Part shown: positions 1 to 64,000 of the stretch, in pieces
Layout of the letters: each line of letters begins with the position of its first letter
How positions within the stretch are numbered: the first letter of the stretch is position 1
Assembly: GCA_033398695.1 (NCBI GenBank)
Contig: CM065802.1
Coordinates: 142,276,096-142,340,095 of the forward strand
Source: Orobanche coerulescens
Taxonomy: Eukaryota; Streptophyta; Magnoliopsida; Lamiales; Orobanchaceae
Direction of reading: 5' to 3'
Length of the DNA: 64,000 bases
Made by a program: the position numbers and the translations under genes
The notes under the pieces: generated by a model
Databases searched by the model: none
What the model was told of the DNA's origin: nothing
Seen by the model: only the letters and a program-made list of their open reading frames with translations

Positions 1-367
1 AAAGGGCAAGGCACAGGAGGAGCACAATGGCGACGGAGGATTCTGATGTATGCTATTTCGGGGGCCCCGAGTCTTTTGTTTGTTCGGTTATGTTTTATTG
101 TGACTTTCATTTTTATTTTGTGTCGGATGAATGTACTAAGATTTGTTAGGTACTGCCCATCGTCATATGGTCTGTACCGAATTTGGATCCTGTGTTTGTT
201 TGCCCGTATTTAAAGATATGAATAACTCATGCTCCACACCGGGGTTTTGATAAATGTTGTGGTACGGTGCCACATTGTCAGATTTTAAATGTATATTGTG
301 ATATCGCCTGGTGGGTCCCAGTAGGGGTCCACGACACTGTAATAGCCACTGTTTTTGGGCTGTTACA
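1..367 (+). repeat. Element A 5' LTR, terminal part only
   Basis: Corresponds base for base in length to 8014-8380 of the 3' LTR and ends in TGTTACA, just before the primer-binding site. It holds the conserved LTR 3' block (CGCCTGGTGGGTCCCAGTA) found near the end of every chromovirus LTR here. The promoter part lies outside the window. Confidence 0.93.
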
Positions 368-372
368 GAAGA

Positions 373-384
373 TGGTATCAGAGA
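373..384 (+). other. Element A primer-binding site (initiator tRNA-Met)
   Basis: TGGTATCAGAG lies 5 bases after the LTR end and matches the complement of the 3' end of plant initiator tRNA-Met, the usual minus-strand primer for these elements. Confidence 0.85.
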
Positions 385-480
385 ATGTGTTTTTATTTTG
401 AGTCATTGTAGAATCGAAATAGCATCAAGAAACCTTCGTGCCACGTGTAACCTGTGCAAGCGCCTGACCCGTCGAATACG

Positions 481-779
481 GTATGTTCTCATGAACCATA
501 ATTTGATTACTGGCATGATATTGACGATGTATTGGTCTCCTTACTTATCTTGGCATCTTGCTACCATGAGGCAAAATTCATCTGTTTGAGGAGAACCTAA
601 ATAAATTATGTGATTGGAATTGTTTCGACTTAATGTTGATATGATATTGAGTGTGTAACACTTGTAGTGCCAGTGATTCGTTACAACTGCTTTGTTGGAT
701 AGGAAATTCCCTGTTGCTATTAACTTAGCATGAATTATGATTGATAAATCGAACTGTACTTGTGACTTGATTCTTTCAG
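481..779 (+). other. Element A probable leader intron
   Basis: A GTATGT donor-like site at 481 and a pyrimidine-rich TTCTTTCAG acceptor at 771-779 enclose T-rich sequence; the acceptor sits one base before the gag ATG at 781. The same pair in the same places occurs in B, D and E, although the sequence between has diverged. Splicing would remove this part of the leader. Inference only; no transcript data. Confidence 0.5.
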
Positions 780-780
780 T

Positions 781-1866
781 ATGGAAAGGAACCTGAGAGG
801 CCGTGGCAGAGGGGGACGAGGCCGCGGAAGAGGCCGAATTCCGATAGCACGAGCTAACAGACGCGCGAATGTGGAACAGAGTTCCGCAGGCAGTGATTCG
901 CCTTCTAGGGACCAATCACACCACACCGGAGAGAATGCACGTGTCGATCCTTACACCGTGATGCAGGGCATGATGGCCCAAATGACCCAAATGGGTCAGC
1001 TGATGGAAACTATGCAGAGGAATACTACTGGTCAACAGCAGGGACAACAGCCTCCGCCTCTGGTGCCTGGCGGGATCGTAAGCCGGATTATTAGCGACAT
1101 ATCACGTCAGCGACCTACGACTTTTGAAGGCTCATATGAGCCTGCCGACATTGTACACTGGATAGAGCATTTCGAGAAACTGTTCGAGATGGTGGAGTGC
1201 CCAGAGGAAAATCGAGTTGCTGTGGCAACCTACTACCTTAGTAAGAGTGCCCATACTTGGTGGCTTTCTGTGAGGCCTGACGAAGGCGCGAGTACTTGAG
1301 AGGAATTAAAGAATCTTATGCTAGATCGTTACTATCCTGCACCCCTCCGTGAAGCCAAACTGTCAGAATTACTAAACCCCGACCCATCGGAGGACGAAGA
1401 TGTGTTAGCGATTGCCGAAAAATTCCAAGCACTTCTCCCTTTTGCTACGTCAGTTGTCCGTTCGGAAGCTGATAAGATCAAATATTTCCTCAAGAGGCTT
1501 AAACCCCGAATGAGGATGAAATTACTCAATCACCACTGTACGACCTTACCGGAGTTTATTGAGAAGGCTTTGGAGTATGAACTTACTGCGAATGAGATTT
1601 CTAAGAAGCAGCCTCAGTTTTCCAACAAGAGATCCAGGAACCAGACCCAAGGAGACAGTAACCGGGGGGTATTCAAGAAACCCCAGCCTGTACCAAATCC
1701 TTCTGAGCGGCCACCTATGGCACCGAAACCGCAGAACGCACTCTCGGCAATCACCACCTGCCGTGTGTTATAACCGTGGGGACCAGGGGCATATCAGCTC
1801 CAAGTGTCCGGCCGCCATTGCTGTCACACTTGCGGGAAGAACGGTCATCGTGCTCGCTATTGCCGG
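781..1866 (+). pseudogene. Element A gag (capsid and zinc knuckles), broken
   Basis: Structural gag of a chromovirus. The ATG at 781 begins an Arg/Gly-rich N-terminus of RGRGRGG type, followed by a retrotransposon gag core (WIEHFEKLFEM, then AHTWWLSVRP) and two CCHC-like knuckles near 1765-1863. The first knuckle reads CYNRGDQGH, with Arg in place of the second Cys; the second (CHTCGKNGHRARYC) is canonical. An in-frame TGA at 1297-1299 replaces a Trp codon that copy B retains, and the frame shifts near 1740 within the linker before the knuckles. The product would package element RNA in virus-like particles; this copy cannot make it whole. Confidence 0.88.
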
Positions 1867-4027
1867 GTGGACTCGGGCGTGCTCGGTAGCATCTCTTGCT
1901 CCAAAGATGTCTGCTCAGAACGTGCTCCTCCATCCGCTTCTTACCGGACTACAGGGGCGAACAAAGGGATGGGCCGTGGAAATCAAGTTGGTACACTGCC
2001 TGGGGTTGCAAAACCCGAGTTTACGAAATGAAGAAAGCCGATGATCCCGGCCGATGATTGCGGTACTCTCGAGATCCACTCTCGGCCGTTTGTGTTCTTT
2101 TTGATCTTGGTGCTTCACACTCCTTTTGTCTAGTTCTTGTTTGAGTCGTTTGCATTTGAATCGTGTTACCGATTGTGAACCTTATGTAATTGGTCTACCC
2201 GATGGTAGAAGAATTATTGGGAGTCGTGAAGTACGTAATCGTCTGATTAGCATGAACAACCGTGAGTGGTTGTCCGACTTGATTGTGGTTGATTTACCTA
2301 AAGATGATGTAATCTTGGGTATCGATTTGGATGGATCGTCACGATGCCGTGCTTAGCGTCCGTAGCGAATGGTGACCGTCACATCGGATGATGGCGTCGA
2401 GTGTATTTTTCGGGGTGATAATCCCAATCATTCAGGAGAGTCATCCGCTATGAAGGCTATGAGATTCTTGAACCGGGGATGCATTGGTTATTGGTGTTAC
2501 ATGACTAAGACAGTGACCGGCTACCAAATTGATTGATATTCCAATAGTTCGAGATTATCCAGATGTATTTCAGACGAGCTTCGGGAATACCCCCACAGTG
2601 AGAGGTAGAATTCACCATTGAGTTGGAGCCAGGGCGTCCCGCTTCGAAAGCACCATATCGTATGGCCCCGATCGAGATGCAGGAGTTGAAAAGACAACTC
2701 GAAGAATTAATCGAGAAAGGATATGTTCGGCCCGGTGCATCCCCTTGGGGAGCGCGGTGTTATTCGCGGAAGAAGGACGGATCATTGCGTTTGTGTATTG
2801 ATTAATGAGCTGAACAAGGTAACAATTAAGAACAAATATTCTTTACCTCGCATCGATGATCTATTGGATCAGCTCCAAGGAGCCGCTGTATTTTCCAAGA
2901 TCGACTTGAGGTCCGGGTACCACCAATTGCGGATTCGAGAGTCTGACGTCCCGAAGACAGCTTTTCGCACTCGCTATGGGCATTATGAGTTCGTTGTCAT
3001 GCCATTTGGACTGACTAATGCACCTGCAGTATTCATGGAATTGATGAATCAGGTTTTTATTAATTATCTGGACCGTTTTGTAGTCGTTTTTATTGACGAC
3101 ATCTTGGTCTACTCTCGTGATCATGAGGAGCATGAGTGTCACCTCCGCCAGGTTCTCGACGCATTAAGGCGAGAACAACTCTATGGAAAATTTTCTAAGT
3201 GTGAATTCTGGATGTCTGAAGTTATTTTTCTGGGTCATGTGATATCAGCAGAGGGAGTAAGAGTAGACCCACAGAAGACGGAAGCTATCCGAGGCTGGCT
3301 ACCCCCGAAGAACGTGAAGGAAGTTCGTAGTTTTCTGGGTCTAGCAGGCTATTACAGACGATTCGTGGAAGGATTTTCCAAAATTGCCCAACCGATGACT
3401 AATCTGTTGAGAAAAGATAAGAAGTACTTGTGGTCGGAAGCATGTCGGCAAAGTTTTCATGAACTCAAAGGTCGATTAATTTCAGCACATGTTTTAGTAC
3501 TACCTAGAGGAACGGAAGGATTCGTGGTATATAGCGATGCATCGAGGTAGGGCCTTGGCTGCGTGTTAATGCAGGACGGGAAAGTGATCTCCTATGCGTC
3601 CAGACAGTTGCGTCCTTACGAGGTCAACTACCCGACTCATGACTTGGAGTTAGCAGCCGTAGTGTTTGCTTTAAAAATCTGGCGCCACTATCTGTATGGA
3701 GTTGCCTGCCAGATTTTTACGGACCACAAGAGCCTGAAGTATATTTTTACCCAGAAGGAGTTGAATATGAGACAAAGGAGGTGGTTAGATCTAATCAAAG
3801 ACTATGATATCGAGATCCTTTATCATCCAGGCAAGGCAAACGTGGTTGCCGATGCCTTTAGCCGCAAGACGGTGCAGGAGCAGATACTAGCTCGTTTGAC
3901 CGCCCAGAGGGAGTTGCAATTAGAGTTCATGAGACCAGAGATTGAGGTCTGGATACAACGCATTCATGGACAACTGTGCATGCTTGAGATTTCACCATCC
4001 ATTGATGAGACGATCAGGACGAAATAG
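1867..4027 (+). pseudogene. Element A protease, reverse transcriptase and RNase H, broken
   Basis: The protease active-site region at 2103-2111 reads D-L-G instead of D-T-G. Reverse transcriptase runs from about 2620 ([16 protein letters not shown]) to about 3200, with [18 protein letters not shown] and the catalytic F-I-D-D ending at 3100. The connection region ([19 protein letters not shown]) is at 3320-3390. RNase H follows ([20 protein letters not shown], then [11 protein letters not shown] at 3830-3860). Breaks include small deletions near 2755 and 2806, TAG at 3548-3550 inside RNase H (shared with copy B) and TAG at 4025-4027 (shared with D). Confidence 0.9.
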
Positions 4028-5431
4028 ATGGCGGACCCATTCTTATCCAGAATTCGGGGAGAAATCGATCAGGGGAAGGCCCCTGGATTTGTGGTTCACG
4101 AGGATGGACTGTTACGCTTTAAAAATCGAGTGTGTGTACCAGCAGACGAAGAGTTGAGGAATACTATTCTGAAGGAGGCTCATGCTACCCCGTATTCCAT
4201 ACACCCAGGATCAAACAAAATGTATAAGGATTTGAAGCCGTGTTATTGGTGGGGTAACATGAAACAGGAGGTTGCCGAATTCGTTTCGAAATGTTTGACC
4301 TGTCAGCAGGTCAAGATTGAGCATCAACGACCAGCTGGCATGATGAAACCGCTTCCGATTCCCGAGTGGAAGTGGGAAGACATATCGATGGACTTTATTA
4401 CTAGTTTGTCGACGAGCCGTCGAGGAATGAATACGATTTGGGTGGTTGTGGATCGATTGACTAAATCAGCCCACTTCGTGGAGATCAAGGATAATTGGGG
4501 CCCTGGGAGATTGGCCCAATTATTCATCAAAGAGATTGTGAGACTGCATGGCACCCCTAAGAGTATTGTATCAGATCGGGACGGACGGTTCGTGTCGCAC
4601 TTCTGGAAGGCGGTTCATCGTGCTATGGGTACACATTTGAACTTCAGTACGGCTTTTCATCCTCAGACCGACGGTCAGTCTGAGAGGAGAATTCAAACTT
4701 TAGAGGATATGTTGAGGGCATGTGCTCTCGATTGGAAGCCTGACTGGGAAGCCCAACTGCCGTTGGTAGAATTCACATACAATAATAGCTAGCACGCCTC
4801 GATCATGATGGCACCTTATGAAGCATTGTATGGTCGTCTTTGTAGGTCCCCTTTGTTCTGGGACGAATTGTCTGAATCTATTGGTACGGAACCTGATATG
4901 TTATTGGCAGCCCGCGAGAAGATTTCCCTGATCAAGAGCCGTCTATTAACGGCCCAAAGCCGCCAGAAATCATATGCAGATAATCGTCGACGACCACTCG
5001 AGTTTGAGGTTGGTGACCATGTACTAGTCAAAGTATCTCCTACTAGAGGTGTTTTCCGATTCGGGAAGAGAGGCAAATTGAGCCCAAGGTACATTGGTCC
5101 GTTTGAGATCCTGGAACGAGTAAGCGACCTAGCCTATCGTTTAGCATTACCACCAGATTTGATCCGGATTCACAATGTATTCCATGTATCTCAGTTAAGG
5201 AAGTATGTTGCTGATCCAAGTCACGTTATTCAATTCGACGAGGTCGAAATAGCCGACGACCATTCGTATGAAGAACGGCCTGTGCAGATACTCGAGAGAA
5301 GAATTAAACAGCTGAGGAACAAGATGATTCCCTTATTAAAAATTCAGTGGTCGAGACATGGAGTCGAGGAAGCTACGTGGGAGACCGAAGATAGCATGCG
5401 AGAGAAATACCCCGAACTATTTACCCCTTAG
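4028..5431 (+). pseudogene. Element A integrase with chromodomain, near-complete
   Basis: The integrase N-terminus has the H-H-C-C zinc pattern (HATPYSIHPG, later CLTCQQ, about 4168-4310). The catalytic core follows with the first Asp in [13 protein letters not shown], the second in SDRDGRF and the Glu after TDGQSER. The GPY/F-type module (RGKLSPRYIGPFEIL) is at about 5070-5115. The C-terminal chromodomain (VQILERRIKQLR to WETEDSMREKYPELF) spans about 5280-5425. The main lesion is TAG at 4790-4792 replacing Trp in NNSW. Chromodomains direct insertion to methylated-histone chromatin, which fits the nesting in this window. Confidence 0.9.
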
Positions 5432-5450
5432 TTTCGGGGACGAAACTACT

Positions 5451-5466
5451 TTTAAGGGGGGGAGTA
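5451..5466 (+). other. Element A polypurine tract
   Basis: The purine run AAGGGGGGGAGTA directly precedes the 3' LTR start at 5467. It is the expected plus-strand primer site. The preceding GTTTCGGGGACGAAA is conserved in the other copies. Confidence 0.85.
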
Positions 5467-5643
5467 TGTAATACCCTCGCCTTTAATATTGTATTTCATG
5501 ATTTAAGTTAAGTGTTTTCGCACCATATTTGTGATATTGTAGCAAGTATCGACGAATTATGTTAAGTTGGATTCATGGTCATTCATACTATATTAGTTGT
5601 TGGATGATATTGGGAGAATTCCATTTATGCTTGTTATAGTACT

Positions 5644-5970
5644 TAACGTACGTTAACCTGTCTTCATAACGTACGCTATGTATGTCGCCTTACGTACGTA
5701 ACATCAATACGTTAACGTACGTAATGCGGAAGATCCTCCAGCAGTCCGCCTTTCGGCGGGTGGGGCCGAGCAGGGGTAGGTGGTCGGGAGTCGACCGCGA
5801 CATCCAAGTCAACGGCTATTACGTACGTAATAGCTACATAGTTACGTACGTAACGAATTGCGTGTTTTGAGGCAGGGAGATTTGATGAAATTGGTTACGT
5901 ACGTAATGATCACATGATTACGTACGTAAAGGCTATAACGTACGTTAACCACGTTCGTTAACGTACGTAA
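5644..5970 (+). promoter_or_regulatory. Element A phased palindrome array (TTACGTACGTAA type), 10 units
   Basis: Twelve-base palindromes with core ACGTACGT start at 5644, 5667, 5690, 5713; 5819, 5842; 5895, 5918, 5936 and 5959. Steps are 23 bp within groups (one is 18), and groups are set off by 106 and 53 bp. The long spacer 5725-5818 is GC-rich with a hairpin (CCGCC/GGCGG). The array ends just before the TATA box. TACGTA is an ACGT-core site of the kind bound by plant bZIP factors; no binding is shown here. Confidence 0.85.
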
Positions 5971-5984
5971 TGTCAAGTTCAGAT

Positions 5985-5992
5985 TATAAAAG
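5985..5992 (+). promoter_or_regulatory. Element A TATA box
   Basis: TTATAAAA begins 26 bp after the start of the last palindrome. A pyrimidine-rich stretch (CATTCACTTCCTACTCGACC) follows about 20-40 bp on, a plausible transcription start. Confidence 0.6.
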
Positions 5993-8380
5993 TATGACTT
6001 GCCATTCACTTCCTACTCGACCTTTTTCAATCTCCCAACTGAGGAACGATTCCTTTCCCTTCCAACTTCGTTTCTAAGCCTTTCTAACTTGTGTTGTAGC
6101 CTCAACACTTGATTGGTGACTTGGAGAAGCTAGAGATTGAAGTGTATCCCTTGAAGTGTTGGTGTTGTTCTTCATTTTAAGGTTGGTCTTTCTTTAACTC
6201 ATATCAATTCCATGATTATGATGATGTTAGTAGATAAATACTTCACATAATGTTAGTTTAAACTAGTGCAAACATGATAAGTTAATTGAATCATGCTCAA
6301 ACTAGTGAAGATAAACATTGAATGTATTAGTGTTACTTCTTGTTGTAAATAACTTCATAATGTGATTGTGTTGATAATGATATACTTAAAACCTGATGTA
6401 TAACATGAGAATTGAAGTTAATTATAGTCTCAACACTAGGAACATGTTAGGGATGATATCCTTAATGATTAAAACTGAGAAATGTTAAAATTGTCTTGAA
6501 CATTCTATTGATTCTTGAAGGTAGTATGGAACCATGATTTTTGGCCTCTAAAACCTTTGTAATAAAATTGTTGAAAAGATTATATTAACCCTTTGAAGAT
6601 GATCTTCGCTAGATGGGTTGAAGTTACTTCCAAAATTTCAAGTATCCAATGATATAACTAGGCTTTTAATAAATTCTTCAAAGTAAATCAATGAATGTTG
6701 ATAGAAGGAAGTTGTAATCTTCATATGTTCGAATTTATTGATTTCATTAAAGGGTGTTAATCACTACATTAATAGATTGATAATGTTCTTAAGAGGATTG
6801 TGTTGAATATGATGATACAAATGCGGTAGATGAGTAGCCGAATTCCATTTCATTAATCAGGGCGTATTAAGAAACGTAAATTAAGATGATGTTCTTAATT
6901 CACTAAAAACTTAAACTTATGTTTCATATAGTAATCAAGTTTTGAATGTAATCGTTGGTAAAATAATGAAGAACGTAATTAAACACAAACTTATATCGTA
7001 ATTGGAAGTGTCGATGATTTGAAAAGATATTTTCACGATATTACATTGATGATAAACTAGACATCAAGTATTTGACATTAAGGTTAGAATATGTGAACGA
7101 ACATGATAAACATACAATGATTTGTAATAAGAACATTAAAATGATCAATAGGATGATTGATTTATTCAAGTAAAATTACGAATATTATTTATGTAATAAT
7201 ACCATTATCGTACAAATGTGTTGTTGAATGAATTACATTTCATTCAAGGTGCTTGTTCACGTGAGTATTGTTAGACGAGGATACCGTTCGTTTGACCATT
7301 CGAAGAAGGATTATTCATCCACGGAATTGAGGCAAGTTATCTTGCTTGGTTACAATGATGTGTGGATTCTTATGATGATTATGCATTTCGTGTATATGAA
7401 ACACCTATAAACTTGTATCTTGTGACTTCAGGTTGTTCTTAATGATGTCCCGTTTTCATCATGGGATTGTATTCCCAAGTTCGTTACTTTTGGACCCTTG
7501 ATATTGTTGAGCTTTGTTGACACTTCGGTGAGTTGTTCGATTCCTTAGTAAAAGTGTAATTCGTTGAGTTTCGTTGTCATGTTGTATCGTGACATCTATG
7601 GAGTCATATCTGCGCGCCGATTGGTTATGTGTAGGATTTTTAGCCGGGCACTTGATGATCATGCGTGGAGGTTTTCCGCATTTAGATCGTGCACACGAGA
7701 CGTAGTTCGTGAGGCTAATTAGGTACATCGTCCCACGTATATTCTGGATTCCGTATACGGGGTGGACATGTGCACGGACACATTTCCGGATCGGGCGTAC
7801 TGTGACGTCCGTCTTGAGCCATAGTATATGGTCGTTCGTATATTTGGTTATGTTCGACGATTGGGATCGATTGTTTATACGCCTTGGGTATATTCGGTAG
7901 TCGGAGGATTTCTATGAGATCAGTATATAAGAATTATATAAAGTCATGAGAATTCTACTCATGTATAGCTGACCCGGAGGCATGGGTCGAAACACTTGTA
8001 TTTCAGGGCGAGGAAAGGGCAAGGCACAGGAGGAGCACAATGGCGACGGAGGATTCTGATGTATGCTATTTCGGGGGCCCCGAGTCTTTTGGTTGTTCGG
8101 TTATGTTTTATTGTGACTTTCATTTTTATTTTGTGTCGGATGAATGTACTAAGATTTGTTAGGTACTGCCCATCGTCATATGGTCTGTACCGAATTTGGA
8201 TCCTGTGTTTGTTTGCCCGTATTTAAAGATATGAATAACTCATGCTCCACACCCGGGTTTTGATAAATGTTGTGGTACGGTGCCACGTTGTCAGATTTTA
8301 AATGTATATTGTGATATCGCCTGGTGGGTCCCAGTAGGGGTCCACGGCACTGTAATAGCCACTGTTTTGGGGCTGTTACA

Positions 8381-8893
8381 CAGTTAACAGATGTTATGTC
8401 TATTGTCTTACAAAACTACTCTGTTGAAGATGATGAAAAACTGTGAGCTGAGCACACAGAAATTGTTTCTAAATATCAAAATGCACTCATAAAGATTTAA
8501 CAAGAAAACAAGTCATATTTTGAGCAAATTGATTGTAAAAAGAAAGAATTCAAGTCTGACAAACTGTCTTACGAGCGTGCTTACAACGAATTGGAATAGA
8601 AAAATAAAGATTTGAATGCTCAGTTAGCAACTTTGAAAGGAAAACGTGTGGATACTAATTTTGCAAAACCATTGACAACGGTAGAATCTCAAGGATCAAA
8701 TAATGTTTCAAATCACATTCTTCAAAAGACAAGATTTGCACCGTCAGCCAATGTGAATAAGGTTAACACAAAACCATTTGAAATCATCTCTATGAATCCC
8801 TTCCCAGTTGTTATTTCATGTTTTCTTTTCAGTTTGAATTGGCTAGTGGAATCGTCTTTAACACATAAATGTAGGAAAAAACCAATACATTAA
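8381..8893 (+). pseudogene. Ty1/copia gag C-terminal relic
   Basis: Immediately right of element A, one frame interrupted by stops encodes a Lys/Glu-rich coiled-coil-like stretch (YERAYNELE, then NKDLNAQLATLKGKRVD), followed by a Ser/Asn-rich tail. This resembles the region before the zinc knuckle of plant copia gag proteins. No knuckle, LTR or pol follows. It is an old fragment that A inserted beside or into. The assignment rests on pattern memory, not an alignment. Confidence 0.5.
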
Positions 8894-9040
8894 TATGAGC
8901 TCATGATCATATATTGAGTATATGCAATTAGATATAAAACACCATTAACGGCAGCCTCGTGATTAATTGTTTTCTCCAAACTTGAAAATTGATTTGCGGG
9001 TTTCGTGGGTGAGACATGAGTTGTCTGACGTGCCTCATGA

Positions 9041-9328
9041 TCAAGAATTGTCTCCGAGCTTGGCAATTGATTTGCTTGTATACTTGAGACATTTTTTTAT
9101 CACTTCTTGCAGTGACGGTGTTGGGAGTGCATTTTCTACCCTTTTTCTTGTGATAATCCTAGGAGCTGATGCCACTCCAGGTACCGGTGTTGATATTAGA
9201 TTTTGTAGTGCTTTTGTGCGTGCTACAGTTGTTGATTTCACGAGGCTCCCTGAGTTCCCTCCAAGGCCCACAATAGGTGACTTCTTCATCTTATTTCCTG
9301 AGCCTCCTTGACAAGTTTGAGATACCAT
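9041..9328 (-). CDS. Hypothetical 95-residue reading frame, unrecognised
   Basis: An open frame on the minus strand, rich in Ser, Lys, Gly and Pro, with no motif I recognise. It lies next to the minisatellite and the duplicated block, which together look like degraded transposon or pseudogene sequence. It could be an exon remnant. Weak support; no sign of selection can be judged from one copy. Confidence 0.15.
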   Translation of the reverse strand: MVSQTCQGGSGNKMKKSPIVGLGGNSGSLVKSTTVARTKALQNLISTPVPGVASAPRIITRKRVENALPTPSLQEVIKKCLKYTSKSIAKLGDNS

Positions 9329-9417
9329 CTATATTGTTTTTCAAAGAGAAATATATGTTAGAATGACAATTCCATGCAAGCAGTAGGCAATCCACCCTCA
9401 TTCATATATGTTGTCGA

Positions 9418-9750
9418 AACATGAGTTTTATACTTTGATTCAATCCGATTCCACCTACATAACATAACATAATAAAAAAATACATGCGTTTTATACTTTG
9501 ATTCATATATGCAGCCAATAAAAAAAACATGGATTTTATACTTTGATTCAATCCGATTCCACCTTCATATCATATATATTGTCGGGAAAAAGAACATGGA
9601 TTTTATACCGGCAGAGAAAATCCAATCCCTCCTTCATATCATATATATCGACGAAAAAATGGATTTTATACTGTGATTTAATCCAATCCAATCCCAGAAA
9701 AAAAACATGGGAATAACAATGGATTTTATACTTTGATTTAATCCAATCAA
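9418..9750. repeat. Degenerate minisatellite, about 60-bp unit
   Basis: Five to six imperfect copies of a unit containing ATGGATTTTATACTTTGATT, then AATCCGATTCCACC and CTTCATATCATATATAT, with A-runs of varying length between them. Units vary from about 50 to 70 bp. No coding capacity. Confidence 0.7.
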
Positions 9751-10026
9751 TCAAACTAATTCGAATTTCGCCAGTACAGGAACATAATTTTCCTCACTGA
9801 ATCAAACTTAATTTCAAACTAATTCGAATTTCACCAATCAAACTTAATTTCACATGAATCCATAACTCAGAAGACATACATACTACAAATACAAATAACA
9901 AATTAAGATATAAAGCCTTACAATGTAAAGATAAGGAGGAGGTGTTGTGAAGCAAACTGGAGAGCCTTACAATGTAAAGATATGGAGGATGTGTAGTGAA
10001 TCAAACTTTTATAGACTTCATTTTGT

Positions 10027-10255
10027 TTGGCTCGTCCAAATTTTTCCAAAATCCTGCTCAATTTTTTTCCATTGCACGCCGAAGAAGAAGAAAGAGGAAG
10101 TAGGGTAAATTTGCGGCGCCTCTTGGAGGAAGAACGAGATGGTTTGGGCTTGTCCAATTTTTTCCCAAATCCAGCTCAATTTTTAGACAATTGCCCGCCG
10201 AAGAAGAAGAAGAGAGAAGAAGAAGGAAATTTGCGGCGCCGCTTCGAGTTCTGAG
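10027..10255. repeat. Tandem duplication of a block of about 115 bp
   Basis: Two adjacent copies share, in order, TCCAATTTTT, CAGCTCAATTTTT, GCCCGCCGAAGAAGAAGAA and AAATTTGCGGCGCC. The GA-rich centre differs between copies. A short duplication (TTTTTGGCTGAAGTATGG) follows at 10270-10305. On the minus strand it would encode a Ser/Arg/Lys-rich peptide, which I do not accept as a gene. Confidence 0.7.
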
Positions 10256-11163
10256 AAGTAGGGTTAGATTTTGGCTGAAGTATGGTTTTTTTGGCTGAAG
10301 TATGGCTTTTAGATATTTTAAAAGTAGAAATTTATCTCCACTAAAATATTAGGACATGACTTCATATATTAACGAGGCATTCGGACTCGTGCGATGCACC
10401 GATTTTATTTTTTGATAAAAAATTGAACTTTTGCCGATGTCTAAAACTCAACTTTTTTAGACAACCAATACTTCATCGTAAAAGCACATATTAATATTGT
10501 AGTTTAGGCTTGCTTTTTAATGTCAAAATCCTCTTGTTCATGTGTTTAATTCTTCTTGTTCATGTGTTTCTCGTGAGATAGATGTTTCAGCTAAAGTAGT
10601 TTTATTCTTTGTTTCCGTTTAGTAACTGCACACTTTATTCCATAATTTTGAGTTTTATGATATAATCCATTGTTTGTATATTTGTATTATAAGTAATAGA
10701 TCGATAAGTCTAATATTTTAAAATCGAAGAAAAATAAATTAATTAGTTCATGTATGAGATTATTTTTTGAACACACTGACTTATACAATAAGTAATTAAG
10801 TTTTCAAAGTAAATGTAATGAAAATTTTTTAATGAAAGCCAAAATAGCATTTCACTCAAAATATTTCATGTGCTTCAACCCTTGTATCATAATCGTATAA
10901 ATGTATAAGTATTAGTTTTCAGTAAATGATATTTATTTGTGTTCACTTTCTCAATAGGTTTTAACATAACATAAATGTAACGTTCATGTGATATAATGAT
11001 AAAACAATGCACTATATTTTACATTTGTACATGCTCTATTATGCGTGATGTTCTATGCGAGATGCCACATGTAATAGCATGTTAACTAATATTTAGTGCA
11101 ATTATATATGTGATTACCTTTGATAAGTACTAAAAGTGACCTTTTTACCACCAAATGAGAATC
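10256..11163. other. AT-rich intergenic DNA
   Basis: No gene, RNA gene or recognisable transposon. It ends with GAATC (11159-11163), the left target duplication of element B. Confidence 0.7.
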
Positions 11164-14079
11164 TGTAACAGCCCGAAAATAGTGGCTATTACAGTGCCGT
11201 GGACCCCCTACTGGGACCCACCAGGCGATATCACGATATACACTTACAACCTGACAACGTGGCACCGTACCACAATATTTATCAAAACCCCGATGTGGAG
11301 TATGGGTTATACATGTCTTTAATACGAGCAAACGTACACAGGATCCAAATTCGGTACAGACCATATGACGAAGGGCAGTACCTAACAAATTATAGTACAT
11401 TCATCCGACACAAAGTAAAATGAAATTCATAATGAAACATAACCGAACATCAAAAGACTCGGGGCCCCAAAATAGCATACTTCAAAACCCTCCGTCGCCA
11501 TTGTGCTCCTCCTGTGCCTTGCCCTTTCCTCGCCCTGAAATACAAGTATTTCGCCCCAAACCACAGGGTCAGTTATACATGATAATAATTCTCATGACAT
11601 TATACAATTCATATATATACGGATCTCAAAGAAAGCAATCGACTACTGATTATACCCCGCAGGCGTATAAACAGTCAGTCCCAACTGTCGAACATAACTA
11701 AATATACGAACGACCATATAATATGGACCAAGACGGACATCACAGTACGCCCGATCCGGAAATGTGTCCGTACACATGTCCACCCCATATACGGAATCCA
11801 GAATATACGTGGGACGATGTACCTAATTAGCCTCACGAACTACGTCTCGTGTGCACGATCTAAATGCGGAAAACATCCACGCATGATCATCAAGTGCCCG
11901 GCTAAAAATCCTACACATAACCAATCGGCACGCATATATGACTCCAGAGATGTCACGATACAATATGACAACGAAACTCAACGAATTACACCTTTATCAA
12001 GGAATTGAACGACTCACCGAAGTGTCAACAAAGCTCAAAAGGACCAACGGTAACAAGGATGGTAATTTCGGGTATATCATCCCAACACCATGATAATACG
12101 ATCAAGGGCATCACCATATCAAGAATCATAGATTATCAGAACATTTCATACACACGAAACGCATAATAATCACAAGAATTCAACCATCATTATAACCAAG
12201 CAAGATAACTTGCCTCAACTCCGTAGATGAATAATCCTTCTTTGAATGGTCAAACGAACGGTATACTCGTCTAACAATACTCACGTGAACAAGCAACCTT
12301 GAATGAAATGTAATTCATTCAACAACACATTCGTACGATAACGGTGTTATTACATAAACAATATTCATAAATTTACTTGAATAAATCAATTATCCTATTG
12401 ATCACTTTACTGGTCCAATTATAAATCATCATGTGTTTATCATGTTCATTCACATATTCTAACATTAATGTCAAATACTTGAAGTCCAGTTTATTACCAA
12501 TGTAACATTGTGAACACATCTTTTCAAATCATTGGCACTTCCGATTACGATATAAGTTTGTGTTTAATTACGTTCTTCATTATTTTACCAACGATTACAT
12601 TAAAACTGATTCCAATATGAAGCATAAGTTTAAGTTTTTTGTGAACTAAGAACATCATCTTAATTTACGTCTCTTAACATACGGATTAATGAAATGGAAT
12701 TTCGGCTACTCATCTACCGCATTTGTATCACCATATTCAATACAATCCTCTTAAGAACATTATCAACATATTAATATAGTGATTAACACCCTTTTAAGTT
12801 ATCAACGAAATCGATTAACTTGAGCATATGAAGATTACAACTTCCTTCTATCAAAATCCATTGTTTTACTTTTGAAGAATTTATTAAAAGTCTAGTTATA
12901 TCATTGGGTGCTTGGAATTCTAAATGTAACTTCACCCCATCTTGTGAAAATTATCTTCAAAAGGGTTAACATAATTCTTCCAACAATTTATTACAAAGGT
13001 ATTAGTTTAGAGGCCAAAATTATGGTTCTATATTACCTTCAAGAATCAATTGAATGTTCAAGACAAGATTAGTACCTCTCACCTCTAATCATTAAGGATT
13101 TCATCCCTAACATGTTCCTAGTGTTGAGACTATAATCATCTTCCGATTATCATGTTATAAATCCGGTTTTATCTATCATTATCAACACAACCATATTATG
13201 AAGTTATAATACATCAAGAAGTAATAATAATACTCCTAATGTTGATCCTTACTTAGTTTGAGCATGATTCAATTAATTTATCATGTTTTACACTAGCTTA
13301 ACTAACATCATGAAGTGTGTATATGCTAACATCATCATAAGCATAGATTTAGTATGAGTTTAAGAGAAACCAACCTCAAAATGAAGAACAACACCAACAC
13401 TTCAAAGAACACACTTCAATCTCCAAATCTTCAAGTCACAAACCAAGTGCTGAAGCTCCAACACAAGTTAGAAGGGCTAGAAACAGAGTTGGCAGGGAAG
13501 GGAATCGTTTTTCTCAGTTGGGAGGTTGAATGGGTCGAGCAGGAAATGAATGGCAAGTCATATTTTTATAACCTGAACTCGGCATTACGCACGTTGAAGA
13601 AAGGGGTTAACGTACGTTATAGTCCTTACGTACGTAATCTCGTGATCATTATGTACGTAATCAATTTCATCAGATCTTTCTGACTTAAAACACGCAAAGC
13701 GTTACGTACGTAAATATATAGCTATTACGTACGTAATACCCGTTGACTTGGCTGTCGCGATCGACTCCCGACCACCTACCCCCGTATGGCCCCACCCGCC
13801 GAAAGGCGGGCTGTTGATGGATCTCTTGCATTACATACGTTAACATATAAATGTTACGTACGTAAGGCTACGTACATAGCGTACGTAAAGAAGATAGGTT
13901 AATGTACGTTAAGTTCTATAACAAGCATAAATGGAATTCTCCCAATATCACCCAACAATTAATATAGTATGAATGACCATGACATAATTCGTCGATATAC
14001 TTACTACAATAATACAGATATGGTGTGAAAATACTTGGTTTAAATCAGAAAATACAATAGTAAAGGCGAGGGTATTACA
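11164..14079 (-). repeat. Element B 3' LTR (2,916 bp)
   Basis: On the plus strand it starts TGTAACAGCC and ends GGGTATTACA, the reverse complement of A's LTR ends. Its length is within 2 bp of A's 3' LTR. The mirrored palindrome array is at about 13585-13920. Confidence 0.94.
13564..13920 (-). promoter_or_regulatory. Element B 3' LTR palindrome array and TATA box
   Basis: Mirror of the A array. The TATA box (TTTTATA on plus) is at 13564-13570. Palindromes start at 13585, 13608, 13626 and 13649, with steps 23, 18 and 23 exactly as in A. A group of two near 13702 and 13725 follows, then a group of four from about 13830. Several units carry single changes, such as TTACGCACGTTG at 13585. Confidence 0.83.
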
Positions 14080-14096
14080 TACTCCCCCCTTTAAAA
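14080..14096 (-). other. Element B polypurine tract
   Basis: ACTCCCCCCTTTAAAAGG on the plus strand reads as a purine run ending at the 3' LTR on the minus strand, as in A and E. Confidence 0.8.
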
Positions 14097-14114
14097 GGAG
14101 TTTCGTCCTCGAAA

Positions 14115-14978
14115 CTAAGGGGTAAACATCTCGGGGTATTTCTCTCGCATGCTATCTTCAGTCTCCCACGTAGCTTCCTCGACTCCATGTCTCGACCACT
14201 GAACTTTTAATAAGGGAATCGCCTTGTTCCTCAGCTGTTTAATTCTTCTCTCAAGTATCTGCACAGGCCGTTTTTCATACGAATGGTCATCGGATATTTC
14301 AGCCTCGTCGAATTGAATAATGTGGCTTGGGTCAGCAACATACTTCCTTAACTGAGATACATGGAATACGTTGTGAATCCAGCTCAAAGCTGGTGGTAAT
14401 GCTAAACGATAGGCTAGGTCGCCTACTCGTTCCAGGATCTCAAACGGACCAATATACCTTGGGCTCAACTTGCCTCTCTTCCCGAATCGGAAAACACCTC
14501 TAGTAGGAGATACTTTGACTAGTACATGGTCACCAACCTCAAACTCGAGTGGTCGTCGACGATTATCTGCATATGATTTCTGGCGGTTTTGGGCCGTTAA
14601 TAGACGACTCTTGATCAGGGAAATCTTCTCGCGGGCTGCCAATAACATATCAGGTTCCGTACCAATAGATTTAGACAAATCGTCCCAACACAAAGGGGAC
14701 CTACAACGATGACCATACAATGCCTCATAAGGTGCCATCATGATCGAGGTGTGCCAGCTGTTATTATATGTGAATTCTACCAACGGTAGTTGGGCTTCCC
14801 AGTCGGGCTTCCAATCGAGAGCACATGCCCTCAACATATCCCCTAGAGTTTGAATAGTCCTCTCAGACTGACCGTCGGTCTGAGGATGAAAAGCTGTACT
14901 GAAGTTCAACTGTGTACCCATAGCACGATGAACCGCCTTCCAGAAGTGCGACATGAATGCGTTGTAACCAGACCTCAA
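14115..14978 (-). pseudogene. Element B integrase C-terminal half with chromodomain
   Basis: Open for 287 codons. After ten residues left from the RNase H side (MRSGYNAFM), it enters the integrase core at SHFWKAVHRAMG and keeps the catalytic Glu region (TDGQSERTIQT), the GPF module and a complete chromodomain. The H-H-C-C zinc finger and both catalytic Asp residues are gone, removed with about 626 bp present in A (3969-4594). The downstream part is intact, so the loss is internal. Confidence 0.9.
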
Positions 14979-17089
14979 TCTCTGGTCTCATGAGCTCTAA
15001 TTGCAACTCCTTCTGGGCGGTCAAACGACCCAGTATCTGCTCCTGCACTGTCTTGCGGCTCAAGGCATCGGCAACCACGTTTGCCTTGCCTGGATGATAA
15101 AGGATCTCGATATCATAGTCTTTGATTAGCTATAACCACCTCATTTGTCTCATGTTCAACTCCTTTTGGGTAAAAATATACTTCAGGCTCTTGTGGTCCG
15201 TAAAAATCCGGCAGGTAACTCCATATAGATAGTGGCGCCAGATTTTTAAGGCAAACACTACGGCTGCTAACTCCAAATCATGAGTCGCGTAGTTGACCTC
15301 GTAAGGACGCAACTGTCTTGATGCATAGGCGATCACTTTCCCGTTCTGCATTAATACGCAGCCAAGGCCCTATCTCGATGCATCGCTATATACCACGAAT
15401 CCTTCCGTTCCTTTAGGTAGAAACAAAACAGGTGCTGAAATTAATCGACTTTTGAGTTCATCAAAACTTTGCTGACATGCTTCCGACCACAAGTACTTCT
15501 TATCTTTCCTTAACAGATTAGTCATCGGTTGAGTAATTTTGGAAAATCCTTCCACGAATCGTCTGTAATAGCCTGCTAGACCCAGAAAACTACGAACTTC
15601 CTTCACGTTCTTCGGAGGTAGCCAGTCTCGGATAGCTTCTGTCTTCTACGGGTCCACTCTCACTCCATCTGCTGATATTACATGTCCCAGAAAAATAACT
15701 TCAGACATCCAGAATTCACACTTAGAAAATTTTCCATAGAGTTGTTCTCACCTTAATGCATCGAGAACCTGGCGGAGGTGACACTCATGCTCCTCATGAT
15801 CACGAGAGTAGATCAGGATGTCGTCGATAAAAACGACTACAAAACGATCCAGATAATTAATAAAAACTCGATTCATCAATTCCATCAATACTGCGGGTGC
15901 ATTAGTCCGTCCGAATGGCATGACAATGAACTCATAATGTCTATAGCGAGTGCGAAAAGCTGTCTTCGGGACGTCAGACTCTCGATTCCGCAATTGGTGG
16001 TACCCGGATCTCAAGTCGATCTTGGAAAATACAGCGGCTCCCTGGAGATGATCCAATATATCATCGATGCGAGGTAAAGGATATTTGTTCTTAATTGTTA
16101 CTTTGTTCAACTCACGGTAATCAATACACAAACGCAGCGATCTGTCTTTCTTCTGTACGAATAACACCGGCGCTCCCCAAGGGGATGCACTGGGTCGAAC
16201 ATATCCTTTCTCAGTTAACTCCTCAAGTTGTCTTTTCAACTCCTGCATCTCAGTCGGGGCCATACGATGTGGGGCTTTCGAAAGTGGGGACGTCCCTGGC
16301 TCCAACTCAATGGTGAATTCTACCTCTCGTTGTGGGGGTAGTCATGGAAGTTCTTCTGGAAATACATCTGGATAGTCTCGAACTACTGGAATATCAACCA
16401 ATTCGACTGGTCGGTCAGTTGTCTTGGTCATGTAACACCAATAACCAATGCATCCCTGGTTCAGTAATCTCACAGCCTTCATAGCGCTGATGACTCTCCC
16501 AGAATGATTGGGATTATCACCCCGAAAAATATACTCGACGCCATCATCAGATGTGACGGTCACCATTCGCTTACGGATGCTAAGCACGGCATCGTGACGA
16601 TCCATCCAGTCGATACCCAAGATTACATCATCTTTAGGTAAATCAACCACAATCAAGTCAGACAACCACTCACGGTTGTTCATGTGAATCGGACAGTTCT
16701 GTACTTCACGACTCCCAATAATTCTTCTACCATCGGGTAGACCAATTACATAAGGTTCACAATCGGTAACATGATTCAAATGCAAACGACTCAAACAAGA
16801 ACTAGACAAAAAGGAGTGTGAAGCACCAGTATAAAAAAGAACACAAACGGGCTGAGAGTGGATCTTGATAGTACCTGCAATCATGCTGGCTTCGGGATCA
16901 TCGGCTTTTTTCATCTCGTAAACTCTGGGTTTTGCAACCCCGGAAGCAGGTGTACCAGCCTGATTTCCACGACCCATCCCTTTGTTTGCCCCGGTAGTCT
17001 GGTAAGAAGCGGACGGAGGAGCACGTTCCTGAACAGAAGACTGTACTGGAGCAAGAGATGCTACTGGAGCATGCCCGAGTCCACCCCTG
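14979..17089 (-). pseudogene. Element B protease, reverse transcriptase and RNase H, broken
   Basis: Reading leftward: the protease has Y-T-G instead of D-T-G, the Asp codon being changed to TAT at 16831-16833. Reverse transcriptase (about 16305-15750) has [21 protein letters not shown] and the catalytic F-I-D-D. A TGA at 15745-15747 replaces an Arg codon. Connection and RNase H follow, with a TAG at 15370-15372 identical in place to A's, and another stop near 15128. The frame runs into the integrase deletion near 14951. Confidence 0.88.
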
Positions 17090-18176
17090 CAATAGCGAGC
17101 ACGATGACCATTCTTCCCGCAAGTGTGACAGGCAACGGACGGCTTCGGACACTTGGAGCTGATATGCCCCTGGTCCCCATAGTTATAACATACGACAGGT
17201 GAGCTGATTGCCCGAGAGTGCGTTCCTGTCGGTTTCGGTGCCATAGGTGGCCGCTCAGAAGGATTTGGTACAGGCTGGGGCTTCTTGAACATCCCGATTC
17301 TTGTCTCCTGGTGCAGTTCCTGGATCTCTTGTTGGAAAACTGAGGCTGCTTCTTGGAAATCTCCTTCGCAGTAAGTTCATACTCCAAAGCCTTCTCAATA
17401 AACTCCGGTAGGGTCGTACAGTGGTGATTGAGTAATTACATCCTCATTCGGGGTTTAAGCCTCTTGAGGAAATATTTGATCGTATCAGCTTCCGAACGGA
17501 CAACTGACGTAGCAAAAGGGAGAAGTGCTTGGAATTTTTCAGCAATCGCTAACACATCCTCGTCTTCCGATGGATCGGGGTTCAGTAATTCGGACAGTTT
17601 GGCTTCACGGAGGGGTGCAGGATAGTAACGATCTAGCATAAGATTCTTGAATTCCTCCCATGTACTCGCTCCATCGGGAGGCCTCACAGAAAGCCACCAA
17701 GTATGGGCACTCTTACTAAGGTAGTAGGCTGCCACAGCAACTCGATTTTCCTCTGGGCACTCCACCATTTCGAACAGTTTCTCGAAATGCTCTATCCAGT
17801 GTATAATATCAGCAGGCTTGGATGAGCCTTCAAAAGTCGGAGGTCGTTGTCGTGATATGTCGCTAATAATCCGGCTCATGATCCCGCCAGGCACCAGAGG
17901 CGGAGGCTGTTGCCCCTGCTGTTGACCAGTAGTATTCCTCTGCATAGCTTCCATCAGCTGACCCATTTGGGTCATCTGGGCCATCATGCCCTGCATCACG
18001 GTGTAAGGATCGACACGTGCATTTTCTCCAGTGTGGTGTGATTGGTCCCTAGAAGGCGAATCACTGCCTGCGGAACTCTGTTCCACATTCGCGCGTCTGT
18101 TGGCTCGTGGTATCGGGATTCGGCCTCTTCCGCGGCCTCGTCCCCCTCTGCCATGACCTCTCAGATTCCTTTCCAT
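17090..18176 (-). pseudogene. Element B gag
   Basis: The ATG at 18176 starts the Arg/Gly-rich N-terminus. The frame is open for 246 codons through the gag core (WIEHFEKLFEMVECP, AHTWWLSVRPPDG). A stop and frameshift near 17400-17435 separate the C-terminal part with its two knuckles, CYNYGDQGH (second Cys is Tyr) and the canonical CHTCGKNGHRARYC near 17090-17130. Compared with A it retains the Trp codon that became a stop there. Confidence 0.88.
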
Positions 18177-18177
18177 A

Positions 18178-18472
18178 CTAAAAGAATCAAGTCACAAGTA
18201 CAGTTCAAGTGATCAATCATAATTCATGCTAAGTTAATGGCAACAGGGAATTTCATATCCAACAAAGCAGTTCGTAAAGAATCACTGGCACCGCAGGTGC
18301 TACACACTCAATATCAACATCAAGTCGAAACAATTCCAACCACATAATTAATTTAGGTTTTCCTTAAACAGATGAATTTTACCACATGTTAGCAAGATGC
18401 CAAGATAAGTAAAGAGGCCAATACGTCATCAATATCATGCCAGTAATCAAATTATGGCTCATGAGAACATAC
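18178..18472 (-). other. Element B probable leader intron
   Basis: On the minus strand GTATGT starts at 18472 and TTCTTTTAG ends at 18178, one base before the gag ATG. Same position and nearly the same length (295 bp) as in A (299 bp). Confidence 0.5.
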
Positions 18473-18569
18473 CGCATTCGACGGGTCAGGCGCTTGCACA
18501 GGTTACACGTGGCACGAAGGTTTCTTGATGCTATTTCGATTCTACAATGACTCAAAAGAAAAACACACT

Positions 18570-18580
18570 CTCTGATACCA
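18570..18580 (-). other. Element B primer-binding site (initiator tRNA-Met)
   Basis: CTCTGATACCA on the plus strand is the complement of TGGTATCAGAG, 5 bases from the 5' LTR. Confidence 0.85.
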
Positions 18581-18980
18581 TCTTCTGTAACAGCCTGAAA
18601 ACCGTGGCTATTACAGTGCCGTGGACCCCCCTATCGGGACCCACCAGGCGATATCACGATATACACTTACAACCTGACAACGTGGCACCGTACCACAATA
18701 TTTATCAAAACCCCGATGTGGAGTATGAGTTATACATGTCTTTAATATGAGCAAACGTACACAGGATCCAAATTCGGTACAGACCATATGACGATGGGCG
18801 GTACCTAACAAATTATAGTACATTCATCCGACACAAAGTAAAATGAAATTCATAATGAAACATAACCGAACATCAAAAGACTCGGGGCCCCCTAAATAGC
18901 ATACTTCAAAACCCTCCGTCGCCATTGTGCTCCTCCTGTGCCTTGCCCTTTCCTCGCCCTGAAATACAAGTATTTCTCCC

Positions 18981-19626
18981 TGATACCGAGCTGATCGGTC
19001 ACCAAGAACCGGGTTAATCTTAGGAGTTTAGCTAAGAAAAAATGTATGAAGTATTGTCTTTCTTTCTCTCTCTAAAATATGTTATATTCTCAGGATGTCT
19101 CGCCTTTTGAGAAACCCCCTCTCTCCCTTTTATAGGAGGGGGGTTCCTTATTGTCTAAGATTTTCCCTGATTTCCAGAGAAAATCCCGGATATCCAGGGA
19201 TTCAGGCTGCGATTTTCCATCCCTGGATTTCCGGGATTGCAAGGTATGGGCTCTAAATCCCTGGATCTCAGGGATTCTGTCAGGTGAGTCAGAATCTTCT
19301 TTCCCAAGAGTTCGACCTTCCTGAGCTCGGTGGTTTTAGGTCGGCTCATATTATAAAAGATTACTTAGGTCGGGTCATTCCTATTCAAATCCGTAGGTCG
19401 AGAGACCTTTGAGGTCGGCAACCTTTTATCAGATATCATAGGTCAGCGGGGCCTCTGAGGTCGGCGCCCTTCTAACAGATGTCATAGCTAAGTGGGGCCT
19501 CCGAGGTCGGCGACCTTCTAAAGGACCTTGAGGTTGGCATCCCCTTATCTAAGAACCTAGGTCGGACTTTTATTGGTCCATATTTTAAACTGGGTTTTCA
19601 GGGAGCGTACATTCGGCGTCCTATCA
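18981..19626 (-). repeat. Solo LTR of an unrelated family nested in the B 5' LTR
   Basis: A 646-bp insertion starts TGATACC and ends CTATCA (plus strand), giving TG...CA termini. CTCCC (18976-18980) and CGCCC (19627-19631) flank it, a 5-bp target duplication with one change; the empty site in B's other LTR reads TTTCGCCCCAAACC. On the minus strand CCTATAAAAGG (near 19125-19135) is a TATA box followed by about 150 bp, so I orient it minus. Short repeats containing AGGTCGGC occur at 19410-19560. Family not identified. Confidence 0.85.
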
Positions 19627-21641
19627 CGCCCCAAACCACAGGGTCAGTTATACATGATAATAATTCTCATGACATTATACAATTCATATATATACAGATC
19701 TCAAAGAAAATAATCGACTACTGATTATACCCCGCAGGCGTATAAACAGTCAGTCCCAACTGTCGAACATAACCAAATATACGAACGACCATATAATATG
19801 GACCAAGACGGACGTCACAGTACGCCCGATCCGGAAATGTGTCCGTGCACATGTCCACCCCGTATACGGAATCCAGAATATACGTGGGACGATGTACCTA
19901 ATTAGCCTCACGAACTACGTCGCGTGTGCACGATCTAAATGCGGAAAACATCCACGCATGATCATCAAGTGCCCGGCTAAAAATCCTACACATAACCAAT
20001 CGGCACGCAGATATGACTCCAGAGATGTCACGATACAACATGACAACGAAACTCAACGAATTACACCTTTATCAAGGAATTGAACGACTCACCGAAGTGT
20101 CAACAAAGCTCAAAAGGACCAACGGTAACAAGGATGGTAATTTCGGGTATATCATCCCAACACCATGATAATACGATCAAGGGCATCACCATATCACGAA
20201 TCATAGATTATCAGAACATTTCATACACACGAAACGCATAATAATCACAAGAATTCAACCATCATTATAACCAAGCAAGATAACTTGCCTCAACTCCGTA
20301 GATGAATAATCCTTCTTTGAATGGTCAAACGAACGGTATCCTCGTCTAACAATACTCACGTGAACAAGCAACCTTGAATGAAATGTAATTCATTCAACAA
20401 CACATTCGTACGATAACGGTATTATTACATAAACAATATTCGTAAATTTACTTGAATAAATCAATTATCCTATTGATCACTTTACTGGTCCAATTATAAA
20501 TCATCATGTGTTTATCATGTTCATTCACATATTCTAATATTAATGTCAAATACTTGAAGTCCAGTTTATTACCAATGTAACATTGTGAACACATCTTTTC
20601 AAATCATTGGCACTTCCGATTACGATATAAGTTTGTGTTTAATTACGTTCTTTATTATTTTACCAACGATTACATTAAAACTGATTCCAATATGAAGCAT
20701 AAGTTTAAGTTTTTTGTGAACTAAGAACATCATCTTAATTTATGTCTCTTAACATACGGATTAATGAAATGGAATTTCGGCTACTCATCTACCGCATTTG
20801 TATCACCATATTCAATACAATCCTCTTAAGAACATTATCAACATATTAATGTAGTGATTAACACCCTTTTAAGTTATCAACGAAATCGATTAACTTGAGT
20901 ATATGAAGATTACAACTTCCTTCTATCAAAATCCATTGTTTTACTTTTGAAGAATTTATTAAAAGTCTAGTTATATCATTGGGTGCTTGGAATTCTAAAT
21001 GTAACTTCACCCCATCTTGTGAAAATTATCTTCAAAAGGTTTAACATAATTCTTCCAACAATTTATTACAAAGGTATTGGTTTAGAGGCCAAAATTATGG
21101 TTCTATATTACCTTCAAGAATCAATTGAATGTTCAAGACAAGATTAGTACATCTCACCTCTAATCATTAAGGATTTCATCCCTAACATGTTCCTAGTGTT
21201 GAAACTATAATCATCTTCCGGTTATCATGTTATAAATCCGGTTTTATCTATCATTATCAACACAACCATATTATGAAGTTATAATACATCAAGAAGTAGT
21301 AATAATAATACTCCTAATGTTGATCCTCACTTAGTTTGAGCATGATTCAATTAATTTATCATGTTTTACACTAGCTTAACTAACATCATGAAGTGTGTAT
21401 ATGCTAACATCATCATAAGCATAGATTTAGTATGAGTTTAAGAGAAACCAACCTCAAAATGAAGAACAACACCAACACTTCAAAGAACACACTTCAATCT
21501 CCAAATCTTCAAGTCACAAACCAAGTGCTGAAGCTCCAACACAAGTTAGAAGGGCTAGAAACGGAGTTGGCAGGGAAGGGAATCGTTTTTCTCAGTTGGG
21601 AGGTTGAATGGGTCGAGCAGGAAATGAATGGCAAGTCATAT

Positions 21642-21990
21642 TTTTATAACCTGAACTCGGCATTACGTACGTTAAAGAAAGGGGTTAATGTACGTTATAG
21701 TCCTTACGTACGTAATCTCGTGATCATTACGTATGTAATCAATTTCATCAGATCTTTCTGACTTAAAAACGCAAATCGTTACGTATGTAAATATATAGCT
21801 ATTACGTATGTAATAGCCGTTGACTTGGCTGTCGCGATCGACCCCCGACCACCTACCCCCGTTCGGCCCCACCCGCCAAAAGGCGGGTTGTTGATGGATC
21901 TCTCGCATTACGTACGTTAACATATGAATGTTACGTACGTAAGGCTACGTACATAGCGTACGTAAAGAAGATAGGTTAACGTACGTTAAG
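21642..21990 (-). promoter_or_regulatory. Element B 5' LTR palindrome array and TATA box
   Basis: TATA (TTTTTATA on plus) is at 21641-21648. Palindromes start at 21663, 21686, 21704 and 21727 with steps 23, 18 and 23, then a pair and a further group up to about 21990. Some CpG sites are decayed (ACGTATGT). Confidence 0.82.
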
Positions 21991-23625
21991 TTCTATAACA
22001 AGCATAAATGGAATTCTCCCAATATCACCCAACAACTAATATAGTATGAATGACCATGACATAATTCGTCGATATACTTACTACAACAATACAGATATGG
22101 TGCGAAAATACTTGGTTTAAATTAGAAAATTCAATAGTAAAGGCGAAGGTATTACAGAATCAGTCATGCATGTCTACAAATTTTGTTTCCATGCCATCGT
22201 GCAACTACATGAGAGTCGACACTTTTCACCAGTTAGCTAAAAAAGTTGATATTTTTACCATCACATAAAAACATAAAACATAGAGCTCAAATAAGAAGCT
22301 GAAATTCACATAAAAAATAAAATATAGACCTCAAATAAGAATTTAAAATTTAAACCTCAAATAAAAATGGTCGTGTATCGATCTTGATATTTTAGTTGTC
22401 ATGTCGCTTACAACATCCCAACGCATCTATAGGAGAGTCTACAAAGCTCTATTATTGTAGCATAATTTAACAGGTATTAGACAATAAGTCTTTGGAGTAT
22501 ATAATTCACGTCTTCATTTGTACATCATTTCTACAGTCTTACTGATTGTTTAGCATTCGTCCCTTGAACACCTTCATGCATGTGAGGCAATATTCTTCTA
22601 GTTTACGACTCAAAAGTTGCGCCATATTGTTCCTTGACGTAAAGTGTTATATTTCCCTGTCAATTCTACATGTTAATAATGTAAAATGCATGGTTAAGGT
22701 TCTTAACCTCACATGAAACCAATGGATATTGTACGCATATAACTCACCTGGGGCATATCACCGTATGAGAGCATTGGGTCTTGTAGCTTACCGGTAAGGT
22801 AATGTTTTATAGTTGGTGTAAGATGCTATATACAACATTCCCCCGTCAATGAATTTCGTATTTCCATAGCATCGATGACTTCTTTGTAGACTTTTTATAT
22901 AGGCACAAATAGATGAATGTAGAAGCATCTTATTAATGCTTCCGTAAGTTAAAAGAGTCTTATTAATGCTTCGGTAACAATATGAAATGAAGTTGAAAGG
23001 ATTGTGCAAATTAATTGTTTCGGTAATAATATGATATGAAGTTGAAAAGAATGTGCAAAAAACAGGTTTATTAACTCAAATTTTTTATATATTAAAATTA
23101 TGTATTTGGCATGATGACATTTAAACTTTAATATTCCACATTAATTAGGAGGACTTAATCTTTATATATATAAGATTTGTAATGAGAATATTATTTTCGT
23201 ATGGAAATTATTATTTACATAAAAATACTTTTTTTTAATTTATAACCACAATCCATAATATTACTAGTGTACAGTCCGTAGAAATTTGACGGCGAATTAC
23301 TTTACATTGTAATTTATAAGTAAAAAGCTAATACAATAATAATTTAAGATTTTGTTAGGTTTCAACCACCCGGAATCATACCGCAGCCAATACATAGAAA
23401 TGATGAGGATGAGATTCGGCCATTCGAACTCATTTAGAATATATGTACTTATCCGTCTTAATCAAGATTGAAACATAATAGTGGATGAGATTGTTATTTC
23501 TTTTTTGGAAAAGGGCTTTTTTGAAATATTTGAAAAATATTTGTTTGTGACTTTTGGGATGAACTCAGCCTTTTCTTATCGGAATCGGCTCATTGAGCAA
23601 GAGTCATTGTTACAATGAGGTACGT

Positions 23626-23645
23626 CGTTTTTTGGCCAAAAAACG
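23626..23645. repeat. Perfect 20-bp palindrome
   Basis: CGTTTTTTGG followed directly by its reverse complement CCAAAAAACG, with no loop. It is isolated and 90-130 bp upstream of the promoter-like stretch. Confidence 0.8.
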
Positions 23646-23737
23646 ATGTTTAGGACCTCAATTTTGTGTTTTTCTGTTTTTCGGGACCTAATTGCAAATT
23701 TTTAAAAGTTTGTGTGCTCGTTATATAATTCCGAAAT

Positions 23738-23770
23738 TTTAACCCTAGCTTTCCTAGGGTATATATATGC
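23738..23770 (+). promoter_or_regulatory. Promoter-like stretch (inverted ACCCTAG repeat and TATA)
   Basis: ACCCTAG and CTAGGGT form an inverted repeat running directly into TATATATATG. No open gene follows, so it could be a relic of a promoter or of an LTR. Low support. Confidence 0.25.
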
Positions 23771-25390
23771 CTGTAAGACAATTATTTTGCGATATAATTG
23801 AATTCGAAATTTCTCTTTATTTTTCCTGAAATTCTTAGATCAAGTGAATCTAGAGTTTTAGAGGACTGTGTTTCTGAAATTGTAATATAGTTGTTTCTTG
23901 TAATTTTGCTGCGCCAGTATGGTTCAGCTATTCAGACCCGTTTAAAAGCTATATACTCGTATTCATCACAAACTCGGTTAAAATATGACTTTATTAGGAT
24001 AAGTATGAATCATATCATATTTTACAGGATCTCAATGGATTATATCTTCAAATAAGATTCATATTTTGATTTGAGATATAAATCATGTTTTCCTTCATCC
24101 ATAACCTTATGCCATTTATCTTACAATAAGTAAATTTAAGAATATTATTTCGATTTTTATTAAGAAATTCTTAATTTTGCCATTACTATGGAGAGTCAAG
24201 CCAGCTAAATTTAGATAAACCAATCAAACACCTATGAGTCCATTACCCGAAAATGATATATGTACAAATACAATGTGGAAAGAGTATATATGAGAATACA
24301 ATAAATGGAAATGTATATGTACAAATGCAATGTACAAATTCTTAATTTTTCTCCATAAATATTGTCATATCAATATGATTTCAATGATTCCACCATCTGA
24401 TATAATCAATATGAGATTTATTGAACAATTATTTTTTGGTAATAGTTTTTCATATCACTTTTCAGATGATCCCACCATGCGGTCACAATCACATCGGAGG
24501 TCAACAAATGATAATTATACTTATCAAATGGGAGGTATTATAATATATAAATTACATAATGTAAGCTCGACAAATAAATCGTTTCAACCACCACTTGAAG
24601 ATAATTACAATAAAGTGGGGAATTATAAGAGAAGCCAGATTATAATTTAACATATTGAAAAAACTCTATTGAGAAAATGCCATTTTGGTAATTTAACAGA
24701 TTCTAGGGACCCAAATGCAAAATCTGAACATCTACTGAGATTTAACAAATTTAGTCGTAGTAAATCCATTGTTTCCTCCATTTCTCACTCTATCTCCACT
24801 AAAGTCCGTCTCTGAACCCGTCTTTGCCAAAAAGTGAGAAAAAGTTCTAAGCCCATCTTTAGTTGGAGTTCTCCACCAGCATCATTTCCTCTCCAAGTCT
24901 CTCCCTGTCCGTATGTGACCCATCATACCCTCTTCTCCATCGGTCCGTCTGTTACTCGTCTTCTCCATCAGGCCTAGAGGTATTTACTCTTCTCATCAGT
25001 TTAGGGAATTAGACAATTAGGATTTGTTTATTTGAAATCATAAATTGGAAACTGAAATGTGGAGTTTCTGGATTTGTTTATTTGAAATCATAAATTGGAA
25101 ATTGAAATATGGAGTTTCTAATTCTTTGGATCTTGATTGAGGGGTTGTTGGATTTGAAATAGAGTGAAGTGAAGCGTAATTCTGTAAATGAATAAATGGG
25201 TCTGAGAATTCATAATTGAGAATTGGAGATTAAGAAATGATATGTTCGAAATATTTCATATGATCGCCATTGTAATTTGACATTTAACATAAAATCAGTT
25301 GAAATTAGAATCTGAGTATATTTCTCTTTTCAACTACAAAATGTATTTTTACTTGTTCATTATTTTGGTTGATATGAACAGGTTGCCGAT

Positions 25391-25777
25391 ATGGATAGGG
25401 AGTGGATTAAATTGAGTTCATCGTCAAAGTATCGGTTTACGCAGCCATATAAAGAAGGGGTGAGATCGTTTATTGAGCAAGCAAAAGATCATGTGAATGA
25501 GAGGAACGAGATTTCATGCCCATGCATGAAATGCAATAATACATATTCACATCCTATTAATGTAGTATATGTCCACTTGTTTATCAACGGTATGGCAACA
25601 ACCTATAACATTTGGATACATCGCGGGGAATATAGGGATGTACGAAGCCAAATAGTACCTCCGAGTTTTCCAGTTGATGAGTTGGTCAATGAACGCAATT
25701 CTGGTATGTTTGATATGCTGAGTGATTTGTTTCCTACAGTTGGTGAAGAAAATCCACCTGTAGAGTTTTGCTGCTGA
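25391..25777 (+). pseudogene. CACTA (En/Spm) transposase-associated domain fragment
   Basis: 128 codons starting MDREWIKL match the plant transposase-associated domain: a W near residue 5, then GVRSFIEQA, a Cys cluster CPCMKCNN at about residues 43-50, then a YVHLFINGM..IWIHRGE stretch. In CACTA transposases this domain precedes the catalytic DDE core. Here the frame stops soon after the acidic region (residue 128) and no catalytic core follows. A possible acceptor (GATATGAACAG, ending 25381) just upstream suggests an untranslated first exon. It is a truncated transposon piece or a small derived gene; the former is likelier. Confidence 0.65.
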
Positions 25778-26106
25778 TATTGATTGCTTACGGATTCAGT
25801 TTTGATTGATTGCTCATTTTTCAGTTTATTATTTTTAGTATTTGATTGATTCTATATATTGAGTAGTTTGGTTCGCAGAAAGTTTCAGTTTCTTACCTCT
25901 GAACGTAGTAATATTGGCTCATCTTCTAAGCCATTTTGGTTTTCTAGTGAGATGTTTTTTTGCTGAAAGTTTATTGTTCCAATTTCTTGGTTGGTTGTTC
26001 CAAGAAATGTTTGTTTTATTACGTTGCTTGTTTTACGTTGCAGCAGGAAACTAAGTTCGTTACATCTTATATTGTTAGATTTCTTGCATATGTGTTTAGG
26101 TATTCT

Positions 26107-27690
26107 ATGACAATGCAGCAAGCAAGAGAAGCTGACAGTCATCCAAACTGCTCCAGCCCAAGTATCAATTCTGATGTGAATTCTCATATGAATGATGTGG
26201 ATACTATAATTCAAGACCAATTGTCAATATCGATTGGCGGAGGCTCTACTTCAGCTGCTACTCAAGAGACAGAGCCAAGTAATGTTGCTACCATGATTGG
26301 GCAAAAGAGGAAGCAGCCTGCTAACAAAAGCATTCTGTGGAGTCATTTTACAAAGTGTAACCTCCCTGGGACAGAAACATGGGATAAGTTGTCGTGCATC
26401 TGCAACTACTGTAAGCATAAAGTTTTGTGCAAGTCAGATAAAAATGGTACAAGCTCGATGTGGAATCATGCACGGAGATGTGAGAAGCATGCACTATATG
26501 AAGGAAAAAGTGATTCAAAGCAATCGAAGCTGAATGTGAATAATGTTACTGGAGCAGTACAACAACATAAGTACAACCGTAAAAGGTGTGATGATAGATG
26601 CATAGAGATGATCATCAAGGATGAACTCCCTTTCAACTTTGTAGAGAATGATAGGTTTACAGCTTTTTGCAGAGAAATGGAACCATAATGGCCTCGCTTG
26701 GATAAGAAAGCAGTTGCTAGAGGTGTGCTTGAGAGATATAATGCTGAGAAAGGACTTCTTTTGAGTCAGCTGAAAGCGAATGATACGAGGATCTCAATTA
26801 CTACTGATACTTGGACATCAATCTAGAATGTGAATTAGCACACTTCATTGATAGTGAGTGGACATTGCACAAAAGGATTGTAAATTTTTGTCCAATCACA
26901 AGTCATAAAGGAGAGGATATAGGAAGGGTAGTTTAACAGTGTTTAAGACAGTGGGAAATAACCAAAGTGTTTACGATCACCAATGATACGGTAGTGGTGT
27001 ATTTGTGAGAAGACTACTAAGTTACAAGACCCTTATGTTTGGTAGAAAGTGTGTGCACTTAAGGTGTGCTTGTCATATCATAATCTTATTGTTAAGGATG
27101 GTTTGAAGGACTTAGAAGATGGGATTGCTGCAATTTGGGTTTGTGCCGAGTATGTTAGGAGCTCTCCAAGTAGGCTTGACAGATTCAGATTGTTTGCTGT
27201 CATGGATGGAATGAAAGCAAATGCAAATGTTCCTCTAGATGTAATTACTAGATGGAACAGCACATACCTTATGCTGGAAGCTGCACATAAGTATGAAGGC
27301 ATGTTCCACATAATGGGGAAGAAGATGAGCACTTTAAGAACTACTTCAAAGAGGTGGATAAGAAAGGGAAAAAGAGAGTTGGACCACCAACTTTTGAAGA
27401 TTGGAGATATGCAGAAGCCTTTTGTGTCTTTCTGAAGGAGTTCTATGAAGCTACTTTGAAGCTCAGTGCTTGGAAGACGATTATATCCAATATTTTATTT
27501 GTGGAAATGATTACCTTGAAAACTGGAATTGAAAGCAGGCACAATCTAAGGACCTTATCATGAGCAAAGTTGCTACTTCTATGAAGACCAAGTTTGACAA
27601 ATAGTGGAGCAGCTATGAGTTGATCAATAAGATAATCATGATTGGAAATGTTATAGACTCCAGATATAAGCTTCAATATGCTAAGGTCGC
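26107..27690 (+). pseudogene. hAT-superfamily transposase, broken and lacking its C-terminus
   Basis: The ATG at 26107 follows a good acceptor (GTGTTTAG, ending 26099). A BED zinc finger (CICNYC, then WNHARRC, about 26390-26480) is followed by the hAT core: LPFNFVENDRF, then WPRLDKKAV after TAA at 26686-26688, ISITTDTWTS near 26790-26820 with stops just after, and later NLIVKDGLKDL, VITRWNSTYLML (near 27240-27275) and VIDSRYKLQYAK (near 27650-27680). The C-terminal dimerisation domain is absent: the sequence changes character at 27690. It resembles plant Ac/RICESLEEPER-type transposases. No hAT ends or 8-bp target duplications located. Confidence 0.8.
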
Positions 27691-28461
27691 TATGGATTCG
27701 TGTGGCCCGATGGCGTGTGACTCGAATCACATTCGGGTCACCCGTTTTGATTCGTGTAACCCGAATTTTCGGACTCGTGTAACCCATATTTTCAACATTC
27801 CTCAATATTGTATTTTTTTTAAGTTGACTCGAAATTATGTTACTCGAAATTACAATATATGTCTATTCGAGCAAAGGCCAATTTCGACAATTTGGGTATC
27901 AAAAGAGTTGTTACTAAACTTGGGAGAAAAAAGAATAATGCTATATGTAAAAGGTCAAAACAAGTTTTCACTCAAATTGATTATGCACCTGAAAAAAACA
28001 TTGAACCTTGCTTCTTATTGATTTTCCAAGACCCAAGATCTTGGATTGTTATTTTTTCGTCGTCTGGGATTTTCAAACGGGTGAGTAGCGAGAGTAACAT
28101 GAGGAGACACAAAAATTGAGAAAAATAATTGATTTTCGGGAACACAAAACAAGAAACTTCTCGAAAGAGCCTAGCTTTCCGCTGGCCTGATGAGTAGTCA
28201 GAGCAACCTTCCTAGTTCTTTCTTCTATGACAAGCTGAAACGAAGGACAACGAAAGAGAGGAGGACAAGCGAAAAGGGAAGGGAAAAAAAGGTTTAGGTG
28301 AAAATAATGTTGCGGGATATCTTCATCCCCCAAAATTTTATCACGAAAAAGATTTATCTCGATCAATGTTTGGACCAATTTCAGTGTCACTAGAATAAGT
28401 TTAAGAGTATCTTATTATTTTAGTGACATTTGTCACAGATATTTTTGGGACAAATTTCTTG
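27691..28461. other. Non-coding junk between hAT relic and CACTA end
   Basis: 27690-27800 has several copies of a short motif related to ATTCGTGTAACCCGA in both orientations, then AT-rich DNA. 28421-28458 carries a short inverted pair (GTGACA/TGTCAC) and TTTTTGGGACAAATTT, typical subterminal sequence of small CACTA elements. Confidence 0.5.
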
Positions 28462-28474
28462 ATTTGTTGTAGTG
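28462..28474 (-). repeat. CACTA terminal inverted repeat (right end)
   Basis: ATTTGTTGTAGTG is the reverse complement of CACTACAACAAAT, the conserved plant CACTA terminus. The sequence leading to it is subterminal-like. I could not find the matching left CACTACAA end, so the element's extent is unknown. Confidence 0.55.
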
Positions 28475-28589
28475 TTAATAACGTTAGAGCAATAATTTAA
28501 ATTCGATTGATTAAGAATTCAGACAACCCATTTTGAGTGTAGGACATGTGCTTTTGAGTGCTCATATTCATTCTAAGTGCTTCCTAATA

Positions 28590-29260
28590 TTTCCCAAAAC
28601 TCTTTAATATAAATTCTCTGAATTATCTATTCTTATATTTTTGTTAGGATCAATGTGCTTGGAGTTTAATAATTTGTGAGAAGAGTCGTGCAAAAGCAAT
28701 ATTTCTAGTAGATAATAAACATATATAGACCATTTGGATGATGCGTCTATTAAGACCATGAAATACCAAATGGTCCACTTGTATGATGTACTGGTCCGCA
28801 AATATCACCATGAATACGTTTAAAAAATGATGTGATTCATAACCAACCTTTTTCCTGGAAGGTCTGGTAATAAATTTTCTTCTCGAACATCTTTATGCCT
28901 TTTAATGGATGGTTATGAGTATTTTCAACAATCATATGCAGCATGGTGGTTTCTGAGTGTCCAAAGTGATCATGCCATGACCCAAATATATCAGGATTCA
29001 CCAACTTCCAAAAGCTGTGGTGTTGTAGGTTTCGAAAATCGAACAGACACATAAAACAGTCCAGAAGTTGTTGTTTTAATTATCTTGTAGATGAGCCGTT
29101 TGTCCATTTTATAGAATATAATACATAGTCGTCCCTTATTTTCAATCACTTTTCCAAGTGGTAGCGTTTCAGTGTACATCCTTAAAATTGAGCAGCTTTC
29201 TTTTCGATCTACCAGATAATAGCATTTTCAGTATGTAAAATTATTTGATCAGGCAACATC
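28590..29260 (-). pseudogene. Ty1/copia pol relic (pre-integrase and integrase), part 1
   Basis: Read leftward from 29260: a pre-integrase region (WHDHFGHSETTMLHMIVENTHNHPLKG, near 28990-28900) and then the start of an integrase core (WYFMVLIDASSKWS with the first catalytic Asp, then IRIDNSENLY containing the second, near 28740-28605). It is degenerate, with stops and frameshifts, and lacks LTRs. Its upstream part continues on the far side of element D at 62018, in frame across D's target site. Confidence 0.75.
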
Positions 29261-29463
29261 TGTAATATCCAACAGTAATTCTTATCTACCGTTGTATTAT
29301 TCGGATAATTTGAGTACTGTTGTAATCATGTTACATTCAGTTAATATTTATTGATGTCGGGATATATCATAATAGATTTGATTATGACTATCATTCGCAT
29401 TGTGGTTGATTTCTTGACGTGGTGTAGATTGTTACATTTTTTTGGATAGATTTTGTGTGTGTT

Positions 29464-29788
29464 TAACGTACGTTAAGGCCTTAACCTAACGTACGCTAGA
29501 TTGTTAGATTTACGTACGTAATGGTATGCTGGTTACGTACGTAATGCTTGGGAATCTTATCTGATCTCACTTTCGACGTGGGGGGCCGGACACGATCCGG
29601 ATAAATGGCCTTTTCGAGGCAGCCAAGTTGACATATATTACGTACGTAATGCTCTGGCCCATAACGTACGTAATGATGTTAGTGTTTTGAGATAGTAACA
29701 TCTGGAGACATATTACGTACGTAACATTTTCAGTGTAGCGTACGTAAAGGGGTTAACGTACGTTATCTTCACGCGATAACGTACGTAA
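29464..29788 (+). promoter_or_regulatory. Element D 5' LTR phased palindrome array, 10 units
   Basis: Units start at 29464, 29487, 29510, 29533; 29638, 29662; 29713, 29736, 29754 and 29777. The 4-2-4 grouping and steps (23, 23, 23, 105, 24, 51, 23, 18, 23) match A's almost exactly, including the odd 18-bp step. The spacer at 29545-29637 is GC-rich with a short hairpin (CCGGA/TCCGG). Confidence 0.87.
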
Positions 29789-29800
29789 CGAGGTGTGCAG

Positions 29801-29808
29801 TTTATAAA
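29801..29808 (+). promoter_or_regulatory. Element D TATA box
   Basis: TTTATAAAAA begins 24-25 bp after the start of the last palindrome, the same offset as in the other families. Confidence 0.6.
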
Positions 29809-31987
29809 AAGACAGCTTGTGTCTTTCATTTGCACGTCCAAACTCCGATTTTTCTCTCCTTACACCCCTCCAAGTCGTGTTTGAGCTTTGCATCTTGGAT
29901 TGGAGCTTGTTGATTGGAAGTTTAGAGTTATCCTTGTAGCTTGGAGTGTGTTCTTGTGTTCTTGCTATTTTTTCTTCGTTTCTGAAGGTATGTTGTACGG
30001 TTCTACTCTACATTTTCGTAGTTATAATGTTAGTAATATAGTATACTACACCAAATGTTGAATTAATCAAGTAAAACATGTTTGTAGTTAAGCTTTATAA
30101 CACTTATTGATGAAAATGGTAACTAAGGGTTTGGAATGAGGTGTTCTTGATATTTTGATGATAATGGTCATGTTTAAATGAATCAAACTCTTCCTGCTAG
30201 ATTGTTAACATCATTAAGACAATAATAATCATTAGCTTCTTCATAGTTAAGTTTAATTGATGAAATTGTTGTCATAAAATGTGTTAGAACACCTTGTTGA
30301 ATGTTAGAAGATTAGTGTGGTGATTCTTGAATCTAATCTAGGTGAATTCATAGATAATGATAGTGGATTCTCCAGGTTAGTAAGGGGTTGTAAGGATGGT
30401 GTTAATATAAGATAATCATGATTGTGATGTAAGCTTATAACTAAATGAATTTAGTATAACCTTATTGTAGCTTACTATATTCAATCTAAATTTGATGTAG
30501 TGATGAACAAAGTTGTGCAGATTATCACCTTCAACATTTGTGATGTTCTTGGAAAGTTTAAACAATATAAGATGATATTAACAAACATAAATGATTGTTT
30601 AACATGTTCTTGATAAATCTTTATTCATAAGAACCATGCGAATTTTTGAGAATATCTTGTAAACCGAACATAAGAATGAATTGAGGAAAATAAAGTTCTT
30701 GGAATAGAATTTTGATATCTTGAGATAGTTTAACTATTCAAATTGAATTTAGGGTGTCGTCCCCCTGAATTCGATATCAATGATTATATGGATGTGTTAT
30801 TGAGTGAAGTGTATTTCATTCAAGGTCGATTGTTCGCATAATCGATATTAGTCGAGGACCGTCCGTTCGTTCGACAAGGGAGGATTCTCGTCTACATATT
30901 GTGGCAAGTTATCTTGCTTGGTTATAATGATGATTGAATTCTTGTGATGGTTATACATTTCGTGTATATGAAACACTTATTGAATTTGTGATTCGTAGTT
31001 CGATATTATTCTTGATGATGTTCCGTTTCTCATCATGGGATTGCATTCCCAAGTTCGTCACTTTGAATCGTTGATCTCGTTGATCCTTATTGTCACTTCG
31101 GTGAGTTTCTTGATCCTTAATCGGATATGTGATTTGTTGAATTCGTTGTCATGCTGTACCGTGACATATCTGGAATCATATCTGCGTGCCAATTGGTTAT
31201 TGTGTAAGATTTTTAGCCAGGCACATATATAGTCATACGTGGATGTTTCCGTATTGGACTGTGCACACGGGACGTAGTTCGTGAGGCTAATTAGGTACAT
31301 TATCACACGTATATTCTGGATTCCGTATACGGGGTGGATATGTACAAGGACACATTTCCGGATCGGGCGTACTGTGATGTCCATATTTGAGCCATATTGT
31401 TTGATCATTCATAGTCCATGTATGATTGGATATGTTCGACGGTTTGTGACTGATCGTTCATATGCCCGAGGGGTATGTTCAATAATCGGGATGTTTTCTT
31501 GAGATCTAATATATGTGAATTGTATAATGTCAGGATAATCATTTCTCATGTATATCTGACCCTGTGTTTTGGGCGAAATACTTGTGTTGTATTTTAGGTT
31601 GAGGAAAAGGCAAGGCACGGGAAGAGCATGGTGACGGCGAATGGTTCGAAGGATACTAGTTCGGGGGGCCCAAGTCTTTTGTTGTCCGGTTATGTTCAAA
31701 CCACGTAATGTTACTTTATTCCGCTTTATTTAAACTATTGTCTGGTTGTATTAATATTTGAAGTATATTCCATCTCCATATAGTTTATACTTGTATTTCG
31801 GATCCTGTGTATCATAAGGCCGTTGGTCATACCATTAATAAACTCATAATCGGAGTAGTGACTATTTATTGTGGTTTGGTATCACAAGGTAATACTTATT
31901 TAATCTGTATTTTGGTATCGCCTGGTGGGTCCCAGTGTGGGGTCCACGACACTGTAATAGCCGCCTTTTGGGATGTTACAAAAGATG

Positions 31988-31999
31988 GTATCGGAGAAT
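31988..31999 (+). other. Element D primer-binding site
   Basis: TGGTATCGGAGA, 5 bases after the LTR end; initiator tRNA-Met type with one change from TGGTATCAGAG. Confidence 0.8.
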
Positions 32000-32098
32000 C
32001 GTTTTCTCTTTAAGAGTCGTTGTGGAATGAACTAGTATCAAGAGACCTTCGAGTCACGTGTGACCTGTGCAAATGCCAGACCCTACGAGCCAAATATG

Positions 32099-32418
32099 GT
32101 ATGTACTTTACAAGTCGTGATTTAACTACTGGTATGATATTGATATCGGAATGGATCTCTTTGTTGATTTTGATATTTCGAGGATCTGTGGCAGGATTTA
32201 TCCGATTGATAATTCGAGGTAAATTATGGATTGATTATATGATTGAAATTGTACGGCTCAACGTCGATATGATATTCTGTGTGACACTCATAGTGTCGAT
32301 AATTCATTGTGAACTGTTTTCTTGAATATGTAATTCCTTGTTGCTATTAACTTAGCATGAATTTTGATTGGTATCTTGAACTGTACTTATGGTTATCATT
32401 ATGGTTTGATTCTTTCAG
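32099..32418 (+). other. Element D probable leader intron
   Basis: GTATGT donor at 32099 and TTCTTTCAG acceptor ending at 32418, one base before the gag ATG at 32420. Length 320 bp, T-rich. Equivalent to those in A, B and E. Confidence 0.5.
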
Positions 32419-32419
32419 T

Positions 32420-33583
32420 ATGGAAAGAAATCTGAGAGGTCGTGGCAGAGGGGGACGAGGCCACGGAAGGGTCCGAATCCCGATACCACGAGCCAACAGG
32501 TGCGCGAATGTGGAGCATAATTCCGCAGGCAGTGATTCGCCTTCTAGGGACCAATCACACCACACTGGACGCGGGGATGCGCGTGTCGATCCTTACGTTG
32601 TGATGCAGGGCATGATGGCTCAGATGACCCAAATGGGTCAATTAATGGAGGCTATGCAGAGAGCTACTACCGACCAGCAACAGGGGCCTCATCCTCCACC
32701 TCCTGTGCATGGCGGGCCCGTGAGTCGGATCATTAGCGACATCTCTCGACAGCGACCCCTGAACTTTGAAGGCTCCTCTGAGCCTGCTGACATTGTACAT
32801 TGGATTGAACACTTTGAGAAATTATTCGAGATGGTGGACTGCCCCGAAGAGAATCGCGTCTCCTTAGCAGCTTACTATCTTAGAAAGGGCACCCACACCT
32901 GGTGGCTTTAAGTGAGGCCAGCTGATGGTGTGTATACTTGGGAGGAATTTAAAAACCTCATGCTAGAACGTTACTATCCAGGGCCACTCCGTGAGGCTAA
33001 GCTGTCAGAATTGCTGAACCTGGACCCGTCTGAAGACGATGATGTACTATCTTTTGCCGAGAAATTTCAAGCACTTCTTCCTTTCGCCTCGTCGATTATC
33101 CGAACGGAGGCCGATAAGATCAAATATTTTCTCAAGAGGCTTAAACCCCGAATGAGAATGCAGTTGTTAAATAACCACTATACGACCCTACCGGAGTTCA
33201 TCGAGAAAGCTCTGGAATACGAACTTACCGCAAAGGAGATTTCCAAGAAGCAACCACAGTCCAACAACAAGAGATCCAGGAACCAGAATCAGACTGACAG
33301 TAACCGGGGAACATTCAAGAAACCCCAGTCCTTGCCGAATCCTTCTGAACAACTACCCATGAAATCGAAGCCAGCCGGATCGCACTCTCGAGCGGTCAAC
33401 TCATCTATTGTGTGCTATAACTATGGAGACCAGGGGCACATCAGCTCCAAATGCCCGAAGCCGGCTGTTGCATGCCATACTTGTGGGAAGAATGGGCATC
33501 GTGCTCGTTATTGTAGGAATGGACCGGGACATGATCCAGTAGTGTCTCATGCTCCAGTTCACTTTCCTGTCCAGGACCGTGTG
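32420..33583 (+). pseudogene. Element D gag, part 1
   Basis: The ATG begins MERNLRGRGRGG. The gag core follows (WIEHFEKLFEMVDCP, then THTWWL) with TAA at 32909-32911. It continues in the same frame to two knuckles near 33410-33520: CYNYGDQGH (second Cys is Tyr) and canonical CHTCGKNGHRARYC. Coding is cut at 33583, in the linker before the protease, by element E; it resumes at 43766. Confidence 0.9.
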
Positions 33584-36018
33584 TGTAATACCCGGTTGTA
33601 ATTCAGTCATTATCATTCAGTAATTATCGTTCAGTAATTGTCACTCAGTAATTTTCACTCATTAATGATCATTTGTCACTCATATTCAATCATTGTATTC
33701 ACCAGTCAGAGTAATTGTATCGTGTATCAATCGTCATTCATCATCAATCTAGTTGGAGAATCGTGCCATGTTTATTATCATTGTCATCTTTATAGTGGGC
33801 GGTGTGTGAGGAGTAGCGCACGCTATGAACTCTCTTTAGCGCACGCTAATTGACTTCAGGTAGCGCACGCTACCTCTTATCACTAGCGCAGCTAGTGTAG
33901 TTCTAGTAGGTAGTCCAGAAGGCATTAGACTGCAGTTGGGTTGTAAGTAACGCATGTTATGAATGGTAAGTAGCGCGTGCTAGTAGGTCGGAGTAGCGCA
34001 CGCTATGCAGTCGGTGTAGCGCGCGCTAAGGTCGGATCAGGCGGAGTCCAGTGGCTACTGGACTGATTAGGAATAATTCCTAGCGCACGCTACGAGTAGA
34101 TATTAGTGTACATTAATCGGTGTCAGTAGCGCACGCTGAATCTTGTGTGTAGCGTGCGCTACCGCGATCATATCAGAGAACAGGAGGTTCTGGACTTCAG
34201 TACTGGACACCAGATAAATCGTTAGCACACGCTAACATTCTGTGTTAGCGCACGCTAAATACATGGTTGTAGCGCACGCTACCATTGCGAACAGAGGATA
34301 CTGGACTACCCAGTATACCCGTTAGCGCACGCTACGCACAGGAGCTAGCTAGCGCTAATCCGAGGATAGTACAAATTGGACAGTGTAGTCAAGATTCGTC
34401 ATTTGTCATTTCTTTTCATTCCTTCATCGATTTTGGGCGATTTGGAGCTTCTTGAAGAGTGTTCTTCGAGGTGAAATCAGCTATCAATATTTCCAAGCAT
34501 ATAATCCGGAGTAATCATCATTTCATCATCTACAAACATCATAATAAAGGTAATCACCTTTTGAATCTAGAAATTCGGAGATCAAGTGTTTTCCTTCCGA
34601 TTTATTCGTGTAAGCTTGGATTGTTGTTGGCATATGTTAGATATGGATTATCTACTTCGGATAAATGTATTCCTACGGATTTTATGGCATATATTTGGAT
34701 TTCATGAATTATTTGGGGTTTGATTCAAGAACACATTAGAGTTGACTTTGATATTTGGGGGTTTTCGATTGGATGTTGTCGTTAACTCGATTTGTGGTTT
34801 CCTATGGGATTATTGATATCATTGAAGGTGTTTTGTTGGTTTGATTACTCATTTTGGAGTTGGTTTTGATATATTAGGGATTTGGATATTATCGAAGGAT
34901 GTATGTTGCTAAGTATTCGCTAGAATGCCTCAATGAGTTTGGGTATTGTTGTATTGACGTTTGATTTGGTTATAATCGTGTTTTATACCTATATTGAGCA
35001 TTTGTTGGTAATTGTCATTGAAGGTTGTTCGAGCGACCGACATCTCATTGTAGGACGTTTGTTCGAGGAATGACATTCTTCACCGGTTGAGTAAGTTAAT
35101 TATAACTCGGTTAAAAGGATTTTCATTCCTTTCGTTTTTGTTCATTCATAATCATAATTCATTCATAATGTATTAACCGTATTGAGATTTGTAATTGTCA
35201 AATAATCACTTCATTCACGAGGAATGACGGTTCCAATAATTTCATTGAGCTATCATTCATTTCACCATCATTTCATCTCGGTGAGTCATTCTCGACTTTT
35301 TCGGATTGTTATTCATTATTATTCTTCATGGTCATTCTTGCCCATATGACCTTCTGGGTTCATATTGCGTGGCCGGGTGGGGATGTGTGGAATTTTTAGT
35401 CGGGCACGTGATAGTCATGTGTTTGGGTTCACCGACACATTGGACTGTGCACACGGTAACGTACCTCCGTGAGACTAATTAGGTACAAGGGCGGGTGTGT
35501 CCGGACACTGGTCTTGTGCACATGCACATACCATTACGGGCGTACTATAATGCCCCTCTTCAGCTTAATTTCATAATTGAGATATATAATGAATGTGTTT
35601 ATTCAACTCTTGAGGATTGTTTTTCTATGTAACTGACCCCGTTGGGGGATGTTGTTTTCAGGTCATGGCAAGGCTAAGGCACGAGAAGAGAACGTTGACG
35701 GCGAGGAGTCCCAGTGATACTAGTAGGGGGCCCCAGTCCTTTTTATTCACTCGTGTTTTCTTCATTTTATTTCCACTGCAGACTTCTGTGTGGATATTCA
35801 TTTCATTCAGTGTTGTATATTTTATCTTCATATAAAATATACATGTATGCTGTATTATCTTGGGTGTCTTGTAATGAAAATCCTCATCGGAGTGATTGAT
35901 GATATAATGTGGTTTGGTACTACAATTATATTATTTAATTCATTAATTTTCATTCGCCTGGTGGGTCACAGTCGGGGGTCCACGGCACCGTAATATCTGC
36001 CTAGTTTGGGGTGTTAAA
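33584..36018 (+). repeat. Element E 5' LTR (2,435 bp)
   Basis: Starts TGTAATACCCGG. Its end reads GTGTTAAA where the 3' LTR has GTGTTACA, so the terminal CA has changed to AA. The TATA box is also altered (TACAAA near 34370 against TATAAA at 42087 in the 3' LTR). The array is more decayed than in the 3' LTR. Confidence 0.94.
33814..34357 (+). promoter_or_regulatory. Element E 5' LTR palindrome array (decayed)
   Basis: Same layout as 41507-42074 but with more changed units, for example CACTAGCGCAGCTAGTG near 33885 and GTGTACATTAAT near 34107. It lacks one unit present in the 3' LTR (near 41987). Confidence 0.8.
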
Positions 36019-36022
36019 GAGT

Positions 36023-36034
36023 TGGTATCGGAGC
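36023..36034 (+). other. Element E primer-binding site
   Basis: TGGTATCGGAGC, 4 bases after the LTR end; initiator tRNA-Met type. Confidence 0.8.
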
Positions 36035-36159
36035 ATGGTTTTGACTACTACCTTCCGAGTCATGTCTCATTTGAAATCATCGTTCATCAGACTAGTGTCA
36101 TTGGACTTTCGCGTCACCTGTGACCTGTGCAAGAGCCGAGCCCCTCAGACCAAAGAACA

Positions 36160-36516
36160 GTAAGATTTCTGATGCCATGGTATAATTTCTGGCAATAAGA
36201 ATCACTCATTCATCATTCAACAGTCAACAATCCTCTTTCATCATTTTCATTTTTGATCAAGTCGATCATGTTAATTCATTAATCACTCAGTTCATTTCAT
36301 TGTTCAGTTGTTGATCTTGAGGATCAGATCATTAATCTTGTTAACTTGTTCAAGATAATCATTTCAAGAATTTCATCAGATAATCACGTCACTTCAGTTG
36401 ATCATTCATGTAATCATTGTGTTTGAGCGCGTATGCTCATTTTCATCATTTCATAATATAATCATAATGTGATATTCATGCGAGATATATAATTATCATA
36501 TGACTTTCCACTTCAG
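36160..36516 (+). other. Element E probable leader intron
   Basis: GTAAGA donor at 36160 and TTTCCACTTCAG acceptor ending at 36516, one base before the ATG at 36518. 357 bp of T-rich sequence with many TTCATT/ATCATT runs. Donor sequence differs from A, B and D but its place is the same. Confidence 0.45.
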
Positions 36517-36517
36517 T

Positions 36518-37646
36518 ATGGAATGAGCTGGCAGAGGACGTGGGGGAAGAGGTCGTGGTGCGGTTAGAAACCCGAGAGATCGTGTGAATACACGCGCTAA
36601 TGCAAGGAATAACGCTAATTCATCGAGCAGTGACGCTGCCACTCATTCACATGAATGTAATCATTCACTATCAGGGAGTCGTACCCGGGACACAGCTCAG
36701 TCAGAAGTTGTTCGGGTTGATCCACTCGCTTTTATACAGGGCATGATGGCCCAAATGACTCAGATGGCACAACTGATGGAGACGATGCATAACTCAACTA
36801 ATCAAAATCAACAGGCTCCTCCGCCGCCACCTCAGAGGCAATAGAGGGGTGTGAGCAGTATTATTGGCGATATCTCTCGCCAGAGGCCACCTACTTTTGA
36901 GGGCTCATCTGAGCCGGCGGATATCATTCACTGGCTTGAGTATTTCGAGAAACTGTTTTCTATGGTGGACTGTCATGAGAGACACAAAGTTTCAGTTGCG
37001 GCTTACTATCTTGGTAAGGGCGCACATTCATGGTGGTTATCGTTGAATCCACTGACACATTTTGTACATGGGATCAATTCAGGACTCTCATGATGGAGAG
37101 GTATTATGTGGACCCACTCAGGGAGGCCAAGTTGTCAGAATTACTCACTCCCGACCTCTCAGTGGACGATGATGTTCTCCCCATCACCGAGAAATTTCAG
37201 GAGCTACTTCCTTTCGCCTCATCCATTATTCACTCTGAGGCGGACAAGATCAAGTAGTTCAGCAAGAGGTTGAAGCCTCGTATGCGGATGCAGTTGCTTA
37301 ATCACAATTGCACCACTCTGGCCGAATTCATTGAGAAAGCTCTTACTTATGATCTTACTCCTAAGGAGATTGCTAAGCAACAACCTTCATCTGCTGGCAA
37401 GAAGTCAAAGAATCGTAATCAGTCTGACGGCAGTCAGGCCACTTTCAAGAAACCTCATGCGGGATCTACTTTTTCTGAGCGACCTCCTATGGCGCCTAGA
37501 CCCGCGGAATCTCAGTCACGAGCGGCCAGTTCGGCCATCACATGTTTCAACTCTGAAGAACAGGGTCATTTCAGCACCAAGTGTCCGAGGCAGACTGTCA
37601 CGTGCCATAACTATGGGATTGCTGGGCATAAGGCCCGTTTTTGCTG
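36518..37646 (+). pseudogene. Element E gag
   Basis: The start ATG is followed almost at once by TGA, from a small deletion relative to A. From 36584 the gag core is readable (FIQGMMAQMTQMAQLMET, then WLEYFEKLFSMVDC and AHSWWLSL), with a stop near 36844, a frameshift near 37060 and TAG at 37255-37257. Both knuckles are altered: CFNSEEQGH and CHNYGIAGHKARFC each lack the second Cys. TGA follows the second knuckle at 37645-37647. Confidence 0.88.
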
Positions 37647-37725
37647 AAGAGACTCTAAACCTACTCCGGCGTCATCCCAGGCCCCGAGACATTCAGCGGT
37701 GTAGAATCAGGCCACTCAGTCCACG

Positions 37726-39928
37726 TTGTTCAAGACGACAGGAGCATATAAAGGCGGAACCAAGAGCTATCAGACGAGAGCATCCGGTTCGGGGGCCGGC
37801 AAGCCCCGAATTTATGAGATGAAGAAGACCGACGATCCAGAGGCCTGGATGATCTCAGGTACACTCGATATTCTATCTCAACCTGTGTGTACCCTTTTTG
37901 ATACTGGTGCATCGCATTCATTCATTTTCGAGTCATGTTTGAGTAGACTACGTCTGGGTAGTGCTACTAGTTGTGAGCCTTATGTCATTGGTCTACCTGA
38001 TGGTAGAAGAATTATCGGGAATCATGAGATTAAGGATTGTCTGATTCAGCTTCATGGCCGTGATTGGTTAGCAGACCTAATCGTGGTAGATTTACCGAGA
38101 GACGACGTCATTCTGGGTATTGATTAGATGGATCGTCACGATGCCGTCATTAGTGTCCGTAAGCGTATGGTCACTATCATTTCAAACGATGGGGTCGAAT
38201 GTGTATTTCAGGGAGGTAATCCCAGCTGTTCTGGGAGAGTCATCAACTTGATGAAAGTAGTGAGATTACTCAATCAGGGGTGTGTCGGTTATTGGTGCTA
38301 TATGACCAAGACCGAGAAACCATCAGTAATGTTGACGGATATTCCTGTAGTGAAAGAATATGCCGATGTATTTCCATACGAGTTACCTGGTTTGCCTCCA
38401 CAGAGAGATGTGGAATTCACGATTGATTTGGATCCCGGTACGTCCCCAATATCGAAGGCACCGTACCGGATGGCCCCGACCGAAATGCAGGAGTTGAAGA
38501 ATCAATTAGAGGATTTGACCAAGAAGAGTTATATTCGACCGAGTGCGTCCCCGTGGGGAGCACCAGTGTTATTTGTCAAGAAGAAGGATGGTTCGTTCCG
38601 CTTGTGTATTGATTACCGGGAATTGAACCGGGTGACGATCAAAAATAAGTATCCTCTACCCCGTATCGATGATATTTTGGATCAACTTCAGGGACCTTCA
38701 GTATTTTCCAAGATCGACTTAAGATCTGGATATCATCAGTTGCGAATTCGAGAGTCGGATATCACAAGGACGGCGTTCCGAACACGCTATGGTCATTATG
38801 AGTTTGTGGTAATGTCGTTTGGGTTAACTAATGCACCTGCGGTATTCATGGAGTTAATGAATCGGGTTTTCATCGAATATTTGGATCAGTTCGTGGTTGT
38901 CTTTATTGATGACATTTTAATTTATTCTCGTGACCGGGAGGAGCACGAGTTTCACCTTCATCAGGTGCTCGATGTGTTGAGACGAGAGCAACTTTATGGA
39001 AAGTTTTCCAAATGTGAATTCTGGATGTCTGAAGTGACGTTTCTCGGACATGTAATTTCATCAGACGGAGTTCGTGTCGACCCTCACAAGATGGAGGCTT
39101 CCGAGATTGGCAACCTCCGAATAATGTTAAGGAAATCCAAAGTTTCCTCGGATTAGCTGGCTATTATCGGCGATTTGTTGAAGGATTTTCTAAAATCGCT
39201 CAACCCATGACGAACCTTTTAAGGAAAGATAAGAAATACACGTGGTCCGACGCATGTCAACAGAGTTTTGAGGAACTCAAGAGCCGGTTAGTTTCAGCAC
39301 CTGTCCTTTTTTACCGCAAGGGACGGAAGGATTTGTGGTTTATACTGACGCGTCCGGACAGGATCTCGGATGTATACTAATGCAGAACGGGAAAGTTATT
39401 GCTTATGCTTCACGGCAATTGAGACCTTACGAGGTTAATTATCCGACCCATGACCTAGAGCTAGCAGTCGTGGTATTCGCATTGAAGATTTGGCGTCATT
39501 ATCTTTATCGCGTTACCTGTCAGAGATTCACCGATCATAAGAGTTTAAAGTATATATTTACTCAGAAGGAATTAAATATGCGACAGAGACGGTGGTTGGA
39601 ACTAATCAAAGATTATGATATTGAGATACTTTACCACCCGGGCAAGGCGAACGTTGTCGCCGACGCCTTGAGTCATAAGTCCGTTCAGGAGCAGATGCTT
39701 GCTCGATTATCAGTTCAGAAGGAACTTCAGCAGGAATTTCTGAGACCCGAGATCGAGGTCTGGTTACAGCGAGTACAAGGGCAACTTTGCACATTAGAGA
39801 TTTCATCGCCACTTGAGGAGGCGATCAAGGAGAATCAGGGTTCGGACCCATTTTTGTTACGCATTCGCGATGATGTGACTCAGGGGAAAGCCCATGGGTT
39901 TGTGATCCACGAGGATGGACTTTTGTGA
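37726..39928 (+). pseudogene. Element E protease, reverse transcriptase and RNase H
   Basis: The protease keeps D-T-G (FDTGASHSF, near 37900). TAG at 38125-38127 replaces Trp. A 342-codon open stretch then covers the linker and nearly all of reverse transcriptase, with [18 protein letters not shown] and the catalytic F-I-D-D near 38905. A frameshift near 39105 precedes the connection region. RNase H begins with [11 protein letters not shown] (near 39340), keeping the CAG that is TAG in A and B, and runs through [12 protein letters not shown] to TGA at 39926-39928. Confidence 0.9.
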
Positions 39929-41242
39929 TTTAAGAATCGGTTGTGCATACCGGCGAATGTCAAGTTGAAAAACTCAATTTTGAGAGAAGCTCATGCTACC
40001 CCTTATTCCGTTCATCCGGGGTCTAGCAAGATGTACAAAGACTTGAAACAAAATTACTGGTGGAGTAGTATGAAGCGAGAAGTCGCGGAATTTGTTTCGA
40101 GATGTTTGACCTGTCAGAAAATCAAGATAGAACATCAGCGACCAGCGTGTATGCTGAAACCTCTCCCTATTCCATAGTGGAAGTGGGAGGATGTTTTAAT
40201 GGACTTCATCATGAGTTTGCCGATGAGTCGTCGTGGCATGAATACAATCTGGGTAGTTGTGGACAGCTTAACTAAATCAGCTCATTTCCTTGAGATTAAG
40301 GATACGTGGGGTCCCGAGAGACTTGCCCAGTTGTTTATCAAAGAGATAGTGAGACTGCACGGTACTCCTAAAAGTATCGTTTCCGATCGTGACGGACGGT
40401 TCGTGTCTCATTTTTGGAAATCAATTCATCGTGCTATGGGAACTCAGCTTAATCTCAGTACAGATTTTCATCCTCAGTCCGACGGACAACCAGAGAGGAC
40501 TATTCAGACTTTGGAAGACATGTTGAGGGCATGTGTTCACGATTGGAAAGATGATTGGGAAGCCCAACTACCGTTGATCGAGTTCACATACAATAATAGT
40601 TGGCATGCTTCGATTAAGATGGCACCTTACGAGGCCTTGTACGGTCGTCGTTGTCGATCTCCTTTGTGTTGGGATGACTTATCAGAATCAATCGGCACCG
40701 AGCCCGATATGCTTATAGCCTCCCGTGAGAAGGTAGCTTTGATCAGGAGTCGTTTGTTGACCCCTCAGAGTCGATAGAAATCTTATGCAGATAATCATCG
40801 TCGACCATTAGTGTTCGAGACAGGTGACCACATTTTGGTCAAGGTATCCCCGAGTCGAGGTATCTTCCGTTTCGGGAAACGAGGAAAGTTGAATCCGAGA
40901 TTCATTGGACCGTTTGAGATTTTGGATCGAGTAGGCGAGTTAGCTTATCGATTGGCCTTAACTCCGGCGTTGAGCAGAATTCATAATGTGTTTCACGTAT
41001 CTCAGTTATGGAAGTATGTTGCCGACCCGAGCCACGTACTTCAGTTCGACGAAATTGAGATCGCCGATGATCATTCATACGAGGAGTGTCATATACGAGT
41101 CTTAGAGCGGCGAATCAAACAGTTGAGGAACAAGACGATTCCTTTGGTAAAAATTCAGTGGTCTAGACACGGAGTCGAAGAGGCTATTTGGGAAACCGAG
41201 GATAGTATGCGGGAGAGTCATCCCGAGTTGTTTGACCCTTAG
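39929..41242 (+). pseudogene. Element E integrase with chromodomain, near-complete
   Basis: H-H-C-C finger (HATPYSVHPG to CLTCQK, about 39990-40115), catalytic Asp in WVVVDSLTKSAHF, second Asp in SDRDGRF, Glu in QPERTIQT, GPF module and a C-terminal chromodomain (about 41085-41235). TAG codons near 40176 (Glu-Trp site) and 40775 (Gln site) are the only breaks; all of it is in one frame. Confidence 0.9.
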
Positions 41243-41261
41243 TTTCGGGGACGAAATTCTT

Positions 41262-41276
41262 TTAAGGGGGGGTGTA
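41262..41276 (+). other. Element E polypurine tract
   Basis: AAGGGGGGGTGTA directly before the 3' LTR, preceded by GTTTCGGGGACGAAA as in A. Confidence 0.83.
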
Positions 41277-41506
41277 TGTAATACCCGGTTGTAATTTAGT
41301 CATTATCATTCAGTAATTATCGTTCAGTAATTGTCACTCATTAATTTTCACTCATGAATGATCATTTGTCACTCATATTCAATCATTGTATTCACCGTTT
41401 AGAGTAATTGTATCGTGTATCAATCGTCATTCATCATCAACCTAGTTGGAGAATCGTGTCGTGTTTATTATCATTGTCATCTTCATAGTGGGCTGTGTGT
41501 GAGGAG

Positions 41507-42074
41507 TAGCGCACGCTATGAACTCTCTTTAGCGCGCGCTAATTGAGTTCAGGTAGCGCACGCTACCTCTCAACACTAGCGCACGCTATTATAGTTCTAG
41601 TAGGCAGTCCAGAAGGCACTGGACTGCAGTTGGGTTGTAAGTAGCGCACGCTACGAATGGTAAGTAGCGCGCGCTAGTAGGTCGGAGTAGCGCAAGCTAT
41701 GCAGTCGGTGTAGCGCGCGCTAAGGTTGGATCAGGCGGAGTCCAGTGGCTACTGGACTGATTAGGAATAATTCCTAGCGCACGCTACGAGTAGATATTAG
41801 CGTATGCTAATCGGTGTCAGTAGCGCACGCTAAATCTTGTGTGTAGCGCGCGCTACCGCGATTATATCAGAGAACAAGAGGTTCTGGACTTCAGTACTGG
41901 ACACCAGATAAATCGTTAGCGCACGCTAACATTTTGTGTTAGCGCACGCTAAATACATGGTTGTAGCGCACGCTACAAGAGGTACGTAGCGCACGCTACC
42001 GTTGCGAACAGAGGATACTGGACTACCCAGTATACCCATTAGCGCACGCTACGCACAAGAGCTAGCGCGCGCTC
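41507..42074 (+). promoter_or_regulatory. Element E phased palindrome array (TAGCGCACGCTA type), 18 units
   Basis: Units start at 41507, 41530, 41554, 41577; 41642, 41665, 41688, 41711; 41775, 41798, 41821, 41844; 41917, 41940, 41964, 41987; 42040 and 42063. Steps within groups are 23 bp, rarely 24; groups are 53-73 bp apart (start to start). Three spacers hold clean hairpins: 41604-41627 (GCAGTCCAG/CTGGACTGC), 41739-41758 (AGTCCAGT/ACTGGACT) and 42015-42033 (ATACTGG/CCAGTAT). Unit cores are GCGCACGC or GCGCGCGC. Confidence 0.9.
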
Positions 42075-42086
42075 ATCTGAGGACAG

Positions 42087-42092
42087 TATAAA
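42087..42092 (+). promoter_or_regulatory. Element E 3' LTR TATA box
   Basis: TATAAA begins 24 bp after the start of the last palindrome. The matching site in the 5' LTR is TACAAA. Confidence 0.6.
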
Positions 42093-43765
42093 TTGGACAG
42101 TGTAGTCCAGATTCGTCATTTGTCATTTCTTTTCATTCCTTCATTGATTTTGGGCGATTTGGAGCTTCTTGAGGAGTGTTCTTCGAGATGAAATCAGCTA
42201 TCAACATTTCCAAGCATATAATCCGGAGCAATCATCATTTCCAAGCATATAATCCGGAGTAATCATCATTTCATCATCTTCAAACATCATAATAAAAGTA
42301 ATCACCTTTTGAATCTAGAAATTCGGAGTTCAAGTGTTTTCCTTCCGATTAATTCGTGTAAGCTTGGATTGTTGTTGGGATATGTTAGATATGTATTATC
42401 TTCCTCGTATAAATGTATTCCTATGGATTTTATGGCATATATTTAGATTTCATGAATTGTTTGGGGTTTGATTCAAGAACACATTAGAGTTGACTTTGAT
42501 ATTTGGGGGTTTTCGATTAGATGTTATCGTTAACTTGATTTGTGGTTTCCTATGGGATTATTGATATCATTGAAGGTGTTTTGTTGGTTTGAAATACTCA
42601 TTTTGGAGTTGGTTTTGATATATTAGGGATTTAGATATTATCGAAGGATGTATGTTGCTAAGTATTCGCTAGAATGCCTCAATGAGTTTGGATATTGTTG
42701 TATCGACATTTGAGTTGGTTATAATCATGTTTGATATGTATATTGAGCATTTGTTGGTAATTGTCATTGAAGGTTGTTCGAGCGACCGACATCTCATTGT
42801 AGGACGTTTGTTCGAGGAATGACATTCTTCACCGGTTGAGTAAGTTAATTATAACTCGGTTAAAAGGATTTTCATTCCTTTCGTTGTTGTTCATTCATAA
42901 TCATAAGTCATTCATAATGTATTAACTGTATTGAGATTTGTAATTGTCGAATAATCACTTCATTCACGAGGAACGACGGTTCCAATCATTTCATTGAGTT
43001 ATCATTCATTTCACCATCATTTCATCTCGGTGAGTCGTTCTCGACTTTGTCGGATTGTTATTAATTATTATTCTTCATGGTCATTCTTGCCCATATGACC
43101 TTCTGGGTTCATATTGCGCGGCCGGGTGGGGATGTGTGGAATTTTTAGTCAGGCACGTGATAGTCATGTGTTTGGGTTCACCGACACATTGGACTGTGCA
43201 CACGCTAACGTACCTCCGTGAGACTAATTAGGTACAAGGGCGGGTATGTCCGGACACTCGTCTTGTGCACTTGTACATACCATTACGGGCGTACTATGAT
43301 GCCCCTCTTTATCTTAATTTCATAATTGAGATATTTCATGATTGTGTTTATTCAACTCTTGAGTATTGTTGTTCTATGTAACTGACCCCGTTGGAGGATG
43401 TTGTTTTCAGGTCATGGCAAGGCTAAGGCACGGGAAGAGAACGTTGACGGCGAGGAGTCCCAGTGATACTAGTAGGGGGGCCCGGTCCTTTTCATTCACT
43501 CATGTTTTCTTCATTTTATTTCCGTTGCAGACTTCCGTTTGGATATTCATTTCATTCAGTGTTGTATATTTTCTTCATATAAAATATACATGTATGCTGT
43601 ATTATCTTGGGTGTGTTGTAATGAAATTCGTCATCGGAGTGATTGATGATGTAATGTGGTTTGGTACTACAATTATATTATTTGATTCATTAATTTTCAT
43701 TCGCCTGGTGGGTCCCAGTCGGGGGTCCATGGTACTGTAATATCCGCCTAGTTTGGGGTGTTACA

Positions 43766-45697
43766 GTGTGCCTCTGTCCGCTTCTTATCAGACTACCAGG
43801 GTAAATAGAGGGATGGGACGTGGAAACCAAGCTGGTACATCTGGTGCTGGAGCTGCGAAACCTAGGATTTACGAGATGAAGAAGGCAGACAATCCCGAAG
43901 CCAGCATGATTGCAGGTACTCTCGAGATCCGATCTCAGCCCGTCTGTGTTCTTTTTGATACTGGTGCTTCACACTCCTTTTTATTTGCTTCTTGTTTGAG
44001 TCGTTTGCAAATAGATCATGTTACCAATTGTGAACCTTATGTAATTGGTCTACCCGATGGTAGAAGGATTGATGGGAATCGTGAAGTGCAGAACTGTCCG
44101 ATTCGCATGAACGACCGTGAGTGGTTGTCAAACTTAATTGTGGTTGATTTGCCTAAACATGATGTAATCTTGGGTATCGATTGGATGGATCGTCCTGATG
44201 CCATACTTAGCGTCCGCACGCGGATAGTGACCATCACATCTGACGATGGTGTTGAGTGTATTTTTCAGGGTGATAATCCCAGCCGTTCCGGGAGAGTCAT
44301 CAGTGCTGTGAAAGCAGTGAAACTGCTTAATCAAGGGTGTATTGGTTATTGGTGTTACATGACCAAAACAGCGGATCGACTAGTTGAATTGGATGATATT
44401 CCAGTAGTCTAGGACTACCCAGATGTATTTACAGACGAGTTGCTAGGCTTACCTCCACATCGAGAGGTAGAGTTTACTATTGAATTAGAGCCAGGTACGT
44501 CCCCGCTTTCGAAATCACCGTATCGTATGGCTCCGACCGAGATAGAGGATTTGAAGAACCAGCTTGAGGAGTTAACTGAGAAAGGTTATATTCGACCTAG
44601 TGCGTCCCCTTGGGGAGCACTAGTGCTATGTGTATAAAAGAAAGACAGATCTCTGCGTTTGCGTATCGATTACCGTGAGCTAAACAGGGTAACCATCAAG
44701 AACAAATATCCATTGCCGCGTATTGATGATTTATTGGATCAACTTCAGGGAGCTACTTTGTTTTCTAAGATCGACTTGAGATCCGGATACCATCAGCTGA
44801 GGATTCGAGAGTCTGACATTTCGGAAACCGCTTTTCGTACTCGCTATGGGCATTATGAGTTCGTAGTGATGCCTTTTGGACTGACTAATGCACCGGAGGT
44901 ATTCATGGAGTTGATGAATCAGGTTTTTATTAATTATCTGGACCGCTTTGTAGTCATTTTTATTGACGACATTCTGATTTACTCTCGTGACCATGAAGAG
45001 CATGAACGTCATCTCCACCAAGTTCTCGATGCGTTGAGGCGGGAATAGCTTTATGGGAAGTTTTCTAAATGTGAATTCTGAATGCCTGAGGTTATCTTTC
45101 TTGGGCATGTGATATCAGCCTAAGGGGTGAAAGTAGACCCACAGAAGACAGAAGCTATCCGAGACTGGCTAGCTCCGAAGAACGTGAAGGAAGTACGCAG
45201 TTTCCTGGGTCTAGCAGGTTATTACCGATGGTTCGTGGAAGGTTTTTCCAAGATTGCGCAACCGATGACTAACTTGTTGAGTAAGGATAAAAAGTATTTG
45301 TAGTCAGAGGCATGTCAGCAAAGCTTTCATGAACTCAAGTGTCGATTGATTTCAGCACCTGTTTTGGTTCTACCAAAAGGAACTGAAGGATTCGTGGTAT
45401 ATTGTGATGCTTCGAATGGAAAGTGATTGCCTATGCATCGAGATAATTTCAACCCTATAAAGTTAACTATCCGACCCATGATTTGGAGCTAGCAGCCGTG
45501 GTGTTTGCTTTGAAAATCTGGCGTCACTATCTGTATAGAGTTACCTGTCAGATCTTTACTGATCACAAGAGACTGAAGTACCTATTTACTCAGAAGGGGT
45601 TGAACATGAGGCAGAGAAGGTGGCTAGAACTAATCAAAGACTATGATTGAGATCCTCTATCATCCGGTCAAAGCAAATGTGGTTGCCGACGCCTTGA
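43766..45697 (+). pseudogene. Element D protease, reverse transcriptase and start of RNase H
   Basis: Resumes exactly where D gag was cut (SASYQTTRVNRGMGRGNQAG). The protease keeps D-T-G (FDTGASHSF, near 43960). The linker is open to 44410. Reverse transcriptase (44500-45100) has [19 protein letters not shown] and F-I-D-D near 44960, but is broken by stops near 44410, 44636, 45048, 45081 and 45123. RNase H has an internal deletion after the first catalytic region (CDAS joins NGKVIAYAS), then [12 protein letters not shown] and VVADAL before solo LTR F cuts in at 45698. Confidence 0.88.
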
Positions 45698-46049
45698 TGT
45701 AATACCCGGTTGTAATTCATTCATTCTCATTCAGTAATTATCAGTCTGTAATTGTCACTCAGTAATCTTCACTCATTAATAATCACTCATCATTCATGAA
45801 TCATTCATTTGCGTTCACTGTTGGCATGTTGTAATCGTATATCAGTTACCGATCATCATTTCATCTCCGTTTATAGATCGAGACGGGAGTATTATCATTT
45901 TCATTGTGATTGATAGCCTTGTACTGGGAGTATCATCTTTGGCTCGTATTAGACTTGTTCACTTTCACATTCGTGTGATATGTCGGATCATTCATCAGTC
46001 GTAGCGAGGAACCGGAGTTATCGGATTTTTCACCTTGGCCAGCATTGAG

Positions 46050-46692
46050 TTATGGCCGTAAGGACTTTGGGTTACGGCCGTAACAAAGGTTCGTTGTTTT
46101 CAGGCTATTTTGGACGAATGGGACTTACGGCCGTAAGGTTTCGGAATACGGCCGTAAGTTGAGCAGGTACGGCCGTAAGGCTTGGCCGGTTACGGCCGTA
46201 CGTGGTCCAGCAGGCTGCCCAGGCATTTTGGCCGAAGGCGAGTTACGGCCGTAAGGAGGGCTGGTTACGGCCGTAAGTGATCTTCGTAGATTCAGGTGTT
46301 GTCGGGCAAGGAGGGACTTACGGCCGTAAGGGTTGCGGCATACGGCCGTAAGTCGAGGAAGGTACGAACGTAAGGCTTAGCCGGATACGGCCATAAGCTG
46401 AAGGCAAGGTGCCTGGCCATTTTCGACGAAGGGGGCTTACGCCCGTAAGTTTGGACGGATACGGCCGTATCATCCGAGTTACGCCCGTAAGGTGTGCGGG
46501 TACGGCCGTAAGGATGTCGGCAGATGTTTTTGACGAAGGCGGGTTACGCCCGTAACTCAGGAGCGGTTACGGCCGTAAGTCTGTTGCGACTTTCGGAAAG
46601 CCGAAGTTACGGCCGTCTGAGTTGGCGATTCTGGCCGTAAGGCCGTTGACTTGGAATGTTACGGCCGTAAGAGGGCCGAGTTACGGTCGTAA
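46050..46692 (+). promoter_or_regulatory. Element F phased palindrome array (TTACGGCCGTAA type), about 22 units
   Basis: Units start at 46050, 46072; 46125, 46146, 46167, 46190; 46243, 46265; 46318, 46340, 46362, 46385; 46437, 46459, 46479, 46500; 46544, 46567; 46607, 46629; 46659 and 46681. Steps inside groups are 20-23 bp, mostly 22; groups start 53, 53, 53, 52, 44, 40 and 30 bp after the previous unit. Spacers share a degenerate TTTTNGACGAAGGCGG motif. Some units are altered (TTACGCCCGTAA, GTACGAACGTAA). Confidence 0.87.
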
Positions 46693-46702
46693 CTTCCGGC
46701 AG

Positions 46703-46709
46703 TATATAA
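46703..46709 (+). promoter_or_regulatory. Element F TATA box
   Basis: TATATAAG begins 22 bp after the start of the last palindrome; a CT-rich run follows (46725-46760). Confidence 0.6.
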
Positions 46710-48372
46710 GGATCCAGCCGGGACTTTTTCATCATTTTCATCCCTTTTCTTCTTTTATTCGAGAGAGAGGGTTGAGGGAGAGATTTTGCCATCATCAATC
46801 ATTTGAGTGTGTAATTTTCATCATCTTCATTCATTTGGGAAGCTTGGATACTCGTTTTAACTCGTGTTCATCGGATCGAAGTGGTTGGATCTTCAAGAGG
46901 TAATTTCTTCAACATCTTGGATTTCGATTTTGTGTTGAGATATGATGTTTTGGACGTGATAATCATGTTATATGAGGGGATATATATATATGATTATGAG
47001 TTTGTATATGGATTCATTGGATTATTGAGGGATTATTCAAGAACACTTTGAATATCGAGTTGGATTTGGGGATTTTCGATTAACTGTTGTTATAATCACG
47101 TATTTGGATATTCATAACGGATTATTGATCGTATTGAAGATGTTTTGTTGGTTTGAAACACTTCTTGGGGTTTTGGTGTTGGTATTATTGAGGTTTGGTT
47201 GTAATCAATCGAAGTTGGCCACTAAGTGTTCGATTTAATGCCCCAATGAACTTGGTTTAATCGTATCGACATTTTGAGTTCGTTATATTCGTGTTTGATT
47301 CATGTATTGAACGGATTGATGGTAATTGTATTTATTCAAGGTTGTTCGAGCGACCGACACTTCATTTAGGACGTTTGTTCGTGGAAGGACATTCTTCATC
47401 GGTATTGTGTAAGTTAATTCTTACTCGGTTAAAAGGATATTCATCCCTTTTGTTGTTGTTAATTCATAATCATAACTCATTCATCATTATATTAACCGTA
47501 TCAAAACTTGTTATTGTCAATTAATCACTTGACCATCGAGCAGCGGTTCCAATCATTTCATTGAGCTGTCATTTATTTCACTATCATTCCATCTCGGTGA
47601 GTCATTATTCATTTCGATGTCACTTTTGTTATATCGTGGCATTCCGGGTCATACTGGCGTGCCGGTTTGTATGTGTTGGATTTTCATGTCGGGCACGTTT
47701 AAGTCGTGTGTTGGTTGTTGGCCTCACATTGGACTGTGCACACGAGTCATATGCCTCGTGAGACTGATTAGGTACAAGACCACACATGTATTCGATCGAT
47801 ACTCGTTGGTGGCTTGTGCACGGACACATTTCCATCCCGGGCGTAGTGTGGCGCCACCCTTTGAGCCGTACTGTTAGTTGATTCATATAGCATGTTTGAT
47901 TGCGTATGTTTCGACAGGATATTTTATAACTTCAGATATAATCATGATTGTGTATTTTCAACCCTTGAGGATTGTTGTTCTGTGTAACTGACCCCGTTTG
48001 GGGATTTTGTTTTTCAGGTCTTGGCAAGGTAAAAGCACGGGGAGAACATGCTGACGTTGAGGAGTCCCAGTGATACTAGTAGGGGCCCCCGATCTTTCAG
48101 TTATTCATATTGTTGTCATTTATCTTCCGCTGCATATTTTCATTTGGATACTCCGTTTCATTCAGTGTTGTGTATTTTATCTTCATATAAAATACACTAG
48201 TATTCGGTATTGTCCTGGTGTGTTGTAATTAAACTCCTCATCGGAGTAATTATTGTTGTAATGTGGTTCGGTACTACATTTATCCTGTGTAATTCATTCA
48301 TTTTCATTTGCCTGGTGGGTCCTAGTCGGGTATCCACGGCACTGTAATATCCGCCTAGTTTGGGGTGTTACA

Positions 48373-48715
48373 CTTGAGTCGTGAGACAGTACATGAACAG
48401 ATGCTTGCCCGCTTGACAGTTCAGAGAGAATTGCAGTTGGAGTTCGTGAGGCCAGAAATTGAAGTCTGGTTACAGCGTATTCAGGGACAGCTCTGCACAC
48501 TTGAGATTTCATAATCCCTTAATGATATAATCAGATCGAAGTAGGTTACTGACACATTCTTATCTCGAGTTCGGGATGAAGTAACTCAAGGGAAAGCCCC
48601 TATATTTGTGATCCATGAGGATGGATTGATACGCTTCATGAATCGAGTTTGTGTACCCGCAGACGAAGAGTTGAGGAACTCCATCATGAGAGAGGCCCAT
48701 GCTACTGTTAGGAGT
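48373..48715 (+). pseudogene. Element D end of RNase H to integrase N-terminus
   Basis: Continues D after F (LSRETVHEQMLARLTVQREL, then [20 protein letters not shown]). Stops include TAA in the LEIS region and TAG at 48542-48544, the latter at the same codon as A's TAG at 4025. It runs to EAHAT, where copia element G cuts in after GCTAC. Confidence 0.88.
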
Positions 48716-50690
48716 ATACCCTCGAATGCCACTCAGAGGATGTTGAGTGAGGGCATTGCACTTGTAATTATGTAAATCAATTATATAAGGCTATGAATGT
48801 TTCTTTATTTACTGGTAGTTACTGGCATTTCTAACTCGTAAATATGCATATAGAAACTAGTCCATGTATTTGAGAGCAAAACGTTCCACTAGAAAGATTT
48901 ATAGCTCAAATACTTAATGGTTCGCAAGTCGATGAAACTTGACTGGGCGTTAAGTTTATGTGAAGACTTGTATGACGTGTTCTGTAACATGGAGAGTGCC
49001 TGTCGAACGTTAATGGTTAGTGGGAGCACACGTTATAGGTATGCTAATTGGATTAGTATACTGGAACTGACTCACCCTCGATTCGTCACACGGATTTCAC
49101 TCTGGGACAGTCAATGACGGAATCGAAAGGCTGTGATAGGTATTCGTGAACCTTCGACTAGAGGATTTAGTAGGGATGTGCTTGTGACGTCAAGGTTTTC
49201 ATTAGAGTAGTTCGACCCTGTAAACCAGAAGGAGGGGGTCAACCTCGATGTGCATCTTGACGGGCAAGTAGCAGGTCCTACTGAATACCAAGATAGAATT
49301 CTTTCTCCCGTTAGTGAGCGGGTTATATGTCCTATGCGGTTATTGGCAGATGAGATCATAAGTCTTTGGCCAAAGCATTGGAGCTAGTTGTATTGGATAC
49401 ACGAGAGCTCGATGATCTCGATTTGCATTAACGCATGCATAACGTCAAGTATAGATAGGGTCTGAGTGACCGTGACCTTATAACTTGATCGGGACATTTG
49501 AAAGAAGGGTTTATACGTATACTGGTATTCACGACAGAATGGTTCTTGAATGATCCCATCATTCGTTCTCAGTTGGGGTACAGTGTAGGCCGCCAGGCTG
49601 GCTAAGTGGTGCTACTACTCTTTGGTTCCTCCCATTGCTGACTGAGACGAACCTACCGAGTCGCGCAATAGGATTGACAACGGAATGAATCAAGCTAATT
49701 TTTTCATTATGAATATTAGATATTGGATATCTAAATTTGGGACATTGGATGTTTAAATCTATTTATCGGATAAATTGATTTACGGCTAAATGAATTAAAT
49801 ATATCACTGGGTGATTAATTTAATTCATGAATATAATTATTTCTTGAAGAAATTAATTATGTTATTTTGTATTTGATATGTTTAATTAATTGGATTAGTT
49901 AATCGATAAAAATACATCGGAACGGAATTGTAGTTTATCTGTTTGGACTCACGGGAGTCCGAAACGAACCGAACTCATCCATTTTTGCATAGTATCCCCC
50001 CCCTTTGTTGCCACTAACTTTCCTCTTGTCTTGTTGCTTTCATTTTATATGAAAGAACATGACATTGTGGGGTTTAAAATCATGTGGCATGATTTGTATT
50101 ATTGAAGTGAGAGTTGAATAAAGGGAAGAAGACATCTCATATCACATGCACCTTTTGATTCCTTGTGTGAAATCATACGTGAGTTGTATTGGAGAGAGAG
50201 AGAGAGAAAGAACTTTGAGTTCATTTCATAACTCTTTAGTCCTCTTCTTCCTTTCTTCATTTTGTTCTTGATAGTTCTTAGAGAAAAATCACGAATTCAA
50301 AGAGAGATTGTGAGTTAAACACTTAGAGTGTTATAATCAATAGCTTCATCACATAGCTCTAGCCGTATCCTTGGAGGATAGAAAGGTGTTGTCATTCCGT
50401 TCGTTTTTCCGGAGTGTGACAAGTAGAGGCGCGGTTTTTCGGCGTTGGATCATTCAAGTGCTTGGAGTGCTTCAGATCATAGAGAATTCAACTAAAGCTT
50501 GGGGAATAGCTCAAGAGAAGGTTATCTATCTAATCAACAGACTACAAGGGTGAGTTTCTATATCTCTTGTGAATTCGTTTTCGATATTCGTATATACATA
50601 GCTCGATCGATCCTCGTAGGGATTCAGATCGAATTAATTTTCGTTTTACCGCTTCCGCTGGGCCTTTGTTTTAGGCACCGAATCCCAACA
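48716..50690 (+). repeat. Element G 5' LTR (1,975 bp)
   Basis: Starts TGTTAGGAGTATACC and ends GAATCCCAACA. It lacks about 29 bp present in the 3' LTR at 56570-56600 (CCTTATTGGATAAGGGGTCGG). TTTTATATGAA near 50043 is a possible TATA box; a GA microsatellite is at 50190-50210. Confidence 0.93.
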
Positions 50691-50691
50691 G

Positions 50692-50703
50692 TGGTATTGG
50701 AGC
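50692..50703 (+). other. Element G primer-binding site
   Basis: TGGTATTGGAGC begins one base after the LTR, the initiator tRNA-Met type with two changes. Confidence 0.75.
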
Positions 50704-52454
50704 GTAGGTCTTGCGATCGTATATACGATATTGGCATTTGGAATGCTCGATTAGATGGTGAATGATTTAGAATCATTTTAGTCATAATCGTGGTATATGT
50801 TTTTCGTTTGTTATAGTTGTATTTTTCGTAAGTTTATATCTAAATATAAATCTTAAATTTCTGGGAAATATGATTTATATTGAAGATATAAATGTTGGAA
50901 AATATTGATATTGGATATCCGGTCGAAAATCTAACCCCGAATCGTCGTCGGACGACTTTTTGGTCAAAAGATGCATTCTGGCCGAGAGTGACTCGAACGT
51001 GTCCTGGGTGACTCGGTCGTGTCCGACAGTCTGTCCAGGCCACTGCCAGGTAGACCCAACCGTGTCAGACGACACGGGCCGTGTCTGGCCGGCAGGCTTT
51101 CGGAAGTGACTCGACCGTGTCAGGCGACACGACCGTGCCTGGCAGGAATGTTTGGGACACTTCCGGCACGACCCGACCGTGTCAGGCGACACGGGACGTG
51201 TCTAGCCGGCAGGCTGCCGGTAGTGACTCGGCCGTGGCAGGCCATTTTTCACCCGGCTTGATTTTTCCGTATTTTCTTGAAAATTAATCTTCTGCATGTT
51301 AAATTGGATTTAATATGATTAAAATGATTTATGGTATTTCATTTTATAAGGGAAATTCGATTAATTGGAATAATTATGGTCGACCGAATTATTTTGAACG
51401 TTATCATATTACCGATTGTGTGAATCGATTGGATCGGTTTGTATTGTTGATTGGATCAATGTATCTCTATGCTTTCCATTTATATAGTATTTATTGGAAG
51501 AATGCTTTTGAATGGGGATGTGGTTCATGGAGTTAGTTTTGAATCGTTCGTTTTATTCGATTGGGTTGTAAAGGCCGTTTTGAGCCTATTTATTTTACTA
51601 GAAATATTTGTATCTAGGATACAATTTTCAATGTAAAATTTATATGTAATGACGAAGACCGGAGGAAGATCCGTTTCGAGAAGACGAAGATTCAAGGCGA
51701 ATACTTGTAATTAGATTATGGAGTTTTTATTTTCTAGGAACGGTCCATGAACCACATGTTGGTAGCAACTAGGTTGTGAATGGTTGTTTCATATTGTATG
51801 AATGCTACAAACGCGCTTAAATGATTAATGTGCAAAGTGTAACGTTAATCGCGAGTCCCACAACAAATTATTAAGTTTATAAGGTTTCAAGGTTTTCCTT
51901 CCCTCCATCGAGCTTTCGGGAAATTGAAACCCAAACCGGATGTGCTATGCTTCCGAGTTATCGGGGTAGTCGTTTGGGGAGGACGGATAAATTACCGGGA
52001 GCGCATTGGATGCCTTTGGTTGGAGCAAATTTTATCCCTAGAAACTTGATAGGTTGCCGGATAAGATTCAATTGTGAAACTAATTTGCGTCGATGGTATA
52101 AACTTAACTTGTTCACGAACCATAGAAACCGTATAGGTTGAGGGGAGTGAACAAGGGGAAAAAGAAGATTGAATAATCCATTAGATGGGTTGGTGTTGGA
52201 CATCACTTTATGAAAATTAATAGACTAGAAACCTGTTCGGTTGCCCTCTATTAAGATTTATAAAGAACTCGATCACAACTATGAAGTAGAGCGACGATAC
52301 TTCCGGATTTCACATAGGAGTGTGTTATTCCGATAAAATAGTGGGAGCTGGGTAACAAGAATAGAAAAGACCTTAATTCTATACTCAGATCATAATATAA
52401 CAAGTCACCAATTAATATGTTATACTTAATGCAGACATAAATCTCAATACGACA
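50704..52454 (+). other. Element G leader, non-coding
   Basis: AT-rich apart from a GC-rich island at 50985-51250 made of repeated hairpins. Short open frames over the island are by-products of its base composition. Such leaders carry packaging and dimerisation signals in other copia elements; none is proved here. Confidence 0.6.
51019..51245 (+). repeat. Element G leader hairpin repeat array
   Basis: Three near-identical hairpins, CGTGTC-AGRC-GACACG, at 51061-51076, 51116-51131 and 51178-51193, 55 and 62 bp apart. Each of the later two is preceded by GACYCGACCGTG; the flanks repeat GTGTCTRGCCGGCAGGC and TGACTCGNCCGTG. Flanking half-units occur at 51019 and 51225. Confidence 0.75.
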
Positions 52455-53263
52455 ATGAATCCACTCGCAATTCTACTCGAGAAGAACACCCTGATTGGAC
52501 CTTACTTTGTGGACTGGCTCCATAATCTGATGATAGTCCTCAGTATAGAGGCACTGGGATACGTCTTGGAGACGGATATTCCGGAGCCTCCTGTGCGGAT
52601 CAGAGCCAATCAGGAAGAGATCGAAAACCACAAAAAGTGGGTTAAGGATGACGTAAAAGTTCGTGCATACATGATGGCTTCTATGTCTAATGAGCTTCAG
52701 AGAGCTCATGAGAAAATGACTTCTACTAGGCAGATTCTATCTCACTTAACCGAACTTTATGGTGAGCACAGCAGAACTGCTAGATATGAGATATCCAAGC
52801 AACAGTTCGGTGCAAGGATGAAGGAAGGTGTGAAAGTTGGGGAACATGTCCTCAAAATGATATCCATGATCGAGAGATTAGAGGCTCTTGATTTTAAAAT
52901 GGATACTTCTCTGCAAACCGACCTTATCCTACAGTCTCTTCCTGATTCCTTCTCACAGTTTGTTATGAACTTTAACTGCAATGAGATTGCATGTAACTTA
53001 GCTGGGCTAATGAACAAACTGGTGACCGCTCAGTCTCAGATAAAGACTTCGCGAATGAAGGAGTCTGCCCTTGTGATTTCTTCTGGACTTCAGAAGTCTA
53101 AGAATAAGAAGAAAAAGACCAAGAAGCGGATTGGACCACAAGCTAAGGACCTTAAGGGAAAGGGCAAGGCCCCGATGGTTCCAAAGAACAAGAAGAATAA
53201 GGATGCTTGTCTCAAGTGTGGTGAGATGGGCCACTGGGCTAGAGACAGTCCGATTCTTCATGG
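52455..53263 (+). pseudogene. Element G gag, open
   Basis: The ATG at 52455 opens a 438-codon stretch; about the first 270 residues are gag. The N-terminus (NPLAILLEKNTLIGPYFVDW) and the helical middle (AYMMASMSNELQ to FGARMKEG) match plant copia gag of the UBN2 type. A Lys-rich stretch precedes one zinc knuckle CLKCGEMGHWARDS, in which the final Cys is Ser. There is no stop inside gag. Confidence 0.88.
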
Positions 53264-54629
53264 CGCTTCAGGTACAGAACTTTTAGTTTTGGAAACAAAT
53301 TGTTCTGCTATTGTATTTTCAATTTCCTGGATACTGGATTCTGGTGCTAGTTCTCATATTTGTATCGTGAATCAAGATCTAGAACAAAGTAGGAAGCTTG
53401 GAGCTGGAGAAGTTATGATCACGGTCAGTAGCAGCCATAGTGTCGAAGCGACCGACATAGGATCACTTCTTTTGGGTTTGGAATCCAGTTTTGTTCTGAC
53501 TTTAGAAGATGTACTTGTTTTGCCCAAGGGGCACAAAAACATTGTATCTATTCCGGTCATGGACCGAAAAGTCTTTTCATTTTTCATTGGTGATGGTTCC
53601 TGCAAAATTTATTTCAGAAATAAACTAGTGGGTACTGCTACATTGTTAAATAGATTGTATCATGTAAATATCAGCAACAAAGTAGTTGTGAATACTATGA
53701 CTAGAAAACGTGGTAGGGATGAAACCAATCAAGTTTTGAAATGGCATCTAAGACTTGGTCATGTTGGTTAGACCAAGATTTACAAGATGGAAAAAGATGG
53801 ACTTATGGGTCCATTGGGATCGGATCCCTTTCCTACTTGTGAATCTTGCCTTAAAGGCAAAATGACTAAGTCCCCCTTCACAGGGACTTTTGAAAGAGCC
53901 GCTGATAAACTGGGATTAATCCATACTGACGTTTGTGGTGCTTTGGAAGCAGCACGTGATGGATATCAATATTTCATTACGTTTACAGATGATCATACTA
54001 GGTATGGTTATGTATACTTAATGAAACATAAATCCGAGGCTTTTGAGAAATTTCAGGAATTCAAGGCCCTAGTCGAGAAATAAACTGGTAATCATATCAA
54101 AGAACTTCTGTCGGACCGAGGTGGCGAGTATATGAGTACGAAGTTTGACGAGTTCCTTAAGGAACATGGAATAGTTTCACAACTAACACCTCCAGATACT
54201 CCTCAGTTAAATGGTGTGTCAGAAAGAAGGAACCGAACCTTTTTGAATATGGTCCGTTCCATGTTGGGCTATACTGACTTGCCGATTTACCTGTGGGGGC
54301 ATGCACTCCTGACTGCCGCTTACATCTTGAATAAATGTCCTTCCAAATTCGTTCCTAAAACTCCACATGAGATGTGGAAGGGAAGGAAACCAAGTCTTAA
54401 TCATATTAGGATTTGGGGATGTCCCGCCTATGTCAAGAAGACTAAGGTGGAGAAGTTGGAAGCTAGGTCCACGAAGGGACGTTTCATTGGATTCCCGTCT
54501 GGGATGATGGGATATCTATTCTACATGCCTGAAGATCGAAAGATCGTTGTTGCTTTACAAGCACACTTCCTAGAAGATGAGTTCATCCAGGAAGGCGGAG
54601 CAGGTAGAAGTATTTCTTTGGAAGAATAG
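53264..54629 (+). pseudogene. Element G protease and integrase
   Basis: The protease keeps D-S-G (WILDSGASSHIC, near 53330-53365). The pre-integrase region ends in LKWHLRLGHVG, then TAG at 53769-53771. Integrase continues with the CESCLKGKM zinc pair, the first Asp in IHTDVCG, a stop at 54081-54083, the second Asp in LLSDRGGEY (the stop lies just before this) and the Glu in NGVSERRNRT. The C-terminal IWGCPAYVKK and GRFIGFPSG motifs are present. A stop at 54627-54629 ends this section. Confidence 0.88.
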
Positions 54630-56369
54630 AATGAAACTCCTAAGGAGACACCTGTGCAAGAAATTGGAACCGAACCTTCTGAAACACAAGTACAACCACC
54701 TCGTAGATCTAGTAGGGTGTCTCATTTACCTGAGAGGTATGAGCTTGTGCACTTGGAGGAGTTGGGTCTCCGTGAGGTTCCAAGTGATAGCCAAGAGACC
54801 GACCCAACGACCTATGACCAAGCGATGGTGGATGTAGACTCCGTGAAATGGCGCGAAGCTATGGAAGCTGAGATAGACTCGATGCATGTCAATTAGGTCT
54901 GGACTCTAGTAGACCGCCCCAAGGGCATAGTGCCTATTGGGAACAAGTGGATCTATAAGAGAAAGACTGATGGTGATGGCAAGGTTGACGCCTATAAGGC
55001 CAGGCTTGTGGAAAAGGGTTATACCCAAAAGGAAGGGATCGATTACCATGATACCTTCTCCCCCGTAGCCATGATCAAGTCTATTCGCATGATGCTTGCT
55101 ATAGCTTCCTACCACGATTATGAGATATGGCAAATGGACGTAAAGACGGATTTCCTTAATGGATTCCTCGAGGAGGAAATCTATATGGAGCAGCCTAAAG
55201 GCTTTGTGTCCGAAGTCGATATTCAGAAAGTGTGCAAGCTTTAGTGTTCCATTTATGGACTGAAGCAAGCGTCGTGTAGTTGGAACCTTGGTTTTGACGA
55301 GGCAGTCAAAGAGTTTGACTTCGTGCAAAATGAGGAGGAACCTTGTGTATACAAGAGGGTTAGTGGGAGCAAGATCACATTCTTAGTACTATATGTAGAT
55401 GACATTCTACTAATAAGAAATGATGTGGGAATGCTCAGTTCTGTGAAAGCTTGGCTTTCGAGTAATTTCTCCATGAAAGACTTGGGAGAAGCTACCTATA
55501 TTATTGGTATTCGACTCTACCGGGGTAGAGCGAAGAGAACAACAGGTCTTTCCCAAGCCCTCTGTATAGATAAAATATTAAAAAAGATGGATGATTCTAA
55601 AAGAGGGTTCCTACCGATACGACATGGAATAAAACTCTCTTTGAAGATGTGTCCTCAAAGTGAGGAACAACGAAAGGTAATGAGTAATATACCATATGCT
55701 TCGGCCGTGGGTAGCCTTATGTATGCTATGTTGTGTACGAGACCTGACATTGCGCATGCTGTAAGCGTGGTGAGTAAGTTTCAGGCAAACCCAGGTAGGG
55801 AACATTGGACTGCTGTAAAGAATGTTCTCAAGTACTTAAGAAGGACTAGAGATATGGTTCTGATGTATGGCGGTGGAGAATTGGATGTGGTGGGATTCAC
55901 TGATTCGGACTTCCAAGGACTAAAGGACGACTCGATGTCTACTTCTGGCTACATATTTACGCTTAATGGAGGAGCAATATCTTTACGTAGCGCCAAGCAA
56001 AGCGCGACTGCTGATTCCACCTGTCAGGCTGAGTATCAAGCAGCCTCGGAGGCTTCCAAGGAAGGGTTATGGATTAAGAAGTTTCTGGGAGAACTTCAAG
56101 TGATACCATGTGGCCGAGCCGTTGCTCGCTATCGCGATAACGACGGAGTCAGAGCATGTGCCAAGGAGCCGAGGTTTCACAACAGTACCAAGCACATTGA
56201 GAGGAAGTATCATCTCGTAAGAGAATTTGTTCGCAAATGATACATTGTGCTGCATAGTGTAGACTCGGTCGACAACGTTGTTGATCCACTGACCAAGCCA
56301 CTTTCTCAGACTAACTTGGAGTGTCATCTGGAGAACATGGGTATTAGATACCATAGTGTGTGGCATTGA
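54630..56369 (+). pseudogene. Element G reverse transcriptase and RNase H
   Basis: Same frame as gag. WREAMEAEIDSM starts the reverse transcriptase region; TAG at 54894-54896 replaces Gln before VWTLVDRP. Next come KWIYKRK, KARLVEKGYTQ and YLVDD-type catalytic LYVDDILL near 55395-55415, with a stop at 55242-55244 before CSIYGLKQ. RNase H has GFTDSDFQG, SGYIFTLNGGAISLRS.KQ and ADST..AEYQAASEA. TGA at 56238-56240 and the natural end TGA at 56367-56369 follow. Four stops are near-synonymous single-base changes; no frameshift seen. Confidence 0.88.
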
Positions 56370-56384
56370 GTGCAAGTGGGAGAT
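56370..56384 (+). other. Element G polypurine tract
   Basis: GCAAGTGGGAGATT just before the 3' LTR, the common copia form. Confidence 0.75.
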
Positions 56385-58391
56385 TGTTAGGAGTATGCCC
56401 TCGAATGCACTCAGAGGATGTTGAGTGAGGGCATTGCACTTGTAATTATGTAAATCAAATATATAAGGCTATGGATGTTTCTTTATTTACTGGTAGTTAC
56501 TGGCATTCCTAACTCGTAAATATACATATAGAAACTAGTCTGTGTATTTGAGAGCAAAACATTCCACTCCTTATTGGATAAGGGGTCGGCACTGGAAAGG
56601 TTTATAGCTCAAATACTTAATCGTTCGCAAGTCGATAAAACTTTACTGGGCGTTAAGTTTATGTGAAGACTTGTATGACGTGTTCTTTGACATGGAGAGT
56701 GCTTTTAGAACGCTAATGGTTAGTGGGAGCACACGTTATAGGTATGCTAATGAGATTAGTATACTCGAACCGACTCACTCTCGATTCGTCACACGGATTT
56801 CACTCCGGGACAGTCAATGACGGAATCGAAAGGTTGTGATAGGTATTCGTGAACCTTCGACTTGAGGATTTAGTAGGGATGTGCTTGTGACATCAAGATT
56901 TTCATTAGAGTAGTTCGACCCTGTAAACCGGAAGGCGGGGGTCAACCTCAACGTGCATCTTGACGGGCAAGTAGCAGGTCCTACTGAATACCAAGATAGA
57001 ATTCTTTCTCCCGTTAGTGAGCGGGTTATATGTCCTATGCGGTTATTGGCAGATGAGATCATAAGTCTTTGGCCAAAGCATTGGATCTAGTTGTATTGGA
57101 TACACGAGAGCTCGATGATCTCGATTTGCATTAACGCATGTATAGCGTCAAGTACAGATAGGGTTTGACTGACCGTGACCCTATAACTTGATTGGGACAT
57201 TTGAAAGAAGGGTTTATACGTATACTGGTATTCACGACAGAATGGTTCTTGAATGATCCCATCATTCGTTCTCGGTTGGGGTACAGTGTAGGCCGCGAGG
57301 CTGGCTAGGTGGTGCTACTACTCTTTGGTTCCTCCCATTGCTGACTGAGATGAACCTACCGAGTTGCGCAATAGGATTGACAACGGAATGAATCAAGCTA
57401 ATTCTCTCATTATGAATATTAGATATTGGATATCTAAATTTGGGACATTAGATGTTTAAATCGATTTATCGGATAAATTGATTTACGGCTTAATAAATTA
57501 AATATATCACTACGTGATTAATTTAATTCATGAATATAATTATTTCTTGGAGAAATTAATTATGTTATTTTCTATTTGATATGTTTAATTAATTGGATTA
57601 ATTAATCGATACAAATACATCGGAACGGAATCGTAGTTTATCTGTTTGGACTCACGGGAGTCCGAAACGAACCGAACTCGTCCGTTTTTGCATAGTAGCC
57701 GCCCCCCTTTGTTTCCACTCACTTTCCTCTTGTCTTGTTGCTTTCATTTTATATGAAAGAACATGACATTGTGGAGTTTAAAATCATGTGGCATGATTTG
57801 TATTATTGAAGTGAGAGTTGAATAAAGGGAATAAGACATCTCATATCACATGCACCTTTTGATTCCTTGTGTGAAATCATACGTGAGTTGTATTGGAGAG
57901 AGAGAGAAAGAACTTTGAGTTCATTTCATAACTCTTTAGTCCTCTTCTTCCTTTCTTCATTTTGTTCTTGATAGTTCTTAGAGAAAAATCAAGAATTCAA
58001 AGAGAGATTGTGAGTTAAACACTTAAGAGTATTATAATCAATGGCTTCATCACCTATCTCTAGCCGTATCCTTGGAGGATAGCAAGGTGTTGTCATTTCG
58101 TTCGTTTTTCTGGTGCGTGAAAAGTAGAGGCGTGGTTTTTCGGCGTTGGATCATTCAAGTGCTTGGAGTGCTTCGGATCATAGAGAATTCAACTAAAGCT
58201 TTGGGAATATCTCAAGAGAAGGTTATCCATATAATCAACGGACTACAAGGGTGAGTTTCTATATCTCTTGTGAATTCGTTTTTGATATTCGTATATACGT
58301 AGCTCGATCGATCCTCATAGGGATTCGGATCGAATTAATTTTCGTTTTACCGCTTCTGCTGGGCCTTCGTTTTAGGCACCGAATCCTAACA
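56385..58391 (+). repeat. Element G 3' LTR (2,007 bp)
   Basis: TGTTAGGAGTATGCC to GAATCCTAACA. Very similar to the 5' LTR by eye, apart from the 29-bp piece and scattered single changes. Confidence 0.93.
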
Positions 58392-59386
58392 GCTACCCCG
58401 TACTCTATTCACCCGGGGTCTAGTAAGATGTATAAACATTTGAAGCAAGGTTATTGGTGGGGGAATATGAAATGTGAGGTTGCAGAATTTATTTCGAGAT
58501 GTTTAACTTGTCAGCAGGTTAAGATTGAGCATCAGTGACCCGCAGGAATGCTGAAACCACTCCCGATTCCTGAGTGGAAATGAGAGGACATATCGATGGA
58601 TTTTATTACCAGCTTGCCGACGAGTCGTCGAGGGATGAATACGATTTGGGTGATTGTGGACCGTCTAACCAAATCAGCCCACTTTTTGTAGATTAAAAAC
58701 ACATGGGGACCTGAAAGATTGGCCCAGCTGTTTATTAAAGAGATTGTAAGGTTACATGGTACCCCCAAGAGTATTGTATCGGATCGACGGGCGATTCGTG
58801 TCACTCTTTTGGAAAGCAGTTCATCATGCGGTGTGTACGCAGTTGAACTTCAGTACGGCATTTCATCTGCAGACTGATGGCCATTACGAAAGGACTATCC
58901 AAACTTTAGAGGATATGTTGAGGGCGTGCGCTCTTGATTGGAAGGATGATTGGGAAGCCCAACTGCCTTTGGTGGAATTCACTTCCAATAATAGTTGACA
59001 TGCTTCGATTCAGATGGCACCTTATGAAGCATTGTATGGCCGTCATTGTACGTCTCCCTTGTGTTGGGATGACATGTCTGAATCTTTGGGTACAGAAAAT
59101 ATGTTGTTAGCAGCCCGTGAGAAGATTGCCCTGATTAAAAGTCGTTTGTTAATGGCTCAAAGCCGACATAAGTCTTATGCAGACAACCGTCGACGACCGC
59201 TTGAGTTCGAGGTGGGCGACCATGGTCAAATGAAGTTGTCCCCTACTCGAGGTGTTTTTCGTTTTGGGAAGAGAGGCAAGCTGAGTTCGAGGTATATCAG
59301 GCCGTTTGAGGTTTTGGAACGAGTTGGTGATATGGCCTATCGTCTGGCGTTGCCACCAGCTCTGAGTCAGATAGTCATAACGTGTT
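58392..59386 (+). pseudogene. Element D integrase, truncated before the chromodomain
   Basis: Resumes after G (TPYSIHPGSSKMYK) with the Cys pair CLTCQQ, TGA after EHQ at 58536-58538, first Asp in [13 protein letters not shown], a broken second Asp site (SDR then a 2-base loss near 58785), Glu region (TDGHYERTIQT) and TGA near 58998. The C-terminal module (RGKLSSRYIRPFEVLERVGD) is readable to the His-Asn-Val-Phe codons near 59377, after which the sequence jumps into the 3' LTR. The chromodomain is missing. Confidence 0.88.
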
Positions 59387-62017
59387 TTATGACTATCATT
59401 CGCATTGTGGTTGATTTCATGACGTGGTGTAGATTGTTACATTTTTGGGATAGATTTTTGGTGTGTTTAACATACGCTAAGGCCTTAACCTAACGTACGC
59501 TAGATTGTTAGCTTTACGTACGTAATGGTATGCTGGTTACGTACGTAATGCATGGGAATCTTATCTTATCTCACTTTCGGCTTGGGGGGCCGGACACGAT
59601 CTGGATAAATGGCCTTTTCGAGGCAGCCAAGTTGACATATATTACGTATGTAATGCTCTGGCCCATAACGTACGTAATGATGTTAGTGTTTTGAGATAGT
59701 AACATCTGGAGACATATTACGTACATAACACTTTCAATGTAGCATACGTAAATGGGTTAACATACGTTATCTTCATGCGATAACCTACGTAACGAGGTGT
59801 GCAGTTTATAAAAAGACAGCTTGTGTCTTTCATTTGCACGTCCAAATTCCGATTTTTCTCTCCTAAAATCGTCCCTTTGCCTAACTAGACTGTTTTTACA
59901 CCCCTACAACTCGTGTTTGAGCTTTGCATCTTGGATTGGAGCTTGTTGATTGGAAGTTTAGAGTTATTTTTGTAGCATGGAGTAGGTTCTTGTGTTCTTG
60001 GTGGTTGTTCTTCGTTTCTGAAGGTATGTTGTATGATTCTACTCTACATTTTCGTAGTTATAATGTTAGTAATATAGTATACTACACCAAATGTTGAATT
60101 AATCAAGTAAAACATGTTTGTAGTTAAGCTTTATAACACTTATTGATGAAAATGGTAACTAAGGGTTTGGAATGAGGTGTTCTTCATATTTTGATGATAA
60201 TGGTGATGTTTAAATGAATCAAACTCTTCCTGCTAGATTGTTAACAGCATTAAGACAATAATAATCATTAGCTACTTCATAGTTAAGTTTAATTGGTGAA
60301 ATTGTTGTCATAAAATGTGTTAGAACACCTTGTTGAATGTTAGAAGATTAGTGTGATGATTCTTGAACCTAAGCTAGGTGAATTCATAGATAATGATAGT
60401 GGATTCTCCAGGTTAGTAAGGGGTTGTAAAGATGGTGATAATATGAGATAATCTTCATGATTATGATGTAATCTTATAACTAAATGAATTTAGTATAACC
60501 TTATTGTAGCTTACTATATTCAATCTAAATTTGATGTAGTGATGATCAAAGTTGTGCAGATTATCACTTTCAACATTTGTGATGTTCTTGGAAAGTTTAA
60601 ACATAAGATTGTATTAACAAACATAAATGATTGTTTAACATATTCTTGATAAATCCTTATTCATAAGAACCATGCGAATTTTTGAGAATATCTTGTAAAC
60701 CGAACGTAAGAATGAATTGAGGAAAATAGAGTTCTTAGAATAGAATTTTGATATCTTGAGATAGTTGAAATATTCAAATTGAATTTAGGGTGTCGTCCCC
60801 CTGAATTCGATATCAATGATTATATGGATGTGTTATTCAGTGAAGTGTATTTCATTCAAGGTCGATTGTTCGCGTAACCGATATTAGTCGAGGACCATCC
60901 ATTCGTTCGACAAGGGAGGATTATTCTCGTCTCTGTATCGAGGCAAGTTATCTTGCTTGTTTATAATGATGATTGAATTCTTGTGATGGTTATACATTTC
61001 GTGTATATAAAACACTTATTGAATCTGTGATTCGTAGTTCGATATTGTTCATAATGATGTTCCGTTTCTCATCATGGGATTGCATTCCCAAGTTCGTCAC
61101 TTTGAATCGTTGATCTCGTTGATCCTTATTATCACTTCGGTGAGTTTCTTGATCCTTAATTGGATATGTGATTTGTTGAATTCGTTGTCATGTTGTACCG
61201 TGACATATCTGGAATCATATCTGCATGCCGATTGGTTATTGTGTAGGATTTTTAGCCAGGCACATATATAGTCATACGTGGATGTTTCCGTATTGGACTG
61301 TGCACACGAGACGTAGTTCGTGAGGCTAATTAGGTACATTGTCACATGTATATTGTGGATTCCGTATACGGGGTGGACATGTACACGGACACATTTTCGG
61401 ATCGGGCGTACTGTGATGTCCATCTTTGAGCCATATTGTTTGATCGTTCATAGTCCATGTAAGATTGGATATGTTCGACGGTTTGTGACTGATTGTTCAT
61501 AGCCCGAGGGGTATGTTCAATAATCGGGATATTTTCTTGAGATCTAATATATGTAAATTGTATAATGTCAGGATAATCATTTATCATGTATATCTGACCC
61601 TGTGTTTTGGGCGAAATACTTATTTTGTATTTTAGGTCGAGGAAAAGGCAAGGCACGGGAAGAGCATGGTGACGGCGAAGGGTTCGAAGGATACTAGTTC
61701 GGGGGCCCCAAGTCTTTTGTTGTCCAGTTATGTTCAAACCGTGTAATGTTACTTTATTCCGCTTTATTTAAACTATTGTCCTATTATATTAATATTTGAA
61801 GTATATTCCATCTCCATATGGTTTATACTTGTATTTCAGATCCTGTGTATCATAAGGCCGTTGGTCATACCATTAATAAACTCCTAATCGGAGTAGTGAC
61901 TATTTATTGTGGTTCGGTATCACAAGGTAATACTTATTTAATCTCTATTTTGGTATCGCCTGGAGGGTCCCAGTGTGGGGTCCACGGCACTGTAATAGCC
62001 GCCTTTGAGGTGTTACA
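59387..62017 (+). repeat. Element D 3' LTR, lacking its first ~121 bp
   Basis: Aligns with 29382-31982 of the 5' LTR and ends GAGGTGTTACA before ACATC. The palindrome array is at 59468-59792 with the same steps as the 5' LTR (23, 23, 23, 105, 24, 51, 23, 18, 23), with more CpG decay. TATA box at 59805-59812. About 32 bp near 59865-59897 are absent from the 5' LTR. Confidence 0.92.
59468..59792 (+). promoter_or_regulatory. Element D 3' LTR phased palindrome array
   Basis: Ten units at 59468, 59491, 59514, 59537; 59642, 59666; 59717, 59740, 59758 and 59781. Decayed units mostly show CpG to TpG or CpA (CATACG, ACGTATGT, ACGTACAT). The TATA box starts 24 bp after the last unit start. Confidence 0.84.
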
Positions 62018-62115
62018 ACATCAAAGTTGCATTCACGGAGCCATCAATAATCTCTACGTACCAGATATAGTTGTAGCATGTCTTTATACATATTTTCATA
62101 CTCGAGAAATATACT
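62018..62115 (-). pseudogene. Ty1/copia pol relic, part 2
   Basis: Joined to 29260 across element D and read on the minus strand, one open frame crosses the junction (IIDGSVNATLMLPDQIILH), a stretch typical of copia between protease and pre-integrase. This shows D inserted in this relic. Confidence 0.65.
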
Positions 62116-62184
62116 TGTAAATATTCAATTTTTTGTTAGTTTGGTATTTCCCTTGTATATTAATGTTGAAATAATATTTCATAA

Positions 62185-64000
62185 TCAACAACATCTACGC
62201 CTTAGTCCCAAAATGATTTGGAATCGGCTAACATGAATCAATCTTTGAAATCGTTAATGATCGTTACATAAATAACATAAAAGGAGAAAACGAGGGGAAA
62301 AGTAGAGAAAAAAGCAAATAAAAAAAGAGAATGAATGTTAAAAAAAATCCTGAAAAATAAATTAAAAGATAGCATTGAATTAAAAAAGAAAAATCATATT
62401 CCAAGAAACCGCATATCATTTTCAATCATCTTTATCCAAGTTTTCTTGGGTCTTCCTCTATCTTTCACAACATTACTTGTTCCCCAACAGGTCTTCTTCT
62501 CACATGACCAAACCATTGTAATCGATTCTCCATCATCTTGTCTTCTATATCCGCAACTCTTATCTTCTCTCTAATCACCTCATTTCTGAGCCGATCCTTT
62601 TTTGTATGACCACACATCCATCGTAGCATACGCATCTCCACCACATTCATCTTTTGAACGTGACACTATTTTACAGCCCAACATTCGGTGTCATATAACA
62701 GCGCAGGCCTAATTGCCGTGCGGTAAAATTTACCCTTTAATCTATGAGGCATGTCAGGATCACATAAAACCCCTGTGGCACTCTTCCACTTCAACCACCC
62801 GGTCTTTATTCTGTGAGCAACATCGCCATCAAGCTCTCCATCCTTTTGGATAATAGATCCAAGATACCGAAAGAAAGTAGATCCCTGAACAACTTTCCCA
62901 TCAAATGTGATCATCCCCGCCTATCTATCACTGTTTTCGCTAAACCTACACTCCATATATTCAGTCTTACTTCTGCTCAGCCTAAAGCCTCGAGCTTCCA
63001 AAGTATCCCTCCAAAGTTCCAATTTCTGTTGCACTCCAACCTTCGTTTCATCAATCAATACAATATCATCTACAAACATCATACACCACGGAACGTCATT
63101 TTGAATTTCTCTTGTCAATTCGTCCATGACTATAGCAAAGATAAAAGGACTAAGAGCAGATCCTTGATGCACCCCAATCATAATAGGGAATTCTTCTGTC
63201 CTCCCAATATTAGTACGTACACTTGTACTAGCTCCCTCATACATGTCCTTTATAATGTCAATATATTTCCCCGATACACCCTTCTTTGCTAAGGCCCACC
63301 AAAGTACTTCTCTTGGTACTTTATCATATGCCTTCTCTAAATCAATAAAAACCATATGTAGATCTTTCTTTTTATCTCGATAATGTTCCATCAACTGCCG
63401 GATAAGATAAATTGCTTCCATGGTCGATCTTCCAAGCATAAATCCAAACTGATTTTCTATTATCTTCACACATTTCCTGATCCTTTGTTCAATCACTCGT
63501 TCCCACAACTTCATGGTATGACTCATTAGTTTAATTCTGCGATAATTAGAACAATCTTGAACATCACCTTTGTTCTTATACAAATGGACGAGAATACTTT
63601 TCCTCCATGCTGATGGCATCTTATTGCTTCTCCAAATCTTATTGAAAAGCATAGTTACCCATTCGATCCCTCTCTCCCCCAAACACCTCCAAACTTCAAT
63701 AGGTCTACGATCTGGTCCTTCTGCTTTCTTTGACCCCATCTTCTTCAATGCAATTGTCACTTCACCCTTTTGACTCCTCTTAGACTCTCGGTTAACCATA
63801 CTTGAGGGGATGTTTAAATTCCCAATATCTTGTTCTTGATGGTCATTGATGATTATCTTTTTCCCCTTCTTTTATATCTAATCTTGCATATAATTCTTGA
63901 TTCACCTTTGATCGGGCATTTCGCACTGCCTTTTTAGCTTCTGTTCGAGCTTTCTTGTACTTCTCATAATTCTCATCGCTCGAGCATTTACTCAGTACCT
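62185..64000 (-). mobile_element. RTE-type LINE, 3' part, running off the right edge
   Basis: The minus strand encodes a LINE reverse transcriptase and ends with the short 3' tail typical of plant RTE elements: sequence related to GATTCCAAATCATTTTGGGACTAAGGC followed by a GTT-rich end near 62185-62195. The endonuclease region would lie beyond 64000. Target duplication not located. Confidence 0.85.
62465..64000 (-). pseudogene. LINE reverse transcriptase, broken
   Basis: Reading leftward from 64000: an Arg/Lys/Ala-rich linker (KKARTEAKKAVRNARSK), stops near 63800-63850, then a 292-codon stretch (63799-62921) with [11 protein letters not shown], the fingers region ([20 protein letters not shown]), [36 protein letters not shown] and the catalytic F-V-D-D ([10 protein letters not shown], near 63075). 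The thumb (FRYLGSIIQKDGE) and C-terminal [17 protein letters not shown] with WFGHVRRRP follow in shifted segments. Retrotransposes by target-primed reverse transcription; this copy is inactive. Confidence 0.88.

Follow-up and report, generated by a model that had tools for sequence, protein, structure and literature searches.

Paired CG-containing palindromes at near-fixed spacing upstream of the TATA box in long LTRs of Ty3-type elements of Orobanche coerulescens

In the window, a 64,000-nucleotide stretch of the Orobanche coerulescens genome (contig CM065802.1, positions 142,276,096 to 142,340,095), retrotransposon LTRs of 2.4-2.9 kb carry arrays of short palindromes whose sequence differs between families, which raises the question of what is kept constant in these arrays and what might read it. 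A preliminary description held that the arrays keep their geometry while their sequence is replaced. The arrays themselves are confirmed and also occur outside the window, within which 8 LTRs have 9-22 12-bp palindromes each upstream of TATA. The palindrome is TTACGTACGTAA in families A, B and C, TAGCGCACGCTA in D and TTACGGCCGTAA in E. Centres were mapped in each of these LTRs with the family consensus, allowing at most 3 mismatches, and matches outside the arrays as well as one off-lattice match per B LTR were set aside.

The 3' LTR of A (A3, 5467-8380) has ten TTACGTACGTAA-type units matching the family consensus at 5644..5970 on the + strand, spaced 23, 23, 23, 106, 23, 53, 23, 18 and 23 bp, with a TATA box at 5985..5991 (+), 21 bp past the last palindrome centre. 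The two LTRs of B (B3 and B5) have ten lattice units each on the - strand. In one (11162-14079) the array at 13584..13911 has the layout of A and TATA lies at about 13570; in the second (18584-22160), which contains about 650 bp of additional sequence downstream, the array occupies 21662..21988 and TATA lies at about 21648. The 5' LTR of C (C5, 29382-31981) has ten units at 29464..29788 (+), spaced 23, 23, 23, 105, 24, 51, 23, 18 and 23 bp, with TATA at 29803. The 3' LTR of C (C3, 59387-62018), beyond the range 5644..46709 covered by the preliminary description, has nine units at 59491..59792 (+) and TATA at 59807. The C family flanks the D element, whose 5' LTR (D5, 33584-36016, TSD GTGTG at 33579) has 15 TAGCGCACGCTA-type units at 33814..34357 (+) and a TATA box decayed to TACAAA at 34370. 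The 3' LTR of D (D3, ending at 43765) has 18 units at 41507..42074 (+) in groups of 4-4-4-4-2, with TATA at 42087. D5 and D3 had been taken for separate families, D and E, and are apparently the two LTRs of one element, while the former F appears to be E of the present naming, a solo LTR (45698-48372, TSD CTTGA). Its 22 TTACGGCCGTAA-type units at 46050..46692 (+) form groups of 2-4-2-4-4-2-2-2 that arose in part as a 194-bp tandem duplication, and its TATA box (TATATAAGG) lies at 46703..46711 (+). One weak match lies beyond these 22 units.

Spacing within the arrays is quantised. The proposed 22-24 bp period holds within groups of A, B, C and D, where centres are 23-24 bp apart (23 in 9/9 pairs of D3), except that each A, B or C LTR also has one spacing of 18; in E the range is 20-23. 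The proposed offset of about 53 bp between groups likewise recurs, once per A, B or C LTR (as 53, 52 or 51), once per D LTR and in 4/7 gaps of E (53, 53, 53 and 52), but it coexists with offsets of 105/106 in A, B and C, of 64, 65 and 73 in D3, and of 44, 40 and 30 in E. From the last palindrome centre to the first T of TATA the distance is 21 bp in A, B and C, 19 in D3 and 17-19 in E. Near-palindrome pairs at 21-24 bp number 2-11 per LTR, against a mean of 0.04-0.16 in 300 dinucleotide shuffles of each U3, and the shuffle maximum is exceeded in 7/8 LTRs, the exception being B3 (2 observed, maximum 3). To say that the sequence has been replaced is too strong, since the half-site TTACG is common to A and E, whose palindromes are told apart by the two central bases alone, and A, D and E all fit the skeleton TWRCGNNCGYWA, which was set up post hoc, once the motifs were known, and whose 72/72 occurrences in the window fall inside these LTRs.

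Such pairs also occur elsewhere in the genome. Exact pairs of TTACGTACGTAA 18-28 bp apart (gap 6-16) number 23,464 in the 3.65-Gb genome, and the reversed control gave 0. Among 50 listed pairs, which come from the first ~13 Mb of contig C1, the gap is 11 in 29, 12 in 17 and 6 in 4, with none at 7-10 or 13-16. A motif-blind detector, whose threshold of at least 4 copies misses smaller arrays, found 20 arrays in 17 of 40 preset-coordinate loci totalling 150 kb and zero in shuffled versions of the first 20 of these loci. Two more motifs, TAGCGTACGCTA and GTGCCGCGGCAC, were recovered from the sampled loci, giving five motif classes (a-e) with similar grammar; pairs are more closely spaced in class e, that of GTGCCGCGGCAC, where the two dyads are 19-22 bp apart. 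CGG/CCG occurs in classes d and e and in none of a, b and c. If the sampled density of 20 arrays per 150 kb, or about one per 7.5 kb, held throughout, few regulatory modules of this 3.65-Gb genome would be commoner than the arrays.

Spacers vary little in length and almost freely in sequence. For the analyses of spacers, half-sites and mirror or partner bases, the preset-coordinate loci, the motif-chosen loci and the window were pooled. Of 30 loci around TTACGTACGTAA pairs, one analysis used 23 (L009, L014, L017, L019-L038), the other 7 overlapping these or being a neighbouring copy; the motif-chosen loci partly overlap, and distinct pairs and spacers were counted once. Among 280 distinct spacers of at most 30 bp in classes a-d, 223 are 11 bp (177) or 12 bp (46) long, the others measuring 6 (20), 10 (12), 7-9 (8), 4 (1) or 18-30 bp (16) and none 13-17 bp, with longer gaps under-sampled because the motif-chosen loci were selected for gaps of 6-16. 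The 114 non-redundant 11-bp spacers carry 0.00-0.06 bit at positions 2-10, the only positions cited because storage as the alphabetically first strand inflates A at position 1. The slight excess in their mutual likeness over shuffled spacers (0.274 vs 0.257, maximum 0.261) is partly due to this choice of strand. Between A3 and C5, units are identical at 116/120 positions (97%) and short spacers at 20/72, with spacer lengths within 2 bp; between B5 and C5 unit identity is 93%, and short spacers in these comparisons are 25-28% identical. Within the arrays of A3 and C5 spacer identity is at chance level, and within that of D3 it is at most slightly higher. Multiplication of a functionless 23-bp unit by slippage is extremely improbable as a source of such arrays: several are scored as tandem repeats by TRF, and E, with its duplication, has spacers whose likeness is somewhat above chance (0.44 vs 0.39), but the units alone are kept while spacers are otherwise nearly unrelated, the A3-C5 comparison already contradicts this reading, a spacing of 18 stands beside 23, and the linkage to TATA is recurrent. 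The preliminary description is thus supported in that sequence changes under a maintained geometry, given the nearly fixed spacer length, the five classes and an LTR of shared backbone with another motif (see below).

Pairs describe the geometry better than a period does. In line with the groups of two and four noted previously, sizes are even in 56/68 groups from 21 arrays, namely the 20 detected arrays and one added by hand (L043 near 4706), two of the 21 touching a locus end; A is laid out as 4-2-4. In an inner/outer comparison made post hoc, with the table already seen, TAACG occupies 83/292 inner vs 45/292 outer half-sites in class a/b quartets and 19/128 vs 5/128 in class a/b pairs. GTGCC in class e occupies 12/36 inner vs 24/36 outer half-sites, and class c shows no clear difference (TAACG 24/86 vs 18/86, p 0.37; P values here and in the skeleton, linker, TATA and LTR-pair tests are rough, since members of one family are not independent observations). 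Mostly even groups and, in the majority of classes, a difference between inner and outer half-sites give the module the appearance of a pair. Deviating outer bases of class a are mirrored within their own palindrome 48 times (random-unit mean 53), a chance level that indicates that strict symmetry of the single unit is not upheld by matching changes, and they agree with the partner's mirror base 74 times (random-unit mean 53, maximum 71 in 200 rounds). The latter excess is also expected from a hairpin. Symmetry of the flanks outside the 12-mer is little above expectation, so extended dyads are unsupported. Helical phasing of the groups is not evident: the group offsets have no consistent helical phase, and same-face binding is not claimed, vector strengths over all units being 0.07-0.58 at 10.2-11.5 bp per turn with no shared best period.

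Pairs of this kind could instead act as nucleic-acid structure, with neighbouring palindromes pairing in RNA or single-stranded DNA as a 12-bp stem with an 11-nt loop that serves small-RNA recognition, packaging or reverse transcription. Such stems fit the even group sizes and the pair-level asymmetry, Sirevirus palindromes attract small RNAs according to the available portions of PMC5311732 and PMC10760457, and array RNAs form better folds than their shuffled versions (z -5.7, -9.4 and -9.8), which is trivial for palindromes. Complementarity of deviating outer bases to the partner, in excess in class a (74/222; mean 53), falls to 32/94 in class b (random mean 41), 0/26 in c, 2/17 in d and 0/37 in e, however, and flank pairing between partners shows no consistent excess. 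A hairpin would need neither a fixed loop length nor a fixed TATA distance, and this reading is unlikely.

The arrays are linked to TATA in the sampled loci as well. With both ends of each array inspected, TATAA or TATATA lies 17-34 bp from one end in 13/21 arrays, compared with 15/344 control windows, and near neither end in 8/21. Downstream of TATA one LTR shares 84% identity with E while carrying a different palindrome upstream, and such LTRs of shared backbone and different arrays amount to natural experiments in promoter replacement. Linkers of D and E resemble their own TATA regions by eye, which had suggested decayed core promoters; of 12 linkers compared with 300 shuffles each, the best was equalled or beaten by 8 shuffles and the others by 23-250, and the reading was dropped because shuffles match the likeness.

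Conservation of units between families is not accompanied by protection after insertion. When the two LTRs of an element are compared, 32/443 bases differ in units vs 35/752 in spacers (p 0.07), and CpG transitions make up 18/32 unit changes vs 9/35 spacer changes. Units conserved between families and unprotected after insertion point to selection among replicating copies. Decay by CpG transitions would also fit arrays that persist mainly through use by host silencing or recombination factors, not through any need of the element, but that explanation predicts loss of units, in conflict with their high identity between A3, B5 and C5 over dissimilar short spacers, and is very unlikely. A further possibility, itself fairly unlikely, is that the arrays are landing pads for a factor by which DNA methylation or H3K9me is removed or blocked in the manner of VANC, and not for an ordinary activator. 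Symmetric CpGs in 5/5 motif classes and the CpG transitions, which fit array methylation, would agree with this, as would motif turnover between related families, which parallels VANC targets in the accessible text of PMC5735166 and PMC10398659. VANC is element-encoded, however, whereas no ORF of at least 150 aa is listed outside the gag-pol stretch of the Ty3 elements (shorter, broken or spliced ORFs fall outside this count), and according to the same text VANC targets arise by tandem repeat formation, in contrast to the nearly unrelated spacers found here. Palindromes, fixed spacing and TATA linkage go unmentioned in those portions.

The reading we prefer, with moderate confidence, is that the arrays are paired sites for a putative oligomeric activator in the LTR U3. 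Multimeric factor binding, one of the functions suggested earlier, fits best, as judged from the sequence features of the pair module and its half-site asymmetry. Each array would be a transcriptional enhancer or upstream promoter whose unit is the pair: two dyads of 12 bp each, set 23 bp apart and spanning about 35 bp in total. The pair would be bound by a sequence-specific and probably host-encoded protein, either as one tetramer or as two dimers acting cooperatively. Pairs would stack into quartets and larger groups, the last of which mostly lies 17-26 bp ahead of TATA and may help there to place the initiation complex. The word may change through exchange of the U3 block in an LTR lineage or through a move to a related protein, and array geometry is proposed to stay because the geometry of the oligomer stays. 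Against the paired-activator reading, five words require more than one factor or a single factor of loose specificity. More tentatively, one grammar may operate in many long-LTR Ty3/gypsy elements of the lineage, with CG dyad pairs at 18, ~21, 23-24 and 51-53 bp, an oligomeric plant protein family as reader, words swapped as U3 cassettes and the grammar set by the protein. If so, the grammar would represent a promoter design general to plant LTR elements, in kind common to copia Sireviruses, and an arms-race interface legible from sequence alone. Since module size, symmetry, spacing and words are already suggested by the DNA, the protein can be sought directly.

The earlier statement that no named system matches was too strong, as Sirevirus palindrome arrays (PMC2829016) and the CpG islands of Del (PMC4029996) are comparable. 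The closest known system is the palindromic repeats of Sireviruses (Ty1/copia), which, in the available portions of PMC2829016, carry in each element 8-32 copies of a CG-containing palindrome of 10-20 bp that is particular to the family (Table 3), clustered in the upper LTR half upstream of TATA, also located before the env gene in 9/13 elements, and mostly forming CpG islands. Both systems place at least 8 copies of one palindrome upstream of TATA (here in 8/8 LTRs). The Sirevirus core is CGG-CCG in 12/13, unlike TWRCGNNCGYWA in four classes here, where CGG/CCG is confined to class d and GTGCCGCGGCAC; neither fixed spacing nor pairing is described in those portions, nor is one LTR backbone that bears different arrays.

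Del is also called Tekay. Its LTRs are long, the 2.4-2.9 kb seen here lying within the range of Table 1 of PMC4029996, and in the same LTR part they have a 5' CpG island that varies in length and sequence relative to the rest of the LTR. These 'plastic' islands, proposed to be a 'moving target', are absent from the eudicot group of PMC4029996, whose main text, unlike the present case, does not report palindromes. VANDAL elements share short motif arrays in noncoding transposon DNA and turnover between related families, but encode their own VANC and evolve arrays by tandem repeat formation, and neither PMC5735166 nor PMC10398659 makes mention of palindromes. In RLG_Quinta an upstream LTR segment is proposed to have been replaced while the part from near TATA onward is conserved; the available text of PMC11302176 describes a single 162-bp nucleosome-placing motif and no palindrome array. 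In the retrieved parts of the palindrome/LTR/chromovirus and VANC literature no description of the spacing rule was found, which is not proof of absence, and exact motif strings occurred only in papers unrelated by title and abstract start.

In contrast to Sireviruses, the present elements carry Ty3-type gag, protease, RT, RNaseH and integrase domains by Pfam and so belong to a different superfamily. ORFs were assigned by position, self-alignment and, for 20/25 listed ORFs, Pfam. In element A the pol order is RT (2723), RNaseH (3563) and integrase (4028 and 4805), with integrase after RNaseH. For a chromodomain at the integrase C-terminus, the PF00385 scores in the present elements are 19.6 and 19.7 bits, the cut-off being 25.1. 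A protein search of IMG/VR gave no related elements, and pattern scans there hit 8 contigs, more than 3 consecutive skeleton matches occurring only in L002, a phage. Among the best 120 of 7487 protein matches, those that are named come mainly from Tanacetum, at 51-78% identity.

The window lies on contig C2 of a 3.65-Gb assembly, and self-comparison shows that its LTR elements are arranged in a nested fashion. The 3' LTR of element A occupies 5467-8380, the LTRs of element B (minus strand) 11162-14079 and 18584-22160, and those of element C, which are 95% identical to each other, 29382-31981 and 59387-62018. C is interrupted by insertions of element D (LTRs at 33584-36016 and one ending at 43765; target duplication GTGTG), of a copia element (48706-58392) and of E (45698-48372), a solo LTR flanked by the target duplication CTTGA. 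Scanned ORFs from A, B, C and D contain Ty3-type domains as judged by Pfam, and chromodomain match scores in these ORFs were under the Pfam cut-off; A-D are likely chromoviruses. About 650 bp of the longer B LTR (18980-19627), including a 46-bp tandem repeat (19406-19521), is missing from its partner. The leader of the copia element, 3' of its 5' LTR (51038-51242), has palindrome-like repeats of its own (CCGTGTC-AGGC-GACACGG) at a period of about 55; no TATA is visible directly 3' of them.

The preliminary description held that the LTRs of chromovirus families keep the geometry of palindromes before the TATA box while the palindrome sequence differs. In all eight Ty3 LTRs, palindromes located by consensus lie 5' of the TATA position, and the 12-bp unit is TTACGTACGTAA in A, B and C, TAGCGCACGCTA in D and TTACGGCCGTAA in E. 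Centre-to-centre spacings are 23,23,23,106,23,53,23,18,23 in A and the 3' LTR of B (B3), the same with 52 in place of 53 in the 5' LTR (B5), and 23,23,23,105,24,51,23,18,23 in the 5' LTR of C (C5). The 3' LTR of D (D3) has four quartets and one pair, and E has 22 units in groups of 2-4-2-4-4-2-2-2. Near-palindrome pairs at 21-24 bp exceeded all 300 shuffles in seven of the eight LTRs; B3 has 2 such pairs, which does not exceed the shuffle maximum of 3. The long linkers between the groups of D (41588-42039) contain by eye a second inverted repeat of the AGTCCAG..CTGGACT type, about one per linker, and several E linkers have a TTTTGGACGAAGG-like motif in common. CpG observed/expected is 0.9-1.7 in the array stretch of the A, B and C LTRs, and CpG is scarce 3' of TATA at LTR positions ~601-1200 (0.00-0.36 in 300-bp windows).

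Such arrays also occur outside the window. Two copies of TTACGTACGTAA separated by 6 to 16 bases occur at 23,464 places, and the reversed control at none. Among 50 places listed, all within the first ~13 Mb of contig C1, the gap is 11 in 29, 12 in 17 and 6 in 4, with no other lengths. Spacings of up to 60 bp in 23 loci picked by the presence of this motif were 18-19 (19), 23-24 (93), 33 (1), 39 (1), 41-43 (6), 46-48 (13) and 50-53 (17). A motif-independent sample was taken at preset round coordinates on contigs C1-C9 as two sets of 20 loci, 5 kb long in the first and 2.5 kb in the second, and searched with a motif-blind detector requiring at least four similar near-palindromic 12-mers within 600 bp on either side. 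The first set yielded 15 arrays in 12 loci and the second 5 arrays in 5 loci, with none in five shuffling rounds on the first set. The motifs fall into classes a (TTACGTACGTAA), b (TAGCGTACGCTA), c (TAGCGCACGCTA), d (TTACGGCCGTAA) and e (GTGCCGCGGCAC). Some ordinary tandem repeats (periods 24, 44, 47, 53-54, 56-58, 64 and others) are among the non-palindromic repeated 12-mers of the preset loci, which by inspection form no further 23-bp comb except shifted versions of the arrays.

TATAA or TATATA occurs 17-34 bp outward of one end in 13 of 21 arrays from the preset loci, at 17-26 bp in 12 of these 13, at both ends in none and at neither in 8. Control windows contain either motif in 15 of 344 cases; with two ends checked per array, about 2 of 21 arrays would be expected by chance. 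All five aligned LTRs (A3, the 3' LTR of A; B3, C5, D3 and E) have a short CAG between the last palindrome and the TATA box, 0-2 bases 5' of the latter, which suggests common core-promoter ancestry.

Units are kept while spacers are nearly free. Mean likeness of units within an array is 86-93%, and short spacers within A3 and C5 are identical only at chance level; those of D3 are at most slightly over chance (0.30 vs 0.27, matched by 5% of shuffles), and those of E, which contains a 194-bp duplication, are over chance (0.44 vs 0.39). A3 and C5 are related LTRs (78% over 7216-8107 by self-comparison) that share 116 of 120 unit bases and just 20 of 72 short-spacer bases; for B5 and C5 the figures are 111/120 and 18/72. 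What is conserved in the spacers is length. The 280 distinct spacers of up to 30 bp in classes a-d, from the window and all fetched loci (preset and motif-chosen pooled), comprise 177 of 11 bp, 46 of 12, 20 of 6, 12 of 10, 8 of 7-9, 1 of 4, none of 13-17 and 16 of 18-30. The 114 non-redundant 11-mers carry 0.00-0.06 bit per position at positions 2-10, and their mean pairwise identity of 0.274 slightly exceeds that of shuffled spacers (0.257, maximum 0.261), partly because of strand choice. When the two LTRs of an element are compared, units show no such protection: differences per site in units and spacers are 0.075 vs 0.044 in B, 0.058 vs 0.049 in C and 0.079 vs 0.047 in D (pooled, 32/443 vs 35/752, p 0.07), and CpG transitions make up 18 of 32 differences in units vs 9 of 35 in spacers (p 0.01). 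Since decay after insertion is no slower in units than in spacers, yet units are kept between families, their conservation points to selection acting on replicating copies.

The pair appears to be the module from which arrays are built. In a sensitive rescan of the 21 arrays, 56 of 68 groups had two (35) or four (21) units; the other 12 had one, three or five, and some odd-sized groups adjoin a 46-47 gap resembling one decayed unit. The probability of an all-even layout under random grouping is 0.17 for A, 0.03 for D and 0.001 for E, values that are only rough because of duplication. Within-pair spacing is 23 in all 19 pairs of A3, B3 and D3 and in 4 of 5 in C5, LTRs in which between-pair spacing is variable; it is 21-23 in E and 19-22 in class e, whose pairs are linked by 24, 40, 44 or 48-53. 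Half-sites that face one another within a pair (inner) differ from the outer ones, in comparisons picked after the table had been seen: TAACG is found at 83/292 inner vs 45/292 outer positions in class a/b quartets and at 19/128 vs 5/128 in pairs, and GTGCC at 12/36 vs 24/36 in class e, with no clear difference for TAACG in class c (24/86 vs 18/86, p 0.37). Taken together, these differences suggest that the pair has a two-fold symmetry of its own, as would fit a dimer of dimers.

The best supported reading takes the arrays as a putative promoter or enhancer module that would be bound by an oligomeric, sequence-specific protein; the main rival is an anti-silencing role. Alternatively, the selected feature could be an RNA hairpin, in which case a base change in one palindrome should come with a matching change in its partner. 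Array RNAs do fold better than shuffles, but palindromes must do so anyway, and although partner-matched changes in class a are slightly over the random range (74 vs a maximum of 71), those in classes b-e are not beyond it. Changes in class a are also not mirrored within their own palindrome (48 vs a mean of 53).

Different arrays can occupy one LTR backbone. An LTR at another genome locus (L042) aligns to E at E positions 1-217 (71%) and 1048-2675 (84.3%), the latter running from ~40 bp 3' of TATA through the LTR end, and its array is of class e, that of E of class d. Two further loci, L046 and L069, have the class-e layout 21,51,21,24,20,51,21,44,21 in common, and short parts of them 3' of TATA align to E (68% identity across 297 aligned bases and 74% across 180); the integrase adjoining the L069 LTR is 70-72% identical to that of A. 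D and E likewise have LTR ends in common and arrays that are not. The simplest account would be exchange of a U3 block.

One study describes palindrome arrays with family-specific words at the same LTR place in Sireviruses, which are copia elements (PMC2829016), and another a variable 5' CpG island in Del LTRs (PMC4029996). The arrays reported here would be like those of Sireviruses in their way of working; they belong to a different superfamily and their cores differ in three of five classes, and thus they are not a Sirevirus member. No description of the spacing grammar, of pairs as modules or of differing arrays on a common backbone was found in the literature searched, which covered palindromic LTR repeats, chromoviruses and VANC anti-silencing. 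An IMG/VR phage contig with terminase, portal and VapE-like genes (L002) has, 5' of its large terminase gene, by eye about eight TTACGTACGTAA-like palindromes at a spacing of ~23 bp (5755-5935); that this unrelated system has the word and its spacing in common with the LTRs is presumably convergence.
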